DNA of 64,000 nt from positions 744,001 to 808,000 of the forward strand of contig NZ_VKKY01000002.1 in the NCBI RefSeq assembly GCF_008271695.1. Direction: 5' to 3'. This stretch comes from Rufibacter hautae. GTDB taxonomy: Bacteria; Bacteroidota; Bacteroidia; Cytophagales; Hymenobacteraceae. The position numbers and the translations under genes were made by a program. Below the pieces are notes generated by a model. That model was given only the letters and a program-made list of their open reading frames with translations, made no database searches and was not told the DNA's origin. This document shows positions 1-64,000 of this stretch, in pieces. Within the stretch, counting starts at the first letter, position 1; every line of letters starts with the position of its first letter.

Positions 1-31
1 CGCCTCCAGCCGCTACATCCCAGAACTAAAC

Positions 32-1459
32 ATGACCCCTGCAGAAGCGCTCCGCAAGAACTTTCCGTTTGAACCCACCCAGGACCAGGCACACCTGTTC
101 CAGAAGCTAGACAATTTCATCATGCGCCGCACCGGGCTCAAAGAAGTGTTCCTGCTCAAAGGTTTCGCGGGTACGGGTAAAACCACGGTGGTGAGCGCGT
201 TGGTGAAAATCCTCAACAGTTTTGGGTACAAGTATGTCTTGCTGGCGCCTACGGGCCGGGCGGCGAAGGTGATGTCCACGTACTCCGCCAAGCCGGCTTC
301 TACCATCCACAAGAAAATCTACCGCCAGACAGCCAACCCGTACTCAGAAGGCATGTCTTTTTCGCGGCAGCCCAACAAGAGCGAGCAGGTCCTCTACATC
401 GTGGATGAGGCCTCTATGATCTCTGACGACAAAGCCTTCGGGGACAATGGGCTGTTGCAGGACCTGATGGGCTACGTGTTTGAGAAACCCAGCAACAAGC
501 TGCTGCTCATCGGCGACACGGCCCAGTTGCCACCCGTAAACCAAAGCTTAAGTCCATCGCTGGATGCGGCGTACCTGCAGAGCAATTTCAAATGCCACGT
601 ACACGAGATGGAAATGCGCCAAGTCATGCGACAGGCCGAGGAATCCGGGATTCTGATGAACGCCACGCGTCTACGAAATGAATTGATTAAGGAGCAACCC
701 GAACTGGCCTTCAGAACGAAAGGTTTCCGGGATATCTTCTCTATGCGCGGAGACAAGCTGGAAGACGGCCTGCGGTACGCTTACGACAAGTTCGGGATTG
801 ACAACACCACGGTCATTTGCCGCTCAAACAAAACCGCCAACCTGTACAACCAGCACATCCGGCGGCAGATCTTCTTTGCCGAGGACGAGATTGGCGTGGG
901 CGATTACCTCATGATCGTGCGCAACAACTACACGTGGCTGCCCAAAGACTCCAGCATCGGGTTTATGGCCAACGGTGACTTCGTGGAGATCACCAAGATC
1001 ATCCGCTACGAGGAAATGTACGGCATGCGCTTCGCCGATGTCCGCATCCGGTTTGTGGATTACCCCAACGAAGAGGAACTGGACACCAAGATTATGCTGG
1101 ACACGCTCTACTCAGAGGCCCCGGCACTGCCCGCCGACAAGAACAAGGAGCTCTACCAGCAAGTGTTGGAAGATTACCAGCACATCGCCAGCAAACGTGC
1201 CCGCGCCCAGGAAATGCGTCAGGACAAGTACCTGAACGCCCTGCAGGTGAAGTTTGCCTACGCGCTTACCTGCCACAAAGCGCAGGGCGGACAGTGGCAG
1301 GCGGTGTTTGTGGACCATGGTTTCCTGAAGGAGGATCTGGTGACACAGGAGTTCGCGCGCTGGCTGTACACGGCCGCTACCCGGGCCTCGGAGCAGTTGT
1401 TTCTGGTGAACTTCAACGAGAAACTGCTGGAGAATGCACCCGAACGAGTGGAAGATTGA
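32..1459 (+). CDS. RecD-like ATP-dependent DNA helicase (AAA/UvrD_C_2)
   Basis: This 475-residue protein is a superfamily 1B helicase. A Walker A loop (GFAGTGKTT) lies near residues 44-52 and a Walker B motif (VDEASM) near residue 124. Motif III-like GDTAQLPPV follows at about 165. The C-terminal UvrD_C_2 fold carries YALTCHKAQGGQW near 410 and an arginine-containing motif (YTAATRASE) near 447. It is much shorter than RecD2 and has no N-terminal HhH region, so it matches the stand-alone short helicases common in Bacteroidota. It presumably unwinds DNA with 5'-3' polarity in repair; that role is inferred from the family. The start is the first in-frame ATG. Confidence 0.85.
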   Translation: MTPAEALRKNFPFEPTQDQAHLFQKLDNFIMRRTGLKEVFLLKGFAGTGKTTVVSALVKILNSFGYKYVLLAPTGRAAKVMSTYSAKPASTIHKKIYRQTANPYSEGMSFSRQPNKSEQVLYIVDEASMISDDKAFGDNGLLQDLMGYVFEKPSNKLLLIGDTAQLPPVNQSLSPSLDAAYLQSNFKCHVHEMEMRQVMRQAEESGILMNATRLRNELIKEQPELAFRTKGFRDIFSMRGDKLEDGLRYAYDKFGIDNTTVICRSNKTANLYNQHIRRQIFFAEDEIGVGDYLMIVRNNYTWLPKDSSIGFMANGDFVEITKIIRYEEMYGMRFADVRIRFVDYPNEEELDTKIMLDTLYSEAPALPADKNKELYQQVLEDYQHIASKRARAQEMRQDKYLNALQVKFAYALTCHKAQGGQWQAVFVDHGFLKEDLVTQEFARWLYTAATRASEQLFLVNFNEKLLENAPERVED

Positions 1460-1503
1460 TTACTTTAGCCCTATAAACCTGCTTTTACCTAACAGCACCC
1501 GAT

Positions 1504-1959
1504 ATGAAAAAACTAGTGATTGGCGCTTTGTTCCTGCTTTTTGGAAGCGGTGCCGCTATGGCACAGGCTACCCAGGCCACCCAAACCCAGGTTGTTCCCG
1601 TTACCCCCATCGCTGCGCCAGCCCCAACTCCGGTAGGCCCGTCCATCCTTTTTGAGGAGCAGAAGTTTGACTTCGGGGAGATTAAAGCCGGCGACGTGGT
1701 AGAGCACACCTTTAAGTTCACGAACAACGGCACCTTGCCTCTGGTCATTTCCAATGTGCGCACCACTTGCGGCTGCACCGCCACTGATTACCCCAAAGCC
1801 CCGGTAATGCCCGGCGAGACTGCTTCCATCACCGCTAAGTTCAACAGCGCCGGCAAACGCGGTCAGCAGAACAAAGTCATCACAGTGGAATCAAACGCCA
1901 TACAGGGCAATGCCCAAGTCATGATTGTGACCACCATCGCTGCGGCTACTGCCAACTAG
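1504..1959 (+). CDS. DUF1573 domain protein, exported
   Basis: A 151-residue protein with an N-terminal signal peptide (Met-Lys-Lys, hydrophobic core, AMAQA cleavage region near residue 21). A short Pro/Thr/Ala-rich linker leads into a DUF1573 immunoglobulin-like domain, recognised by FDFGEIKAGDVVEHTFKFTN and TTCGCTATDYPK. This small periplasmic or secreted family is abundant in Bacteroidota, and no molecular function is established. It starts 44 bp after the helicase stop on the same strand and could be read with it. A strong hairpin follows. Confidence 0.85.
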   Translation: MKKLVIGALFLLFGSGAAMAQATQATQTQVVPVTPIAAPAPTPVGPSILFEEQKFDFGEIKAGDVVEHTFKFTNNGTLPLVISNVRTTCGCTATDYPKAPVMPGETASITAKFNSAGKRGQQNKVITVESNAIQGNAQVMIVTTIAAATAN

Positions 1960-1988
1960 GTTTTTTAGCTGATTTTATAAAAAGGCAC

Positions 1989-2027
1989 AAAAAACGCCTC
2001 TCTTGCCATGCAGGAGAGGCGTTTTTT
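1989..2027. terminator. Bidirectional intrinsic terminator
   Basis: A 14-bp perfect stem (AAAAAACGCCTCTC at 1989-2002 with its complement at 2014-2027) can be extended by three inner pairs. A-tracts on one side and T-tracts on the other let it end transcription from the DUF1573 gene on + and from the DUF423 gene on -. Confidence 0.85.
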
Positions 2028-2046
2028 ATATAGAAGAGACAAGTTC

Positions 2047-2427
2047 TTACACGTTCTTTACCAACGCCCAAACCAGGTTCAGCCAACCGGCGATAAGAAA
2101 TAATCCCCCAATAGGAGTGATGGCACCCATCCACCTGATACCGGTCAGGCACAGGATGTACAGAGATCCAGAGAAAATTAGTATACCGATGAGGAAGCAA
2201 ATACCCGAGACGCGCATGCCGGTAGCCGCCGGGAACTGCGTCATGAGCACGCCCACCAATAAAAGGCCTAAGGCATGGTACATCTGGTACTTCACAGCTG
2301 TTTCAAAGGTTTCGGTGCGGCCTGTCTCGGTAAGCAACTTGGCCAGTCCGTGCGCCCCGAAGGCCCCAATCATCACGCCCAGTCCGCTCAGGAGGGCACC
2401 CAGGATTAATATCGTTTTAATGGTCAT
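2047..2427 (-). CDS. DUF423 family small membrane protein (YgdD-like)
   Basis: A 126-residue protein with four predicted membrane segments. It has the family hallmark GVMIGAFGAHGL near residues 17-28 and YHALGLLLVGVL near 50-61. DUF423 proteins are inner-membrane proteins of unknown function. It lies 21 bp downstream of the yggS-like gene on the same strand and is probably the last gene of that transcript. Its start codon lies inside one of the dispersed 36-bp palindromes (2414-2449). Confidence 0.85.
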   Translation of the reverse strand: MTIKTILILGALLSGLGVMIGAFGAHGLAKLLTETGRTETFETAVKYQMYHALGLLLVGVLMTQFPAATGMRVSGICFLIGILIFSGSLYILCLTGIRWMGAITPIGGLFLIAGWLNLVWALVKNV

Positions 2428-2449
2428 TTTCAGAAATCAGGTTAAAAAT
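2414..2449. repeat. 36-bp dispersed palindrome, copy 1
   Basis: Begins GTTTTAATGG and ends GGTTAAAAAT, with centre CATTTTCAGAAAT. It spans the whole gap between the yggS-like stop and the DUF423 start and includes the DUF423 ATG. Confidence 0.6.
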
Positions 2450-3135
2450 TACTTGGCAAGAGAATAGTCGCGGTTCCCGAAGATGGCGCTGCCTACTCTG
2501 ATCATGGTACTGCCTTCGGCAATGGCCAGTTGGTAATCTGAGCTCATGCCCATGGAAATCTCTTTGAAATGCGGCGCGCCAGGGAAGAACTCCTCTCTTA
2601 ACGCCTCAAAGTAGGTGCGGAGGCGGTAAAACTCCCTTTGCAAATGCTGCTCATCGTTGGTGTTGGTGGCCACGCCCATGACGCCGCAAATGCGCACGTT
2701 TTTAAGCTGGCTGTACTCTGGGGACCTTAGCATCTTCCTGGCTTCCTCCAGATCCAACCCGAATTTGGTTTCTTCCTCAGCAATGTAGAACTGCAAAAGG
2801 CAGTCAATGACGCGGCTGTGTTTTTGGCCTTGTTTGTCAATTTCCTGCAGTAAACGCAAGCTGTCTACCGACTGGATGAGGGACACAAACGGCGCGATGT
2901 ACTTTACCTTATTTGTTTGCAAGTGCCCAATCATGTGCCACTCCACATCCGCCGGGAGCTGCGGTTGTTTCTGCATCATTTCCTGGGCTTTATTTTCCCC
3001 GAAGGCCCGCTGCCCGCCATCGTAGGCCTCCCTGATCAACTCCACCGGGTGGGTTTTAGAAACGGCAATCAGGCGGCAGTTGGTCCCGCTTAACCTACTC
3101 TGGAAATCATGGATGTTTTCTTCAATTGTCCTCAT
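2449..3135 (-). CDS. yggS: YggS family PLP-binding protein
   Basis: A 228-residue single-domain PLP-binding protein of the YggS/PROSC (PLPHP) family, which keeps pyridoxal phosphate homeostasis. Seen here: LIAVSKTHP near residues 25-33, where the Lys binds PLP; FGENKAQE; WHMIGHLQTNKVK; and ISMGMSSDYQLAIAEGSTMIRVGSAIFG near the C-terminus. The chosen ATG at 3135 shares one base with the stop of the VWA gene (TGATG), which implies translational coupling. A longer reading would run into the upstream gene. Confidence 0.9.
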   Translation of the reverse strand: MRTIEENIHDFQSRLSGTNCRLIAVSKTHPVELIREAYDGGQRAFGENKAQEMMQKQPQLPADVEWHMIGHLQTNKVKYIAPFVSLIQSVDSLRLLQEIDKQGQKHSRVIDCLLQFYIAEEETKFGLDLEEARKMLRSPEYSQLKNVRICGVMGVATNTNDEQHLQREFYRLRTYFEALREEFFPGAPHFKEISMGMSSDYQLAIAEGSTMIRVGSAIFGNRDYSLAK

Positions 3136-4184
3136 CAATCTTCTAACGCATTGGTGAAAAAGGTGTTCTTGAGCAGGAGCCACAGCAACAGCAGCACAAT
3201 GGCCCAGCGCAGGTAAATCTGGTAATAGTCGCGGGTGTCGCGGTAGCGGGTTTCTTTGATCTCTGTTTTCTCCAGCCGGTTGATCCGCTGGAATATCTCG
3301 GTGAGGGCGCCCGCATCCTGCGCCCGGAAGAACTGCCCCTCGGCCAAAGAAGCCAACTGCCGAAGCGTTTTCTCCTCCAGACCGGTTTGGATGGTCACCA
3401 TCTTGCCGGTGGAATCGGCCTCCATTTGCACGGTGCCTTCTTTGCCTATGCCCACCGTATAAAGTTTCAACTGGAAAGCATGTGCCAATTGGGCGGCCAG
3501 TTCGGGATCCAAGCTGCCCGCGGTGTTCTCCCCGTCACTGATCAGAATGCAGACCTTAGATTTGGCTTTTGATTCCCGCAGACGGTTAATGGCTACGGCC
3601 AAGGCACTCCCGATGGCGGTGCCGTCCTCTGAGACCATGCCCAGTTTGATGCTTCGGATGCTTTCCCGCACCAATTCATAGTCGGTGGTGAGCGGGGCGA
3701 GGGAAAAAGCGCGGCCCGCAAACACCACTAGCCCGATTCTGTCCTGCACCCGGCCGTTCACAAACTGCAGCGCCACTTCTTTGGCTGCTTCCAGCCGGTT
3801 GGGAAGAAAATCGGTTAGTTCCATAGAGCCGGAAACGTCCATGACCAGCACAATATCAATGCCCTCAGAGGAGAGCTCCACGGTTTCATCGGTTTTCTGG
3901 GGGCGGGCCAGCGCCACCAATACCAGCATCAGGAACAAGCCGAACACCACATCGGGGAGGTAGCGCAGGAGGCTGGTCCAGTGCCAGGTAACGTTACCCT
4001 CAAAAAGGGCCACGTCCATTTTGCGGCGGAACCGCACGGTGAAAAGCCACCGAAGCAGGAACAACAGTGGCACCAACAGAAGCGCATACAGGTACCCCTG
4101 ATTGGCCCAGTCAAAGGATTGCCAGGTGCGCCAAGAGAACCAGTTCAGGTTCAGCCAGGAGAAATCAGCGGGAGCTTGCCACAT
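3135..4184 (-). CDS. BatA-like von Willebrand factor A membrane protein
   Basis: A 349-residue protein with N-terminal membrane segments (about residues 30-50 and 80-95), a VWA domain and a C-terminal membrane helix (about 325-342). The MIDAS metal site is visible as DVSGSM near residue 115, with a conserved Thr/Asp later (TTDYE, SDGENT). This matches BatA/BatB proteins of the Bacteroides aerotolerance type. It overlaps the preceding gene by 20 bp and abuts yggS. With the DUF58 gene further upstream it forms a Bat-like group, but no MoxR ATPase gene is adjacent. Confidence 0.85.
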   Translation of the reverse strand: MWQAPADFSWLNLNWFSWRTWQSFDWANQGYLYALLLVPLLFLLRWLFTVRFRRKMDVALFEGNVTWHWTSLLRYLPDVVFGLFLMLVLVALARPQKTDETVELSSEGIDIVLVMDVSGSMELTDFLPNRLEAAKEVALQFVNGRVQDRIGLVVFAGRAFSLAPLTTDYELVRESIRSIKLGMVSEDGTAIGSALAVAINRLRESKAKSKVCILISDGENTAGSLDPELAAQLAHAFQLKLYTVGIGKEGTVQMEADSTGKMVTIQTGLEEKTLRQLASLAEGQFFRAQDAGALTEIFQRINRLEKTEIKETRYRDTRDYYQIYLRWAIVLLLLWLLLKNTFFTNALED

Positions 4185-5091
4185 TGCGCAGGGAGTCTCT
4201 GATTAAAACATATCGGTAAGCGGCAAACTCGGCGAGCTGACTCAAAGAATCGGCTACCTCGGTTTCATCATCGGAGATGATGTTTCCGTAGATGGCCCGG
4301 TCGCAGACCTTGAGCGCGTTGCTCACGCGTTCGTCTTCTTCATAGTAAGACGCGATTTCTTTGGTGGTAAAGGAGTTGATCTCAGTGTCTTCCAGCTTGG
4401 TTAAATAATTCTTCCACAAAGTGATAGCTCTTTCCAGTTGATCCAGGGTTTTACCTCGCTGGAACCGCTCCCGGGAAGTCTGGAACCGGGAAAGAAACTG
4501 GTGCTGGTCTTTCTGAAGCACGTACAGTTTGTAGCGGTTGTTGATGCTTTTGCCAAACAAAACCCATACGCCGCCAATGAGAATAGCGCCCGCTACCGAG
4601 CCCATGATCCAGTACACATAGTTGAACTGCTCGGGCACAGGTTGTAATTCCGTGGCAGATTTCAGGGGCAAAGGGTCAGAAACGGTGGTGACGTGCTGCT
4701 TGAGGAAAACCGAGTCTGCCGCCGTGACAATCTGCAGGGTGTCTCCGCTGTGGAACAACTGGGCGGTGACCTGCAGCGTCTGCACTGGTTTCAAGCTAAA
4801 GGTGCGCAGAACGTAGATAGTGCTGTCTGTGCTGGTGCCCTTGACGGTATAGGTAGGGTAGAATTCCTTCCGGACCAACTCAAAAGGCGCAAAGGAAAAG
4901 GAAGTATCCGGGAAAACGACCTCGGCCTGAGGCGCGTGCCGCGAGCGCAGCACATACTTCACCGATTGGCCTATCTCCACAGTGTCGCGCAGGAAAAAGC
5001 CTTCTACCTTTATGGTTGGTAGCTGGGCCCAGGAGAAGAATGGAAACAGGCAGAGCAGAAGCCAGCCCGTCTTTTTAAGTATTGGAGACAA
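4165..5091 (-). CDS. Membrane protein of the Bat-like operon (BatD/DUF4381-like)
   Basis: A 308-residue protein with a signal peptide (cleavage after FFSWAQ, near residue 22). A beta-rich periplasmic region with VEGFFLRDTVEIGQ comes next, followed by one transmembrane helix at about 158-180 and a roughly 125-residue helical cytoplasmic tail. The topology and the position just before a VWA gene resemble BatD or DUF4381 proteins. I do not recognise the family from sequence alone, so the name rests on context. The overlap with the next gene implies coupling. Confidence 0.65.
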   Translation of the reverse strand: MSPILKKTGWLLLCLFPFFSWAQLPTIKVEGFFLRDTVEIGQSVKYVLRSRHAPQAEVVFPDTSFSFAPFELVRKEFYPTYTVKGTSTDSTIYVLRTFSLKPVQTLQVTAQLFHSGDTLQIVTAADSVFLKQHVTTVSDPLPLKSATELQPVPEQFNYVYWIMGSVAGAILIGGVWVLFGKSINNRYKLYVLQKDQHQFLSRFQTSRERFQRGKTLDQLERAITLWKNYLTKLEDTEINSFTTKEIASYYEEDERVSNALKVCDRAIYGNIISDDETEVADSLSQLAEFAAYRYVLIRDSLRNVASSR

Positions 5092-5180
5092 TGTCTGTAT
5101 TTATGGGTTTTTAGCTAGATATTCAGCTTTTCGCCCGTTGGCAATGTTGAATGTTGATCATCGGCCTATAAAGCGTGCCT

Positions 5181-5216
5181 GTTTGAAGGCTATTTTTCTG
5201 AAAACTGCCCCTAAAC
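5181..5216. repeat. 36-bp dispersed palindrome, copy 2
   Basis: Begins GTTTGAAGGC and ends GCCCCTAAAC, with TTTTTCTGAAAA at the centre. It lies in the 141-bp gap between the DUF58 gene and the BatD-like gene. Confidence 0.65.
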
Positions 5217-5232
5217 AAAGGCCCAATATCTT

Positions 5233-6114
5233 TTAGGCACTCCGCTTCATGGTTTTGTTTCGGGCCCTAAACAGGTGCAGCAATTGGGGCACGTAGTCCT
5301 GGTCCACAAAAATGGGCAGGAAATCTGCCTGGTACTGGCGGCATAGTTTACTAAGTCGTTCCTGGTTTTGGGCGTAGGGGAGCAGATACCGTTCCCTGAA
5401 ATCCTTGGAAGAGGTATTCACCCAGATGGTTTTGCCCGTTTCTTTGTCCTGCAGCGGAATAATGCCCAGTTTCGGGAAATCAATCTCGCGCTTGTCCATG
5501 AGCTGCAGCACAATGAGATCGTGTTTCTTGGCCAGCATGATGAGCTCACGCTCGTAGTTCAGGTCAATGAAATCTGAGATCAGGATGATGATGCTCTTGC
5601 GCTTCACCACATTCAGGCAAAGTTTGATTCCCGCCCCAATGTTGGTTTTGAGCGATTGTGGCTGCAGCAGGGCCAGGGTTTTTATGAGGCTGTAGGCGTG
5701 TTCATTGCCTTTGCCCGGTTTCAGGTAGCGCTCTTTGCCATCGCTGAAGCAGATCATGCCCAATTGGCTGCCTTGTTTCAGCGCTGACAAAGCCAGAATA
5801 CCGCTGATTTCCTTCCCTATGTCCATTTTCTGCAGCCCAGGTGCGCCCAACGCGTGGGAGCCGCTCACGTCCAGCAGCAGGAACACGTTCTGCTCTTTCT
5901 CCTCGCGGTAGGTCTTCACGAAGGTGCCGTGGCCTTTGGCCGATACGTTCCAGTCAATGGAGCGCACGTCATCGCCGTACTGGTAGGCGCGCACATCATC
6001 AAACTCAAGGCCGGAACTCTTGAAGACCGATTTGAAATCGCCCTGCATCTGGGCGTCAATTGCCTTTCTGATCTGTATCTCGTACTTTCGTAGCTTCCTG
6101 ACCAAGTCTCTCAT
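5233..6114 (-). CDS. DUF58 domain protein (Bat operon)
   Basis: A 293-residue cytoplasmic protein. The DUF58 signature is clear: GLEFDDVRAYQYGDDVRSIDW near residues 35-56, then a VWA-like core with FLLLDVSGS near 89-97 (MIDAS DxSxS) and ILISDFIDL. These proteins normally act with MoxR-type AAA ATPases and VWA membrane proteins in envelope stress or maturation roles. The VWA and BatD-like genes follow on the same strand after 141 bp. The moxR gene expected upstream is absent; the next gene is divergent. Confidence 0.88.
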   Translation of the reverse strand: MRDLVRKLRKYEIQIRKAIDAQMQGDFKSVFKSSGLEFDDVRAYQYGDDVRSIDWNVSAKGHGTFVKTYREEKEQNVFLLLDVSGSHALGAPGLQKMDIGKEISGILALSALKQGSQLGMICFSDGKERYLKPGKGNEHAYSLIKTLALLQPQSLKTNIGAGIKLCLNVVKRKSIIILISDFIDLNYERELIMLAKKHDLIVLQLMDKREIDFPKLGIIPLQDKETGKTIWVNTSSKDFRERYLLPYAQNQERLSKLCRQYQADFLPIFVDQDYVPQLLHLFRARNKTMKRSA

Positions 6115-6167
6115 AGCCTCTGAAGATTTGTGCCGCCTTAAAATTACCCAAACTTACGAACAACCGC

Positions 6168-6656
6168 GTGAAAAAACGTTTGTGTCTCCTTTTGCTTCCG
6201 CTTGCGCTACTGTCCTGTACCCCAGAGCCAGAAAAACCAGCCGATTTGATTTCTGAGCAGAAGATGACCCGCATCATGATTGACGTTCACCTCACCGAGG
6301 CAGCTATTGGCCGCACCATCACGCACTATGACTCTTCAAGGGTAGCATACCGTGAGGCCCACAAGCTTATCTTAAAGCGCCATGCCGTTTCAGACAGCGC
6401 CTTCAAGCACAGCTATGACTTCTATCTTTCCAACCCGGCGCAGATGGACAAGATCTACGAGGTGGTCTTGGACAGCCTTAGCCTGAGAGAGGCCAAACTA
6501 ACCAGAGCGGCGGTAACCGAGCCGCCACAACCAGCCACCCCTCCGGCGCCGGCACCAGATACCTCAAAGGTCAATACCCTGCGTAAGTTCAAGCGAATAC
6601 CCCTGGCAGACTCTTTGAAAGCGCGCCAGCAGCGAACCAAAAATATGATCAAATAA
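6168..6656 (+). CDS. DUF4296 lipoprotein
   Basis: A 162-residue lipoprotein with a GTG start. Lys/Arg residues, a Leu-rich core and lipobox ALLSC put the lipidated Cys near residue 17. The DUF4296 domain shows MTRIMIDVHLTEAAI and later HSYDFYLSNP with KIYEVVLDSL. A Pro/Ala-rich stretch and a basic tail follow. It is a Bacteroidota-specific family of unknown function, probably anchored in the outer membrane. It is divergent from the DUF58 gene (53 bp apart), and its stop overlaps the convergent csaA-like gene by 8 bp. Confidence 0.85.
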   Translation: MKKRLCLLLLPLALLSCTPEPEKPADLISEQKMTRIMIDVHLTEAAIGRTITHYDSSRVAYREAHKLILKRHAVSDSAFKHSYDFYLSNPAQMDKIYEVVLDSLSLREAKLTRAAVTEPPQPATPPAPAPDTSKVNTLRKFKRIPLADSLKARQQRTKNMIK

Positions 6657-6987
6657 GCCTTTTGCCGTTAGGCACCTGGGTCTGTGGCTGGGCCAGAACT
6701 ATATTTCCTTCCTCATCCTCAAAACCGGTGACCAGCACCTCAGAAAGCCAGGGACCAATCTGTTTGGTTGGGAAGTTGGTGACGCAGATCACCTGTTTCC
6801 CCACTACCTCTTCTAACGTATAGCGTGTGGTAATTTGTGCGCTGGATTTCTTTATTCCCAACTCGCCCAGGTCCACCCAAAGTTTGTAGGCCGGTTTACG
6901 GGCCTGGGGGAAAGCCTCGGCTTGTACAATGGTGCCCACCCGCAGGTCTACCGCCATGAATTGCTCCCAAGTGATGTGGTTTTCCAT
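6649..6987 (-). CDS. CsaA-like tRNA-binding protein
   Basis: A 112-residue single OB-fold tRNA-binding domain, as in CsaA and the C-terminal part of methionyl-tRNA synthetase. Seen: FMAVDLRVGTIVQAEAFPQA near residues 10-30, LWVDLGELGIKKSSAQIT and VICVTNFPTKQIGPWLSEVLV. CsaA is described as a chaperone or tRNA binder acting as a homodimer. The sequence has the full length of the family. Confidence 0.9.
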   Translation of the reverse strand: MENHITWEQFMAVDLRVGTIVQAEAFPQARKPAYKLWVDLGELGIKKSSAQITTRYTLEEVVGKQVICVTNFPTKQIGPWLSEVLVTGFEDEEGNIVLAQPQTQVPNGKRLI

Positions 6988-7129
6988 GATTTTTTGGCGG
7001 CTAAGTTACGGGCTGGGTCAGTCATGGACAAATACGGGATCTGCTCCGTAGAAACCTCTCCGGCAGGGCCTCGTATCCAAAGAGGCGGTGCCTCTGTGGC
7101 GGCTGCTTCTATCTAGACCTCACCAAACT

Positions 7130-8668
7130 ATGAAAAACAACACAGGTACAACTTTATCGGTTTGGCAGCCCGGCGTGGAGATGCCGGTTACCCAATCCCT
7201 GACCACCAACGTCACCACCGATGTCTGTGTGGTAGGCGCGGGTATCTCTGGGCTGACCACGGCATATTTGCTCGCCAAAGAAGGCAAGAAAGTAGTGGTG
7301 ATTGACGCCGGAGAAATCTGCGGGGGCGAAACCAGCCGTACTACTGCCCACCTTTCATGGGCGCTGGATGACCGATATTGTACCCTCATCAAGGTTTTTG
7401 GCAAGGCGCAGGCCCTGCTCGCCTACGAAAGCCACCGCGATGCTATCCATAAGATCGAAGAAATCATCAAAGACGAAAAGATCCAGTGCGATTTTGAGTA
7501 CCTGCCGGGCTACCTTTTCTTGGGCGCCACCGATACTGAAGACCAACTGGACCATGAACTGGCGGCCTGCCATGAACTGGGCATCATGGATGTGGTGAAG
7601 CTGAAACAGTGCCCCCTGCCCAGCGTGAGCGAAGGTCCTTGCCTCATGTTCCCGCGGCAGGCGCAGTTCCACCCGGTGAAATACCTGTCGGTCTTGGCCC
7701 GCTACATTCTGGACCACGGCGGGGAGATCTACACCAACAGCCACGTAAAGGAATTTGATACGGGTCGGGTGCACCGCGCCATCACCGATGCCGGGTTCTC
7801 TGTCACCGCCAACCACCTGGTGGTTTGTACTAACACGCCGGTGAACGACCAAGTGACCATGCACACCAAGCAGGCACCTTACCGGACCTATGTGATCGGG
7901 GTACGGGTGCCTACCGGCAGCGTACCCAAAGCGCTTTATTGGGACGACTCTGATCCTTACCATTATGTGCGGTTAGGCTCTGTGGCCGGCGAGGAGAACC
8001 TAGATTCTGAAATCTTGATTGTAGGGGGCGAGGACCACAAAACCGGGCAAAGCAACGGTGACGAAGCCGAACGCTTCGACTGCCTGGAGGAGTGGACCCA
8101 CAAAAAGTACCCCATGGTGCAGGATGTGGTGTTCCGCTGGTCAGGTCAGGTGATGGAACCCGTGGATTTCATGGGCTTCATCGGGCGCAACCCCGGTGAC
8201 AGCAAGCAGGTTTACATCGCCACCGGCGACTCTGGGCACGGCATGACCCACGGCACAATTGCCGGCATCCTGATTACTGATTTGATTTTAGATCGCGTGA
8301 ATCCTTGGGAGAAACTCTACGACCCAAGCCGCGTCACTTTCTCCACCGATTCTGCGAAGGAGTTCCTAAAGGAAAACCTCAACGTGGCCAGTCAGTACCT
8401 GGATTGGGTGAAACCCGGCAATAAGGAGGAGGAAACCATTGCGCCAGGCACCGGGGTTGTGGTACAGAAAGGAGTAGGTAAAGTAGCCGTCTACGCAGAT
8501 GCCCAAGGAAACCGCCACGAATGTTCAGCGGTATGCACCCACCTGGGCTGTATCGTGCACTGGAACAACCTGGAGAACTCCTGGGATTGCCCTTGCCACG
8601 GCTCTCGCTTTGACCCCTACGGAAAAGTAGTGGCTGGCCCGGCACCAAGAGATCTGGAGAAATTATAG
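7130..8668 (+). CDS. FAD-dependent oxidoreductase with C-terminal Rieske domain
   Basis: A 512-residue fusion. The N-terminal half is a DAO-type flavoprotein with a dinucleotide-binding loop ([16 protein letters not shown], near residues 30-45) and [13 protein letters not shown], as in GlpD/DadA/PuuB relatives. The last ~90 residues are a Rieske [2Fe-2S] domain with CTHLGC near 470 and [19 protein letters not shown] near 489, giving two Cys and two His ligands. The fusion suggests substrate electrons pass from FAD to the Rieske centre; the substrate is unknown. I preferred the ATG at 7130 over one 42 bp upstream because the family starts close to the FAD loop. Confidence 0.88.
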
Positions 8669-8728
8669 TTGTTTGTTGTCAGAGGTTAGTTGCCGGTTTT
8701 GAAAATTCGGTAGACTTACTTCCTGATA

Positions 8729-8787
8729 ACCGATAAAAGAAGAGGAGCTTGGCAGTTTCATTGCCAAGCTCCTCTTCTTTTATCGGT
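8729..8787. terminator. Long perfect hairpin, bidirectional terminator
   Basis: A 26-bp perfect inverted repeat (8729-8754 and 8762-8787) around a 7-nt loop, containing AAGAAGAGGAGCTTGGCA. It lies between convergent genes. It is longer than most intrinsic terminators. Confidence 0.8.
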
Positions 8788-8839
8788 AACGGTTTTACGC
8801 TTATTCTCAGAAAATGCACTACAAACCGATAGTTGACAA

Positions 8840-9388
8840 CTACTTGTAAGCCTCCAGTTGCTTCAGTCTTAATTCCACAGAGGCAATCCATTCCAGTTGT
8901 TGGTTTTTGTCCAGGCCGTGTCGGCTTTCCCGGTCATATAAATCTTGCTCTTGGTGCCATTTTTCAAAGGCCTCGCTGGCGTATCTGTTCAAGTCTGCGG
9001 CGCCGCGGTTGCAGGCGTTGGGCAGTTCTTTAAGTCGCTTGCGCAGTTGGCGGGCGTGGAGCTCGGTTAAATCAAAGTGCAGTTGCTCATGGGCCAGCAG
9101 CATCGCCGAGTTTTTGTTGCGGGTCCAGGATTCTTTGGGGTTGAAAACAGCGTCCACTTTGAATTTAAGCTGGTTGTTTTCGCATTTCACCTTCATCTCC
9201 ATGTTGGTGGAGGTGAGGGCGTGGTGTTGGTTTGTAGGCGCGGGACTGCCGGCGAAATCATCCCAGGTGAGGCGCTTCTGCACCGTCCAGGGGATGTCTG
9301 CGGTTGGGGCAATCGGTTCAGGGTTAGTATCAGGAAAAGCGGCCAAAAACAGCGTGCTGATCCAGAGCGGTAGAAAGTAAAATGACAT
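8840..9388 (-). CDS. DUF922 family putative Zn-protease, exported
   Basis: A 182-residue protein with a signal peptide (hydrophobic LPLWISTLFLAAF) and a DUF922 domain. The putative zinc site HEQLH (HExxH) lies near residue 103 in LLAHEQLHFDLTELHARQLR, and RLTWDDFAGSP near residue 38 is typical of the family. The proteins are annotated as predicted secreted Zn-dependent proteases, although activity has rarely been shown. The downstream hairpin ends the transcript. The stop of the MATE gene lies 68 bp upstream on the same strand. Confidence 0.85.
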   Translation of the reverse strand: MSFYFLPLWISTLFLAAFPDTNPEPIAPTADIPWTVQKRLTWDDFAGSPAPTNQHHALTSTNMEMKVKCENNQLKFKVDAVFNPKESWTRNKNSAMLLAHEQLHFDLTELHARQLRKRLKELPNACNRGAADLNRYASEAFEKWHQEQDLYDRESRHGLDKNQQLEWIASVELRLKQLEAYK

Positions 9389-9456
9389 AGCTGCTGCGGT
9401 AACACACTCCCAACCAAAAGGAGTTTCCTCCTATCACAACTAAGTTATAAATAAAA

Positions 9457-10797
9457 TTATTGCGGACTCAATTTCCTGAACCGGAAAAATAGTAAAACCG
9501 CCGCAATGGTAAGGCCGGTTAACAGCCCCAGCCAGATGCCCACTGCTGCCAGGTTCAGCCAGAATCCTAAGGCATAACCAATAGGCAAAGCAATTAACCA
9601 GTAGGAAACCAGAGAGATCATACTAGGCACTTTCACGTCTTCCAGGCCGCGCAAGGCTCCAAGTCCCACCACTTGTACACCGTCAGACAACTGGAAAACA
9701 GCCGCAATGATGAGCAGTTTAGAGGCCAGCGCGTGTACCGCCATATCCTTCACGTATAAATGCGGAATCAGGTCCTTGCTCAGGATGATCAAAGTGGCGC
9801 TGCCTGCCATAAACAAAGCTCCCAGGATAAGGCTGCTATGACCTGCCACGTGGGCGGCGTGCAAATCGCCGGAGCCTCGTAGTTTCCCCACCCTGATGGT
9901 AGCCGCCGCCGAAATGCCACTTGCCATCATATAGGTCACCGAGGCCACGTTAAGGGCGATCTGATGCGCCGCCAGATCGCGGGCGCCTACCCAGCCAATC
10001 ATCACCGCCGAAAAGCTAAAAGCCCCCATCTCAAAGATCATCTGCAAGGAAATAGGCAAGCCAATCTTGAACATGCGCGACATGTGCGTCCAGGAAATAT
10101 GTTGCCGGCGCAGGTATTTGCGGTACCGTCCAAAACGGGGAGAGTAGTAAATGAAAGCCGCCATCATGAGGGCCATGAGCACCCGCGAGATGAACGTGGC
10201 CCAGGCTGCTCCGTTCAAACCCAAGGCTGGTAACCCTAGCTTCCCGTAGATGAGCACGTAGTTCAAAATCACGTTCACCACATTGGCAAAGATGGAGATG
10301 TACATAGACTGCCTGGTGAGCGATAGCCCCTCGGCAAACTGCTTGAAGGCCTGGAACACCATCAGCGGCACCATGGAAAGGAACAGGATGTTCACGTACG
10401 GGATGGCCAAGCGCACTACCTCTTCCGGTTGGTTCAAATAGGCAATAAAAGGAGAGAGGCCCCAGAACGCCAAAAACAGCAGTACGCCCATGCCGGTATT
10501 CAGCACCAAGCCATTCAAGAGAATCAAGGCGATACGGGTATGGTTTTTCCGGCCATCGGCACGGGCCACCAAAGGCGTGATGCTGTATGAGATACCCAAC
10601 CCAAACACCAGCGTGATGGTGAAGATACTGTTCCCCAGCGAGGCCGCCGCCAACTGCGCCGTCCCAATCCGGCCCGCCATTATACTGTCAGCTACGGACA
10701 CCAGGATGTGCCCCAATTGACTCAGGACCACTGGGTAGGCCAGCCAGAAGGTACTCTTATAATGTTCGCGGTAGTGGGGAGAGAAAATCACGGGCAA
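9457..10797 (-). CDS. MATE family efflux transporter
   Basis: A 446-residue integral membrane protein with twelve predicted helices in two homologous halves, typical of MATE (NorM-like) Na+ or H+/drug antiporters. Seen: YPVVLSQLGHILVSVADSIMAGRIGTAQLAA in the first helix region and GLPISLQMIFEMGAFSFSAVMIG at the start of the second half. The length is normal. The DUF922 gene follows by 68 bp. Substrate cannot be predicted. Confidence 0.92.
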   Translation of the reverse strand: MPVIFSPHYREHYKSTFWLAYPVVLSQLGHILVSVADSIMAGRIGTAQLAAASLGNSIFTITLVFGLGISYSITPLVARADGRKNHTRIALILLNGLVLNTGMGVLLFLAFWGLSPFIAYLNQPEEVVRLAIPYVNILFLSMVPLMVFQAFKQFAEGLSLTRQSMYISIFANVVNVILNYVLIYGKLGLPALGLNGAAWATFISRVLMALMMAAFIYYSPRFGRYRKYLRRQHISWTHMSRMFKIGLPISLQMIFEMGAFSFSAVMIGWVGARDLAAHQIALNVASVTYMMASGISAAATIRVGKLRGSGDLHAAHVAGHSSLILGALFMAGSATLIILSKDLIPHLYVKDMAVHALASKLLIIAAVFQLSDGVQVVGLGALRGLEDVKVPSMISLVSYWLIALPIGYALGFWLNLAAVGIWLGLLTGLTIAAVLLFFRFRKLSPQ

Positions 10798-11145
10798 ATT
10801 TGTAAAACAGGCCGCAAAGCTACGGCTATTTTCCCTATCCCTAAGGACAAATGTCCAAGACAGCGAGAAGAGCAGATCATCTAAGCTGATTACCTGAAAA
10901 AGCTTAGGAGGGAATCCTTTATGTTGTTAACCGTTTTAAGCCTTCTTTTTCAGAAAAGCCTCTAAAATGATCTCCTTAAACTAGGACGCCTTCAAAACTG
11001 AAAGGTTAACCAACTTATTTTCAATATGACCTAATTGATTTATTGGTTGGGTTTAATGAGCTAAAAGATAGGTTGTTAAGAATAAACACGGATATGCGCC
11101 TTAGCTGATCTAAAAACCACCAGATAGAAGTAATAGGGAATGGAA
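10798..11145. other. Intergenic region, 348 bp
   Basis: Non-coding stretch between the MATE start and the aminotransferase stop, both on the minus strand. It holds one dispersed palindrome (10933-10968) and otherwise AT-rich sequence. No convincing open reading frame or RNA gene is visible. A promoter for the MATE gene presumably lies near 10800-10860. Confidence 0.5.
10933..10968. repeat. 36-bp dispersed palindrome, copy 3
   Basis: Begins GTTTTAAGCC and ends GCCTCTAAAAT, with TTTTTCAGAAAA at the centre. Confidence 0.65.
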
Positions 11146-12240
11146 TCAGGAGGCGAAAGCTTTCAGGCGCAATAGGGCGCTTTCCAGAACCTCCTCGGGT
11201 AAGGCGAAAGACATTCTTACTGCGGTAGGCATGCCCATCTTGGTGCCGCATAAGACCTCCAGGCCTACCTGGTCTTTGAGGGCAGCAGCCCATTCCTCCA
11301 CCAATTGAAATGGTGAGGCTGGATCTTTAGGTTGAAGGCAGTCGTCTACCTGAAGGGTGAAGTAGTAGCCCGCATCTGGCACAGTGAATTTTAGCTTTGG
11401 CATTTGCTCCAGTTCCTGAATAACAAGTTGCCGCCTCGTGTCCAAATCTGTTCTGAAATGCTGCCAGATCTGGTGCCGGTGTTGGGTGGCCGCGGCGGCG
11501 CCCGCCTGTAGAAAAGGAGACACCCCTGAGATAAGTTTTAGCTGCAGTTCAGTGGCTTTGTGCAGGATGTCAAAGGGCGCTATAAGGTAACCAATCCGCC
11601 AACCAGACATGGCGAAGGACTTGGAGAATCCATTGACCACGGCTACTCTATCTCGCAGGTGCTCAAAGTGTAAAAAGCTGTTTACTCTGCCTTGGTAAGC
11701 AAGACCATCATATATTTCGTCTGAGAGCAAGTGCAGGTTCGGGAACTCCTCCAGCAGATGGGCCACCTGCTGCAACTCAGCCAGCGAATATACTTTCCCA
11801 GTAGGGTTGCCCGGATTCGTGAGGATGAGCAGTTTGGTGTCTGGGGTGATTTTCTGGCGCAGGTCCTCCAGGTTGATCGCGTAGCCTTCCTCTGGGTTGG
11901 CCGGCACCGTTACCAGTTTCCCACCGCTCTGCCTGATCAACTCCGGGAAAGCAAACCAGTAAGGGGCGAGGGCCACCACCTCGTCGCCGGGATGTAGCAG
12001 GCTTTGCAGATACAGGTGAATGGCGTGCTTGGCACCGTGCGTGATCAGAATCTGCTCGGCTGGTACTGGTGCGTTCTCATCTTCCAGGTACCGTTGGGCC
12101 AATGCGTACCGCAGTTCCGGAAGGCCTTCGTTGGGGCCATAGTACGTGTTGTGCCGGCCCACCGCCTCTTGCATGGCCATAACGGCCACAGCGGGCGTGT
12201 GGAAATGACTGACACCTAAATGCAGCGGAATGACATCCAT
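11146..12240 (-). CDS. Class I/II PLP-dependent aminotransferase
   Basis: A 364-residue fold-type I aminotransferase. The PLP-binding lysine lies in GFSKSFAMSGWRIGYL near residue 212. NPGNPTGKVYS (near 142) and SDEIYDGLAYQG (near 175) carry the Asn and Asp/Tyr cofactor contacts. It resembles aspartate/aromatic aminotransferases and cystathionine beta-lyase-like enzymes. It lies 211 bp downstream of egtD on the same strand, so a link to ergothioneine synthesis (a C-S lyase role) is possible but unproven. Confidence 0.85.
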   Translation of the reverse strand: MDVIPLHLGVSHFHTPAVAVMAMQEAVGRHNTYYGPNEGLPELRYALAQRYLEDENAPVPAEQILITHGAKHAIHLYLQSLLHPGDEVVALAPYWFAFPELIRQSGGKLVTVPANPEEGYAINLEDLRQKITPDTKLLILTNPGNPTGKVYSLAELQQVAHLLEEFPNLHLLSDEIYDGLAYQGRVNSFLHFEHLRDRVAVVNGFSKSFAMSGWRIGYLIAPFDILHKATELQLKLISGVSPFLQAGAAAATQHRHQIWQHFRTDLDTRRQLVIQELEQMPKLKFTVPDAGYYFTLQVDDCLQPKDPASPFQLVEEWAAALKDQVGLEVLCGTKMGMPTAVRMSFALPEEVLESALLRLKAFAS

Positions 12241-12451
12241 TTTGAATATTGATTGATAATTGTTAGTTGTTGATTGCTAATTGATTGGACTTGCGATAAA
12301 GTTAGGTGTCTTAACTAAATGGTCAATTTCACATGCAAAACAGATTGAAATAATTCTCTATCCTGCATTGGTTCTATTTTAAGAAAAACAGGCCTAATAC
12401 AGGATAGACAAATTATGCAAAGCCGAACAATTAACAATCAACAATCAGCAA
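12241..12451. repeat. AT-rich intergenic region with inverted TTGATTG/CAATCAA arrays
   Basis: At 12246-12286 runs of TTGATTG and TTGTTAG occur, and at 12427-12455 the inverted equivalents CAATTAACAATCAACAATC. The two arms flank the gap between egtD and the aminotransferase and could pair. The centre (about 12371-12396) holds a half copy of the dispersed palindrome (ATTTTAAGAAAAACAGGCC). Confidence 0.45.
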
Positions 12452-13453
12452 TTAAACCGGTCTCAGGAGGACATCGGCGAAGCCGTGGCTAGGGTCTGTG
12501 AACACGTCTTGCACCCTGAAGCCGCAAGCCCCGGCCATTTCCTCCACCTGCCGCAAAGAGAATTTGTAGGAGTTCTCCGTATGGATCGCTTCCCAGGCTT
12601 CAAAGGAGAAAGTCTGCCCGATGGCCTCAATATGCACCTTCTGGTTTATTTTGCTTATAAGGAAGCTGCGCATGGTGCCTTCCAACGGGTCATACTCCGC
12701 GAAATGCTGAAACTGATCCAGGTCAAAGTCTGCCTGCAGCTCTTTGTTGATGCGGTGAAGGAGGTTGAGGTTGAAGGCCGAAGTCACGCCGGCGGCATCG
12801 GCGTAGGCGCGCCGCATCTTCTCGGGGTCTTTGCGCAGGTCCAGGCCCAGCAGAAAGGCATCCTCAGGATTCAGGCTTTGGCGCAGGGTACACAGGAAGT
12901 TGCGGGCCTCCTCCAGGTCAAAGTTCCCGATGTTGGAGCCCAGGAACAACACCACTTTGCGTTGGCGCTGGTTTTGGTTCAGCCATTCCAAGCCTTGGAA
13001 ATACTCGGCGGCCAGCGCTTGCACGGGCAGCTTGGGCAAGCGGTGGTGCAGGTCCTCCAGCAACAGGTTAAGCTGGTCATCGGAGATGTCCAGGGGCACG
13101 TAGGAGAAATCGGCTTTGGAGGCTACCAGTTCAGCCAGGAGCAGTTTGGTTTTGTAGGCATCGCCGGCACCAAGATCCACCAGTTGGAAAGGCGTGTGGG
13201 TGTCCATGGCGAACAGGATCTCCTTCCGTTGCTTCTCTAGGATCTGGTGCTCCAGCTTGGTGAGGTAGTACTCGGGCAACTGCATGATCTGCTGGAAAAG
13301 CTGGCTTCCTTTGGCGTCATAAAAGAATCTAGAAGAGAGCTTTTTGGGGCTTTGGCTCAAGCCTTGCATTACATCCTGCGCCAAGCCGTTGTCATCAGAA
13401 ACGCGGGTGGGCAACAGGTCAATCAGGCGGGTATGGGTAGAGGTGAGGGTCAT
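12452..13453 (-). CDS. egtD: L-histidine N-alpha-methyltransferase
   Basis: A 333-residue SAM-dependent methyltransferase that converts histidine to hercynine, the first step of ergothioneine synthesis. Seen: LPEYYLTKLEHQIL near residues 55-68, FQLVDLGAGDAYKTKLLL (SAM motif I, near 85), LFLGSNIGNFD near 170, and the C-terminal FSFEAWEAIHTENSYKFSLRQVEEMA block that shapes the histidine site. The length fits EgtD. It follows egtB on the same strand with a 15-bp gap. Confidence 0.93.
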   Translation of the reverse strand: MTLTSTHTRLIDLLPTRVSDDNGLAQDVMQGLSQSPKKLSSRFFYDAKGSQLFQQIMQLPEYYLTKLEHQILEKQRKEILFAMDTHTPFQLVDLGAGDAYKTKLLLAELVASKADFSYVPLDISDDQLNLLLEDLHHRLPKLPVQALAAEYFQGLEWLNQNQRQRKVVLFLGSNIGNFDLEEARNFLCTLRQSLNPEDAFLLGLDLRKDPEKMRRAYADAAGVTSAFNLNLLHRINKELQADFDLDQFQHFAEYDPLEGTMRSFLISKINQKVHIEAIGQTFSFEAWEAIHTENSYKFSLRQVEEMAGACGFRVQDVFTDPSHGFADVLLRPV

Positions 13454-13468
13454 AGGAGTGAATATAGA

Positions 13469-14761
13469 TTATCTTTTGGCCAGCCTGATGCCGGTGAATT
13501 GCCAGCGTTTGTCAGCGTGGAAGAAATTGCGGTACGTAGGTCTGATGTGGCTTTGGGGTGTAGCGCAGGAGCCACCGCGCAGCACCATCTGGTTCACCAT
13601 GAACTTGCCGTTGTACTCGCCAATGGCGCCCGGCGCGGTCACAAACCCCGGATACGGAAAATAGCCGCTGTAGGTCCATTCCCAGGTATTGCCCAGGAGC
13701 TGCGCCGCTGTTTCAGCATCCTCAGGCAAGTTCGCCGGAACCGGATGGTACATGCCGCTTTCCATGAAGTTGCCCTCGTTCAAAGGGTTTGCATGAAGTT
13801 GGGCCAGGGCTTCCCACTCAAACTCGGTGAGCAACCGGTGCCCGCTCCAGTTCGCGTAAGCCAGGGCCTCGAAAAAGCTGATGTGCGTAACAGGTGCCTC
13901 CAGATCAACCTTCTCCAGGCCGTGCAAAGTAAAATGGTACCACCCGTCCTCCTGGTTCAGCCAGTACAGAGGCGCTTGCCAGCCTTGCTGCTGGCTTATT
14001 TGCCAACCCTCGTCCAGCCAAAGGGTGAAATCGGCGTAGCCGCCGGCTTCTATAAACTTCAGGTACTCGGCATTGGTCACCAGGGTACGGCGGGCCTGGA
14101 ACTCGGCCAGGTAGACTTGGTGCGGTTGCAGCTCATTGTCAAAACAGAAACCCTCGCCCTGGAAGCCGATGTGGTAAAGGCCTGCCGGTACCGTGCTCCA
14201 CTCGTTTTGGGGCTGTTTTTGTAAAATGGAGCCGGAAACAGTGGTTGGTTTAAGCTGATAAGAAGGAAGCAACGGATTGCAGCTCATGATGTATTTGATA
14301 TCGGTGAGGAGCAGTTCCTGGTGCTGCTGCTCATGCTGCAGGCCCAGTTCCATCACAGGGGCAAGCTGCGTGTTTTGCAGATACTTCTCGTCCGTTAGTA
14401 CCTTTTCCATCTCGGCATCCACGTGACGGCGGTACGCGTAAATGTCCTCCAGCGGCGGCCGAGATAAGGTGCCCCGGTCTGAGCGGGCGATGCGGCTGCC
14501 CATGCTGTTGTAGTACGAGTTGAAAAAGAAGGCGTACTGCGGATGGAAGGCCTTATAAGCCGGCAGGTTGGGGAGCAGGATAAAGGTCTCGAAGAACCAG
14601 GTGGTGTGCCCCAGGTGCCATTTAGGCGGACTCACATCGGCCATGGGTTGCATCACGGAATCTTCGGGGGTGAGGGGAGCGCAGATTTTTTCGGTCTGCT
14701 GCCGGATAGCCTGGTAACGGGCCAGCAAATCAGTGACACCGTTCTGTGTGGAGGAAGCCAT
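13469..14761 (-). CDS. egtB: Ergothioneine biosynthesis sulfoxide synthase
   Basis: A 430-residue iron enzyme that joins hercynine to a thiol donor using O2. The N-terminal DinB-like domain supplies the three-His iron site: WHLGHTTWFFETF near residue 50 and LQHEQQHQELLL near 137. The C-terminal FGE-sulfatase domain has NTWEWTYSGYFPYPGF near 360 and LRGGSCATPQSHIRPTYRNFF. It is the first gene of an egtB-egtD pair. No egtC amidohydrolase is present nearby, so the enzyme may use cysteine directly, as type II EgtBs do. Confidence 0.93.
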   Translation of the reverse strand: MASSTQNGVTDLLARYQAIRQQTEKICAPLTPEDSVMQPMADVSPPKWHLGHTTWFFETFILLPNLPAYKAFHPQYAFFFNSYYNSMGSRIARSDRGTLSRPPLEDIYAYRRHVDAEMEKVLTDEKYLQNTQLAPVMELGLQHEQQHQELLLTDIKYIMSCNPLLPSYQLKPTTVSGSILQKQPQNEWSTVPAGLYHIGFQGEGFCFDNELQPHQVYLAEFQARRTLVTNAEYLKFIEAGGYADFTLWLDEGWQISQQQGWQAPLYWLNQEDGWYHFTLHGLEKVDLEAPVTHISFFEALAYANWSGHRLLTEFEWEALAQLHANPLNEGNFMESGMYHPVPANLPEDAETAAQLLGNTWEWTYSGYFPYPGFVTAPGAIGEYNGKFMVNQMVLRGGSCATPQSHIRPTYRNFFHADKRWQFTGIRLAKR

Positions 14762-14838
14762 GAGGAATTTCGTATTTACACCTACTAAACTAATAATAAG
14801 ATGAAAGGTTGTACCTTCACCTGTGAGATAAAAAGTCT

Positions 14839-15915
14839 ATGCCTTTTGTTTTAACTCCGTTTTCTAGGGAACTGTCCTTTAAATTTGATGCCCGCACCTC
14901 GCGGGGCGCCATGAAAACCCACCTGGCGCACTACATTAGAGTGCACCACACCAACGCGCCCGAGGTGCAGGGCTGGGGCGAATGCTCGCCTTTGCCAGGT
15001 CTCAGCCCCGACTACTCGCCCACTTTCCATAAGTTGCTGGAACGCATCTGCCAGAAGTACAACGACCTGCGCCTGGAGGTACCGGAAACGGAGGAGTCTC
15101 TTGCTTTCTGGCAAACCCTCAGCGCCTGGCCCTCCATCTGCTTCGGCGCCGAAACGGCCTGGGTGGACTACCTGCGGGGCGCCAAACGGATGCTGTATAA
15201 CACCCCGTTCTCCCGGTCTGAGAAAGGCATCAGAATCAACGGGCTTATCTGGATGGGAGACCTCGCGTTTATGCGGGAGCAGATCGAAAACAAGATGGCC
15301 CAAGGCTTCACATGCCTCAAGCTGAAAATCGGGGGGCTTGATTTTGCCAAGGAACTCAAGATTCTGAAGGAGATCAGAACCATGGCGAGCCCGCAGGAGT
15401 TGGAGCTGCGCCTGGATGCCAACGGAGCTTTCTCACCCGCCAACGCCGAGGAAAAACTACGGGATTTGGCTGCCTTCCATATCCACTCACTGGAGCAGCC
15501 CATCAAAGCGGGGCAACTGGAGGAAATGAAGCTGCTTTGCGAGGTGTCGCCCATTCCCATTGCCTTGGACGAGGAACTGATTGGCATTACCGGCGAGGAA
15601 AACAAATGGAACCTGCTCAACCTGATCCGGCCGCAGTACATCATCATTAAGCCTACCTTAATTGGCGGATTGGTGAGCAGCCGCGAGTGGATACAGGTAG
15701 CTACCTCCCTGGGTATTGACTGGTGGCTAACTTCTGCGCTGGAGTCCAACATCGGGCTGAATGCTATCGCCCAATTCGCCTCTGACTTGAACAATCCTTT
15801 GCCGCAGGGCTTGGGAACTGGCCAACTGTACCACAACAACTTTGCCTCACCGCTGGAAATAAGGGGAGAAGAGCTCTGGTATAACCCGCAGAAAGCCTGG
15901 GAATTTCCAAGTTGA
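14839..15915 (+). CDS. menC: o-Succinylbenzoate synthase (enolase superfamily)
   Basis: A 358-residue enolase-superfamily enzyme, most like MenC of menaquinone synthesis (dehydration of SHCHC to o-succinylbenzoate). Seen: GWGECSPLPGLSPDY near the N-terminus, the catalytic KLKIG near 160 (KxK), metal ligands LRLDANGAF near 191 and EQPI near 218, DEELIG near 243, and the second catalytic lysine in IIKPTLIGG near 271. A dipeptide epimerase is the main alternative. The stop codon is the first unit of a TGAG microsatellite. The gene is divergent from egtB, with a 77-bp shared promoter region. Confidence 0.85.
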   Translation: MPFVLTPFSRELSFKFDARTSRGAMKTHLAHYIRVHHTNAPEVQGWGECSPLPGLSPDYSPTFHKLLERICQKYNDLRLEVPETEESLAFWQTLSAWPSICFGAETAWVDYLRGAKRMLYNTPFSRSEKGIRINGLIWMGDLAFMREQIENKMAQGFTCLKLKIGGLDFAKELKILKEIRTMASPQELELRLDANGAFSPANAEEKLRDLAAFHIHSLEQPIKAGQLEEMKLLCEVSPIPIALDEELIGITGEENKWNLLNLIRPQYIIIKPTLIGGLVSSREWIQVATSLGIDWWLTSALESNIGLNAIAQFASDLNNPLPQGLGTGQLYHNNFASPLEIRGEELWYNPQKAWEFPS

Positions 15916-15954
15916 GTGAGTGAGTGAGTGAGTGAGTGAGTGAGTGAGTGAGTG
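15913..15954. repeat. TGAG tetranucleotide microsatellite
   Basis: Ten and a half perfect copies of TGAG. The first three bases are the menC stop codon, and the array ends directly against a T-rich palindrome. Confidence 0.95.
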
Positions 15955-15991
15955 TTTTTTTTAGCCGATTTTTTTCAAAAAAGGGCAAAAC
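15954..15991. repeat. Dispersed palindrome, copy 4 (38 bp)
   Basis: G followed by a T-run, then AGCCGATTTTTTTCAAAA and GGGCAAAAC. It is a slightly longer member of the family, lying between menC and the convergent sirtuin gene, and may serve as their terminator. Confidence 0.55.
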
Positions 15992-15996
15992 GCCGC

Positions 15997-16686
15997 CTAT
16001 TCTCCTAGCAGTTTCTTGACCAATTTAGGCACGCCTACGGTGGCTTTCTCCTGAATGATGGTGAAATTCCTTCGGTGCGAGATAGGCGGAGTGTTGGGGT
16101 CGATGAGGTAAATGGGGGTGTCATGCGGCGCGTAGGAGATAAGCCCAGCGGCAGGATACACTTGCAGCGAGGTGCCTATGATGAGCAGGTAATCCGCGTG
16201 CATGGTTTCTTCAGCGGCCTTTTCAATGAGGGGCACCGGCTCACCAAACCAGACAATGTTGGGCCGCAGTTGAGAGCCTCTCTCGCAGAGATCACCCAGG
16301 TTCAGTTCCCAGCCAGTCATGGGGTAGATGAGGTTCTCATCTTTGGTGCTGCGGCTTTCAAAAAGTTTCCCGTGCAAGTGCAGGATATTGGAAGACCCGG
16401 CACGTTCGTGCAGGTCATCCACGTTCTGGGTAATAATTTGCACGTCGTATTTCTGCTCCAGGTCTACCAGGGCTTTGTGGGCAGCGTTGGGTTCCACGCC
16501 TAAAGCGCTTTTCCGACGCTGGTTGTAGAAGTCCAACACCAGTTTGGGGTTCTTTTGCCAACCTTCCGGCGAAGCCACTTCCATGACGTCGTGCCCTTCC
16601 CACAAACCGTTTGCGTCCCGGAAGGTAGCCAAACCGCTCTCCGCGCTGATGCCAGCCCCAGTCAATACCACAATTTTCTGTTTCAT
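15997..16686 (-). CDS. cobB: SIR2 family NAD-dependent protein deacylase
   Basis: A 229-residue sirtuin that removes acyl groups from lysines with NAD+. Seen: VLTGAGISAESGLATFRD near residues 7-24 (NAD-binding GAGxS and the FRD loop), TQNVDDLHERAGS near 100-112, the catalytic His in LHLHGKLF near 117, and IIGTSLQVYPAAGL near 175. It lacks the four-Cys zinc ribbon, as many class U or III bacterial sirtuins do. I chose ATG at 16686 over an upstream TTG. The topA gene lies upstream on the same strand, with a hairpin between. Confidence 0.9.
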   Translation of the reverse strand: MKQKIVVLTGAGISAESGLATFRDANGLWEGHDVMEVASPEGWQKNPKLVLDFYNQRRKSALGVEPNAAHKALVDLEQKYDVQIITQNVDDLHERAGSSNILHLHGKLFESRSTKDENLIYPMTGWELNLGDLCERGSQLRPNIVWFGEPVPLIEKAAEETMHADYLLIIGTSLQVYPAAGLISYAPHDTPIYLIDPNTPPISHRRNFTIIQEKATVGVPKLVKKLLGE

Positions 16687-16745
16687 ATTTTTGCCCAACG
16701 TAGAAGGTGCAACCAGCCTAAAGTACGCAAATCTTTAGAAAAGGA

Positions 16746-16795
16746 GAGCCCCGTTTTGGGTCTGTTTTCATCAAAACAAACCCAAAACGGGGCTC
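16746..16795 (-). terminator. Hairpin between topA and cobB containing a dispersed palindrome
   Basis: A 16-bp perfect outer stem (GAGCCCCGTTTTGGGT with its complement at 16780-16795), one mismatch, then six more pairs around a CATC loop. Its core (16753-16788) is an exact 36-bp member of the dispersed palindrome family. The minus-strand side is followed by a weak T-rich stretch. Confidence 0.75.
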
Positions 16796-16836
16796 AATCA
16801 CTTACGAATACTGGCTTATCGCCGATATTTCTTCCT

Positions 16837-19284
16837 TTACTCAGCCTTCTTTTTAGGGGCGGCTTTCTTAGTTGTGGTTCCTTTGGTGCCGGTGGCTTTC
16901 TTAGCGGCAGGCTTTTTGGCGGCAGTCTTCTTGGCAGCAGGGGCATCGGTGGCTGGGGCCGCTTTCTTCTTGAAGCCTCCGCGGGCTGGTTTGTCCGGGG
17001 TGGCCTCAGCAAGGTCCAGGCACTGCTGCAAAGTTAGTTCGGCGGGTTCCTGTCCTTTGGGGATCTTTACGTTCTTCTTGCCCACGCAGATGTAAGGTCC
17101 GAAACGTCCGTTCAATACCGTTACCTCTGGGTTCTCCGGGAACGTCTTGATCATCTTCTCGGCATCGGCTTTGCGCTTGGCTTCAATCAGGGCGATGGCC
17201 TCAGGCTCATTGACCAGCAAAGGATCCAGGTCTTTGGGCAGCGAGTAGTACTTGCTGTTGTGCTGGATGTAAGGGCCGAACCGTCCGATGGCGGCTTTCA
17301 TATCCTTGCCCTCGAACTCACCCACCACCCGCGGCAGTTTGAATAATTCCAAGGCTTGCTCCAGTGTGATAGACTCCAGGAACTGACCTTTTCTCAGGCT
17401 CGCATACACAGGTTTGGCATCAGTGCCTTCCACTTCCTCACCCAACTGCACGTAGGGTCCGAAGCGGCCCAATTTGGCGATCAACTTCATGCCAGAGATT
17501 GGGTCAACCCCCAGTTCACGTGCCCCGCTCACGGTAGACCGCTCCACGTTGGCGCTGGTCTCAATGGTTTGATGGAAACTTGAGTAGAAAGTACCCAGCA
17601 TCTTGTCCCACTGCTTTTTACCAGCGGCTATCTCATCAAATTCTTCCTCTACTTTGGCGGTGAAGGAATAGTCAATCACACTTTCAAAATGAGACACCAG
17701 GAAATCGGTCACCACCATGGCAATATCGGTGGGGAACAGCTTGGCTTTTTCGGCGCCGGCCATCTCGGTTTTCTTCTGGGCAGAGATCTGGTCTTTCTCC
17801 AGGGTAAGCACATTGTAGGCTCTTTCTTTTCCTTCGCGATTGTCTTTTTCCACGTACCCACGCTTTTGGATGGTGGAGATGGTAGGTGCGTAAGTTGACG
17901 GTCGCCCGATGCCCATTTCTTCCAGTTTCTTCACCAAACTCGCCTCGGTATAGCGGGGAGCAGGGCGGCTGAACCGCTCGGTGGCCTGCATGCGCTGCAG
18001 GTTCAGAGCCTGTCCTTCGGTCAACGGCGGCAACATGCCTTTCACATCATCGTCGGCCAATTCCTCATCGTCGGTAGACTCGGTGTACACCTTCAGGAAC
18101 CCTTCAAAACGGATTACCTCACCTGTGGCGACCAAGCGCTCAGGCTGTCCGCTTATAGAGATGGTGGCAGTGGTTTTCTCAATCTCGGCATCGGCCATCT
18201 GCGAGGCGATGGCGCGTTTCCGAATCAGATCGTACAAGCGCTGCTCGTTGCGGTCAGAACTCACCTGCAGGGCGGCAAAGTCCGTGGGACGGATGGATTC
18301 GTGGGCCTCCTGCGCTGATTTGGATTTGGTTTTGTACTGACGCGTTTTCACGTAGTTTTCACCAAAAGAGCGCGAAATCTCCGCCGCCGCCGCGTTGATG
18401 GCCTCCTGCGATAAATTCACCGAGTCGGTACGCATGTAGGAGATCTTACCAGCCTCGTACAGGCGTTGGGCCACGGTCATGGTTTGGGCTACTGAAAAAG
18501 ACAGTTTGCGGCTGGCTTCCTGCTGCAGGGTGGAGGTGGTAAAGGGTGGCGCGGGGCTACGCTTGGTTGGCTTTTTCTCAAGGCTTTCTATGCCGTATGC
18601 CGCACCAATGCAGCGCTGTAGGAAATCCTCGGCCTCGGCCTGTGTTTTGAACCGGGTGTTCAGTTCCGCCTCCATACGTTTGCCGCCGGCATCAAACTGG
18701 GCCACCACCTTGTAGGCAGAAACCGCCTTGTGACGTTCTATTTCCCTTTCACGCTCTACTACCACGCGTACGGCCACAGACTGCACGCGCCCAGCGGAAA
18801 GACCAGTTTTAATTTTTTTCCAGAGCACCGGGCTCAACTCAAAACCCACCAGACGGTCCAGCACGCGGCGGGCCTGCTGCGCGTTCACCAGGTTTGTATC
18901 TATAGAGCGCGGGTTTTCTATGGCATTGAGAATGGCGTTCTTGGTAATCTCCCGGAACACGATGCGGCGGGTCTTGGCCTCGCTCAGGTTCAGGGCCTCA
19001 GACAAGTGCCAGGAAATAGCCTCTCCCTCACGGTCCTCGTCGGATGCCAACCAAACCGTTTCGGCCTCCTTCGCTAGTTTCTTCAGCTGCGAAATCACCT
19101 CCCGCTTATCAGCGTTGACCACGTAGGTGGGCTTGAAGCCGTTCTGGATGTCAATGGCGTTATTGTCTTTGGGGAGATCGCGCACGTGCCCAAAGCTGGA
19201 TTTCACAATGAAATCCTTCCCCAGGTACCCTTCAATGGTCTTGGCCTTGGCCGGCGACTCCACAATTACTAAGTTTTTTATCAT
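16837..19284 (-). CDS. topA: DNA topoisomerase I
   Basis: An 815-residue type IA topoisomerase that relaxes negative supercoils. The TOPRIM domain starts at the N-terminus (VESPAKAKTIEGYLG; acidic DEDREGEAI near 105). The active-site tyrosine lies in GKISYMRTDSVNLS near 285. Three topoisomerase C-terminal repeats (each with GRFGPY) lie near 590-745, without Cys4 zinc fingers. The tail is Lys/Ala/Thr-rich (AAKKPAAKK type), as in histone H1-like tails, and probably binds DNA. The ATG at 19284 puts the TOPRIM strand at the start; an upstream start would add nine unrelated residues. Confidence 0.95.
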   Translation of the reverse strand: MIKNLVIVESPAKAKTIEGYLGKDFIVKSSFGHVRDLPKDNNAIDIQNGFKPTYVVNADKREVISQLKKLAKEAETVWLASDEDREGEAISWHLSEALNLSEAKTRRIVFREITKNAILNAIENPRSIDTNLVNAQQARRVLDRLVGFELSPVLWKKIKTGLSAGRVQSVAVRVVVEREREIERHKAVSAYKVVAQFDAGGKRMEAELNTRFKTQAEAEDFLQRCIGAAYGIESLEKKPTKRSPAPPFTTSTLQQEASRKLSFSVAQTMTVAQRLYEAGKISYMRTDSVNLSQEAINAAAAEISRSFGENYVKTRQYKTKSKSAQEAHESIRPTDFAALQVSSDRNEQRLYDLIRKRAIASQMADAEIEKTTATISISGQPERLVATGEVIRFEGFLKVYTESTDDEELADDDVKGMLPPLTEGQALNLQRMQATERFSRPAPRYTEASLVKKLEEMGIGRPSTYAPTISTIQKRGYVEKDNREGKERAYNVLTLEKDQISAQKKTEMAGAEKAKLFPTDIAMVVTDFLVSHFESVIDYSFTAKVEEEFDEIAAGKKQWDKMLGTFYSSFHQTIETSANVERSTVSGARELGVDPISGMKLIAKLGRFGPYVQLGEEVEGTDAKPVYASLRKGQFLESITLEQALELFKLPRVVGEFEGKDMKAAIGRFGPYIQHNSKYYSLPKDLDPLLVNEPEAIALIEAKRKADAEKMIKTFPENPEVTVLNGRFGPYICVGKKNVKIPKGQEPAELTLQQCLDLAEATPDKPARGGFKKKAAPATDAPAAKKTAAKKPAAKKATGTKGTTTKKAAPKKKAE

Positions 19285-19380
19285 ATGGGAATAGAGCAGG
19301 GCAGTGCCCAAAATTTTTTCAAAGATGTAGTAATTTTTTGAGACAATCCAACCACTATCTTTATGCCGATTGTTCCCATG

Positions 19381-19434
19381 AGGTAAAAGAATATACCTTA
19401 GGGGGGTAAAAAAGTTTTTAAGTATACTTATCGC
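19381..19434 (+). promoter_or_regulatory. Palindromes just upstream of sixA
   Basis: Two short dyads lie before the sixA start: AGGTA...TACCT (19381-19398) and the perfect 12-mer TAAGTATACTTA (19419-19430), which ends four bases before the ATG. They may be an operator or an mRNA structure at the start site. Confidence 0.4.
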
Positions 19435-19911
19435 ATGAAGAATCTCCTATTAATGCGGCATGCCACCGCGGCAGACAAAGCCGTTGAGCAATCAGACTTT
19501 GACCGTGAAATCACCCTGTATGGGCAGCGGCAGGCCGGGGAGGCTGGCCTCTGGCTCAAGAAGCAGAACCTGGTACCTGAGCTAATCCTGTGCAGTACCT
19601 CCCTCAGGACCCAGATGACGCTGGAGCACCTGCTGGAAGGGCTGGGCCAGAAGGTGCCCGTGCAAATGGAGCGCGTGATCTACTACGGCTCTGAGCATGA
19701 CCTATTGGACCTAGCGCACGGCGTGGACGATGAGGTGGATACGCTGCTCTTGTTGGGGCATAACCCCACCGTCGCCTTTTTCGCGTCTACCCTGGCCCAT
19801 GAGGAAGTATCATTCAGTCCGGCTTCCATTGCGCATCTGCATTTCAACGGCTATTCCTGGGAAAACTTGCGGGCGGGCACCTGCAAGCTGCAGACCCTGT
19901 ACCGCGAATAA
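19435..19911 (+). CDS. sixA: SixA-like phosphohistidine phosphatase
   Basis: A 158-residue histidine phosphatase superfamily protein. The catalytic motif is LLMRHATAAD at residues 4-13 (RHG-like RHA). STSLRTQMTLEHLL near 61 and LLLGHNPTVAFFAS near 104 supply the second His. SixA enzymes dephosphorylate phosphohistidine on signalling or PTS proteins. The length fits. It is divergent from topA and lies 121 bp ahead of the chemosensory operon, with a dispersed palindrome in the gap, so it may not be part of that operon. Confidence 0.88.
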   Translation: MKNLLLMRHATAADKAVEQSDFDREITLYGQRQAGEAGLWLKKQNLVPELILCSTSLRTQMTLEHLLEGLGQKVPVQMERVIYYGSEHDLLDLAHGVDDEVDTLLLLGHNPTVAFFASTLAHEEVSFSPASIAHLHFNGYSWENLRAGTCKLQTLYRE

Positions 19912-19917
19912 TCTTTT

Positions 19918-19953
19918 GTTTTGGGCCTGATTTCCTGAAAAGAAGCCCTAAAC
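19918..19953. repeat. 36-bp dispersed palindrome, copy 5
   Basis: Begins GTTTTGGGCCTG and ends AGCCCTAAAC, with TTTCCTGAAAA at the centre. It lies just after the sixA stop. Confidence 0.7.
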
Positions 19954-20032
19954 AGCTTAATAGGCCTATAATTATTTGTAGTTTAGCGGCTCGCACCACA
20001 CCAAGAAATATTTTTTCTTTTTTCTGTAACCT

Positions 20033-20782
20033 ATGGCAGCAACTATCGTATCGGTCATCAACCAAAAAGGGGGGACGGGTAAAACCACCACTACTATCAA
20101 CCTGGGAAGCGCCCTGCAAAAACTGGGTAAACGCGTGTTGTTAATCGATCTTGATCCCCAAGCGAATCTCTCTTATTCATTAGGGATTACCGAGCCGTCC
20201 TGCACCCTCGCGGATGTTTTCACCGGCAAGGATAAAATGGCAGACTGTATTCAGGAAAGGAATGGTCTTTTTGTGGCCCCGGGCTCCAATGAACTGGTGG
20301 ACGTGGAGATCTCCCTGGTGAACCATGAGGAAAGGGAACGTTTTTTGCAGCATTTGTTAAAAGAGGTGAAAGGGTATGATTACATCCTTATTGACTGTCC
20401 GCCCTCTTTGTCGCTGCTTACGGTGAACGCCCTGGCTGCCTCCCGAGAAGTGTTGATCCCCCTGCAGATGGAGGTGCTTACGCTACAAGGGTTGGGGCAG
20501 ATCCTGAACACGGTGCAGCAGATTAAAAAGACCCTGAACCCTAAACTTAAAGTAAAGGGCATTGTAGTGGTCATGTATGACAAACGCCGCAAGCTGAGCA
20601 CCGAGATTGAGGATTACCTGAAAGAGAACGTGGACGAGTACATCTTCCAGCAACGCATCAGGCTGAACGTAAAACTGGCCGAGGCTCCCTCGTTCGGGCA
20701 GAGTGTGATTGATTACGATGCTTCTTCCTACGGAGCGAAAGATTATTTGGGATTGGCCAAGGAATTTGTCACTATTCCATAG
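20033..20782 (+). CDS. ParA family ATPase of a chemosensory operon (PpfA/ParC-like)
   Basis: A 249-residue ParA/MinD ATPase. The deviant Walker A motif is KGGTGKTT at residues 12-19, Walker A' is LLIDLDPQANLS near 39-50, and Walker B is YILIDCPPSLSLL near 116. No parB gene follows. The next gene encodes a soluble chemoreceptor, an arrangement known from ParC (Vibrio) and PpfA (Rhodobacter), which position chemosensory clusters. I infer that role here rather than chromosome partition. Confidence 0.85.
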   Translation: MAATIVSVINQKGGTGKTTTTINLGSALQKLGKRVLLIDLDPQANLSYSLGITEPSCTLADVFTGKDKMADCIQERNGLFVAPGSNELVDVEISLVNHEERERFLQHLLKEVKGYDYILIDCPPSLSLLTVNALAASREVLIPLQMEVLTLQGLGQILNTVQQIKKTLNPKLKVKGIVVVMYDKRRKLSTEIEDYLKENVDEYIFQQRIRLNVKLAEAPSFGQSVIDYDASSYGAKDYLGLAKEFVTIP

Positions 20783-20914
20783 GCAAGGCATTTTTAGAAG
20801 TCTTGTATTTTTTGTAAATTGCGAGGATGTCTGAGGTAGTGGGCATCAGAAAAAAATAGATCGGCAAGCTTTTTTGCCAAAGAAGATAAAAACGCTCTTC
20901 AATTCAATTATAAG

Positions 20915-23900
20915 ATGGCTTTAGGTAAAAACTTGAAACTCAACAAGGATAAACTGATTGGGAAGACGGAGGCCGAGACAACCGCTGACACGCCTGTGGA
21001 TGCTGTTGCCAGTGAGCCGGAGGTAACCCCGGTGCCAGAGCGGCCTGAGGAAACGCCAACGCAGGAACCAAACGCCACGGTGGCAGACTTTCCTTTGGCC
21101 GTGGAAAATGGCAAGTCCACAGGTACTAAAGCCCGTGCAGGAGGAAAAACATTGGAGAAAACTGACAGAACAGAAATGAATCTGGCGGATGTGGGGGCGA
21201 CAGACCAAGCCCGGAAAAGCAATTCGCCGCGGCAAGCCACCCAAACCCAGGATTCAGACTATATTAATGAGCAGCTGAACCGCGTGCTCTACGCCCTTGA
21301 CGCCTTCAAAAAAGGAGACGTTTCAGTGCGCCTTACCAAACAAAACAACGATATCTTTTCAGAGATAGCCGAAGCCTACAACTCCATGGTGGAGATGATT
21401 GGGGGCGTAGGAGGCGAGGTGTCGCGCATCTCCAAAGTAGCCGGGGTAGAGGGTAACCTAAAAGCCCGTGCCTCTGCTGAGAGCGCCTCTGGTTTCTGGA
21501 AAGACATGATCAACAACATTAACGGCCTGGTAGACTCCATCGCCGTTCCGGTATTGGAAGTAGGCAAGGTACTGAAGAACATCTCCCGTGGTAACCTGGA
21601 TGAGACGTTCCAAATTCCCGTTTCCGGGGACTTCAAGGTCATGGCTGAAACCATCAACCGTACCATTGACAACTTGAACCTGTTTGCTGGTGAGGTAACC
21701 CGGGTGGCCCTTGAGGTAGGTACCGAAGGGAAACTGGGTGGCCAGGCCTCTGTGCCTAACGTGGCTGGTATCTGGAAAGAACTCACCGATAATGTAAACG
21801 CGATGGCTTCCAACCTGACCCTTCAGGTACGAGACATCGCGAAGGTAACCACGGCGGTGGCCCAGGGGAACCTGGACCAGAAAGTAACCGTGGACCTGAA
21901 AGGGGAAATGCTCCAGCTCAAAGAGAACATCAACCAAATGGTGGACTCTTTGAACATCTTTGGGGATGAGGTAACGCGCGTGGCCCGTGAAGTGGGTACC
22001 GAGGGTAAACTGGGTGGACAGGCGAAAGTGCCAAATGTTGGCGGGGTTTGGAAAGACCTCACTGACAACGTGAACACCATGGCCTCCAACCTTACTTCTC
22101 AGCTCCGTGACATCGCCAACGTGGCAACCGCGGTAGCAAAAGGTGACCTGACCCAAAAGATCACGGTAAACGTGAAAGGTGAGTTGGCCGAACTGAAGGA
22201 CAACCTAAACCAGATGGTGGACTCCCTCAACATCTTCGCGGACGAAGTAACGCGGGTGGCGAGAGAAGTAGGAACCGAAGGTATTCTGGGTGGCCAGGCC
22301 AACGTGCCGAAAGTAGCGGGCGTTTGGAAAGAACTGACCGACAACGTGAACTCAATGGCCTCTAACCTTACCCTTCAGGTACGGGATATCGCGAACGTAG
22401 CTACTGCGGTGGCCCGTGGCGAGCTGAGCCAGAAGATTACGGTTAATGTAAACGGAGAGCTCCTTCAACTGAAAGACTCTTTAAACCAGATGGTGGACTC
22501 CTTGAACATCTTCGCGGGTGAGGTAACCCGTGTGGCGTTGGAGGTAGGTACCGAAGGTAAATTAGGTGGTCAAGCGACCGTGCCGAACGTAGGCGGGGTT
22601 TGGAAAGACCTGACTGATAATGTGAATTTCATGGCGTCTAACCTGACGCTACAAGTACGCGATATTGCCAACGTAGCCACTGCGGTAGCTAAAGGCGATT
22701 TGACCCAGAAAATCACCGTTGATGTGAAAGGCGAGCTCCTCCAACTGAAGGACAACCTGAACCAGATGGTAGACTCCCTCAATATCTTCGCGGGTGAGGT
22801 AACTCGGGTAGCAAGAGAGGTAGGAACTGAAGGTAAGTTGGGTGGCCAGGCGACCGTGCCTAATGTGGGTGGCGTTTGGAAAGACCTTACTGACAACGTG
22901 AACTACATGGCGAGCAATCTTACTTCTCAGGTACGGGACATCGCCAACGTGGCGACGGCCGTTGCGAGAGGAGATTTGAGCCAGAAGATTACCGTTGGGG
23001 TGAAAGGCGAGTTGGCCGAACTGAAGGACAACCTCAACCAGATGGTGGACTCCTTGAACATCTTCGCCGGTGAAGTAACCCGGGTGGCTTTGGAGGTAGG
23101 AACCGAAGGAAAATTGGGTGGACAAGCCTCAGTGCCAAACGTGGCCGGTACTTGGAAAGCCCTGACCGACAACGTGAACTCCATGGCCTCCAATCTGACC
23201 TTACAAGTACGTGATATTGCCAACGTGGCGACCGCGGTAGCAAGGGGAGATTTGAGCCAGAAGATCACGGTGAACGTGAAAGGCGAGCTCCTTCAGCTGA
23301 AGGACAACCTGAACCAGATGGTGGATTCGCTCAACATCTTTGCCGGGGAGGTAACCCGCGTGGCAAGAGAGGTGGGAACCGAAGGTAAGTTGGGAGGCCA
23401 GGCTGCGGTGCCAAACGTAGCAGGTACCTGGAAAGCCCTAACAGATAATGTAAATTCCATGGCGTCTAACTTGACGCTGCAAGTACGGGACATTGCCAAT
23501 GTGGCGACTGCGGTAGCGCGTGGCGACTTGAGCCAGAAGATCACCGTGGATGTAAAAGGCGAACTCCTCCAACTGAAGGACAACCTGAACCAGATGGTGG
23601 ACTCCCTCAACATCTTCGCCGGTGAGGTAACCAGGGTGGCCCGTGAAGTGGGTACCGAAGGTATTTTGGGTGGTCAAGCCAATGTGCCTAATGTAGGCGG
23701 GGTTTGGAAAGACCTGACTGACAACGTGAATTACATGGCCTTCAACCTGACTTCTCAGGTACGAGATATCGCTAGTGTGGCCACGGCTGTTGCAAGAGGT
23801 GACTTGAGCCAGAAAATCACGGTAGATGTGAAAGGTGAACTTCTTGAGCTGAAGAACAACCTGAACCAGATGGTGGACTCCCTGAACATCTTTGCTGACG

Positions 23901-26353
23901 AAGTAACCCGTGTGGCAAGAGAGGTAGGAACCGAAGGTAAACTGGGCGGTCAGGCCAACGTGCCGAAAGTACGTGGTACCTGGAAGGAGTTGACCGACAA
24001 CGTGAACTCCATGGCCTCTAACCTGACGCTGCAAGTGCGGGACATTGCCAACGTAGCAACGGCCGTGGCGAAAGGAGACTTGACCCAAAAGATCACGGTA
24101 GATGTAAAAGGTGAGTTGTTGGAGCTGAAGAACATCCTCAACCAAATGGTGGACTCCTTGAATATCTTCGCGGGTGAGGTAACTAGGGTAGCCTTGGAAG
24201 TAGGTACGGAAGGTAAACTGGGTGGACAGGCAGCTGTGCCGAACGTAGCTGGTACCTGGAAGATGCTAACCGACAATGTGAACTCCATGGCGTCTAACCT
24301 TACCTCTCAGGTACGGGATATTGCCAACGTAGCGACCGCAGTGGCGAAGGGTGACCTGAGCCAGAAAATGACAGTGAATGTGAAGGGTGAAATCCTTCAA
24401 CTGAAAGATATCTTGAACCAGATGGTGGACTCCCTCAACATCTTCGCGGGTGAAGTAACCCGTGTGGCGTTGGAGGTGGGTACCGAAGGTAGATTGGGCG
24501 GACAAGCCAAAGTGCCAAACGTGGCCGGGGTTTGGAAAGATCTCACAGATAATGTGAACACCATGGCCTCTAACCTGACCCTGCAAGTACGTGACATTGC
24601 AAATGTGGCGACTGCAGTGGCGAAAGGAGACTTGACCCAGAAGATCACGGTGAATGTGCGTGGTGAGTTAGCCGAACTGAAGGACAACCTGAACCAGATG
24701 GTGGACTCCCTCAACATCTTCGCCGGTGAGGTAACCCGGGTGGCGTTGGAAGTGGGTACTGAGGGTCGTCTTGGTGGCCAGGCTTCCGTGCCAAATGTTG
24801 CCGGTGTTTGGAAAGACCTCACCGATAATGTAAACGTAATGGCTTCTAACCTTACTACGCAGGTGCGGGGTATCGTGAAAGTAGTAACGGCGGTGTCTAA
24901 AGGTGACTTAACCCAGAAACTGACCTTACAAGCCAAAGGCGAATTAGCTGACCTGGCAGATACTATCAACAGCATGGTGGAAGACCTAAACCGCCTAGCG
25001 GGTGAGGTTAGCCGGGTGGCCAGAGTAGCCGGGGTAGAAGGTAAACTGACCGAGCGCGCCACTGTGCATGGTGTATCTGGTAGCTGGAAAGAACTGGTAG
25101 ATACCTTGAATGACCTGTTAGAGTCCATCGTAACGCCGGTTCTGGAAGTATCCAGAGTAGTACGTTCTATCTCTGAGGGTGATTTAACACAAAAAGTAGA
25201 GATCCATACTGCCGGCGATATTCTGGCCATGTCTAACGCTTTGAACCTAGCGGTAGACAACCTGAATGCCTTGTTAGGTGAAATCAATGATTCCTCGCTC
25301 ATCGTAGGATCGTCTTCTGAAGAGATGGCGGCCAAAGGATTGGAAATGAACCGGGTAACGGTAGACGTAGCTTTGGCCATGCAACAAATGGCAGAGGGCG
25401 CGCAAAACCAAGCCTTGAAAACAGACCAAGCCTTCAAACTGATTGAGGAAATCATGAAGGCCACGAAAGAGACTGCGAACAAAGCCGATGTGGTGAACCG
25501 TTCAGCGGTGATGGGTGAGGAGACTTCCCAATTAGGTCTGAAAACAGTGGCCGAGGTGGTGCGGAACATGGAAGAGATTTCTTCTTCCGCGGCCCTTACT
25601 GCCAAAACCATTGAAGTACTAAGCACCCGTAGCCAAGAAATCTCCAAATCACTGGGCGTAATCACAGACATAGCGGCTCAAACAAACTTGCTGGCCCTGA
25701 ATGCAGCCATTGAGGCAGCCAGAGCAGGTGAAGCAGGACGTGGTTTCGCGGTAGTAGCTGAGGAAATTCGGAAATTGGCCGAAGGCTCACGCAAATCAGC
25801 AAGTGAGATCAGCACGCTGGTAGACGACGTGAAGAAAGATACTTCCTCTGCCGCCGCCGCGATCGCGACCATGGAAGGCCGCGTACTCAAAGGAAAGAAT
25901 GCGACGTTTGAAGCATCCGGCGCCTTTAAGAACATCGCAACTTCCAGCGGTGAGACCCTCCGTAGTGCCCAGGACATCCTGGTGTCTACCGAGGTGCAGA
26001 AAACATCCATTGGAGACGTAGTGAAATACGTGGAAGAAGTGGTAGCCATTGCGGAGCAGACAGCCTCGGGTACCCAACAGGTAGCTGGAACTGCCAAGCA
26101 GTTGTCAGCCTCCATGCAAGAGTTGACTTCTTCCAGCCAGCGTCTGAATGACATTGCCGATGACCTGCAGATCAGTATTTCTGCCTTCAAGCTTGTGAAT
26201 GGCAACCTTGTTTTCCCTAACCGGAATGCGCGCAAATTATCGGCGGTACCTGCTGCCCGTAAGCGCTCTTTCTCCGGAGATGACGCGAACGATGTTGATT
26301 TCGACAAAAAGTTAGGTGGTAAGAAGTCTCTTAAAAGCAGAGGTCAGGAATAA
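20915..26353 (+). CDS. Giant soluble poly-HAMP methyl-accepting chemoreceptor
   Basis: A 1812-residue receptor with no membrane segment or signal peptide. Residues 1-115 are low complexity with a Lys-rich start ([14 protein letters not shown]). Two divergent HAMP-like units follow, then twelve near-identical 92-residue units (residues 293-1396), each with [20 protein letters not shown] and [18 protein letters not shown], then another divergent unit. The C-terminal part (about 1450-1770) is an MCP signalling hairpin with tip sequence [20 protein letters not shown] near 1590. Similar HAMP chains occur in group III histidine kinases such as Nik1. No CheR/CheB docking pentapeptide is seen at the C-terminus. 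The stop overlaps the cheW start. Confidence 0.9.
21791..25102 (+). repeat. Twelve 276-bp tandem repeats encoding HAMP units
   Basis: Twelve in-frame units of exactly 276 bp (92 codons). The spacing holds: unit 1 begins at AAT 21791 and unit 12 at AAT 24827. Blocks such as CAGATGGTGGACTCC recur almost unchanged, while other codons vary synonymously. Confidence 0.95.
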
Positions 26354-26853
26354 TGGAATCTCAGAACATCAGAGATAAAAAGGAGAAAGTAGCAGAGGAG
26401 CGGGTGCACCTGATTGTTTTCAAATTAGGTGCAGAGGAATACGGCGTCCGGATTGACCAGGTAAAGGAAGTAACCATTACCCCGGAAATCACCCGAATGC
26501 CCAAGACCCCATCCTTTATAAAAGGAGTTTCAAACATCAGAGGTGATATTATCGCCATCATGAACCTGGAAGAGCGCTTCAGAATTGAGCGCCCTTCCGG
26601 TGAAACCCCTTCGCATTCCTATACCCTGGTGATGGAGGCCAAAGACTATACCATGGGCTTTATTGTGTATGAGGTACCGCAGTCTTTGACGTTGCCGGTT
26701 TCCAGCATAGACAAAGCGCCTTCCTTTATTCAGGACATCAACATCAATGAAAACTTTATTGAGGGGATAGGTAAGTATGAAGACCGGCTCATCATTGTGC
26801 TGGACATCTTCAAAATCCTGACCTCAGATGAAGTGCTGCAATTGAAATCATAG
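26353..26853 (+). CDS. cheW: CheW adaptor protein
   Basis: A 166-residue CheW domain protein that couples the receptor to CheA. Seen: VFKLGAEEYGVRIDQVKEV near residues 18-36, ITRMPKTPSFIKGVSNIRGDIIAIMNLEERF near 45-75 (the conserved RG loop) and GIGKYEDRLIIVLDIFKIL near the C-terminus. Its ATG overlaps the receptor stop (TAATG), so translation is probably coupled. Confidence 0.95.
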   Translation: MESQNIRDKKEKVAEERVHLIVFKLGAEEYGVRIDQVKEVTITPEITRMPKTPSFIKGVSNIRGDIIAIMNLEERFRIERPSGETPSHSYTLVMEAKDYTMGFIVYEVPQSLTLPVSSIDKAPSFIQDININENFIEGIGKYEDRLIIVLDIFKILTSDEVLQLKS

Positions 26854-26878
26854 TGCTCACTTTTTGACCTAATTACTT

Positions 26879-27259
26879 ATGGAAATCACGGATAAAAAAA
26901 GAATATTAATTGTAGATGATTCCTTCTACATGCGCACTATGTTGAAAAACATGCTGCTGGATGCAGGTTATGACGTGGTAGGCGAAGCCCCAGACGGGAA
27001 AACTGCTCTGCAATTGGCCAAGGAGAAAATTCCGGATCTGGTGACTCTTGATGTGATTCTGCCAGACAACACTGGCTTGGATGTATTAAAAGGCATCAAG
27101 CAGGATAATCCAGATATGAAAGTGGTCATTGTAAGTGCCGTAGGCCAAGAGGTGATCATGAATGAGGCAGCCGAATACGGAGCGCTGCATTACATCATCA
27201 AGCCATTCTCTGAAGACAAAGTCTTGGAAGCGTTGAACAATGCTTTCAAAGAAGACTAA
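26879..27259 (+). CDS. cheY: CheY-like response regulator
   Basis: A 126-residue stand-alone receiver domain with all key residues: the acidic pair in ILIVDDSFYM near residue 12, phospho-acceptor Asp in LVTLDVILPD near 59, Ser in VIVSAVGQ near 87 and Lys in YIIKPFSED near 109. It is the only intact receiver in the operon and hence the likely output or phosphate sink of CheA. It lies 25 bp after cheW. Confidence 0.95.
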   Translation: MEITDKKRILIVDDSFYMRTMLKNMLLDAGYDVVGEAPDGKTALQLAKEKIPDLVTLDVILPDNTGLDVLKGIKQDNPDMKVVIVSAVGQEVIMNEAAEYGALHYIIKPFSEDKVLEALNNAFKED

Positions 27260-27292
27260 ATCATAAACTAACCTACCGCCACGACACTTCCC

Positions 27293-28426
27293 GTGCAGCA
27301 AACGCAACCTCCTAAAATACGAGTTCTAATTGGGGATTCATCCGTCCGCTCAAGATTGGTGCTTTCCGGCATGATTGATGCCGAGCCCCGGTTGGAGGTG
27401 GTAGATACTGCCCGTTCGCAGGAGGAGTTGCTGCACAAAGCCTTTACGTATAAACCTGACCTCATTGTAGCCCATTATGGGTTAACCATGAGCGGAAGAG
27501 TGCCTTTCTTCAAACCTGTTTATGGGGAGAAGTTCTCGCTGCTTCTCATGGTTTCCCAGCAACTAGCCGAGCAGACCTATACCTTGTCTACTAGTCTTGA
27601 CATCAACGGAAAACAGGTGAAGGCCTCAGAGGCAAATCAGTTAGCAAGGAGGGAGGCAGCCAAGGAAGGGCTAATGGCCAAACTTCGTGAGCTGTTGGGA
27701 GAGAACTTCATCAGTTCTACCACGGCAGCACCTTCTAAATGGAAAGAGGCCGTGGAGGTGAAGCAAATGAATAACCGGGTATTGGTGAAGATGCCTCAAC
27801 CCGCCGAACCGCCACTCTCCATGGTGGTGATTGGCGCCTCTACCGGTGGATCTGCAGCCATTGAGTACCTGATCAAAGACCTGGACATACAGCAGCCCGC
27901 CGTGGTCTTGGTGGCCGTGCACATGCCGGAAAAATTCACCAGGCGCTTGGCCCGTAGGTTGCAGAGATTCACCCATTGGCGGGTAGAGGAAGGCTATGAA
28001 GGCATGCAGCTTTCGGCAGGCACGGTGGTGATTGCCCCGGGCGGCCAAAACATGCGGGTAAAAAGCAAGTCTTTAGTTCCCAACCAGTATTTTCTTGCGT
28101 TAGAGCCTTCTGCCGCCATGGACTCACCATCCGTGGACATATTAATGTATTCTGCTGCGCAGAGTGCCCAGGCACAGGTGTTGGGAATCATCATGACCGG
28201 AATGGGGCAGGACGGTACTCTGGGCGCCAGAGAGATCAAAAACATGGGCGGTATGGTGATTGCCCAAAACGAAGAAACCTCCACCATTTTCGGGATGGCC
28301 AAATCGGCGATTGAAAGTGGGGTGGTCAGTGGAGTTTTCCCCTTAGGGCAGATAAATTCCATCATCAGCCGGTTTGTCGCGAACCGTAGTATGAGCCACG
28401 TGCTCCAACAGAAATTGGTAGGATGA
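27293..28426 (+). CDS. cheB: CheB methylesterase with degenerate receiver domain
   Basis: A 377-residue protein with a GTG start. The C-terminal methylesterase domain is intact: catalytic Ser in IGASTGGSAAIEYL near 181-190, His in AVHMPEKFTRRLARRL near 210, and Asp in IIMTGMGQDGTLGA near 305. The N-terminal receiver keeps its fold (IRVLIGDSSVRSRLVLSGMI) but has lost one residue of the acidic pair (GD rather than DD). His stands where the phosphorylated Asp is expected (DLIVAHYGL). It is probably not controlled by phosphorylation. It overlaps cheA by four bases. Confidence 0.88.
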   Translation: MQQTQPPKIRVLIGDSSVRSRLVLSGMIDAEPRLEVVDTARSQEELLHKAFTYKPDLIVAHYGLTMSGRVPFFKPVYGEKFSLLLMVSQQLAEQTYTLSTSLDINGKQVKASEANQLARREAAKEGLMAKLRELLGENFISSTTAAPSKWKEAVEVKQMNNRVLVKMPQPAEPPLSMVVIGASTGGSAAIEYLIKDLDIQQPAVVLVAVHMPEKFTRRLARRLQRFTHWRVEEGYEGMQLSAGTVVIAPGGQNMRVKSKSLVPNQYFLALEPSAAMDSPSVDILMYSAAQSAQAQVLGIIMTGMGQDGTLGAREIKNMGGMVIAQNEETSTIFGMAKSAIESGVVSGVFPLGQINSIISRFVANRSMSHVLQQKLVG

Positions 28427-30054
28427 AGTCGAGAGATCAGGAATATAAAGAGATATTTATAGCCGAGGCTCTCGAGTATTATGATGCGCTTAACCGGCAC
28501 ATCAGTGATCTGGAGAAAAGCCCCGAAGACGAACAATTACTGGCAGAGGTATTCAGGTTACTGCATAACCTCAAGGCCAACGCCAAAGCCATCGGCTACG
28601 AAACCATTGCAGACATCTCCCATAAAATGGAGACCGCTTTTGGGCTCATTCGTAACAAAGAGCTGAGTTTCAGTGACGAGGTGGTGACCGTTCTTTTTGA
28701 TGGGATTGACCTGTTGGGGGAGATGATCACCAATATTGATGGTACCAAGGAAGTGGAGCCAAGCCCTGCTTTGCTCCGGAACCTGGACATCATCATTAAT
28801 TCGCAGGGAGAGAATACGTCTGAGCTGTCAAAGGTTCAGAAATACTATACCTCTAAAAACCTTTCGCTCTCAGACTTGATCTATATTCAGATCAAGAAGC
28901 TGGATCACCTGTTGAACCTGGTGGGTGAGTTGATCATTGACCGGGACCGGATCTTTTCCATTAGCAAGGAACTGGACCACGATGACCTCAAAAGCGTAAG
29001 CGCGCACCTGTACCGCATTACCGAGGAACTGCAGTACAGTGTCATGGATGCCCGCCTGGTAAACGTGGGCTCTTTGTTCAACAAGTTTCCGCGCATTGTG
29101 CGCGACATTGCCGTAGCCGAGAAGAAAGAGATCAACCTGGAGATTTCAGGGTCTGACATTCAGATAGACCGGAACATCCTGCAGATCATCACCGATTCGC
29201 TTTTGCACTTGATGCGGAACGCCATATCGCACGGGATAGAAAAGGCCGAGATTAGGAAAAAGAGCAAGAAAACGCCTCAGGGCAACGTTACGCTCTCAGC
29301 GCAGAATGACCGTGATACAGTTATTTTGAAACTGACCGATGACGGAAAAGGCATTGACCAGCAGGAGGTTAGGCGCGCCATTGTGCAGCGGGGCTTCCTG
29401 TCTGCAGATGCCGCCGAGGACCTGCGGGATACCGAAGTACTCTCGTACCTTTTTGAGCCGGGTTTCTCCCTGGCGAAGGAAGTGACAGAAGTTTCTGGCC
29501 GGGGGGTAGGGTTGGACGTGGTGAAAAACGCCATCGACTCCATTGGCGGCAGAATCAAGGTGGACTCCAAGAAAGGGGAAGGAACTACCTTCACCCTGTT
29601 TTTGCCAACGTCCATTGCGGTGAAAGGCGCGTTGCTGTGCCAGGTAGAGGAGAATTTCTACGCCATCCCGCTGATGCACACAGACTCTGTGGTGGCCTTG
29701 CCTACGAGCGAGCTGCATGAAGTGGGAGAGTTATTGGTGGCAGACATCAACGGGGAGACCATTACCATCGTCTCGCTGCGGGAACTGTTCAACACCGACA
29801 TCAACGCGTACAGCGTAAAGAAAAATGATTTGGATGGTGATTCGCAGAACATCATCATTGTGACGTACAACAACCGTAAGCTGGGCCTGATCGTGGACAA
29901 GCTGCTGCGGCAGCAGGATATTGTGATCAAGGCTTTAAGTAAACCGGTGAATACGATTGAGATTTACGCGGGGGTAACCCTTCTGGGATCGGGCAAGGTG
30001 TGCCTGGTACTGGATGTGGCCGCCATTACCCGCTACTTTATTGCCAGGAGGTAA
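28423..30054 (+). CDS. cheA: CheA histidine kinase
   Basis: A 543-residue kinase. The N-terminal HPt domain has the phosphorylated His in FRLLHNLKANAKAIGY near residue 48. A dimerisation region around 150-190 (LDHLLNLVGELIIDRDRI) comes next. The ATPase domain follows with an N box (LLHLMRNAISHGIE, near 266), LTDDGKGID and GRGVGLDVVKNAI. A CheW-like P5 domain runs from about 400 to the end. The protein is short because the CheY/CheB-binding P2 domain is absent or minimal, so phosphotransfer would rely on direct docking. The start overlaps the cheB stop (ATGA). Confidence 0.93.
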   Translation: MKSRDQEYKEIFIAEALEYYDALNRHISDLEKSPEDEQLLAEVFRLLHNLKANAKAIGYETIADISHKMETAFGLIRNKELSFSDEVVTVLFDGIDLLGEMITNIDGTKEVEPSPALLRNLDIIINSQGENTSELSKVQKYYTSKNLSLSDLIYIQIKKLDHLLNLVGELIIDRDRIFSISKELDHDDLKSVSAHLYRITEELQYSVMDARLVNVGSLFNKFPRIVRDIAVAEKKEINLEISGSDIQIDRNILQIITDSLLHLMRNAISHGIEKAEIRKKSKKTPQGNVTLSAQNDRDTVILKLTDDGKGIDQQEVRRAIVQRGFLSADAAEDLRDTEVLSYLFEPGFSLAKEVTEVSGRGVGLDVVKNAIDSIGGRIKVDSKKGEGTTFTLFLPTSIAVKGALLCQVEENFYAIPLMHTDSVVALPTSELHEVGELLVADINGETITIVSLRELFNTDINAYSVKKNDLDGDSQNIIIVTYNNRKLGLIVDKLLRQQDIVIKALSKPVNTIEIYAGVTLLGSGKVCLVLDVAAITRYFIARR

Positions 30055-30089
30055 CAGCCAAGGGGTAACAACATTTTATAGCCTGATTC

Positions 30090-30713
30090 ATGGAGCTTCA
30101 AGTAAATGAACTAGAGCGGGATATTATCAAAGAAATCCTGAACATAGGACTAGCCAGGGCGGCGGATTCTTTTGCGGTGATCGCGAAAGACCGGGTTTTG
30201 CTCAAAGTGCCAGACCTGCAGTTGATGGAGGCAGAAGAGCTTCTGAAGATTGTACGGGCCTATGAGAACTCGCATACCATCATTCAGTCAGATATCAAAG
30301 GGGAGCTCAACGGCTCTACCCTCATGCTGTTCTCTGAGCTGCACGTGGAGCAACTCTCCCGGGTGTGCCTGGGCGTGACCGTAAAAGGAAACGAGCCGCT
30401 CACCGAGATGCAGGAATCTTTGCTCCTGGAGGTGAGTAACATCATTACCGGGGCGTTGGTAACCCAGCTGGCCAACATCCTCAAGTCCAACATTTACGGC
30501 TCGCCGCCCGTGGCCCCTAAGCATGACATTGCGGAGTCTCTGAAAGGCATCTTCACCGATCATCCTTTGTTCCAGCCGCTGGTGTTCACCGTGATCACCC
30601 AGTTCACAAACAATACCCAGATGGTGGAACTGCCGTTGCTCCTGTTCTTTGATACCAACACCTTTATCAAGATCCTGGAGATCATCCGGTCCTATAACTT
30701 CCTCACGAAGTAG
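30090..30713 (+). CDS. cheC: CheC-like CheY-P phosphatase
   Basis: A 207-residue protein of the CheC/CheX/FliY phosphatase family. Two active-site-like motifs (E-x2-N) are visible: IIKEILNIGLARAADSFA near residues 14-30 and LLLEVSNIITGALVTQLANIL near 112-132. It should dephosphorylate CheY-P, complementing the single intact receiver in this operon. It ends the cluster; a strong terminator follows 20 bp downstream. Confidence 0.85.
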   Translation: MELQVNELERDIIKEILNIGLARAADSFAVIAKDRVLLKVPDLQLMEAEELLKIVRAYENSHTIIQSDIKGELNGSTLMLFSELHVEQLSRVCLGVTVKGNEPLTEMQESLLLEVSNIITGALVTQLANILKSNIYGSPPVAPKHDIAESLKGIFTDHPLFQPLVFTVITQFTNNTQMVELPLLLFFDTNTFIKILEIIRSYNFLTK

Positions 30714-30734
30714 CCCATCTCTTCTTTTTCTCCG

Positions 30735-30769
30735 AAGCGAATGAGCCGCCCCGTGCGGCTCATTCGCTT
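30735..30769 (+). terminator. Intrinsic terminator of the chemosensory operon
   Basis: A 15-bp perfect stem (AAGCGAATGAGCCGC at 30735-30749 with its complement at 30755-30769) around a CCCGT loop, just after cheC. Confidence 0.8.
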
Positions 30770-30789
30770 ATACAAAGGGCTTTAAACCT

Positions 30790-30825
30790 GTTTTGAGGCT
30801 GTTTTTAAGAAAAACGCTCCAAAAC
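30790..30825. repeat. 36-bp dispersed palindrome, copy 6
   Basis: Begins GTTTTGAGGCTG and ends GCTCCAAAAC, with TTTTTAAGAAAAA at the centre. It lies upstream of the speDE promoter region. Confidence 0.7.
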
Positions 30826-30908
30826 GGATACGCCAAGGACCTTTTCAATCCAGTATCTTTTTTGTTGTTTTGCGCGTCTGAACGAATAACAGACTTAGAT
30901 AATTGCTT

Positions 30909-32192
30909 ATGGATGCTTTAGGAAGACATATTCTGGTGGAGTTTTACAACTGCTCACCGGAGTTGATGAATGATGTGGTGCACATTGAAAACAGCATGGT
31001 GGCGGCCGCCGAAACCGCCGGGGCCACGGTCATCAACAGCACGTTCCACCACTTTTCTCCCTATGGCGTCTCCGGGGTGGTAGTAATCCAGGAAAGTCAC
31101 CTGGCCATCCATACCTGGCCCGAATACGGCTACGCCGCCGTGGACCTTTTCACCTGCGGCGATTCCGTGGATCCCTGGGTTTCCTATAATTACTTGATTG
31201 AAGCCTTTGAAGCCAGCCACGGCTCCTCCATGGAATGCCTCCGAGGTCAGCAAAGCCTGCTCAAACGCACCGACTTCAACGTGGAGGCCCGCGACTCCGG
31301 CCAGCCGGTGGCTTCCATTCCGCGCATCACCCGCGATGTCTGGTTCACCGAGCGTGACGAGAACATTGCCTTGTCTTTAAAGCATTCCGGCACCCAACTC
31401 TATAAGAAACAGTCGCCTTACCAGAAAGTGGAGGTGTTTGAGACATTGGCTTACGGCAACATGCTTACCTTGGATGGTATGGTTATGTGTACCCAGAAAG
31501 ATGAGTACGTGTACCACGAGATGATCACCCACGTGCCGGTACTGAGCCACGGCAACGTGAAACGTGCCCTAGTGATTGGCGGCGGCGACGGTGGGACCGT
31601 CCGCGAGCTCCTGCGCCATGACAGCATTGAAGAGGTGGTATTGGTGGAGATTGACGAACTGGTGATTGAGGCCTGCAAACTGCACTTACCTGAAACGGCC
31701 AGCGCTTTTGGACACCCACGTTTAAAACTGCTGGTGGAAGACGGCATCAAATACATCCAGGACTGCGCCGATGCTGCCTTTGACCTCATCATTGTAGACT
31801 CCGCAGACCCGGTGGGTCCGGGGGAGGGGCTTTTCACCGCCGAGTTTTACGGCCAGGTATACCGTTGCCTGACCTCGGAGGGCGTGATGATCACCCAAAG
31901 CGAGTCTCCTCGGTTCAATACGGAAGTATTTGTGGAGATCTATGATACCTACAAAGGCATCTTCGGGCAAGACAATGTGCACTGCTACCTGGCGGCCATT
32001 CCTACGTACCCAACTGGTACCTGGAGTTTCTCCTTCAGTTCCAAGGGCAGCGTGCATCCCAAGCGATTCAACCCGGAAGTTGCGGCATCGTTTTCCAGAG
32101 AACAGGGGCTGCGCTATTACAATGAAGACATCCATGTGGCGGCTTTCGCCTTGCCTAATTTCGTAAAAGATTTACTATCCTCTAAAGCCTAG
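30909..32192 (+). CDS. SpeD-SpeE fusion: S-adenosylmethionine decarboxylase/spermidine synthase
   Basis: A 427-residue bifunctional protein. Residues 1-125 are a class 1b AdoMet decarboxylase; the autocleavage Glu-Ser that forms the pyruvoyl group lies in [21 protein letters not shown] near 60, with the catalytic Cys in FTCGD. Residues 140-427 are spermidine synthase with [20 protein letters not shown], the SAM-binding-like [13 protein letters not shown] and [15 protein letters not shown]. Together they make decarboxylated AdoMet and transfer its aminopropyl group to putrescine. ATG at 30909 is preferred to an upstream TTG. The agmatinase-like gene follows after 4 bp. Confidence 0.92.
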
Positions 32193-32196
32193 TACT

Positions 32197-33288
32197 ATGA
32201 GCATGAACATGCCCACCATGTGTGATTCCAAACACAAGAAGATTTCCACTTTTGACCAGAATGGCGTAGGGGAAGTTGGCAGCGGCCTTTTCGGGCTTCC
32301 TTTTACCGAAGAAGAGTCTGAGGTAGTGATTTTCCCCATTCCGTGGGAAGTGACGGTTTCTTACAATGCCGGCACCGCCGAAGGTCCGGCCGCCGTACGC
32401 GATGCCTCTCCGCAATTGGACCTGTTTGACCACGAGTTACCCAACGCCTGGCACCTGGGCATCCATATGCCGGCCGTGCCCGAGGACTGGGCGCAGGAAA
32501 GCCAGCGCCTTCGGGAGAAGACCGAAGCCTACATTGAGTTCCTGGAAAACGGCAGCAAAGGCGATGCCTCGGTGCATGAAGCCACTATTGCAGAGGTGAA
32601 CCGCCGCGGCGAGGACCTGTTGCAGTGGTCTAAAAAAGAAACCCTGGCCCTACTGGAAAAAGGCAAACTGGTAGGCGTTTTGGGCGGCGATCATAGTACG
32701 CCGTTGGGTTTTATGCACGCTTTAGCCGAAAAGCACGAAGAGTACGGCATCCTGCAGGTAGATGCCCACGCGGATCTGCGCGATGCCTACGAGGGATTCA
32801 CCTACTCGCACGCCTCCATCATGTTTAATGCCCTGAAACTTCCCCAGGTGAAAAAACTGGTGCAGGTGGGTATCAGGGACCTTTGCCAAGCAGAGGCAGA
32901 ACTGGTGGACCAGTCCAACGGACGCATCACCACGTTCTATGACAGCAAGATCAAGAACAAGATGTACGAGGGCAACTCTTGGCGCAAGCAGTGCAAGAAG
33001 ATCATCGCGCAGCTGCCGCAGAAAGTGTACATCAGCTTTGACATTGACGGACTGGACCCTAAGCTGTGCCCCGGCACCGGCACCCCGGTACCCGGCGGGT
33101 TTGAGTTTGAAGAAGCGGTCTACCTGATCAAGGCCCTGGTGAAATCCGGGAGGGAGATCATCGGGTTTGATCTTTGCGAAGTGGCTCCTGGTGAAAGCGA
33201 GTGGAACGGGAACGTTGGGGCCCGCCTGCTCTACAAACTCTGCAACTGGATGGCCGTATCTCAGAAAAGATTAGAAGCTTCTTTATAA
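32197..33288 (+). CDS. speB: Agmatinase/arginase family ureohydrolase
   Basis: A 363-residue binuclear manganese ureohydrolase. Metal-binding motifs are complete: LGGDHSTPLG near 166, QVDAHADLRDAYEGFTYSHAS near 187 and ISFDIDGLDPKLCPGTGTPVPGG near 281. The protein is longer than typical agmatinases because of an insert around residues 90-150. Position directly after speDE supports agmatine to putrescine conversion, supplying the fusion enzyme. Arginase or another guanidino substrate remains possible. Confidence 0.85.
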   Translation: MSMNMPTMCDSKHKKISTFDQNGVGEVGSGLFGLPFTEEESEVVIFPIPWEVTVSYNAGTAEGPAAVRDASPQLDLFDHELPNAWHLGIHMPAVPEDWAQESQRLREKTEAYIEFLENGSKGDASVHEATIAEVNRRGEDLLQWSKKETLALLEKGKLVGVLGGDHSTPLGFMHALAEKHEEYGILQVDAHADLRDAYEGFTYSHASIMFNALKLPQVKKLVQVGIRDLCQAEAELVDQSNGRITTFYDSKIKNKMYEGNSWRKQCKKIIAQLPQKVYISFDIDGLDPKLCPGTGTPVPGGFEFEEAVYLIKALVKSGREIIGFDLCEVAPGESEWNGNVGARLLYKLCNWMAVSQKRLEASL

Positions 33289-33304
33289 CGAACCACCTAA
33301 AACT

Positions 33305-33637
33305 ATGGGATTTATCCTCAAGATTATCATCACTGGCATTGTGGCCTTGGTGCTGGCCCAGTTTTTCCCGGGCGTGACCATTGACGGTATCACCAGTGCC
33401 ATTCTGCTGGCCCTGGTGCTGGCTATTCTGAACGCGGTAGTACGCCCGATCCTGGTATTCCTCACCATACCCATCACCTTCATGACGCTGGGGCTGTTCC
33501 TGCTGGTGATCAACGCCATCATCCTTTACCTGGCAGATTACCTGCTCACCGGGTTTGATATCAACGGCATCATTACGGCTATTCTATTTAGTTTGGTCTT
33601 GTCCATCATCACCGCCATCATAGACGCCATCTTGTAG
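33305..33637 (+). CDS. Phage-holin-4-2/YvlD family small membrane protein
   Basis: A 110-residue protein with four hydrophobic helices. The family pattern is GVTIDGITSAILLALVLAILNAVVRPIL, LTIPITFMTLGLFLLVINAIILYLADYLLTGF and a final helix. Despite the family name this is a housekeeping membrane protein in many bacteria and no phage genes surround it. It lies 16 bp after speB and may be co-transcribed. Function unknown. Confidence 0.85.
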   Translation: MGFILKIIITGIVALVLAQFFPGVTIDGITSAILLALVLAILNAVVRPILVFLTIPITFMTLGLFLLVINAIILYLADYLLTGFDINGIITAILFSLVLSIITAIIDAIL

Positions 33638-33665
33638 GCAGCATCCTTTTTGCTAATCATTTTAG

Positions 33666-33690
33666 ATAGCCCGGGAGTTTTCCGGGCTAT
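33666..33690 (+). terminator. Intrinsic terminator
   Basis: Stem ATAGCCCGG...CCGGGCTAT followed by a T-rich stretch (TTCTATTTAT). It ends the speDE-speB-membrane protein unit. Confidence 0.8.
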
Positions 33691-33727
33691 TTCTATTTAT
33701 TGACCTGGCGGCCGAAGGAAAAGAGGG

Positions 33728-33763
33728 GTTTTTGCCTTATTTTTGTCAAAACAGTTAGAAAAT
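33728..33763. repeat. 36-bp dispersed palindrome, copy 7, at the recQ start
   Basis: Begins GTTTTTGCCT and ends TTAGAAAAT, whose last bases are part of the recQ ATG. It includes TATTTTTG (33738-33745), which matches the Bacteroidota -7 element TAnnTTTG but lies only 16 bp before the start codon. Confidence 0.55.
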
Positions 33764-35894
33764 GGGAGTAAGGGAAGCACGGGAGGTTCTGAAGCAGTAT
33801 TTTGGCTACGATCAGTTCAGACCGGGACAAGAGGATATCATCACCAACGTACTGGAGAAGCGGGACACGGTAGTACTCATGCCAACGGGCGGGGGGAAAT
33901 CGGTGTGCTACCAGGTACCGGGGCTGGTCATGCCTGGTCTCTCCGTGGTAGTGTCTCCACTTATCGCCTTAATGAAAGACCAGGTAGAGGCGCTGCTAGG
34001 CAATGGCGTGAATGCCGGTTACCTGAACAGCTCTCAATCCGCCAAAGAACAGCAGCTTATTGAACAGCAGTGCTTCGATGGTCGCATGCAAATGCTTTAT
34101 GTCTCCCCGGAGAAACTCCTTTCCGCAGGTTTCTTTTCTTTTCTGAAGCGGCTACAGATCAACCTGTTTGCTATTGACGAGGCGCACTGTATCTCGGCGT
34201 GGGGCCATGATTTCCGGCCGGAGTACCTGCAGCTGAAGAACCTGAAACTGCAGTTCCCCGAGGTGCCCATCATCGCCCTCACCGCCACGGCAGACCGCTT
34301 GACGCAGCGCGACATCCTTACGCAGCTGTATTTGCAGGACCCAAAGGTTTTCATTTCGTCCTTTGACCGGCCCAACATCTACCTGCAGGTGCAGCCGGGC
34401 CAGAAACGCATGGAAGGTATCCTTGATTTTCTGGAGGAGCGGCCTTTCCAACCGGGTATTATTTATTGCCTCAGCCGGAAAGCCACTGAGTCTCTGGCTG
34501 CCAAACTGAAGGAGAAAGGCTACAACGCCGACTACTACCACGCCGGTCTCTCGGCTAGGGACCGCGAAAATGTGCAGGAGAAATTCCTGCAGGACAACAT
34601 TCAGATCATGTGCGCCACCATCGCCTTCGGGATGGGTATTGACAAGTCCAATGTGCGTTGGGTCATTCATTACAACCTGCCCAAGAACCTGGAAAGCTAC
34701 TACCAGGAGATAGGCCGCGGTGGCCGTGACGGTGCCCCCGCCGAAGCCTTGTTGTTTTACAGCTTGGCCGATGTTATGACGCTGCGAGATATTGTCACGA
34801 ATGGTGAGAGCAGCAAAGAGCAGGCTTTGTCGTTGGCCAAGCTGGACCGCATGCAGCAGTTCGCGGAAAGCACCAGTTGCCGGCGTAAAACCCTGATGCA
34901 CTACTTCGGGGAGGAGTATTCCAAAGACTGCGGCAACTGCGATATCTGTGATAACCCGCCTACTTCTTTCAACGGCACCGAACTGGCCCAAAAGATTCTA
35001 TCGGCGGTAGCCAGAACCAAAGAGACCGTGGCCTCGGCGCAAGTGGTGGATATTCTGCGCGGCTCCCGCAACCAGCTTACCTTGACCAGGGGCTATGACC
35101 AACTGAAAACCTTCGGGGCAGGGCGCGATGTGCCCTCGCAGGACTGGCAGCGCTACATCCACCAATTGATTAACCAAGGAATTCTGGAAGTGGCGTACGA
35201 TGAGCATGGCGCTTTGAAGCTGACCAATGCGAGCCAGGATGTTCTTTTTAAGGGCAAAAAAGTGGAACTGGTGAAATTCCAGGCACCGCTGCCCAAAGAA
35301 GAGAAAGAGAAGCGGCAGAAGAAATCAAGAAGTGGGGTGGAGACGGCTTTGTTTGAGCACCTGCGGCAACTCCGGAAACAGTTGGCTAGCGAGCGCAACA
35401 TTCCGCCGTACGTGGTCTTCACAGATAATACTTTGCAGGAGATTGTGGAGCAACGGCCCACCAACCGTCCGGCTTTCCTGGCTATTTCCGGGGTGGCCCA
35501 AGCCAAGTACGAGCAGTACGGGGAGATTTTCATCAATGCCATCCTGAGTTTCCTAGCCCAACAAGCCGAGCAGCAACATGCCCGCATGAAAGGAACCACG
35601 CACCTGGTCACCTATGAACTCTTACGCCAGGGGAAAACCCCGGAACAGATTTCAGAGCAGCGGCAAGTGCAGATCAACACGGTGTATTCGCACTTAGCCA
35701 CGCTGTACCAACAGGGCTATGACGTGGATTTAAAGCCTTATTTATCTGACTGGGAATACAGCCGGGTAAAGGAAGCCATTCTGCAGACGAAACAAACGGC
35801 AGCCCTGAAGCCCATCTTTGAGTACCTGGAAGGCGAAATAGATTACCTGAAAATACGATTAGGAATAGGCCGGTTCAACAAAGAAAACAGCTGA
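33762..35894 (+). CDS. recQ: ATP-dependent DNA helicase RecQ
   Basis: A 710-residue 3'-5' helicase. Motif 0 is YFGYDQFRPGQEDII near residue 12-26, Walker A PTGGGKSVCYQVP near 44, DEAH-type box AIDEAHCISAWGHDFRPEY near 137, and motif VI QEIGRGGRDGAPAEALLFY near 318. The RQC zinc site shows CRRKTLMHYFGE and CGNCDICDNP near 370-395. An HRDC domain is visible at about 525-600. A C-terminal helix-turn-helix-like region with a tail extends the protein beyond E. coli RecQ. It probably acts in recombinational repair. Confidence 0.95.
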   Translation: MGVREAREVLKQYFGYDQFRPGQEDIITNVLEKRDTVVLMPTGGGKSVCYQVPGLVMPGLSVVVSPLIALMKDQVEALLGNGVNAGYLNSSQSAKEQQLIEQQCFDGRMQMLYVSPEKLLSAGFFSFLKRLQINLFAIDEAHCISAWGHDFRPEYLQLKNLKLQFPEVPIIALTATADRLTQRDILTQLYLQDPKVFISSFDRPNIYLQVQPGQKRMEGILDFLEERPFQPGIIYCLSRKATESLAAKLKEKGYNADYYHAGLSARDRENVQEKFLQDNIQIMCATIAFGMGIDKSNVRWVIHYNLPKNLESYYQEIGRGGRDGAPAEALLFYSLADVMTLRDIVTNGESSKEQALSLAKLDRMQQFAESTSCRRKTLMHYFGEEYSKDCGNCDICDNPPTSFNGTELAQKILSAVARTKETVASAQVVDILRGSRNQLTLTRGYDQLKTFGAGRDVPSQDWQRYIHQLINQGILEVAYDEHGALKLTNASQDVLFKGKKVELVKFQAPLPKEEKEKRQKKSRSGVETALFEHLRQLRKQLASERNIPPYVVFTDNTLQEIVEQRPTNRPAFLAISGVAQAKYEQYGEIFINAILSFLAQQAEQQHARMKGTTHLVTYELLRQGKTPEQISEQRQVQINTVYSHLATLYQQGYDVDLKPYLSDWEYSRVKEAILQTKQTAALKPIFEYLEGEIDYLKIRLGIGRFNKENS

Positions 35895-36001
35895 TGTAAG
35901 TCCGGCTTCTTGTTTGCTTATTGAAAGGAAATTCAATCCTGTATTCGGTAGGTTTTTCCAAAACTGGGCTATAAATAGCATTAGCAAATTACTATTAGAA
36001 T

Positions 36002-36044
36002 AAAAGAAGAAAGGCCCGGCTTATAGCCGGGCCTTTCTTCTTTT
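36002..36044. terminator. Bidirectional terminator between recQ and the subtilase gene
   Basis: A 19-bp perfect stem (AAAAGAAGAAAGGCCCGGC at 36002-36020 with its complement at 36026-36044) around a TTATA loop, with A and T runs at the ends. It serves both convergent genes. Confidence 0.88.
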
Positions 36045-36072
36045 GAGTACAGAGGTACTTACTATGAAAAAA

Positions 36073-37248
36073 TTATTTTAAAGCAATTGGATCTGGCGTG
36101 GTATCTGGGTCGCTGGTCACCAGACCTTGCGTGTTCACCTTTCCACCAGTCAGGGCCAGGATACCGGCTACGTGCGGGGCGGCGTAAGAAGTACCGTTAC
36201 CAGTGGCGTACCCACTGCCTTTCCAAGTGGTACGGATGTTAGTACCCGGGGCGGCGTATTTCACGGAAGCTCCGAAGTTGGAGGTTGGGTTAAACTTGCC
36301 GTACGAGTCCATGTTGGAAACCACAAACACGTTTGGCGCAATTACGCGGGCCGGAGAATCTGCCTTGCAGTCAATGTAGCTGTTACCAGAAGCAACCGCG
36401 ATGAAGATGCCGCGGGCAGCGGTTTTTCTCACCAAGTCATCCAGCATGGTAGAAGCAGCTACGCGTAGGCTCATGTTCACCACATCGCCGGGCTTGCCGT
36501 ACTGATACACGTGGTTCAAAGCCGAGTAGATGCGGGTAAGGGTACCGTAACCGGTGTTGTCAAACACGCGAAGGGCCACGATGGTCGCGTTAGCGGCTAC
36601 ACCCACCACGCCTTCGTTGTTGTTTTTGGCACCAATGATGCCGGCTACTCCGGTACCATGGCCATACCCGTCTTCAAAGGAAGCATCGCCGGAAATGAAC
36701 GACTTGCTGCGGGTTTTGTCTACGTTCAGGTCTGGGTGGCTGGACTGCACGCCAGAGTCAATCACCCACACGGTTTTGCCGGTACCATCGCCATACCCCA
36801 CGCGCGAAACGCCCCAAGGAATAGTTTGGGTAGAAGTGGTGGTGGAAGTGGTGGTGGTTGTAGAAGTGGCGGCAGTGGATTTGCCCAGCATGATGGCTTG
36901 CTCAGGCTCAATATACGCTACGTTTTGGTCCTCTTTGAGGAGGTTTATCTCTTCTTTGGAAAAAGACCCCGAAAAACCGTTCACCGCACCCTGGAAAATC
37001 TCGCGGGCCCGGCTGGCTTCAAATCCATTCCGGCCTAAAACCTTTTCGCGAAGTTGCGTAGGAGATTGGGCAGAGCCGTTCTTCAGGATCACAATGAATT
37101 TTCCGGCTACGGCTTTGGAGGTTGCCGTAGGCTCAACGGGCGCTTGCGCCGTTTCTTCCATCAATTCATCTTGCTGGCAACCAGACATTGAAAACACGGA
37201 GGCCAGTGCAAAAAAGGACACTGCTTTCTTAAACGTAGTTGAATTCAT
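36073..37248 (-). CDS. S8 family serine peptidase, lipoprotein
   Basis: A 391-residue subtilisin-like protease. The N-terminus is a lipoprotein signal (lipobox MSGC, Cys near residue 24) followed by CQQDELMEE. An inhibitor-I9-type propeptide (AGKFIVILKNGS... VAYIEPEQ) covers about 45-120. A Ser/Thr-rich linker precedes the catalytic domain: Asp in VIDSGVQSSHPDL, His in GYGHGTGVAGIIGA and Ser in GNGTSYAAPHVAGIL. It is probably surface- or periplasm-anchored. The ATG at 37248 is chosen because it begins the signal peptide; a longer reading adds 34 unrelated residues. Confidence 0.9.
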   Translation of the reverse strand: MNSTTFKKAVSFFALASVFSMSGCQQDELMEETAQAPVEPTATSKAVAGKFIVILKNGSAQSPTQLREKVLGRNGFEASRAREIFQGAVNGFSGSFSKEEINLLKEDQNVAYIEPEQAIMLGKSTAATSTTTTTSTTTSTQTIPWGVSRVGYGDGTGKTVWVIDSGVQSSHPDLNVDKTRSKSFISGDASFEDGYGHGTGVAGIIGAKNNNEGVVGVAANATIVALRVFDNTGYGTLTRIYSALNHVYQYGKPGDVVNMSLRVAASTMLDDLVRKTAARGIFIAVASGNSYIDCKADSPARVIAPNVFVVSNMDSYGKFNPTSNFGASVKYAAPGTNIRTTWKGSGYATGNGTSYAAPHVAGILALTGGKVNTQGLVTSDPDTTPDPIALK

Positions 37249-37587
37249 ACACTTTTGGTTAGTAAAAATTACGCATAGAGATGAGCTAAGTAAAACACCT
37301 TCAATGTTGTGAATACTGATGCATTTTTTCAAATGTAGTAAATAATCCAATTAGCATCCAAAAGTGTGAATAAATAAAACCTTGATATTAAATACTTTAT
37401 ATATATTAATATATGACTTTGTAGAGGTATAATCTACTCTTTAGTCAGCTGTAAATTAAGTATTTGTGCTTTTTTAGCTTGATTTTACCAAAAGAATAGC
37501 TTATTAAAAAAAACAGATGCCAAAAATTTTAGTTGTTTGCTAAAGAATTAGTACTTTTACTTCATTAAACATTCAACGGACCTTCCT
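37249..37587. promoter_or_regulatory. AT-rich divergent control region (subtilase/LexA-like regulator)
   Basis: 339 bp of very AT-rich DNA between divergent genes, containing long A/T runs at 37380-37410. A degenerate dispersed palindrome (about 37469-37508, TTTTTTAGCTTGATTTTACC then AAAAG...TAGCTTATTAAA) lies ahead of the regulator's own operator-like dyad. Confidence 0.6.
37539..37553 (+). promoter_or_regulatory. Operator-like dyad upstream of the XRE/S24 regulator
   Basis: GCTAAAGAATTAGTA: arms CTAA and TTAG with a 4-nt spacer, ending 34 bp before the ATG. It is shared in sequence and position with a site before dinB (60187-60202). Autoregulation is inferred. Confidence 0.55.
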
Positions 37588-38349
37588 ATGCTTAGCACGA
37601 ACCTAAAATATCTTAGAAAGCAGCTTAACCTTACCCAAGTACAATTGGCGGAGAAGCTGGAGATTAAACGGTCCTTGATTGGTGCCTACGAAGAAGGGCG
37701 GGCCGAGCCTAAATTGGCCACCTTAGTGAAAATGGCGCAGGTCTTCCACTTGTCAGTAGATGAGTTGATCAATCCAGATCTGCCCAATGTCGCTAAAAAC
37801 GGTTCTTCTAAGCGCAATGCCAATGTAAAGGTGCTTTCCATCACGGTGGATGCCCAGGACCGCGAGAATATTGAACTGGTGCCTTACAAAGCCAGTGCTG
37901 GTTACCTCAATGGCTACTCAGACCCGGAGTTCATGGAGGAACTTCCAAAATTCCGCTTGCCTATGATCCAGAGCCCCGGCACGTACCGGGCGTTTGAGAT
38001 AAAAGGAGACTCCATGTTGCCTATTCCTTCCGGAACGGTGATTGTGGGGCGTTACGTAGAGAATTGGCAGGAGATAAAAGACGGTACCCCTTGTATCGTG
38101 GTGAGTCTGCAGGAAGGTATTGTGTTCAAGCGCATTTACCACCAGCAGAAGCAGACGGCGCTTCGCCTGCACTCAGACAACCCAAGCTACGAACCATATG
38201 ACGTAGCGTTGGATGATATAGTAGAGCTGTGGGAAGCAAAGGCTTATATCAGCACCACTTTCCCCATGGCTGAGATCTCCCTGGACAAGTTGACCTCACT
38301 GGTGCTTGACCTGCAACAGGAGGTAAAGAAGCTGAAGACCACCAAGTAA
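37588..38349 (+). CDS. XRE-type regulator with LexA-like S24 autoprotease domain
   Basis: A 253-residue regulator. Residues 1-65 are an XRE helix-turn-helix (LRKQLNLTQVQLAEKLEIKRSLIGAYEEGRAEP). The rest is an S24 peptidase domain. A putative Ala104-Gly105 cleavage bond lies in KASAGYLNG, the nucleophile is Ser142 (KGDSMLP) and the general base Lys181 (IVFKRIY). The spacing (38 and 39 residues) is close to that of E. coli LexA. The C-terminus is a short leucine-rich coiled coil. It resembles phage CI more than LexA in its DNA-binding domain. A role as a damage-responsive repressor is inferred from the domain and its shared operator with dinB. Confidence 0.88.
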   Translation: MLSTNLKYLRKQLNLTQVQLAEKLEIKRSLIGAYEEGRAEPKLATLVKMAQVFHLSVDELINPDLPNVAKNGSSKRNANVKVLSITVDAQDRENIELVPYKASAGYLNGYSDPEFMEELPKFRLPMIQSPGTYRAFEIKGDSMLPIPSGTVIVGRYVENWQEIKDGTPCIVVSLQEGIVFKRIYHQQKQTALRLHSDNPSYEPYDVALDDIVELWEAKAYISTTFPMAEISLDKLTSLVLDLQQEVKKLKTTK

Positions 38350-38367
38350 ATACCAAGGCTTTTTTGT

Positions 38368-38419
38368 AGGAGTCCGTTTAGGAGTTGTTTTTCAGAAAAC
38401 AGCTCCTAAACGGACTCCT
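38368..38419 (+). terminator. Intrinsic terminator built on a dispersed palindrome (copy 8)
   Basis: A 24-bp stem with one G-T pair (AGGAGTCCGTTTAGGAG on the left) around a short loop, followed by TTTTTTATTT. Its core, 38376-38411, is an exact 36-bp palindrome family member, the most symmetric copy in the window. Confidence 0.85.
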
Positions 38420-38496
38420 TTTTTATTTAGAAAACCCATAATAAACCTCAGGGGCTTGGGTACGTATTTACCAAAGAACATCAAGCCCCTTTTCCC

Positions 38497-39213
38497 ATGA
38501 TCAAAGTGATTCCTGCCGCAGATAGACACCACGCCTCCCACGGATGGCTGGATTCTTACTTTCTGTTTTCCTTTTCAGACTACTATGACCTGAACAACGT
38601 GCAGTGGGGACCGCTGCGGGTCTTCAACGACGATTACATCAAAGGAAACAGCGGGTTCCCAGAGCATCCGCATTCCGAGATGGAGATTGTGACCATTGTG
38701 CTGGAAGGGGAGGTAACCCATAAAGACAGCCTGGGCAACAATACGGTGATCAAGGCAGGAGAGGTGCAGCGCATGACCACGGGTACCGGGGTGCGGCATT
38801 CAGAGCACAACAGTTCAGACAAGGACCTCCACCTGTATCAACTCTGGTTTTTCCCCAACAAGAAAGGACTTGCCCCCAGCTATGAGCAAAAGTCCATTGA
38901 TTTCACCGATGAGAAAAACGAGTTGGTTCCATTGGTGACCGGCCAGAAGGTGCTGGAAGACGTGGTGTACATCAACTCTAATTCCACAATCTACTACGCC
39001 AACCTTAAAGACGGCAAAGAGATTGACTTCAAAACCTTCCCCATCCGGAAGGGCCTTATCTATGTCACCACCGGGGAGTTGTTCGTGAACGGGATCCAGG
39101 TCCAGAAAAACGACCAGGTAAGGTCCTCTGATGTGGATGCCCTCAGAATCAAAGCTGCTGCCGATAGTACTTTCATCCTCATTGACTTGCCGGGCGTAGA
39201 GGCAAACTACTAG
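38497..39213 (+). CDS. Pirin family protein (YhhW-like)
   Basis: A 238-residue bicupin of the pirin family. The metal ligands of the first cupin are visible: FPEHPHSEMEIVTIVLEGEVTHKD near residues 54-75 and TTGTGVRHSEHNSSDKDLHLYQLWF near 93-115. Homologues such as YhhW have quercetin dioxygenase activity in vitro; the physiological role is unclear. It stands alone after the regulator's terminator. Confidence 0.88.
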   Translation: MIKVIPAADRHHASHGWLDSYFLFSFSDYYDLNNVQWGPLRVFNDDYIKGNSGFPEHPHSEMEIVTIVLEGEVTHKDSLGNNTVIKAGEVQRMTTGTGVRHSEHNSSDKDLHLYQLWFFPNKKGLAPSYEQKSIDFTDEKNELVPLVTGQKVLEDVVYINSNSTIYYANLKDGKEIDFKTFPIRKGLIYVTTGELFVNGIQVQKNDQVRSSDVDALRIKAAADSTFILIDLPGVEANY

Positions 39214-39235
39214 TGAGATATAATGATATATGATG

Positions 39236-39268
39236 ACAAAGGCGCTTCCGTAAAGGGGCGCCTTTTGT
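39236..39268 (+). terminator. Probable terminator after the pirin gene
   Basis: Stem ACAAAGGCGC...GCGCCTTTTGT with one bulged T. Confidence 0.65.
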
Positions 39269-39338
39269 TGTTTGTATACCCTTCCGGTAGATTCATCCGG
39301 GAATTACTTCGGTCCTAAATACCAAAGTTCATTCTTTG

Positions 39339-39376
39339 ATTTCGGCCTGATTTAAGAAAAACACCTGAGAAACAGG
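39339..39376. repeat. Dispersed palindrome, degenerate copy 9
   Basis: GATTTCGGCCTGATTTAAG then AAAAACACCTGAGAAACAGG. It lies 114 bp before the next gene. Confidence 0.5.
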
Positions 39377-39489
39377 TAAAAGAGTTCCCATAGAGGGGTA
39401 GGGCTGCGGGTTTAATCTAAATATCCGTATTTAACGTAAGAAGGTCTGCTGGCGCCTGTGTTCAGGTACCTGATTGTAGCCTCCTTCCT

Positions 39490-40755
39490 ATGCAAGAAAA
39501 CCGATACTGTTTCTTTCTTTCTTTTCTGTTTTTGCTGCTGTTCGCTAATCCAAAAGAGGGAAAAGCCTATGGCGTGTTGACGCACCAAGCCATCATTGAT
39601 GTGGCCTGGGAACCCTCCTTATTGCCTATATTGAAGAAAAAGTATCCGGGTGCCACAGAAGAGCAACTGCGTACAGCACATGCCCACGCTTACGGCGGGG
39701 CCATTATCCAAGACATGGGGTATTATCCTTTCGGGAACACCTTTTTCACGGATCTAACCCATTATGTTCGCAGCGGAGATTTCATTGTTGCCCTGCTGGA
39801 GGAGGCGCATACTTTAGATGAATATGCTTTTGCGTTGGGTGCCCTGGCGCATTACTACGCCGATAATTATGGCCACCCCATCGGTACCAACCGGTCCGTG
39901 CCGCTGGTGTACCCCGAGATGAAGGCGCAATACGGCAATTCTGTCACGTATGAGGAGAACCCTGTGGCACACATTAAAATGGAGTTTGGCTTCGATGTGC
40001 TGCAGGTGGCCAGAGGCAATTACGCGCCAGAGGCCTACCATGATTTCATAGGGTTTGAAGTAAGCCAGGAGTCATTGGAACGGGCGTTCAAGAAAACTTA
40101 TGGGTTGGAATTTAGCAGCCTTTTTGTCAGCCTGAAACTCACCATTGGTTCTTTCAGAAGATCGGTGAACACCTTGATCCCCAGCCTTACCAAAGCCGCC
40201 TGGAACCTGAAGGAATCAGATATTAAATCGGGTAAACCTAGCATGACGCGCCGGCAGTATCTGTACCGCATCCGGAAAACGGATTACCATAAGCAATGGG
40301 GCCGCGAGTACCAGCAACCTAATCTGTTCCAAAAGTTTTTAAGCTGGCTTTTGCGGGTACTGCCCAAAATTGGCCCTAACCGCACCTTTGCCTTCAAGCC
40401 TCCCACCCCAGAGGCCGAACAGTTTTTTATGGAGAGTTTCAATGCTACTTCTAAAAACTACGGCCTGGGTTTGCAGAACTTACCTGTAACCGCTTCATCG
40501 TTACAAAACACCGCCTTAGACACCGGAGATCGCAGTGCTTTGGGTAAATATGGGAAAGCCGACAAAACCTATGCTGAGTGGCTCAAGAAATTAGACAAGG
40601 AAGGCTTTGCCTCTCTTAAGCCCGAGCTGAAACAAAACCTCTTGACTTTTTATTCAAAAAGCGGCAATCGTCGAACTACAGACAAAAAGGAAATAGAGGA
40701 ATGGGAGCAAACCCAAGAGTTATTGGCAAAACTGAAAGGCCAACAGGTGAATTAA
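39490..40755 (+). CDS. Zn-dependent phospholipase C-like protein, exported
   Basis: A 421-residue protein with a signal peptide (hydrophobic stretch to about residue 27). The N-terminal domain resembles the zinc-dependent phospholipase C/S1-P1 nuclease fold: YGVLTHQAIID near 28-38, AHAHAYGG near 60, FTDLTHYV near 85 and FALGALAHYYADNYGHPIG near 113-131 give a cluster of His/Asp ligands. The C-terminal ~200 residues have no recognised domain. Lipid hydrolysis is a family-level guess. Confidence 0.75.
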   Translation: MQENRYCFFLSFLFLLLFANPKEGKAYGVLTHQAIIDVAWEPSLLPILKKKYPGATEEQLRTAHAHAYGGAIIQDMGYYPFGNTFFTDLTHYVRSGDFIVALLEEAHTLDEYAFALGALAHYYADNYGHPIGTNRSVPLVYPEMKAQYGNSVTYEENPVAHIKMEFGFDVLQVARGNYAPEAYHDFIGFEVSQESLERAFKKTYGLEFSSLFVSLKLTIGSFRRSVNTLIPSLTKAAWNLKESDIKSGKPSMTRRQYLYRIRKTDYHKQWGREYQQPNLFQKFLSWLLRVLPKIGPNRTFAFKPPTPEAEQFFMESFNATSKNYGLGLQNLPVTASSLQNTALDTGDRSALGKYGKADKTYAEWLKKLDKEGFASLKPELKQNLLTFYSKSGNRRTTDKKEIEEWEQTQELLAKLKGQQVN

Positions 40756-40772
40756 ATTCCAAACAATACCAG

Positions 40773-40811
40773 ATAAAAGAGCCAATTACTTTAAATAATT
40801 GGCTCTTTTAT
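40773..40811 (+). terminator. Intrinsic terminator
   Basis: A 16-bp perfect stem (ATAAAAGAGCCAATTA with its complement) around a 7-nt loop, 17 bp after the stop codon. Confidence 0.85.
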
Positions 40812-41216
40812 ATTTAAGTAAATACAATGTTAAAAAAGGATTAAACTGTCTAATTTAAAGAGTAAATTAAACTGTATTTGAGTTTTTTACGAAATTTTTA
40901 ATTTAATGTTAGAAGTTTTAAATGATTAAAATGGTATGTTTATAATTCCCTTATTTATTGAAATTCAATATATGAATATGAAGTTGGAAGACATAATATA
41001 TAGCCCTATAAGGGTTTGTACCCAGTAAGGCATGGGTATTTATAAGTGTAGGTTACCTGAGTGTTTTTACTTTTTAAGCGATAAACAACATTAATTAAAA
41101 GTTATTACGGATAAAAAACCGTATTTAATAAGTGATCCATAGATGCTCAATTAAAATTACAAGATCGTATAAGTTAACTTATTAGCTTTCTTAAAAAATT
41201 TTAATTGGGTAGAATT
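40812..41216. other. Very AT-rich intergenic region, 405 bp
   Basis: Non-coding, AT-rich and without dispersed palindromes. It probably contains the promoter of the repeat lipoprotein. No open reading frame or structured RNA was recognised. Confidence 0.5.
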
Positions 41217-41621
41217 ATGAAGAAGAAATGGATTTCATTCCTGATGGCTCCTGTGTTTGTAGCCGGAGTGTCCTTGGCATCCTCCTGTGATGATGACGAT
41301 GACACTAACAATTCAGGAGGCACAACAGGTACTACAACCGGAACAACCTCAGGATCCACGACGGGTACCACCACCGGCACTACGACGGGCACCACAACGG
41401 GTACCACCACAGGAACCACAACTGGCACAACTACTGGTTCTACTGGAACAACAAGCACCACAGGAACCACAGGGACAACCACAGGCACCACAAGCGGTAC
41501 TACTACTGGTACCACAGGTACAACTGGAACTACCACCGGTACAACTGGTACAACTACCGGTACAACTGGTACAACTGGAACTACCGCTGGTACAACTGGT
41601 ACCACTACCGGTACCACCTGA
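41217..41621 (+). CDS. Gly-Thr repeat lipoprotein
   Basis: A 134-residue protein: a signal sequence ending ASLASSC, then CDDDDDTNNSGG, then about 100 residues of GTT and GTTT repeats with a few Ser and one Ala. The acidic run after the Cys resembles the export signal that sends lipoproteins to the cell surface in Bacteroidota. The repeats are low complexity and not strictly Gly-X-Y. Start is ATG 41217; a TTG lies four codons upstream. Function unknown. The long reading frame on the opposite strand (VVP repeats) is a composition artefact. Confidence 0.75.
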   Translation: MKKKWISFLMAPVFVAGVSLASSCDDDDDTNNSGGTTGTTTGTTSGSTTGTTTGTTTGTTTGTTTGTTTGTTTGSTGTTSTTGTTGTTTGTTSGTTTGTTGTTGTTTGTTGTTTGTTGTTGTTAGTTGTTTGTT

Positions 41622-41643
41622 TCTGTAAATGCAATGCTTAACC

Positions 41644-41695
41644 TTGTATAACAGAAGAGGCAGCTACGAGAGTAGCTGCCTCTTCTGTTATACAA
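41644..41695. terminator. Long perfect hairpin between convergent genes
   Basis: A 24-bp perfect stem (left arm 41644-41667 containing AACAGAAGAGGCAGCTAC, right arm 41672-41695) around a GAGA loop. Confidence 0.85.
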
Positions 41696-41735
41696 AGGAT
41701 TGGTTGGGTTATTTTAATTTTTGCGCACTACCTAA

Positions 41736-43121
41736 TTAAATCTCCTCCATATTTTCTTCTTCTATAGGCTTACCGTTAAGCAGACCTTGAGTCTCAAACA
41801 ATCCATTGTTCACATTTGGGGCATTTTGGAGCCATTGGGTTTCCATGGTTTTGCTTGTGCGGGCGCCCAGCTTTTTCAGTAATTCCACTTTCTTCAGCAG
41901 GTTTCCGTTTCCTTCAGACAGCTTGTTCATAGCAGAGTGGTACTTTTGCTGGCTACGGTCCAGGTTCACGCCTATATCTTTGAGGTCTTCCAGGAAATTG
42001 GCGAATTTGTCGTAAAGCTTACCGCTTTCCTCTGCTATGCGTAGTACGTTGCGCTTTTGGTTTTCCTGTTTCCAAACGCTGGCTACGGTGCGCAGAGTGG
42101 CCAAAAGGGTAGAGGTAGTCACAAACACGATATTACGGTCTAGGGCCTCCAGGAAAAGGTCGCGGTCCTGCTGGATAGCTAGGTTGAAAGCCGGCTCAAT
42201 GGGAATGTACATCAGCACGAAATCAGGCGATTGGATGCCGTGCAGGTGCTGGTAGTTTTTGCGGCCTAAATCGGTGAAGTGGGTGCGGAGCGCCTGGATG
42301 TGGCTCTTCAGGTGCAGTTGCTGCTGGATTTCGTCCTCGCAGTTACAGTATGCGTCATAAGCCACTAAACTCACCTTGGAGTCAATAATGAGGTGTTTGT
42401 TGTCGGGCAGGTCAATGATGACATCGGGGCGGAAGATCTTGGCTTCATCGTGCTGCAGCACCTGCTCGCGGCGGTAATGCACGTCACGCTCCAGACCCGA
42501 TTTTTCCAGCAGGTTCTCCAGGAGGTATTCGCCCCAATTACCTTGGGCTTTCTTTTCGCCCCGCAGGGCTTTGGTGAGGTTGATGGTGTCCTGGCTCATC
42601 TGCTGGTTCAGGCTGGCCATGTAGGTGATCTGCTCTTTGAGCGAGGTGCTGTCCTTCAGGGTTTTCTCGTACGTCTCCTCCACTTTGTGCTCAAATTCTT
42701 TGATACGCTCTTTCAATGGAGACAAGACCTGCTCCAGGTTCTCGGCGGAGGCTTTCCTGAAATGCTCGGCGTTGGTCACCAGCACCTGGTTTGATACCTG
42801 GGTGAACTGCTGTATGAAGGTGTCGCGCAGGTGCGCCAGTTCGGCGCGCTCGTCAGAAAGTTTCTGTTTAAGATGATAGATGTCGTTCTCGGCCCGGGTA
42901 ACCTCGGCGTGCAATTCCATGACTTTGCTATTCTCGCGGCGCAGCTGTTCCTGTAGTTTCTGCATCTCGGCCTGGGCCGCCTCTTGTTGTTTAAGGGCGA
43001 AGGCGCGGTCGGCTTCCTGGTTTTGCAGGCTTGTTTTCAGGGCAGAGAGTTTGCCCTGAACCAGAAAGTAGGTGAGGATGCCGCCAACGACAAAGGCGAG
43101 CAGGGCGAGGGTTATATCCAT
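41736..43121 (-). CDS. rmuC: DNA recombination protein RmuC
   Basis: A 461-residue protein with an N-terminal membrane helix (DITLALLAFVVGGILTYFLV), a long coiled coil (about 30-200) and the RmuC nuclease-like domain. Seen: GNWGEYLLENLLEKSGLERDVHY near 200, PDVIIDLPDNKHLIIDSKVSLVAYD near 235 (PD-(D/E)xK-like core with DSK) and SPDFVLMYIPIEPAF near 300. RmuC limits inversions at short inverted repeats in E. coli. ATG at 43121 is chosen because it places the membrane helix at the start. Confidence 0.92.
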   Translation of the reverse strand: MDITLALLAFVVGGILTYFLVQGKLSALKTSLQNQEADRAFALKQQEAAQAEMQKLQEQLRRENSKVMELHAEVTRAENDIYHLKQKLSDERAELAHLRDTFIQQFTQVSNQVLVTNAEHFRKASAENLEQVLSPLKERIKEFEHKVEETYEKTLKDSTSLKEQITYMASLNQQMSQDTINLTKALRGEKKAQGNWGEYLLENLLEKSGLERDVHYRREQVLQHDEAKIFRPDVIIDLPDNKHLIIDSKVSLVAYDAYCNCEDEIQQQLHLKSHIQALRTHFTDLGRKNYQHLHGIQSPDFVLMYIPIEPAFNLAIQQDRDLFLEALDRNIVFVTTSTLLATLRTVASVWKQENQKRNVLRIAEESGKLYDKFANFLEDLKDIGVNLDRSQQKYHSAMNKLSEGNGNLLKKVELLKKLGARTSKTMETQWLQNAPNVNNGLFETQGLLNGKPIEEENMEEI

Positions 43122-43498
43122 AGGAGTGAAGGGTACGTCAGGAGAATCAACACCTAAAGATAAGACAATAGTGCCCAAGCCTAAAATTTTTCGCAATTAG
43201 TAATAGGGTTAGCAAGCGTTTAAACTGTCTTTATAATAACAGCAGAAGATTTTATCTGTTTAAGCTGTAATAGAGTGTTTACTTCCGGGTGTTTCCGGTA
43301 TTAACGAATGTACCGGTTCCTCTTTCTGCGACTAGAAGGTTTTGTGCGTATGACACGTCAAAGTTGCTTCCTCACAGGGAGAGGGAACAGGTTTCTTGAA
43401 GGAAAGCGGAATAATTTCTGCGGGAAGGGATTTTAGCACAACTTTTGCCGTTACTACCGTAAGGCAGAACACTTAACGCTAAAGTCGTAAATTATTGA
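43122..43498. other. Intergenic region between divergent genes, 377 bp
   Basis: Non-coding DNA between rmuC and the DUF2062 gene. Promoters for both are expected here. No dispersed palindrome, RNA gene or open reading frame was recognised. Confidence 0.5.
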
Positions 43499-43999
43499 AT
43501 GAACGTGTTACTATTTAAAAGGGGAGGAGTAAAGCATTTTATCCGGCGCAAGCTGTGGGAACCCGTGCTCAATCTGGTGAAGCAAGGCATCACCCCACAC
43601 CAGCTCGCGCTAACCCTTACCCTGGGTGCGGGGTTTGGCATGGTTCCTTTTCTTGGACTTACCACCGTTCTGTGTACGTTCTGGGCCGTCCGGCTTCGGC
43701 TGAACGTGGCTTTTACTATTCTCATTGGCTACCTCATGCAGCCCGTGCAGCTGGCGTTGTATGTGCCGTTTGTAGATCTGGGCCAGTCTATTTTCCCCAT
43801 GACGCCTATCCCGTTTTCTCTGGAGAAACTCATCGCTATGTTCAAAGCTGATTGGGTAACTGCTTTGCAACAGCTTTGGCTGGCGAACCTGGTGGGTATT
43901 GTGGCCTGGCTGTTGTGCTTTATTCCCTTCGGGCTGGCCATGTATTTCTCTAGCCGCACGGTTTTGCACCGCGTGCTGCCAGTACGGCAGGTGGCGTAG
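43499..43999 (+). CDS. DUF2062 membrane protein
   Basis: A 166-residue protein with a basic N-terminus and three or four membrane helices. The DUF2062 pattern is visible: ALTLTLGAGFGMVPFLGLTTVLCTFWAVRLRLNVAFTILIGYLMQPVQ near residues 37-85. The family is found alone or fused to glycosyltransferases. Function unknown. Confidence 0.82.
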   Translation: MNVLLFKRGGVKHFIRRKLWEPVLNLVKQGITPHQLALTLTLGAGFGMVPFLGLTTVLCTFWAVRLRLNVAFTILIGYLMQPVQLALYVPFVDLGQSIFPMTPIPFSLEKLIAMFKADWVTALQQLWLANLVGIVAWLLCFIPFGLAMYFSSRTVLHRVLPVRQVA

Positions 44000-44000
44000 C

Positions 44001-44037
44001 GTTAAGCGCCTGTTTTCTGTAAATAGGGCTTAAAAAC
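44001..44037. repeat. Dispersed palindrome, copy 10 (37 bp)
   Basis: GTTAAGCGCCTGTTTTCTG then TAAATAGGGCTTAAAAAC, two bases after the DUF2062 stop. Confidence 0.6.
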
Positions 44038-44221
44038 CCTTTCCTCTTACTTAGAATCACCCGGCTTTCTTCAGGAAGGTTTGTGGTTTATACCCTATTT
44101 CGTTTCCGAGAGGTCTGAACAGGAACACCCCGGTTTTACGTGCGTACGCTTTACCTAGGCAAAATCTCCATCCGGCAGGAAATCTCTGGCTGGGGGTATC
44201 GTACCATCAAAACGCAAGGTC

Positions 44222-45526
44222 ATGAGCGCTGTTCTGCACGAAAAAGTACTTGACAACTCCCTTAATCTTTTGCTGGAAGGCTTTCCGTTCATCCATAACC
44301 GGGTAAAGCGCTTCCACTCTAACATCTTCAAAACCAGGATCATGTTCCAGAACGTGATCTGCCTTCACGGCGAGGAAGCCGCCAAGGTGTTCTATGACCC
44401 AGATAAGTTCATGCGGTTCCAGGCCATTCCTAACCGAATCCAGCGGACGCTGATGGGCAAAGACGCCATCCAAACCATGGACGGCGAAGGGCACCTGCAC
44501 CGCAAAGCCATGTTCATGTCTTTGATGACGCCAGACAGCCTGTATAAACTGAACCGACTTTTAACCCAACAGTGGCAGGCGGCCATTCACCGGTGGGAGC
44601 ACCAGGAAGAGGTGGTGTTGTTTGAGGAAACCCAGGACCTGCTTTGTCGCGTGGCCTGCGCCTGGACCGGCGTGCCGCTGATCAACGAAGACGTGCGCAA
44701 TCGGGCCAGCGATTTTGCGGCCATGGTAGATGCTTTCGGGGCGGTTGGCCCGAGGCACATGCGGGGCAGAATAGCCCGGAAAAGGGCTGAGGCCTGGATT
44801 GAAGACATTATCCAAAGAATAAGGGATGGCAAACTGAAGGTGCCGGAGAACTCACCTGCCCATGTCATTGCCTTTCACCGAGACATTGAAGACCAACTGC
44901 TGGACCCGCACATGGCGGCGGTGGAGTTGATCAACTTGTTGCGGCCCATTGTGGCCATTGCCTGGTACATTACCTTCGGTGCAGTGGCGCTGCACGAACA
45001 CCCGGTAGCTCGCCGTAAAATTGCTGCTGGCGAAGAAGGGTACGTGGAGATGTTTGTGCAGGAGGTGCGCCGGTATTATCCTTTCGGGCCATCTTTAGGA
45101 AATCGGGTCAAAAACGATTTCACCTGGGGAGGTCACAAATTTAAGAAAGGCACCCTGGTGTTCCTGGATGTGTACGGCACCCTGCATGATGAGCAGATTT
45201 GGGAGAATCCGGATGAGTTCTACCCGTACCGGTTCCGATATTGGGACGGAAGCGCCTTTAACTTCATCCCGCAGGGCGGAGGCGACCACTTCACGGGCCA
45301 CCGCTGCGCCGGCGAATGGGTGACCATTGAGGCCATGAAAGTGTCCATGGTTTTCCTCTCCAGGTACATGGAGTACGAGGTGCCGCCCCAGGACCTGAAT
45401 TTCAGCCTGGAGCGCATGCCCACTTACCCGAACAGCAAGTTCATCATGCGCAACGTACGCGCCGTAGAACACGCCGAAGAGGGAGATGTGAACCAGCTTT
45501 CCAAATGCCCTTTCCACCACGGGTAA
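44222..45526 (+). CDS. Cytochrome P450, CYP152-like fatty acid peroxygenase
   Basis: A 434-residue P450. The heme cysteine lies in FIPQGGGDHFTGHRCAGEW near residue 360. The I-helix region reads NLLRPIVAIAWYITFGAVALHEHP (near 240-263): Arg-Pro replaces the usual acid-alcohol pair, as in P450-BSbeta and other CYP152 enzymes that use hydrogen peroxide directly on fatty acids. The ExxR motif is present in VQEVRRYYPFGP. No ferredoxin or reductase gene is adjacent, which fits peroxygenase chemistry. Substrate and product (hydroxylation or decarboxylation) cannot be told from sequence. Confidence 0.88.
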   Translation: MSAVLHEKVLDNSLNLLLEGFPFIHNRVKRFHSNIFKTRIMFQNVICLHGEEAAKVFYDPDKFMRFQAIPNRIQRTLMGKDAIQTMDGEGHLHRKAMFMSLMTPDSLYKLNRLLTQQWQAAIHRWEHQEEVVLFEETQDLLCRVACAWTGVPLINEDVRNRASDFAAMVDAFGAVGPRHMRGRIARKRAEAWIEDIIQRIRDGKLKVPENSPAHVIAFHRDIEDQLLDPHMAAVELINLLRPIVAIAWYITFGAVALHEHPVARRKIAAGEEGYVEMFVQEVRRYYPFGPSLGNRVKNDFTWGGHKFKKGTLVFLDVYGTLHDEQIWENPDEFYPYRFRYWDGSAFNFIPQGGGDHFTGHRCAGEWVTIEAMKVSMVFLSRYMEYEVPPQDLNFSLERMPTYPNSKFIMRNVRAVEHAEEGDVNQLSKCPFHHG

Positions 45527-45547
45527 ATTGCTCTTATAATTTCAACG

Positions 45548-45582
45548 GAAGAGCTCCTGTCACACCATGGCAGGAGCTCTTC
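45548..45582 (+). terminator. Intrinsic terminator of the P450 gene
   Basis: A 12-bp stem GAAGAGCTCCTG...CAGGAGCTCTTC with three more inner pairs, followed by GTTTTTAG. Confidence 0.85.
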
Positions 45583-45618
45583 GTTTTTAGGGTCATTTTT
45601 GCAAATCTGGCTCTAAAC
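45583..45618. repeat. 36-bp dispersed palindrome, copy 11
   Basis: Begins GTTTTTAGGG and ends GGCTCTAAAC. It directly abuts the P450 terminator stem. Confidence 0.65.
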
Positions 45619-45789
45619 GGCCAGTACTGAAACCTGAGCTAGTGACTTCCCTGATTTCTCTAATAGTTGATTTCTGAAGGATTGATTGTCACTTCCGGAT
45701 TGAGGCAGATCGCTAAAGGTGCCTTCTTTTCTATTGGAGTAGGTTACTGCACCTCCATTTTCATTTTTAGTATTTCCGACCATTATCTG

Positions 45790-45823
45790 ATTTAGGCCTG
45801 TTTTCCAGAAGGAAGGTTAAAAC
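45790..45823. repeat. Dispersed palindrome, degenerate copy 12
   Basis: ATTTAGGCCTGTTTTCCAG then AAGGAAGGTTAAAAC. Confidence 0.5.
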
Positions 45824-46073
45824 TAAATTTTGGTTGGGCATAGGGTAAAGGCAGGCGTGCTTTGTCTTATTCTTACAAACCTGAGAAGTGAATCATTGCT
45901 TCTACTTATATTTTAAAATACAAGACCTAAATAGCTAAGGTAAAGAAGTTTAAAGATAGAGGTAATCTACCGAACTAAAACTTTTTTCAGGCTGAAATTT
46001 TTGGAATCAGACTACCTGCGGGTAGGGAGGAGTAGCGGAAAAGAACATACGTCTTACCATTAACAGTAACCAA

Positions 46074-46736
46074 ATGCAATTGCAGAAAACCATTTTGTCA
46101 AAGCCGGTTCCTATGATCGGGATGCTGGGAGGATCGCTTCTGGCCATTCACTATGTTCTACACCTGGCGTACGGGTTTCAAACCGGCAAGATCCTCTGGG
46201 ACGATATGAGCAGCCCATTGGGTGTCATTGACGGTTCCCTGTTCACGGCTGCCTTTGCCACCATTGATCTGACCTTGATTGCCCTGGCTATGGCCTATTA
46301 CCGACAGCTAAATGGCCTCAAGTATGGCGTACTGTTCTTCGGGATTGTGGCGTTTCTGGCGGCTATAACCGGTTTTGTGGCAGTTACTTTCTGGCACATG
46401 ATTCCCTACGTAATGCCCATCGCCTGCCTTGCCATGTTCATTAGCGCCATCCTACTGAGTATTGCTTGCCTGAAGCCGCGCCTGCTACCCACCTGGGTTC
46501 GGTTCGGACTCATGGCATTTGGGTTGTGCACGGCGCCTCTAGGTTTTGCGCTGCCTAAGGTGTTGGCCACGTTGCCCATGTACGCCACCTTTGAAATGCA
46601 CTTCTTGCCCTCTGGCTTGCTTTGGGTAGCCATGGGCATTGCCATGTCCTTGCAGCGCCGGAAACAACTCCAGGCCATTAAAGAGTACTATGCACCTGCG
46701 TACCAGGAGCCAGCCACCAGAGTTTCCCAATCTTAA
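46074..46736 (+). CDS. Uncharacterised six-helix membrane protein
   Basis: A 220-residue protein with about six hydrophobic helices (roughly residues 13-33, 55-75, 82-104, 109-128, 140-160 and 173-192) and a basic C-terminal tail (LQRRKQLQAIKEYY). I do not recognise a family. It is preceded by a long intergenic region and is convergent with the AddB-like gene, whose stop directly follows. Confidence 0.65.
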   Translation: MQLQKTILSKPVPMIGMLGGSLLAIHYVLHLAYGFQTGKILWDDMSSPLGVIDGSLFTAAFATIDLTLIALAMAYYRQLNGLKYGVLFFGIVAFLAAITGFVAVTFWHMIPYVMPIACLAMFISAILLSIACLKPRLLPTWVRFGLMAFGLCTAPLGFALPKVLATLPMYATFEMHFLPSGLLWVAMGIAMSLQRRKQLQAIKEYYAPAYQEPATRVSQS

Positions 46737-49652
46737 CTAGCCTCGGGCACAAATGCTTTTATAAGCGCAGTATTGGCAGGTTTCCAGGTCATTCGTCTTC
46801 CGGATTGGTTCTTCTGGGTTGAGCATGTGCTGCACCAGGTCCTTTAACAGGCGCTCAGAGGTTTCCATGAAGTCGGCGGGCTCGCCTAAGGCATCCACAA
46901 ACGGAAGCTCTGAGGTGAGGACCCCGGCCCCTAGGTTCCGGAACGAGATAATGCCGGCCTCAAAATCATAGCTGGCTTTGGGCAGGTTCAGGACTTTGCT
47001 CTCCAGCAAGCTGCCTTTCTGGATCTCTTTGGCTAGGATGTAGCGATAGAGCCACAGCTGCCGCACTTTGTCCAGGTGCCGGTCATGCAGGAGAGTGTTT
47101 TCCAGGTCCTCGGGGTTCACCTTGAGGTTGCGGGCTTCCACTTTGCCGGTTTTATAGTCAATCACGCGCAGGGTGTGGCCACTGAGGTCAATGCGGTCCG
47201 CTTTCCCGGCGATGCGCACGGGCACTTTCTCGCCCGAGGGCAGTTTTACGTCCAACTCGGTAAGGAGGGTTTCTTCCAGTTGCAGGATGTAGAGCGGCAG
47301 TTCCTCTGAGTCTCGCAGGCCTTCCAAGTAGCGGGTCAACAACTGCACAGCCACTTGGTACAGAATCAGGTTCATGCCTTGTTCGGGCAGATTGCCTAAA
47401 GTACCGCGCTTGAACTCCAACTGTACTTTCTTGGGCAGGCCCGCCAACATCTGGTTTACGTCGGCTACCTCAATGGGTCTTGCTTCCTCGGCGAAAGGCC
47501 GGAAATAATCCTCCAGCACCTGGTGCACAATCGTCCCGAAGGTATCGGCGCCTACCAGTTCATCTATCTCGTCTACCTCCTCCAGCTTGGCAATTCGGCT
47601 GAAATAATACTGCAGGGAGCAGTTCACGTACTGGTTCAGGTGAGAGGGGTAAAGGCCGCGCTTGAGCTGCTCTTTCAATTTGTCCAGCACCGCTCCGTCT
47701 TTCTGGATGATGATGTCCGGCTCGTATTCTTTCGTATCCAGCTGTTCCACCACAGCCGTCATTTCCCGGAAGGTAATGTTGAGGTTTCGGGGCGCCAGAT
47801 CATGCTGCAGTTGTAAGATGAAGCGGCTTCTTTCCCCGGATCCATAGGTGTCTGAGGGCAGCACGTACAGCAAGTTCACGCGCTTGGCCCGCTGCAATAA
47901 ACGGTAGAAGTAGTAGGAGGTAATACTCTCTTGTTCAGCGTAAGTAGGTAACCCGAAGGTGCGCAGCACGTCATACGGAAAAAGCGAGTGTTGCTTCTTG
48001 GGCTGGGGCAGTACGTTCTCATTCACGCTCAGGATGATGAGGTTCTCAAAGTCCAGGGCGCGGGTCTCCAGCATCCCCATGACCTGCGTGGGCGAAATCG
48101 GTTCACCGCTGAACGGAAGCTTGGTGTTGCCGATCTGCTCATACAGAAACTTCTTGAAACTGCGCACCGAGATCTTGTGCTCGCGGCAGTCAAACAAAGT
48201 GTCCAGCCGCTTGACGATGGTGTAGAGAATGAAAAGGTACTCGGTCTCAATAGGATTTTCAGATTCCACGCGATAAATGCGACCCAGCGCATCCACCAGT
48301 TGGTACAATGTGTCAATAAGATCAGTGCAGTCGTTCCAGGTCCGGAAGAGCGTGATGAACATGGGGTGCTCGCGGCCCAGCCGGATGATTTCTTCGGCGG
48401 TAAGCAGCACGCTGTTGCGGGCCACCATCTCGTCCAGCACGTGCTGGAAAAGGTCCAAGTCCACCTCGCGCTCCGCGATGCTGTTCAGGTACTGCTCATA
48501 GCGCCGCAGGAAGGGGTGCTGCAAGAGTTTGGTGACGGCCAGGTGATGGTAACGGTTGATTTTATACCCCGTATCGGTGGGCTGTACCACGCCCGTGAGG
48601 TGCACCTCAAAAAGCAGGTCAATAAGGTTGAACAGCGGCGTGCCCTTGAAAGACAGACCCATGGTCACGTTGTAGTCGGTGACTTCGTCTGAGATGGAGT
48701 GCAGCACCGGCAGGAGCAGGGTCTCATCGGGCATCACAATCGCGATCTCGGCGGTGGGGTCCTGCTGCCGGATCTCCCGGAGCAGCTGCCCGGCAATCTT
48801 GCCCTGCATGCTGGCGTTGGCCACCCCAATGGCGTTGATCTCCTTCGTGTCGGTCAGTAAAAGGTTCTGCTGCCAGTTCCACTCGGGCAGGGGCCATTTG
48901 GCTTTGTAGCGCTTCAGGAAATGACCGGCCCGTTTGTCAGACTCCGCGGCCATGTAGTAGTCATCAGAGTCAAAGAAAACTTCGGCTTTGCCGGCTTCCA
49001 AGAGCGTCTGGATGATCTTCTGCTCGGCTTTGGAGAGCGCGTTCAAGCCCACGAAGATGTACCGGAAACAGCCTTTCTCGCTTCTAGCAATGTCTTTGAT
49101 GCGGTCAGCTACCATTCTGAAAGCCATGCCGGTATAGGCCTGCTTTTCTTTTTTTAGTTTCTCCTGCAAAGCGTGGTACGTACGTTCCAGGTTGCTCCAC
49201 AATTGGAAGTACTGCTTCACGTTGGCCGTGGGCACGCTGCTGCCCGGCTTGGCGGGGTCCCAGCGCTCTAGCGCCTTGGCCTCGCTCACGTACTCAAACA
49301 CTTCGTGGGCGTTCACCAGCTCCATGTCCATGCGCGAGAAATCCTCCAGCAGCGTGGCACTCCAACCCACAAACTGGTCAAAATCCAGGTGCGGGTCAAA
49401 CCGCAGCATGAGGTCATACAGATCCAGTTGCAGGTGCAGCGGCTCCAAAACCTCCACGTTGGCCATGTTGCAGACAAACTCCTCCATAGAATAAATCTGC
49501 GGCGACCAGATGCCGGTAGGAGCGGCTTGGGCCAGGGCGTTCTTGAAGTAGAGCGTGGCACGGCGGGTGGGAAGCACAATGCACAAATCGCTCAGTTGAT
49601 CGGTGTAGGTCTGGTAAATATGTTCAGCGGTTTGCCGCAGGAAAGATTGCAT
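46737..49652 (-). CDS. AddB-like PD-(D/E)xK nuclease subunit
   Basis: A 971-residue protein resembling AddB of AddAB double-strand-break resection complexes. The N-terminus has LCIVLPTRRATLYFKNALAQ but no Walker A lysine. The C-terminal nuclease shows GKADRIDLSGHTLRVIDYKTGKVE near 800. The Fe-S cysteines are one near NQYVNCSLQYYFSRI and CQYCAYKSIC at the very end (C-x2-C-x5-C). The AddA-like partner lies 6 kb away on the same strand, not adjacent. ATG 49652 is preferred; an upstream start adds 12 unrelated residues. Confidence 0.85.
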   Translation of the reverse strand: MQSFLRQTAEHIYQTYTDQLSDLCIVLPTRRATLYFKNALAQAAPTGIWSPQIYSMEEFVCNMANVEVLEPLHLQLDLYDLMLRFDPHLDFDQFVGWSATLLEDFSRMDMELVNAHEVFEYVSEAKALERWDPAKPGSSVPTANVKQYFQLWSNLERTYHALQEKLKKEKQAYTGMAFRMVADRIKDIARSEKGCFRYIFVGLNALSKAEQKIIQTLLEAGKAEVFFDSDDYYMAAESDKRAGHFLKRYKAKWPLPEWNWQQNLLLTDTKEINAIGVANASMQGKIAGQLLREIRQQDPTAEIAIVMPDETLLLPVLHSISDEVTDYNVTMGLSFKGTPLFNLIDLLFEVHLTGVVQPTDTGYKINRYHHLAVTKLLQHPFLRRYEQYLNSIAEREVDLDLFQHVLDEMVARNSVLLTAEEIIRLGREHPMFITLFRTWNDCTDLIDTLYQLVDALGRIYRVESENPIETEYLFILYTIVKRLDTLFDCREHKISVRSFKKFLYEQIGNTKLPFSGEPISPTQVMGMLETRALDFENLIILSVNENVLPQPKKQHSLFPYDVLRTFGLPTYAEQESITSYYFYRLLQRAKRVNLLYVLPSDTYGSGERSRFILQLQHDLAPRNLNITFREMTAVVEQLDTKEYEPDIIIQKDGAVLDKLKEQLKRGLYPSHLNQYVNCSLQYYFSRIAKLEEVDEIDELVGADTFGTIVHQVLEDYFRPFAEEARPIEVADVNQMLAGLPKKVQLEFKRGTLGNLPEQGMNLILYQVAVQLLTRYLEGLRDSEELPLYILQLEETLLTELDVKLPSGEKVPVRIAGKADRIDLSGHTLRVIDYKTGKVEARNLKVNPEDLENTLLHDRHLDKVRQLWLYRYILAKEIQKGSLLESKVLNLPKASYDFEAGIISFRNLGAGVLTSELPFVDALGEPADFMETSERLLKDLVQHMLNPEEPIRKTNDLETCQYCAYKSICARG

Positions 49653-49696
49653 GGAGCAGGGCAGTATCAGGTCTGGATAAAGGAGCAAGTTACGAC

Positions 49697-49732
49697 GTTT
49701 TCAGGCCGATTTTCTCAAAACAGACCAGAAAC
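49697..49732. repeat. 36-bp dispersed palindrome, copy 13
   Basis: Begins GTTTTCAGGCCG and ends GACCAGAAAC, with ATTTTCTCAAAAC at the centre. It lies between the divergent addB-like and phosphatase genes. Confidence 0.65.
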
Positions 49733-49830
49733 ATAGTTTCAAAAAACCTGGCCAGCCAAATACCCTTCGCTGCCGGTAGATGGAAATGAAACGCACTCGT
49801 AAAAGGCAAGGGAACAAGGATGCAAAGACT

Positions 49831-50514
49831 ATGAACCGATACGCCATTTCAGATATTCACGGATGCTCGAAGACCTTCCGGTACATGGTGGAGCAGGAAC
49901 TGAAATTGAAGACCTATGACAAACTCTACCTCCTGGGCGACTACATTGACCGTGGCCCAGATTCCAAAGGCGTCATTGATTTCATTCTGGAGCTGCGGGA
50001 AGCTAACTTCCAGGTCATAACCCTCTGCGGAAACCACGAAGACTTGATGCTGGACGCCCGGAAAGATCCGGAGTACCCTGAAATGTGGTTGCTCAACGGG
50101 GGAATAGAGACGTTGAAGAGCTTTGAGACCCTGTCGCTGGAAGATATCCCAGACAAGTACTGGCAGTTCTTGGACCAACTACAGATGTACGTGGAGCTGG
50201 ACGATTACCTGCTGGTACACGCCGGATTTGACTTCTCCCATGATTATCCGTTCGATGACACCTACGCCATGCTCTGGATCCGGGACTTTGAGCCAGATCT
50301 CAAGATGATGGGCGGCAGACGCATTGTGCACGGACATACCCCTACTTATTTAACCGAGATTGCCGCGTCTGTGAAGAAACCGGTTTCTGACGTCATCAAT
50401 ATTGACGGTGGCTGCGTTTTCACCTCCCGGCTAGGGTACCTCACGGCCCTCAACCTAGATACCCTGGAACTGCATTCCTTGAAAAACCGGGAAGACGCGG
50501 ATACTTATGCCTAG
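49831..50514 (+). CDS. PPP-type metallophosphatase, paralogue 1
   Basis: A 227-residue calcineurin-like phosphoesterase of the bacterial PPP group (serine/threonine or dinucleotide phosphatases). Metal motifs: YAISDIHGC near residue 4, LLGDYIDRGPDSKGV near 36, LCGNHED near 69, LLVHAGF near 130 and IVHGHTPT near 167. ATG at 49831 puts the first strand at the N-terminus; an upstream ATG adds a basic, unrelated 17 residues. It is followed 144 bp later by a close paralogue. Confidence 0.88.
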   Translation: MNRYAISDIHGCSKTFRYMVEQELKLKTYDKLYLLGDYIDRGPDSKGVIDFILELREANFQVITLCGNHEDLMLDARKDPEYPEMWLLNGGIETLKSFETLSLEDIPDKYWQFLDQLQMYVELDDYLLVHAGFDFSHDYPFDDTYAMLWIRDFEPDLKMMGGRRIVHGHTPTYLTEIAASVKKPVSDVINIDGGCVFTSRLGYLTALNLDTLELHSLKNREDADTYA

Positions 50515-50526
50515 GAGGGTTCCTCC

Positions 50527-50562
50527 GTTTAGTGGCCGTTTTTACAAAATCATGCCTGAAAC
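50527..50562. repeat. 36-bp dispersed palindrome, copy 14
   Basis: Begins GTTTAGTGGCCG and ends GCCTGAAAC, with GTTTTTACAAAAT at the centre. It lies between the two phosphatase paralogues. Confidence 0.65.
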
Positions 50563-50658
50563 GGTTCTTAAACCCATCCAAAGCTTTTCCACCCTTAGTA
50601 GCAAAGCATTACCCTGAATGAATCCGTAGAATGGACATTTACCTTAAACCTCCTGGTT

Positions 50659-51333
50659 ATGAGCCGCTATGCCATTTCAGACATTCACGGATGCCTTAAA
50701 ACCTTCCAGTATCTGGTGGAAGAGGTCATCAATCTAAAGTACCGTGATCAACTGTACCTTTTAGGCGATTACATAGACCGGGGTCCCGATTCCAAAGGCG
50801 TGCTGGACTACATCATGAAACTTCAACAAGACAGTTACCGCGTGCACGCGCTCTGCGGAAACCACGAGGACATGGCCATGAAAGCCCGCGATACTTCCAT
50901 TTACCACACCTCCTGGATGTTCAACGGCGGCAAAGAAGCCCTGAAGAGTTTCCGGGCCCAAAAAATTGAGGACATCCGGCCTATGTACTGGGAGTTCATG
51001 GCCCAACTGGAACTCTACATTGAACTAGACGATTACCTGCTGGTACACGCCGGCTACAACTTCTCGGTCCCAGACCCCGCCTCTGACCGGCACACCTTAC
51101 TCTGGTCCCGAAATTTTGAGGTGGACAAACGCAAACTGGGTAACCGAAAAATCGTCCACGGCCACACGCCCATCCCCCTAGACCAAATGAAAGCCTCCCT
51201 GGCAAAACCCGTCCCAGACGTGATCAACATTGACGGCGGTTGTGTCTTCAAGAGCAGAACAGGAATGGGCTACCTTACCGCCTTGAACCTGGATACCCTG
51301 GAACTGCTCACCGTCGCAAATAGGGAGGATTGA
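50659..51333 (+). CDS. PPP-type metallophosphatase, paralogue 2
   Basis: A 224-residue paralogue of the preceding gene with the same motifs (YAISDIHGC, LLGDYIDRGPDSKGV, LCGNHED, LLVHAGY, IVHGHTPI). By eye more than half of the residues match, and the C-terminal block DVINIDGGCVF...YLTALNLDTLEL is nearly identical. This is a tandem duplication that has diverged, probably in substrate or expression. Confidence 0.88.
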   Translation: MSRYAISDIHGCLKTFQYLVEEVINLKYRDQLYLLGDYIDRGPDSKGVLDYIMKLQQDSYRVHALCGNHEDMAMKARDTSIYHTSWMFNGGKEALKSFRAQKIEDIRPMYWEFMAQLELYIELDDYLLVHAGYNFSVPDPASDRHTLLWSRNFEVDKRKLGNRKIVHGHTPIPLDQMKASLAKPVPDVINIDGGCVFKSRTGMGYLTALNLDTLELLTVANRED

Positions 51334-51547
51334 AGGCATTGTCCGCAGCCGCGGTAGTTGCTTGTGAACCCTGAGAGAAAAGGTGGTGCCTGGTCTGTAC
51401 TTATTCTGCATACATTGAAATGTGTGGATTTGCAGGTGTAAACATTCACACTTTGTTCCCTATAAAGTGGGAATCTTGGGTAAGGTGGAAGGGCAGGGGC
51501 AGGTGGCAGATATGAATTGGCCTTTGAACGAATCTAAACGCGACTTT

Positions 51548-51613
51548 GAGGCTCTTGCCTCACGGCAGTTGCAAACTGCCGATCCTTGTGGGTCCAAGTC
51601 ACAGACTTGAACC
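51548..51613 (-). repeat. Composite REP-like cluster 1
   Basis: Three successive hairpins: GAGGC...GCCTC, CGGCAGTTGCAAACTGCCG, and GGTCCAAGTC...GACTTGAACC. The same set recurs in opposite orientation at 59695 and 61630. Confidence 0.8.
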
Positions 51614-51962
51614 ATGATATTGTTGACCCACCCCTGCCCCTCCGAGGAGGGGAATAAAAACCTGCCAAAGCTTCCCTCCTTGACAAAGGTGAGGCGGGGG
51701 CATTTGCTGTTTCATAAAGCAAAGGGTTTCGCTAAATGCACCAATTCCAGCCTTTCGGTTGAGCGCCTTGTCAGGTTCCGGTGCCGATAGGCATTGCGAC
51801 TGAAGGGAGCAAAGGAAGCTGGCGCAGCGCGATGCCGGAAGGCGGGGCCTCGCGGCCGTGAGCGCTCGGAGCCCAGCTATGCAACAACAAAGTTATTGAA
51901 CCCACGCAAACAGCAGCGCCACGCCAGCACAAGCGGACTAAGAGTGCACAAGGAAACTGATT
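51548..51962. repeat. Long inverted repeat, arm A
   Basis: About 415 bp that matches, inverted and imperfectly, 59340-59750. It includes the REP cluster, CCCCTCCGAGGAGGGGAAT, GCACCAATTCCAGCCTTTCG and a block of about 40 identical bases at 51825-51865. Confidence 0.8.
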
Positions 51963-52105
51963 ATAAACAGCATCGCCACGCCAGCACAAACAGCTTTTGC
52001 AAACAAAAGAGAATAAGCAAAGAGCCGCGATACTTCACCTGGAAAGCATTTGAAACCCATAAACAAAAAAGCCTCAGAACATCTTCTGAGGCTTTCCAAA
52101 TCTAA
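51794..52105 (+). other. Repeat-encoded reading frame in arm A
   Basis: A 103-codon frame sharing ARCRKAGPRGRER and further scattered residues with a frame in arm B. It has Arg/Lys/His-rich composition and no recognisable domain, and it runs into the mqo terminator. It is probably not a functional gene. Confidence 0.25.
52068..52095 (-). terminator. Terminator of mqo
   Basis: Stem AAAGCCTCAGA...TCTGAGGCTTT with a short loop, 13 bp beyond the mqo stop. The exit side is T-rich on the minus strand. Confidence 0.85.
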
Positions 52106-52107
52106 AC

Positions 52108-53616
52108 TTATCGTTGTACCGGATGCGGCTCCTGCAACTGGAGAACCCGACCAGTATGCGCCCTTAATTCTTCGCACAGTTGCGGGTTGTCGTCCAGGGA
52201 GATTCCGAAGGAGGGAATCATTTCCTTGATCTTGTTCTGCCACTCAGGGGTGTTGGCTTTTTGTGGGAAGCACTTGTGGATGAGGTTCACCATAATAGAG
52301 ACAGCCGTAGAGGCACCGGGCGAGGCACCTAGCAGCGCCGCAATAGAGCCATCGGCAGCACTCACCACCTCGGTTCCGAACTCCAGCACCCCGCCTTTTA
52401 CCGGGTCTTTCTTAATCACCTGCACCCGTTGGCCGGCTACCTCCAGTTCCCAGTCTTCGGCCCGGGCGGTGGGCACGTATTCACGCAAGGCTTCCAAACG
52501 GTCTTCCGGCGACTGTCTAACCTGGTTGATAAGGTATTTGGTCAGCGGAATGTTGGTGTAGCCCGCGGCCAGCATAGGACGCAGGTTGTTCATCTTAATG
52601 GAGAATGGCAAATCAAAGAAAGAGCCTTTCTTCAGAAATTTGGTGGTGAACCCGGCGTAGGGACCGAAAAGCAGGGCTTTCTCGCCGTTGATGACGCGGG
52701 TATCCAGGTGCGGTACCGACATGGGGGGTGAACCCACAGCGGCTTTTCCGTAGACTTTGGCTTGGTGCTGGGCAATGATGTCTGGGTTCGTGCATTTAAG
52801 CCACTGACCGCTTACAGGGAAACCGCCGAAGCCTTTTCCCTCGGGGATGCCAGAGGCCAACAGCAGGGGCAATGATCCGCCACCGGCGCCGATGAAGACG
52901 AACTTGGTGCGGGCGCGGCGTTTCTGGCCGGTGTTTAGGTCTTTGATCCGGACGCGCCATTTTCCGTCTTCTTTGTGCCGGAAAGAGCGCACCTCATGGT
53001 TGCGGTAGAGTTCCACGCCGCCCATTTCCTTCAGGTGTTTGAAGAGCTGGCGGGTAAGGCAGCCGAAATTCACATCGGTGCCTACTTCCATGCGGGTGGC
53101 GGCCACTTTTTCATTCTTATTGCGGCCGTTCATGATGAGCGGCATCCAATCTCTCAGTTGCCCGAAATCCTCGGAGTACTGCATGCCTTGGAAGAGTGGC
53201 GACTTGGTCATGGCGTCATAACGCTTGCGCAGGAAGTTCACGTTTTTATCGCCCCAGACAAAGCTCATGTGCGGCACGCTGCGGATAAACATCTTGGGAT
53301 CGGAGAGAATGCCGCGCTCTACCAGGTACGCCCAGAACTGGCGCGACTGCTCAAACCACTCGGCAATGACATCGGCTTTGGAGATGTCGATGGAGCCGTC
53401 GGGTTTCTCGGGGGTGTAGTTGAGTTCGCAGAAAGCGGAGTGGCCGGTGCCGGCGTTGTTCCAGGCATCGGAACTCTCGGAGGCTACTTCGTCTAGCCGC
53501 TCATATATTTCTATGGTCAAATCCGGTTGCAGTTGCTTCAGCATCACGCCCAGGGTGGCGCTCATAATGCCCGCGCCAATCAACACTACATCTGGTTCGG
53601 TTACTATTTTGTCCAT
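52108..53616 (-). CDS. mqo: Malate:quinone oxidoreductase
   Basis: A 502-residue FAD-dependent peripheral membrane enzyme that oxidises malate to oxaloacetate and reduces quinone in the TCA cycle. Seen: [20 protein letters not shown] near residues 9-28 (FAD-binding loop), [18 protein letters not shown] near 52-69, [21 protein letters not shown] near 235 and [15 protein letters not shown] near 455. The length fits the family. It stands alone between intergenic regions. Confidence 0.95.
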
Positions 53617-54082
53617 GGTATTAGGTTAATTACTTCCTAGAGTACGAAGAAACCAACAGAAAGTGTTTTGCCCAAATAAGGAAGTTGTGAATTGAATATC
53701 AAAGAGGTGAGGGGTTTTACGCCTCGTGATCAGGGGCTCCTTTAATTCTTGTCTATCACCATGATAGCGCTTGTGGGCTATTGCAGGCCGGTATACTGGG
53801 GGAAAGCAGGTTCCCGCCGGGCTTTGCAGGGTAAGATTGTCTCTGATATGGGAGAGCCCAAAAGCCTGCTGAGGTGCTGCTGTGTGAGTCTTTTTCCCTC
53901 GATTAGGGTAGTGGTTTTCTAATATAGGTTTGGCTTAATATTTGCGGCGCAAGAATTGGCCGTTTTCCTGTTTCTGACCTGTTTTAGAGAAAAGAGGCTT
54001 AGAAGGGAAGAAGCTCTAAGGAGAGCTGTCCAGCGGTTATACTACTTTATATCACCTGTTCTTTCACCTAAACCTAAACAAA
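53617..54082. other. Intergenic region between divergent genes, 466 bp
   Basis: Non-coding stretch between mqo and a small exported protein gene. It holds one dispersed palindrome (53970-54005); nothing else was recognised. Confidence 0.5.
53970..54005. repeat. 36-bp dispersed palindrome, copy 15
   Basis: Begins GTTTCTGACC and ends GGCTTAGAAG. Its core TGTTTTAGAGAAAAGAGGC is identical to that of the copy at 54930. Confidence 0.6.
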
Positions 54083-54427
54083 ATGAAAAAGCTATTGATG
54101 CCGCTGCTGTTTATTTTGTGCCTCACCAGTATCTCTTTCGCCCAGGAGCAACCCGCCAAGAGAACCGAGGAGTATTGCGATGCCTTTATGTGGGAAAAGA
54201 CCTTCGGGAAGCAGGTCTATCTTTCAGTAGATTTTGGCCAATCCAAAAAGAAAACCGATGAAAAGTTGCTGGACGCTGCCGGTAACCCTTTGGTTTTTAA
54301 TTCACCGATTGATGCCTTGAATTATCTGAACCGGCAGGGCTGGGAACTGGTGAACGTCTACGTTCTTCGGGAAGACAGAACAGATTACCGCCATTATCTG
54401 ATGAAGCGGAAAGTGAGCGCGCAGTAG
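54083..54427 (+). CDS. Small exported protein, DUF4177-like
   Basis: A 114-residue protein with a signal peptide (cleavage after SFAQ, about residue 21). The C-terminal part (ALNYLNRQGWELVNVYV... YLMKRKV) resembles DUF4177, a small beta-alpha fold of unknown function. The resemblance is modest. It is convergent with the HAD gene, with only 12 bp between stops. Confidence 0.65.
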   Translation: MKKLLMPLLFILCLTSISFAQEQPAKRTEEYCDAFMWEKTFGKQVYLSVDFGQSKKKTDEKLLDAAGNPLVFNSPIDALNYLNRQGWELVNVYVLREDRTDYRHYLMKRKVSAQ

Positions 54428-54439
54428 GTCTTTAAATAG

Positions 54440-54916
54440 CTACGGTGTAGCTGCTACAAACCCTGCATTGTTGGTAGGCTCTAATGCCGCGAGCACCTTT
54501 GCTACCCCATCCTCTTCCTGCTCAGTGATAAGGATGGTTCTGAAGCCGTAACGCTGTCCTTCCAGTTCTACGCCTTTAGAATCATCTACATGCACCTCAA
54601 TCTTGAAGGCAGGTGGGTACTTGGAGGACCTTTTACCTTCTGTTAATAAGGTACGGTCATGGCGCCGTTGGTTGATGATGCCGTCTAGCCAAACGCCGTG
54701 CAAGAGAAACAGCCACCTGATGTGTCCAGCCGATCTAAAGGAGGTGGTATAAACCATGACTTGGTGCTTTTCGGCTTTCAATTTCTTCATCAACTGCACA
54801 GTGCCCAGCCTGATTTTCTCCAACCCTAATAGTTTCTGAAACCAAGTCTGTTTCTCTGAAGGAAAGCGCTTGGTGCCAGGGATCAGGGTGTCATCCAGGT
54901 CAAAGGAAATGGTCAT
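54440..54916 (-). CDS. HAD family hydrolase
   Basis: A 158-residue HAD-superfamily phosphatase. Motif I is FDLDDTLIPG at residues 5-14, motif II YTTSFRS near 56, a candidate motif III Lys/Arg around 85-100, and motif IV VHVDDSKGVELEG near 109. It has no large cap domain. The substrate is unknown. Confidence 0.82.
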   Translation of the reverse strand: MTISFDLDDTLIPGTKRFPSEKQTWFQKLLGLEKIRLGTVQLMKKLKAEKHQVMVYTTSFRSAGHIRWLFLLHGVWLDGIINQRRHDRTLLTEGKRSSKYPPAFKIEVHVDDSKGVELEGQRYGFRTILITEQEEDGVAKVLAALEPTNNAGFVAATP

Positions 54917-54929
54917 GTTGAGAAAGGGT

Positions 54930-54965
54930 GCTTTTGGCTTGTTTTAGAGAAAAGAGGCAGAAAAT
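54930..54965. repeat. 36-bp dispersed palindrome, copy 16
   Basis: Begins GCTTTTGGCTTG and ends GGCAGAAAAT, 14 bp before the HAD start codon. It shares TGTTTTAGAGAAAAGAGGC with copy 15. Confidence 0.6.
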
Positions 54966-54986
54966 ATGACTCGCTTTAACAAAGGT

Positions 54987-55670
54987 TTACTTTTCTGATT
55001 TACAAGGTTTATTGGGTAAATAAGGCGAATGGTTTGTAATAAATTCCTGGTAATCTTCGTCTTCTTTTCCGGAAAGCAGATCTTTTATGCCTGATGTTAC
55101 CAGTTCTTCATATGGTGAATTTGCTGGCTTTAAAAGGTCAGCTACATGTTGCAGTTCTTGCTGTAATATCTGATTGTGGCGGTTTTCGTAAACATTGCTG
55201 CAGAAATAGAAGCTTGGATTTGCTGTCAATGCCAAGGTAAAGAGGTCAACCTTACCTTCTGAGTATAAACCATGTACTGTATGGATAACCTCTGCATATT
55301 GCTCAATGCAAATAGGGTATAACACCCTGACCAAGTCTACATTAAACCCCTCATCCTTTTCAATCTCTTGAGATTTCAAAATCATTAGTAACGAGTGGGC
55401 ATGCTGTTCTGGGTTAGCTATCAAGGCAGGAGCTTCTTTCTGAAAAATTGCCCTCCAACTAGTGAACTCGTAGTCAGGATCAGTTTTCCTGTTCTTCATG
55501 TACATTCTTCTTGCCATTGCCTTCTTTTCTGCCTTCAATACCAACGCTAGCGTTTCTTGGTAACCAACTTGGTTAATTGGCACCGTTGAAGTGTTTTTTG
55601 GCTGACCAAATAGGAGGTTTTGGCTCATCACTAAGAGCAGGCAAATGGAGAGAAATAGAACTTTCATCAC
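54987..55670 (-). CDS. Exported protein of unknown function
   Basis: A 227-residue protein with a signal peptide (LFLSICLLLVMSQNLLFG, cleavage near residue 22). The mature part is mostly helical, with NQVGYQETLALVLKAEKKAMARR near the start and repeated Tyr/Glu/Asp-rich segments towards the C-terminus. No family is recognised. Its base composition looks more AT-rich than neighbouring genes, which may indicate a recent acquisition. Confidence 0.6.
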   Translation of the reverse strand: MMKVLFLSICLLLVMSQNLLFGQPKNTSTVPINQVGYQETLALVLKAEKKAMARRMYMKNRKTDPDYEFTSWRAIFQKEAPALIANPEQHAHSLLMILKSQEIEKDEGFNVDLVRVLYPICIEQYAEVIHTVHGLYSEGKVDLFTLALTANPSFYFCSNVYENRHNQILQQELQHVADLLKPANSPYEELVTSGIKDLLSGKEDEDYQEFITNHSPYLPNKPCKSEK

Positions 55671-55744
55671 TATAATTTCTCAGCAAATTCGAATGGTTGG
55701 GTAATGTTCTTTTTGAGTCTTTGCTGATTGTTTAACAGAATTAA

Positions 55745-55779
55745 GTTTCCAGCCTCTTTTGTAAAAACAAGCCAAAATC
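55745..55779. repeat. Dispersed palindrome, copy 17
   Basis: GTTTCCAGCCTCTTTTGTAA then AAACAAGCCAAAATC. It lies between the addA-like stop and the next gene on the minus strand. Confidence 0.55.
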
Positions 55780-55801
55780 TAACCCAATTCGCACCTAATC
55801 T

Positions 55802-58800
55802 TTACCCAGCCACCTCACCCACATACTCCCATTCCTCCACGCGTTCCTCTTCAAAGTAGTATACCACGCACGTGATTTTGGTGAACACCAACTCGCGGAA
55901 GAGGGCGGCGTAGGAGTTCAGGCTGTCTCGGTATTCTTCTTTGGCAGGCGGAAGTTTGTAGTCAATGAGCGTGACGTCGCCGGCTTCCCCGAACACGATG
56001 CGGTCTGGTTTGTAGCGGTTGGTGCGCACGTCTAGGACCTCGCGCTCATTCTCCACGGTCATAGTACGGCTGAAATAGCGCTTCATCTGCGGATGGTTGA
56101 GTACGTGCTGCACCATCTGGTTGAGGGTGGGCAGTTCGCGCTGCGAGATAATGCCCTGGTGCACCAGTTGGCGCAGGGCTTTGGGCGCTTCCTCGGCGTA
56201 GGTGATGCGGGCCAGGGCGTAATGGAGTTTTCGGTTCCAGCGGCGGTGTTCCTGCTGGGTCTCAAAATCGAAGACGTTGTTGGCGTGCTGTTTCAGTTTC
56301 AGGTTCTTGGCCCAGTCCGCCGAGGTGAATTTGTCCAGCACGTAGACGTCCTCGGTGAGGGGTTTGTGGCTCACGGCTTGTTGCGCGCCTTTGGCCAGTT
56401 GGTAGCAGTATTTCCCGTCTTGCCACAGCTGTTTCTGCTCCAGGTAGCGGTACAGCCAATAGCTCACGTTCTTCTGGTAGTTAGCTTTTTTGAAATCTTG
56501 CGCCTTGCCAATGAGGTACAGCCGGTCCACGGGACGGGTGAGGGCCACGTAAAGCATGTTCAGGTTCTCAATAAAAGTTTTCTCCAGCTTTTGGGCATAC
56601 TGTTCCTTCAAAGCGGTCTGCTCCAGCTTTTTGTTCAAGGTGACCACGGCGGTGCGCAGTTTGCTGTCTCCAGCCACGGAGTCGGGCAGCGTGCCCCAGA
56701 GCAGGGAGGAGGTTTGCGGCTCCAGGCTCCAGTCACAGAACGGCACTATCACCACCGGGTAGTCCAGGCCTTTACTTTTGTGGATGCTGGTAATGGTGAT
56801 GGCGTCGCGGTCTTTGGGCGTGTTGATGCTCAGATGCTCTTTGTGCAGGTCCCAGTACTGCAGGAAATTGTTGAGGTTGTTGCTGTACTTGAGCGTGTAC
56901 TCCAGCACCAGGTCCAGGAACCGGAACAGGTACTCGCACTCGTTGTTCTTACCCAGTAGGTCAAAAACCCTGATGAGTTTCTCGGTGAGTTCATAGATAG
57001 ACAGGTTGCCCGCATCCTTATAATCTATGTCAAAGCTCTGGCCCTGCAGAAACCGGAAGAACGGTTCAATGCTGGGGTCAGTGGCCAGCTCCGCGATCTT
57101 GCCGGTGGTCACGTTGTCGGGCATCTGCTGGTGCACCACTTTGTAGACCAGGTACAGCGCCTGCGAGCGGGCCAGGCTGTCCTGCGGCTGGTTCAAGAGT
57201 TTGAAGAACGAGATGATCAGGTTGATGACCTCGGCAAACTGCAGCGAGAGCGAGTCCTGCGAGATGATGTCGAATTTCTTCTGCTTCAGGAAATTAGCCA
57301 CCAGCTTGCTGTTGCGGTTCGTGCGGCTCAGAATGGCGATGTCGCGGGGCGCGTAGCCATCGGCTTGGGCCTGCTGCACCATTTGCAATACCAACTGCAG
57401 CGTGCTTTCCTGGTAAGAGAGCAGGTCATCAGAAGTGTAGCCCTCGTAGATTTCCTCGGTGCGGATGCAGGAATCCAGGTCGTACTGCCGAGGACTGTCC
57501 TCGTCATGGGTGAACAGTACCTGCAGATGCGCTTCCCCGGTAATTTTGCCCTCCGGTGCTTCCTGCTGGAATTTATCGTCATAGATGGCCTGCAAGAGCG
57601 GGAACTGCGGATTGGCCTGGCTGATGTACCCGAACAGCTCGTTGTTGAAGGTGATGATCTCGGGGGCGCTGCGGTAATTGGTGTTCAGGTGCTCCGGCGA
57701 TAACGTCCAGCGCAGGGTGTCATAGCGCGGGGCCACGTTCTCCTCAAAGCGCGAGTTGGCGTACAGGTGATGCGTCTGGTTGCGGTGCAGGTGCAGAATC
57801 TGCTCCATCTCGCCGCCGCGCCAGCCGTAGATGGCCTGCTTGGCATCGCCCACCACCATGTTGAAGTGGTCGCCGGCCAGGGCGTTCTCCACCAGCGGCA
57901 ACAGGTTGTTCCACTGCAGCACCGAGGTGTCCTGGAACTCGTCAATGAGGATGTGCTGGTACCGCTCGCCCAGGCGCTCATAGATGAACGGAATAGGCTC
58001 CTGCAACACAATCTCGGTGATGCGCTTGTTGAACTCCGAGATGTGCACCAGGTTTTTGTCCAGCTTGATCTCCTGGATGCAGCGCTCCAGCTCACTCAGC
58101 ACACTCAGCTTATACAGGTGTGGCAGCATGGCCGAGATAATGATGTAGTTCTGCGACTCGCGCTCCTTCAGTTCCTCAATTTGCCGGTACAATTCGGCTA
58201 GCCGATGCTTGATCTGCTCAATGCTGGCTTTGGCGCCTGCGCTGGCCTTACCGCTGGGCCACTTGTCGTCTGAGACGGTTTTGGCGGCGTTGCTGTTGGC
58301 GGTGGTGATGTCAAAGTCGCGGGTCCATTTCCGGAAGTAGGAGTAGATGCCGCGGTCACCGTAGGACAGGTCAGCGGGAGAGAGGCCACTGGTGTCAATG
58401 AGCTGCATGGCCTCCTCGGCGCAGGCTTTGATCTGCTTCTCAATGTCTTGTTTCTGGGTGTAGAGTGAGGTGCGTATCTTCTTGAAGTCCTGCAAAGTAA
58501 GTGTGCCGATGTCAAGCAGGTGTTCATAGGTCTGCTCGTTCAGCAGGTGGCGGGCAAAATCAGCGAGTTCCTCGGGCAGGTTGTTCCAGCTGCGGCCTTC
58601 CTCGGCTTTCTCCAGGGCGTACTGCTGCAGCGTCTCGGCCAAGAGCCGGTTCTCCTCGCGTAGGTTCACCTTGTTCAGCAGCAGACTCACGGCCGTGCTC
58701 AGCAGCGTCTGCGCGTCCATGTCCACCTCAAAATTGTGGGGCAACTTCAGCTCGGTGGTAAAGGCACTCACCACCCGGTTTACGAAGGAGTCAATGGTGC

Positions 58801-59167
58801 TCACCGCGAACTCAGAGTAATGGAACAGCAGGTGGTCAAACACCTGCGCCGCCCGTCCGCGCAACGTTTCCTCCGTCAAGTTGGGTTGGCCGTACTCGTG
58901 CTGTATCTCGTTTAATATGTTCAATAGCAGCAAGTCGCTTTTGGCTTTCTCCTTCTCCGGCAACTGCGGATCATTGAAGCCGCGCATGGCGCCCAGAATC
59001 CGGGTCTTCATCTCCTGCGCCGCGTCATTGGTGAAGGTGATGGCCAAGATGTTCTTATAATAGGAGACGTCCTCGCTCTGCAGGGCCAGTTTCAGGTATT
59101 CCTTCGTGAGGTGGTACGTCTTGCCGGAGCCGGCCGAGGAGGAGTATATTTTAAAGGATGCAGGCAT
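55802..59167 (-). CDS. AddA-like UvrD helicase/nuclease
   Basis: A 1121-residue helicase-nuclease resembling AddA/RecB. Walker A is YSSSAGSGKTYHLTKEYL at residues 8-25, ITFTNDAAQEMKTRI near 43, and Walker B/motif II ILIDEFQDTSVLQWN near 410. GDAKQAIYGWRGG near 440, TITSIHKSKGLDYPVVIVPF near 785 and VALTRPVDRLYLI near 860 complete the helicase motifs. The C-terminal nuclease has PDRIVFGEAGDVTLIDYKLPP near 1060-1080. It is expected to resect double-strand breaks with the AddB-like protein at 46.7-49.7 kb. Confidence 0.88.
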   Translation of the reverse strand: MPASFKIYSSSAGSGKTYHLTKEYLKLALQSEDVSYYKNILAITFTNDAAQEMKTRILGAMRGFNDPQLPEKEKAKSDLLLLNILNEIQHEYGQPNLTEETLRGRAAQVFDHLLFHYSEFAVSTIDSFVNRVVSAFTTELKLPHNFEVDMDAQTLLSTAVSLLLNKVNLREENRLLAETLQQYALEKAEEGRSWNNLPEELADFARHLLNEQTYEHLLDIGTLTLQDFKKIRTSLYTQKQDIEKQIKACAEEAMQLIDTSGLSPADLSYGDRGIYSYFRKWTRDFDITTANSNAAKTVSDDKWPSGKASAGAKASIEQIKHRLAELYRQIEELKERESQNYIIISAMLPHLYKLSVLSELERCIQEIKLDKNLVHISEFNKRITEIVLQEPIPFIYERLGERYQHILIDEFQDTSVLQWNNLLPLVENALAGDHFNMVVGDAKQAIYGWRGGEMEQILHLHRNQTHHLYANSRFEENVAPRYDTLRWTLSPEHLNTNYRSAPEIITFNNELFGYISQANPQFPLLQAIYDDKFQQEAPEGKITGEAHLQVLFTHDEDSPRQYDLDSCIRTEEIYEGYTSDDLLSYQESTLQLVLQMVQQAQADGYAPRDIAILSRTNRNSKLVANFLKQKKFDIISQDSLSLQFAEVINLIISFFKLLNQPQDSLARSQALYLVYKVVHQQMPDNVTTGKIAELATDPSIEPFFRFLQGQSFDIDYKDAGNLSIYELTEKLIRVFDLLGKNNECEYLFRFLDLVLEYTLKYSNNLNNFLQYWDLHKEHLSINTPKDRDAITITSIHKSKGLDYPVVIVPFCDWSLEPQTSSLLWGTLPDSVAGDSKLRTAVVTLNKKLEQTALKEQYAQKLEKTFIENLNMLYVALTRPVDRLYLIGKAQDFKKANYQKNVSYWLYRYLEQKQLWQDGKYCYQLAKGAQQAVSHKPLTEDVYVLDKFTSADWAKNLKLKQHANNVFDFETQQEHRRWNRKLHYALARITYAEEAPKALRQLVHQGIISQRELPTLNQMVQHVLNHPQMKRYFSRTMTVENEREVLDVRTNRYKPDRIVFGEAGDVTLIDYKLPPAKEEYRDSLNSYAALFRELVFTKITCVVYYFEEERVEEWEYVGEVAG

Positions 59168-59594
59168 GGGTAAAGTCAGGTGGAGGCCTTTGGAAGCCCT
59201 CCGCGTTTATGGGGTGTTTTGACGAAATTAGGCAAAAAATAGGAGAGGTGAGGGGAAAGATGAAGGGTTTGTCTTTTCTGTTTTTGTTTGGTTGCTTGTG
59301 TTTGCGTAGTCCGCTTGCGCGGGCAGACGTTTGTTGTGTACTATCAGTTTTCTTATGCAATTGTAGTCCGCTTTTGCTGGCGAGGGGCCGCTGTTTGCGT
59401 GGGTGCATGAGCTTTATTGTTTCATAGCTGGGCTCCGTGCGCTCACGGCCGCGAGGCCCCGCCTTCCGGCATCGCGCTGCTGTTTTAGCCTTGGCCGGTT
59501 GGCCTGCCGCTCTCGCGGCACCAGGTCTAAAACAAAGGCGCTCAACCGAAAGGCTGGAATTGGTGCATTTAGTTAAAGCCTTTGCAGCTCGCAA
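59151..59594 (-). other. Repeat-encoded reading frame in arm B
   Basis: A 147-codon frame, rich in Arg/Lys/Ser/Pro, overlapping the addA-like start. It shares ARCRKAGPRGRER with the frame in arm A. It contains no domain and probably reflects repeat composition rather than a gene, but the partly conserved amino acids leave some doubt. Confidence 0.25.
59205..59240. repeat. 36-bp dispersed palindrome, copy 18
   Basis: Begins GTTTATGGGGTG and ends GGCAAAAAAT, with GTTTTGACGAAAT at the centre. It lies 38 bp upstream of the addA-like start. Confidence 0.55.
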
Positions 59595-59750
59595 CAGCGA
59601 ATCACCCCTGTTTCTCCTTAGTCAAGGAGGCAGCTATTGAGAAGCCTTCATTCCCCTCCTCGGAGGGGTAGGTTAATTTTCCCTGGTTCAAGTCTGTGAC
59701 TTGGACCTAAAATGATCTGAAGTTTGCAACTTCAGTGAGGCGAGAGCCTC
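59340..59750. repeat. Long inverted repeat, arm B
   Basis: The inverted partner of arm A (51548-51962). Identical blocks include 59439-59475 (GC-rich, with GGCCGCGAGGCC) and CGAAAGGCTGGAATTGGTGC. Between blocks the two arms have diverged or carry different insertions. Confidence 0.8.
59695..59750 (+). repeat. Composite REP-like cluster 2
   Basis: GGTTCAAGTC...GACTTGGACC, a short variable spacer, TGAAGTTTGCAACTTCA, then GAGGCGAGAGCCTC. The middle hairpin differs from clusters 1 and 3 by paired changes that keep it self-complementary. Confidence 0.8.
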
Positions 59751-59949
59751 AAAACTGCATTCTGGGTGCATGCCTGTAGCTCTATGGCTTCCATCAGTCG
59801 CTTTCATCTTTTCTAAGATTCTCCCCTTGAGGGAAGCAAAGGCGGATGTTTACACCTGCTGGTCCACACATTTACACATTTCCAGAATGTAGAGGCTAGG
59901 CATCGCCTTATCTCAAACATGTCCCCAGCAGCAAACAGCAGTACTTTTT

Positions 59950-59965
59950 GCTACCTACTTTAGTA
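59950..59965 (+). promoter_or_regulatory. Weak operator-like dyad far upstream of dinB
   Basis: GCTACCTACTTTAGTA, one mismatch to the GCTAA-N5-TTAGTA pattern, 274 bp before dinB. Confidence 0.25.
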
Positions 59966-60112
59966 AATTCCTGTCCTTCTTCTCTCTAACCAACATGGTT
60001 GCCGTTGTTGGTATTGTCATCAACAGCTTGCTTATCCTCTCTGAAAACCCTCCTGACTCACTCATAAGCCCCAAAAACAGTTGGTTTTAACTCCTTTCAT
60101 AACAAGTTTTAT

Positions 60113-60128
60113 GCTAACTATGTTAGTA
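60113..60128 (+). promoter_or_regulatory. Operator-like dyad upstream of dinB (distal)
   Basis: GCTAACTATGTTAGTA, with perfect CTAAC/GTTAG arms, 111 bp before the dinB ATG. Confidence 0.5.
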
Positions 60129-60186
60129 AAAATGTGAATAAATAATTCTCATATATTTAGCTTATCTATATGTCAATCCCGTAATT

Positions 60187-60202
60187 GCTAAAATATTTAG
60201 TA
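60187..60202 (+). promoter_or_regulatory. Operator-like dyad upstream of dinB (proximal)
   Basis: GCTAAAATATTTAGTA, with CTAAA/TTTAG arms, ending 37 bp before the ATG. It matches the site before the XRE/S24 regulator in sequence and distance. TATTTG at 60201-60206 may be part of the promoter -7 element. Confidence 0.55.
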
Positions 60203-60239
60203 TTTGTAAGCCTTGTGGTTTTAGCTTTTCCGGAAAAGT

Positions 60240-61391
60240 ATGTTGTTAACAGAGAACCGTACCGTTGCCCATTTAGACCTGGATACCTTTTTTGTGTCGG
60301 TGGAGCGCCTGCGCAATACCCAGCTCCAGCATAAACCGATCATCATTGGCGGCCTCTCCGACAGGGGGGTGGTGGCCAGTTGCAGTTATGAAACGCGCTT
60401 CTTCGGGGTGCACGCGGGCATGCCCATGAGAATGGCGCGGCAGCTCTGCAGTGAGGCCATCGTGCTGCGCGGCGACATGGAAGCCTACAGCCAGCATTCC
60501 CATAAAGTAACCCAGATCATCGCCGAGAAGGCACCGGTTTATGAGAAGGCCTCTATTGACGAGCATTACCTGGATGTGACCGGTATGGACAAATTCGTGG
60601 GGACCTGGAAATGGACGAACGAGCTCCGTAGCACCATTATGAAAGAAACGGGCCTGCCTATTTCCTTCGGGTTGTCGGTGAACAAGACGGTTTCCAAGAT
60701 CGCGACGGGACAGGCCAAGCCTAATGGGGCGCTGCAGGTCTGTCAGGAGGAGGTGAAGCCGTTTCTGGCGCCGCTGTCCATCCGGAAAATCCCGGGCGTG
60801 GGGCAGAAGAACTATCAGCTGTTGCGCAACATGGGCATCCCTACCATTGAGGTGCTCACCATGGTGCCGGTGGAGATGATCCAGAAGGTGCTGGGCAAGG
60901 AGGGGGTGCACATCTGGGAGAAAGCCAATGGCATTGACCGCGCGCCGGTAGTACCGTACTCTGAGCAGAAGTCCATCAGCACGGAGAAGACCTTCGCCAC
61001 CGATACCACCGATATTTCTTTCCTGAACAACCTGCTGGTGTCCATGACCGAGGGGCTGGCCTTTGACCTCCGGCAGCAGGGAAAACTTTCCGGCTGCATC
61101 ACCGTCAAGATCCGGTACGCCAATTTTGACACGCACACCCAGCAGATCTCCATTCCCTATACCGCCTCAGACCACCTCCTCATTAAGAAGGCGAAAGAGC
61201 TGTTCCAGAAGCTCTACAACCGCCGCCTGCTCATCCGGCTGTTGGGCGTGCGCCTGAGTCACCTGGTGCAGGGCTTCCAGCAGATAGACCTTTTTGAGGA
61301 TACCGCCGAGTTGGCCAGCCTCTACCAGGCCATGGACAAGATCAGGCACCGCTACGGCGACAGCGCGGTGAAGCGGGCGGTAGGGCTGTAG
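60240..61391 (+). CDS. dinB: DNA polymerase IV (Y family)
   Basis: A 383-residue translesion polymerase. Catalytic acids lie in AHLDLDTFFVSVERL near residues 11-25 and KASIDEHYLDVTGMD near 103-117. The steric and fingertip motif is SYETRFFGVHAGMPM near 44-58. The little-finger domain occupies 240-345, and a clamp-binding motif (QQIDLFED) lies near 348. Its upstream dyads and the dnaE-like gene downstream point to a damage-inducible mutagenesis cassette. Confidence 0.95.
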   Translation: MLLTENRTVAHLDLDTFFVSVERLRNTQLQHKPIIIGGLSDRGVVASCSYETRFFGVHAGMPMRMARQLCSEAIVLRGDMEAYSQHSHKVTQIIAEKAPVYEKASIDEHYLDVTGMDKFVGTWKWTNELRSTIMKETGLPISFGLSVNKTVSKIATGQAKPNGALQVCQEEVKPFLAPLSIRKIPGVGQKNYQLLRNMGIPTIEVLTMVPVEMIQKVLGKEGVHIWEKANGIDRAPVVPYSEQKSISTEKTFATDTTDISFLNNLLVSMTEGLAFDLRQQGKLSGCITVKIRYANFDTHTQQISIPYTASDHLLIKKAKELFQKLYNRRLLIRLLGVRLSHLVQGFQQIDLFEDTAELASLYQAMDKIRHRYGDSAVKRAVGL

Positions 61392-61510
61392 GGGTAATGT
61401 GCTGGGTTTAATGTGCTAATGAGGTAATGTGCTGATGTGCTAATTGGGGAAGGTTTACTTGGGAGGATAGTCTGCTTTGTAGATGATCCGACTGATGGTT
61501 GGCAGGAGCA

Positions 61511-61545
61511 GTTTCATGGTCATTCTGATAAAACAGCCGCTAAAT
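61511..61545. repeat. Dispersed palindrome, copy 19
   Basis: GTTTCATGGTCATTCTGAT then AAAACAGCCGCTAAAT. Confidence 0.55.
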
Positions 61546-61629
61546 GTAAGAAGTGTTGATTTATGTATTGGATCATAGTTGGCTTAAGACGATGTAGTTA
61601 AGAGTGTATAGATATAAAGAAAATTATAT

Positions 61630-61693
61630 GGTTCAAGTCTGTGACTTGGACCTATTATGACCGGCAGTTTGCAACTGCCGTGAGGCGAGAGCC
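61630..61693 (+). repeat. Composite REP-like cluster 3
   Basis: GGTTCAAGTC...GACTTGGACC, spacer, CGGCAGTTTGCAACTGCCG, then TGAGGCGAGAGCC. Same order and orientation as cluster 2. Confidence 0.8.
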
Positions 61694-61738
61694 CAGGAGT
61701 AGTTCATCCTTTTTATGGAGTAACCCTGGCTAGTACAA

Positions 61739-61832
61739 CGCTAGCGCGAGCTTCCAGCTCGTGCCTTCACATAGTTGATTTGGCCAAGGTTCAGGTATGC
61801 GTGCGGACACGAGCTGCAAACTCGCGCCAGCG
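61739..61832. repeat. Paired GCGCGAGCT hairpins
   Basis: Two self-complementary units (GCGCGAGCTTCCAGCTCGTG at 61744-61763 and CACGAGCTGCAAACTCGCG at 61808-61826) are inverted with respect to each other and separated by 44 bp. They could form a cloverleaf-like or long-stem structure. Confidence 0.7.
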
Positions 61833-61989
61833 GGAACTTAATAGTCTTGACTCAGTGCAGTTACCAACTTCCATGCGTGATAAGTCCCAGACCTAGCCTT
61901 GAACCATGTTTCTCTTTGAACCATGTTCTTCAGGGAATGCATCAGGCGCTGCTTTAAGGGAAGGAACCATGTAGGCGGAAGAGGCTGCT

Positions 61990-62025
61990 GTTTAGCGGCT
62001 GTTTTCGCGAAAGTGGGCCAGAAAC
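61990..62025. repeat. 36-bp dispersed palindrome, copy 20
   Basis: Begins GTTTAGCGGCTG and ends GGCCAGAAAC, with GTTTTCGCGAAAG at the centre. It lies 103 bp before dnaE. Confidence 0.7.
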
Positions 62026-62128
62026 GCATCGGTAGATTTTAAAGGTCTCAAGTTTAGGATGTGTCTTTAATTTAGATAAATATGTTAAGTAATCGTGCGG
62101 GGTGCTACGTGATGAGTGATACCAGAAC

Positions 62129-64000
62129 ATGTTAGCCTTTGTCCATTCTTATTATAGTCTGCGGTACGGGACGCTGTCGGTGGAGGAGTTGGCGGCGGAG
62201 GCGAAGGCGCGGGGGTATGCGGCGCTGGCGTTGACCGATATCAATTCCACCTCAGGAGTGTTTCCCTTTATCAAGGCTTGCCAGGCGCAGGGCCTCCAGC
62301 CGCTTGTGGGCATTGAGTTCCGGCGGGAGCACCAATGGCTGTACACGGGCGTCGCCAGAAACCAGGCGGGCTTTCAGGAGCTGAATGCTTTCCTGAGCCA
62401 CTACCTCTTGCAGCACCAGCCGCTGCCTGAGGTGCCGCCGACTTTCTCACACGCCTTCATCATTTATCCGTTCGCGCGGGCCAGCGCGATGGGAGGGCAG
62501 CTGTCGCTCCGCGAGAATGAGTACGTGGGGGTGGCGCCCGGTGAGGTGAACCAGTTGCTTTTCTCTGAGTTGCGGCGGCAGGGCGCTCCGCTCGTCATGT
62601 ATCCGCTGTTCACCTGCAAAGACGCGGAAGGCGTGGCCCTGCATCGGCACCTACGGGCCATCGACCATAACATCCTGCTGAGTCAGCTGGAGGGGCAGCA
62701 CGGTGTGGCCGGGGAGGAGGCCTGCTTTAAGCCCTGCCCCGATATCCTGAAAGGGTACGCGCAGTTTCCGGAGTTGGTGCAGAATGCCGAGAAGCTGGCG
62801 CGGGAGGCGACGTTTACATTCGATTTTCAGAAAAGGAGAAACAAACTGACCTTCACGGGCACCGACGAGGATGACAGGCTGCTGTTGGAAAAACTGGCCT
62901 GGGACGGCCTCCGGAAGCGCTATGGCGCGCAGCACAAAGTAGCCAAACAACGGGTCGCGCATGAGCTGGCCATCATCCACAAACTGGGTTTCAGCTCCTA
63001 TTTCCTCATCACCTGGGACGTGATCCGGTACTCCATGAGCCGGGGTTTTTACCACGTGGGGCGGGGGAGCGGGGCCAACAGTGTGGTGGCTTATTGCTTG
63101 CATATCACGGATGTTGACCCAATTGAGCTGGACCTTTACTTTGAACGCTTCCTCAACCCCAAGCGCACTTCGCCCCCGGATTTTGACATTGATTACAGCT
63201 GGGATGAACGCGACGAGGTACTGGACTACATCTTCAAGCGGTACGGCAAACAGCACACCGCCTTACTGGGTGCCATGGTCACGTTTCAGCAGAGCTCCAT
63301 CTTGCGGGAACTGGGTAAGGTCTACGGATTACCTAAAACTGAGCTGGATGCGCTGGTGGCCCAGCCGCTGGCTTCTGACAACGCCAACCACATCACCAAG
63401 GAGATTTTCCGGTACGGGCAGATGCTCACTGATTTTCCCAACGTGCGCTCCATCCATGCCGGGGGCGTGCTCATCTCTGAGGAACCTATTTACAGCTACA
63501 CGGCCCTGGATTTGCCGCCCAAAGGCCTGCCCACGGTGCAGTGGGACATGTATGTGGCGGAGAGCATCGGGTTTGAGAAGCTGGACATCCTGAGCCAGCG
63601 GGGCATCGGGCACATCAAGGAGTGCGTGCAGCTGGTGCAGCAGAACCGGGGCATTAAGGTAGACGCGCACGACGTGGCCCGGTTCAAGCAGGACGAGAAA
63701 GTGAAGGAACAGCTCAAGTCTGGTGACACCATCGGGTGCTTTTACATTGAGAGTCCGGCCATGCGGGGGCTTTTGACCAAGCTGCGCTGCGACAATTACC
63801 TATCACTGGTGGCAGCCAGTTCCATCATCCGGCCGGGCGTGGCCAAGAGCGGAATGATGAAGGCCTACATCCACCGGTTCCACCACCCAGACCAGATCCA
63901 GCACATCCACCCGGTGATGGGCGAGCAGCTGGGCGAGACCTACGGCGTGATGGTCTACCAGGAAGACGTGCTTAAGGTCTGCCATCACTTCGCGGGGTTG
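62129..64000 (+). CDS. DNA polymerase III alpha subunit-like, error-prone type (partial)
   Basis: 624 codons are present and the gene continues past the window. The N-terminus is a PHP-like domain (FVHSYYSLRYGTLSVEELA; LALTDINSTSGVFPF), but the first His of the usual His-x-His pair is Phe. The polymerase core is clear: HVGRGSGANSVVAYCLHITDVDP near 310, catalytic acids in PPDFDIDYSWDERD near 350, SIHAGGVLISEE near 445 and ASSIIRPGVAKSGMM near 563. Position after dinB suggests a DnaE2-like translesion role rather than the main replicase. Confidence 0.88.
   Translation, partial: MLAFVHSYYSLRYGTLSVEELAAEAKARGYAALALTDINSTSGVFPFIKACQAQGLQPLVGIEFRREHQWLYTGVARNQAGFQELNAFLSHYLLQHQPLPEVPPTFSHAFIIYPFARASAMGGQLSLRENEYVGVAPGEVNQLLFSELRRQGAPLVMYPLFTCKDAEGVALHRHLRAIDHNILLSQLEGQHGVAGEEACFKPCPDILKGYAQFPELVQNAEKLAREATFTFDFQKRRNKLTFTGTDEDDRLLLEKLAWDGLRKRYGAQHKVAKQRVAHELAIIHKLGFSSYFLITWDVIRYSMSRGFYHVGRGSGANSVVAYCLHITDVDPIELDLYFERFLNPKRTSPPDFDIDYSWDERDEVLDYIFKRYGKQHTALLGAMVTFQQSSILRELGKVYGLPKTELDALVAQPLASDNANHITKEIFRYGQMLTDFPNVRSIHAGGVLISEEPIYSYTALDLPPKGLPTVQWDMYVAESIGFEKLDILSQRGIGHIKECVQLVQQNRGIKVDAHDVARFKQDEKVKEQLKSGDTIGCFYIESPAMRGLLTKLRCDNYLSLVAASSIIRPGVAKSGMMKAYIHRFHHPDQIQHIHPVMGEQLGETYGVMVYQEDVLKVCHHFAGL

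Follow-up and report, generated by a model that had tools for sequence, protein, structure and literature searches.

A genus-restricted 36-bp palindrome with four boxes in the intergenic gaps of Rufibacter

Rufibacter genomes carry a 36-bp dyad-symmetric element, idealised as GTTTT-N6-GTTTT-N4-AAAAC-N6-AAAAC, mostly in the gaps between genes. Among the genomes searched it is confined to this genus. Its four GTTTT/AAAAC boxes are 11, 9 and 11 bp apart, and thus all lie on one face of the helix. We give about an even chance to the reading that the elements are double-strand DNA operators of a putative lineage-restricted protein that marks transcription-unit boundaries.

Motif and abundance

The sequence studied (the window) comprises 64,000 nt of Rufibacter hautae (GCF_008271695.1, NZ_VKKY01000002.1, positions 744,001-808,000); coordinates are those of the window. 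In the whole R. hautae genome, the exact palindromic core has 842 matches and the reversed control pattern has one. The 15 other Rufibacter genomes have 295-1,615 exact-core matches each. The core is near control level in 21 genomes from other genera of the same family and in 157 further Bacteroidota genomes. PWM site density is 371-461 per Mb in five Rufibacter species; extrapolation gives an estimated total of approximately 2,000-2,700 sites per genome.

The window-trained PWM finds 32 positions of at least 16 bits, compared with a mean of 0.0 in ten Markov shuffles; this count treats neighbouring registers separately and the PWM was trained on the window itself, and the independent test of chance is the exact core across the whole genome. 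Both comparisons favour a real element. A chance or compositional artefact is extremely improbable. The pattern is AT-rich and palindromic, and unrelated genomes of the same order reach 22 matches (control 13), but this reading is already refuted by the ratio of 842 to 1 and by hundreds of exact-core sites in each of the 16 genus genomes. Since thousands of long sites are present in one genus and the sister genera searched are at control level, the clade in which this feature of the whole chromosome originated is a shallow one.

The element had been thought to belong to no named family. This agrees with Rfam 15 (0 matches above gathering score in the window) and with the open-access literature, where no corresponding named family was found. 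Spacing variants are not enriched in samples of sister genera and of G037. An abundant half-site-like 14-mer in G037 is part of a longer unrelated repeat and was rejected; in 24 contexts inspected, similarity extends over most of 145 nt.

Copies in the window

Fifteen copies had been listed as exact, and each holds a 36-bp dyad of the kind described. Six near copies are all present; 44001 is in place, and the PWM centres the other five 1-3 bp away. There are 27 PWM matches of at least 20 bits, including two in coding DNA that look protein-driven (18344, 45080). At least two more score 18-20 bits (35941, 61510). Copies at 1960, 8791, 9315, 12365, 14204 and 35941 are added here. No strand is assigned to any entry.

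1960..1995, element directly following the stop codon of gene 1504-1959; PWM 31.4 bits; same place in G014
2414..2449, element, listed earlier; dyad and PWM
5181..5216, element, listed earlier; orthologous in G014
8791..8826, weak element; PWM; strong orthologue in G014
9315..9350, weak element; PWM; gap occupied in 8/13 congeners
10933..10968, element; gap occupied in 12/13 congeners
12365..12400, element, weak in R. hautae; gap occupied in 10/13 congeners
14204..14239, element in ORF 13469-14761, in the linker between DinB_2 and FGE-sulfatase domains (Pfam)
15957..15992, element in a convergent gap, earlier placed at 15954; 11/13 congeners
16753..16788, element that makes up the upper part of a terminator-like hairpin, with gagcccc / ggggctc as flanks; 15/15 congeners; flank and arms covary
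18344..18379, PWM match in the topoisomerase I gene, not counted as an element
19918..19953, element of the non-hairpin class, 6 nt downstream of the stop of 19453-19911; 15/15 congeners; no arm covariation
30790..30825, element, listed earlier; dyad and PWM
33728..33763, element, listed earlier; dyad and PWM
35941..35976, weak element, about 19 bits; strong orthologue in G014
38376..38411, element that makes up the upper part of a terminator-like hairpin, then a T tract; 14/14 congeners; flank and arms both show strong compensatory change
39338..39373, element, earlier placed at 39339; 5/11 congeners
44001..44036, element 1 nt downstream of the stop of 43736-43999; 9/9 congeners
45080..45115, PWM match in ORF 44222-45526, not counted as an element
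45583..45618, element, listed earlier
45789..45824, element, earlier placed at 45790; PWM
49697..49732, element of the non-hairpin class in a divergent gap; 9/9 congeners; no covariation
50527..50562, element, listed earlier
53970..54005, element, listed earlier
54930..54965, element, listed earlier; dyad and PWM
55744..55779, weak element, earlier placed at 55745; PWM
59205..59240, element, listed earlier
61510..61545, weak element, about 18 bits, earlier placed at 61511; strong orthologue in G014
61990..62025, element, listed earlier

The match at 18344 is below 15 bits in 8/15 congeners, with residues largely retained. That at 45080 is below 4 bits in 3/9 congeners (G004, G001 and G007); residues are kept in G001 and largely in G004. 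Both matches are probably protein-driven and not elements. The ORF copy at 14204 scores 16.8-41.2 bits in the 14 species with an alignable stretch (at least 20 in 13 of them), and its residues drift; conservation of this linker site is of the DNA, not of the protein. The linker is only 2-3 aa longer than in five sister-genus genomes, so this copy is not a 36-bp insert.

Placement relative to genes

Intergenic DNA holds 93% of PWM matches at 22 bits or more and 96% at 26 bits or more; predicted coding DNA holds 5% and 2%, respectively. The elements had been described as intergenic, and as single and never in arrays. Both descriptions are mostly correct, but one copy lies inside an ORF, as do the coding matches just given, and 19 pairs less than 110 bp apart are found among 601 neighbour distances (all Rufibacter samples). 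Clusters of sites, a possible sign of a binder gene that regulates itself, were seen as pairs only. The reported occurrence in all gap types is correct, and most sites fall between transcription units: sites are present in 39/47 convergent, 88/154 tandem and 27/54 divergent gaps.

It is very unlikely that the element is an operator or upstream promoter site of a global transcription factor regulating the next gene. Some conserved sites are closely followed, by eye, by promoter-like sequence. TAnnTTTG, which we take to be a promoter motif, occurs 48 times downstream and 13 times upstream of the element in tandem and divergent gaps (seven 20-nt bins on each side, 286 sites). However, a downstream excess is expected because the promoter of the next gene lies there; the promoter link is weak and is accounted for by gap layout. 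Sites are also most frequent in convergent gaps, where no promoter is needed, and element-to-start distance is broad.

Conservation and turnover

Many sites are at orthologous positions, in up to 16 species. In 23 orthologous pairs, identity is 0.89 at T/A positions, 0.68 in the arms and 0.59-0.61 in ungapped flanks. Across five species pairs, T/A positions are 0.89-0.94 identical between orthologues and ungapped flanks 0.36-0.61. Idiosyncratic arms are common to orthologues (for example, identity of 0.68 vs 0.42 in random pairs). The selection suggested by the initial annotation is thus borne out, both by shared positions and by T/A tracts which are conserved while flanks saturate. The spelling of the element differs between Rufibacter species, also at orthologous sites; each species has its own dialect.

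Presence clusters by gap (variance 0.165, whereas none of 5,000 simulations exceeds 0.055); 10/19 gaps are all-or-none across congeners and 9/19 are mixed. The closest pair, G000 and G014, agrees in 32/32 gaps at an 18-bit cut, a result which depends on that cut taking in two weak sites; no recent mobility is seen in the 32 gaps compared. The pairwise identities from local alignments mix overlapping alignments and were used for ranking only. Four other species pairs have 3-4 discordant gaps each vs 6-9 matched elements. Slow turnover of sites therefore exists between some species. Two of the discordant gaps have kept their length (176/176 and 273/273), which is what gain or loss of sites through point changes would give.

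The element could also be a mobile palindrome of the REP or MITE kind that a transposase or conversion has amplified; bursts and homogenisation would give the dialects, and some copies would have been recruited as terminators. We regard this as unlikely. The element resembles REP/BIME sequences associated with RAYT in that it is a short imperfect palindrome, high-copy, intergenic, enriched at 3' ends as known for REPs, and species-specific in sequence. Information content is high (31-45 bits), dialects are tight, and identical cores exist in G004 (46/52 distinct) and G012 (54/60 distinct), although cores are all distinct in the other three of five species sampled. Copy number within one gap also varies between some species, and an apparent local duplication carrying the element is visible by eye in G009.

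Against mobility, most copies have no covarying stem, positions are common across the genus, the four-box layout is rigid, copies are mostly single, and the closest pair agrees throughout. The identical cores shown sit, by eye, in differing flanks. In REPs, a GTAG/GTGG-type head adjoins the palindrome (PMC2817692); here a GTAG/GGAG head is present in 19/786 arm flanks, with about 31 expected. Y1_Tnp (PF01797) matches at E<=0.001 occur in 15/16 genus genomes and in 18/21 element-free sister-genus genomes; the one genus genome with no match, G006, has 704 exact sites. The proposed RAYT-type (Y1) link was thus rejected, as the profile shows no correlation over 59 genomes. Small secondary contigs have 6 sites in 160 kb (eight 20-kb stretches) vs 190 in 400 kb of chromosome. 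This count leaves out G000 C6 (7.5 kb, 3 PWM matches, all in ORFs), C7 and C8 (0 matches) and G008 C3 (7.5 kb, 3 matches); C6 and G008 C3 are taken as chromosomal because C6 resembles G008 C3, which ends in an rRNA operon. The single ORF case does not show a precise insertion when compared with orthologues in which the site is empty. Membership of the RAYT-associated REPs fails, and the earlier idea of an active mobile element is not supported, although slow gain or loss does occur between other species.

Hairpins and terminators

Sites fall into two structural classes. A lower (flank) stem of at least 6 bp is present in 93/393 sites, which are terminator-like. They peak 20-60 nt beyond stops, where 51% of tandem and 43% of convergent sites have such a stem, and in this class TTTT downstream (35%) is commoner than AAAA upstream (15%). 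Strong compensatory change is found at 16753 and 38376. In G012 the arms covary at positions 6-7, and in G005 at position 6 (z 3.7-5.1); elsewhere covariation is weaker, with weak signal at positions 5-7 in some species. In 235/393 sites the flank stem is 0-3, there is neither T-tract excess nor covariation, and arm pairing is 10.71 of 16 vs 10.82 when shuffled. Arm covariation is likewise absent at the conserved loci 19918 and 49697. The suggested selection on structure, the stem constraint also seen in REPs, is thus upheld for the terminator-like subset and the two compensatory loci, but not for most other sites.

A bidirectional intrinsic terminator family with an unusual conserved upper stem, under selection for its RNA hairpin, is quite unlikely. 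The terminator-like class and its two compensatory loci speak for it. In one strongly compensatory gap, 5/6 of the sister-genus sequences that are readable contain, as judged by eye, an ordinary terminator of hairpin plus T tract. However, only about a quarter of sites have the lower stem, some with a T tract, and most have neither; the core is present in divergent gaps and within an ORF as well. G-U does not exceed A-C in non-hairpin sites (162 vs 149; 73 vs 70), and even in the hairpin class the bias is not significant (core 37 vs 30, p 0.46; flank 32 vs 20, p 0.13), so RNA function via wobble bias was rejected. Ordinary terminators coexist with elements and are about equally common in gaps with and without one, likewise in sister genera; in R. 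hautae convergent gaps they are present in 59% of 39 with an element and 75% of 8 without. The element as a replacement for terminators was rejected on these rates, which give no evidence of a termination role. As most sites lack both arm covariation and a significant G-U/A-C bias, the dyad chiefly reflects a double-strand DNA signal.

A putative DNA-binding protein

Operators are expected to have two half-sites at fixed spacing and purifying selection at contact positions. Spacing is nearly invariant: paired half-sites are at canonical spacing in 34/34 cases in G004, 36/37 in G005, 34/36 in G012, 34/36 in G013 and 116/137 in G000. Isolated half-sites exist (80/216 in G000). T/A positions are conserved, with little constraint elsewhere. 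It should be noted that, by our estimate, ~12 bits would suffice to locate about 2,000 sites in ~5 Mb; the 31-45 bits observed are far above this, and copied DNA fits such an excess better. The protein-bound element suggested earlier is the best-fitting reading, although no protein was identified. The proposed nucleoid protein gene was rejected for PF00216 (DNABII), which has no genus-specific copy in 35 genomes.

A Rufibacter-restricted protein would contact the four boxes on one helix face, either as a tetramer or as a dimer whose chains each carry two DNA-reading units. Its sites would form a nucleoid or transcription-boundary mark in gaps between transcription units, and where one lies 20-60 nt downstream of a stop it would often have become the upper part of a terminator hairpin. 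The preference of the binder would drift slowly and sites would follow in place, giving one dialect per species. More tentatively, and with rather less than an even chance, the element may be genome-wide punctuation: an architectural protein on a four-box site in most longer inter-operon gaps would insulate transcription units, and at least some 2,000 sites would have been rewritten in place as its specificity drifted.

Nucleoid and chromosome protein sites include IHF-type footprints of about 35 bp, MatS and parS. The element is similar in footprint length or dyad and in chromosome-wide distribution; it differs in having far more sites, a four-box layout, one genus, gap-specific placement and no genus-specific PF00216 copy. 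DUS of Neisseriaceae are short, non-palindromic and also found within genes, whereas the element is 36 bp, dyad-symmetric and rare in genes. Both have many copies and dialects between related species, and DUS have a receptor protein, ComP.

Abundant intergenic palindromes are thus not automatically REPs or terminators; arm covariation here separates hairpin copies from DNA-site copies. A protein reading these sites, if there is one, would be an architectural or boundary factor of bacteria that is site-specific and has an unusually large target set, and the dialects would be a natural series of binder and site co-evolution.

The 36-bp element and its abundance

The initial annotation described an imperfect palindrome of 36 bp between genes, and the dyad is present where it was placed, some positions being off by 1-3 bp. 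It is commoner than in shuffled DNA: with a symmetric PWM built from 16 copies of the element, 32 positions in the window score 16 bits or more, versus a mean of 0.0 in 10 first-order Markov shuffles. This PWM was trained on the window itself, so the independent test was an exact palindromic core (RTTT-N9-TTT-N4-AAA-N9-AAAY) counted over the whole genome; the control was the same pattern read backwards. The core is found at 842 sites in R. hautae and the control at 1. As the core is a palindrome, forward and reverse counts refer to one set of sites.

Read as a set of four boxes, the consensus is GTTTT-N6-GTTTT-N4-AAAAC-N6-AAAAC, with spacings of 11, 9 and 11 bp. Congener G012 mostly has CATTT as its inner box, and congener G004 mostly GTTTA as its outer box. 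Where half-sites are paired, the spacing between them hardly varies. Half-sites are also found isolated and unpaired. Four of the five species avoid self-complementarity of the central dinucleotide (in G012, for instance, 5 observed vs 25.8 expected); the exception is congener G005, with 17 observed vs 15.6 expected.

The element was thought to belong to no named family, and this agrees with the absence of any Rfam match in the 64-kb window. Listings of open-access literature on Rufibacter palindromes and repeats, Hymenobacteraceae repeats, Bacteroidetes nucleoid sites and palindromic repeats gave no sign of it; the main text of PMC12306157, as available, names neither Rufibacter nor Hymenobacter. 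Membership of the REP family, for which head sequences are given in PMC2817692, was considered and rejected, as REP features fail.

Taxonomic range

A scan of the genome and its relatives, suggested at the outset, found the element abundant in R. hautae and in all 15 congeners searched, with few core matches in other genera. The congeners have 295-1,615 exact sites each (control 0-5). Exact-core matches number 0-10 in 21 genomes from other genera of the family (control 0-6) and 0-22 in 22 genomes of the order (control 0-13). With a stricter pattern in a phylum sample, R. hautae has 633 matches (control 1) and 157 other genomes have 0-3 (control 0-5). No alternative box spacing is enriched in samples from sister genera and G037, a genome from another family of the order.

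Stretches of G037 (L128-L147) contain a dispersed repeat of their own, about 145 nt or more, which includes TTTTAGCCTATTTT and is unrelated to the 36-bp element; when one mismatch is tolerated, TTTTAGCCTATTTT has 84 forward and 86 reverse matches there (5 and 8 in the control).

Genomic placement

An iterated PWM applied to 464 kb of the R. hautae genome gives 245 sites of at least 14 bits and 207 of at least 22 bits. The copies had been described as intergenic; this is true for 93% of the 207 and not for the 5% in predicted coding DNA, gene calls being those of a simple in-house predictor. Species PWMs give densities of 461/Mb in R. hautae and 429, 371, 371 and 400/Mb in four congeners, which extrapolates to about 2,000-2,700 sites per genome. 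Among gaps of at least 50 bp, a site is present in 39/47 convergent, 88/154 tandem and 27/54 divergent gaps; in tandem gaps it lies at a median of 52 nt after the stop and 151.5 nt before the next start. Small secondary contigs, which are possible plasmids, have 6 sites in 160 kb (eight 20-kb stretches, three genomes) vs 190 in 400 kb of R. hautae chromosome samples; chromosome samples of congener G008 have 14 sites in 60 kb. Contigs C6, C7 and C8 of R. hautae and C3 of G008 do not enter the secondary-contig count, as they were regarded as chromosomal.

Other repeated sequences in the window are:
20915-26353: methyl-accepting chemotaxis-type protein of 1,812 aa in which HAMP matches about 13-14 times; its DNA contains tandem units of 276 nt
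41292-41626: tandem repeats of ACAACTGGTACC type and low complexity, directly outside predicted gene 41736-43121
49830-50888: two stretches in tandem, about 70% identical, in genes 49831-50514 and 50659-51333, with the 36-bp element between
59684-59748 and 61629-61693: two 65-nt copies, 89% identical, of a separate intergenic repeat, distinct from the 36-bp element

Evolution of the sites

Conserved synteny throughout the genus allows species to be compared gap by gap. With R. hautae excluded, 122 of 234 species-gap cells (19 gaps) have a site. Presence is all-or-none in ten gaps, five of which always and five never carry the element, and mixed in the other nine; the variance of presence among gaps is 0.165, far over the maximum of 0.055 in 5,000 random simulations. 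Gap 11146|12452 (gaps are named by the window coordinates of the flanking genes) has the element in 10/13 congeners. A different long palindrome (ggggcaatcccttgtggttgccctttg...) is found in this gap in G010 (L025), another congener.

R. hautae and its closest relative agree in 32/32 comparable gaps (21 with and 11 without the element) at an 18-bit cut, a count which takes in two weak R. hautae sites of 18-19 bits. Identity over 23 orthologous pairs is 0.89 at the T/A positions, 0.68 in the arms, 0.63 in the centre and 0.59-0.61 in ungapped 12-nt flanks; in gapped alignments it is 0.79 for the remainder of those gaps and 0.87 for element-free gaps. In each of four other species pairs 3-4 gaps are discordant and 6-9 elements match, hence sites are gained and lost; two discordant gaps are unchanged in length between species. 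Arm identity in orthologous vs random pairs is 0.68/0.42, 0.79/0.68, 0.56/0.52, 0.61/0.52 and 0.59/0.50 in five species pairs. This greater likeness of orthologous arms points to vertical descent and not continual recopying, though weakly so in G009-G010.

The copy at 14204 falls within the linker of a protein with DinB_2 and FGE-sulfatase domains. Its score ranges from 16.8 to 41.2 bits in the 14 species where the stretch can be aligned (at least 20 in 13/14), and residues vary; compared with five sister-genus genomes, the linker has two to three extra residues. In this single case the site seems to have arisen in pre-existing sequence and to be under selection as DNA. Two further coding matches, at 18344 and 45080, disappear in several species though residues are largely kept, and neither is counted as an element.

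RNA structure or DNA site

The proposed selection on structure applies to a part of the sites. When 393 intergenic sites from five species are split by length of flanking stem, arms covary in the 93 with at least 6 bp (13.76 pairs vs 12.91 shuffled) and not in the 235 with 0-3 bp (10.71 of 16 pairs vs 10.82); the 65 intermediate sites have 11.62 vs 11.42. The long-stem class peaks 20-60 nt past stops and is more often followed by TTTT. For 197 intergenic sites of R. hautae, arm complementarity has no excess at positions 7-13 and a weak excess at 5-6 and the near flank; elsewhere arms covary at position 6 in G005 (z 5.1) and positions 6-7 in G012 (z 3.7-3.9).

Individual gaps differ. Flank and arm covariation is strong at 15997|16837 (16 species) and 37588|38497 (15 species), with a shuffle p of about 0.002, and was not found in the orthologous sets of 19453|20033 and 46737|49831. 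At 43736|44222 covariation is weak in the arms (p 0.016) and absent from the flank. On the transcribed strand, G-U mismatches are about as frequent as A-C; sites topping terminator-like hairpins lean to G-U (37 vs 30 in the core, 32 vs 20 in the flank), short of significance. By eye, gap 15997|16837 has an ordinary hairpin-plus-T terminator in 5/6 readable sister-genus sequences, and at the same position in Rufibacter the element lies within a longer hairpin. General replacement of ordinary terminators by the element was rejected: terminators are about as frequent in gaps that lack it as in gaps that have it, and their rates in sister genera are similar.

Species dialects and possible role

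PWMs from independent samples contain 45.0 (G012), 42.6 (G004), 39.6 (G005), 43.5 (congener G013) and 31.3 bits (R. hautae). In two compared regions, the PWM of the own species gives the best score for 13/14, 13/16, 11/15, 13/16 and 21/27 elements; for five gaps conserved in many species the figures are 4/4, 4/5, 3/4 and 3/3, and 2/5 in R. hautae, whose dialect is loose. Dialects are also known for DUS. Either a putative binding protein changed and the sites followed, or homogenising copying acted. Copying is favoured by the excess of information and by identical cores within G004 and G012; change of sites in place is favoured by positions and idiosyncrasies that species share and by the copy within a reading frame. 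Change in place is weighed above copying, not decisively.

Placement in gaps between units, together with scarcity within genes and a presence that depends on the gap, suggests a putative boundary or architectural mark.
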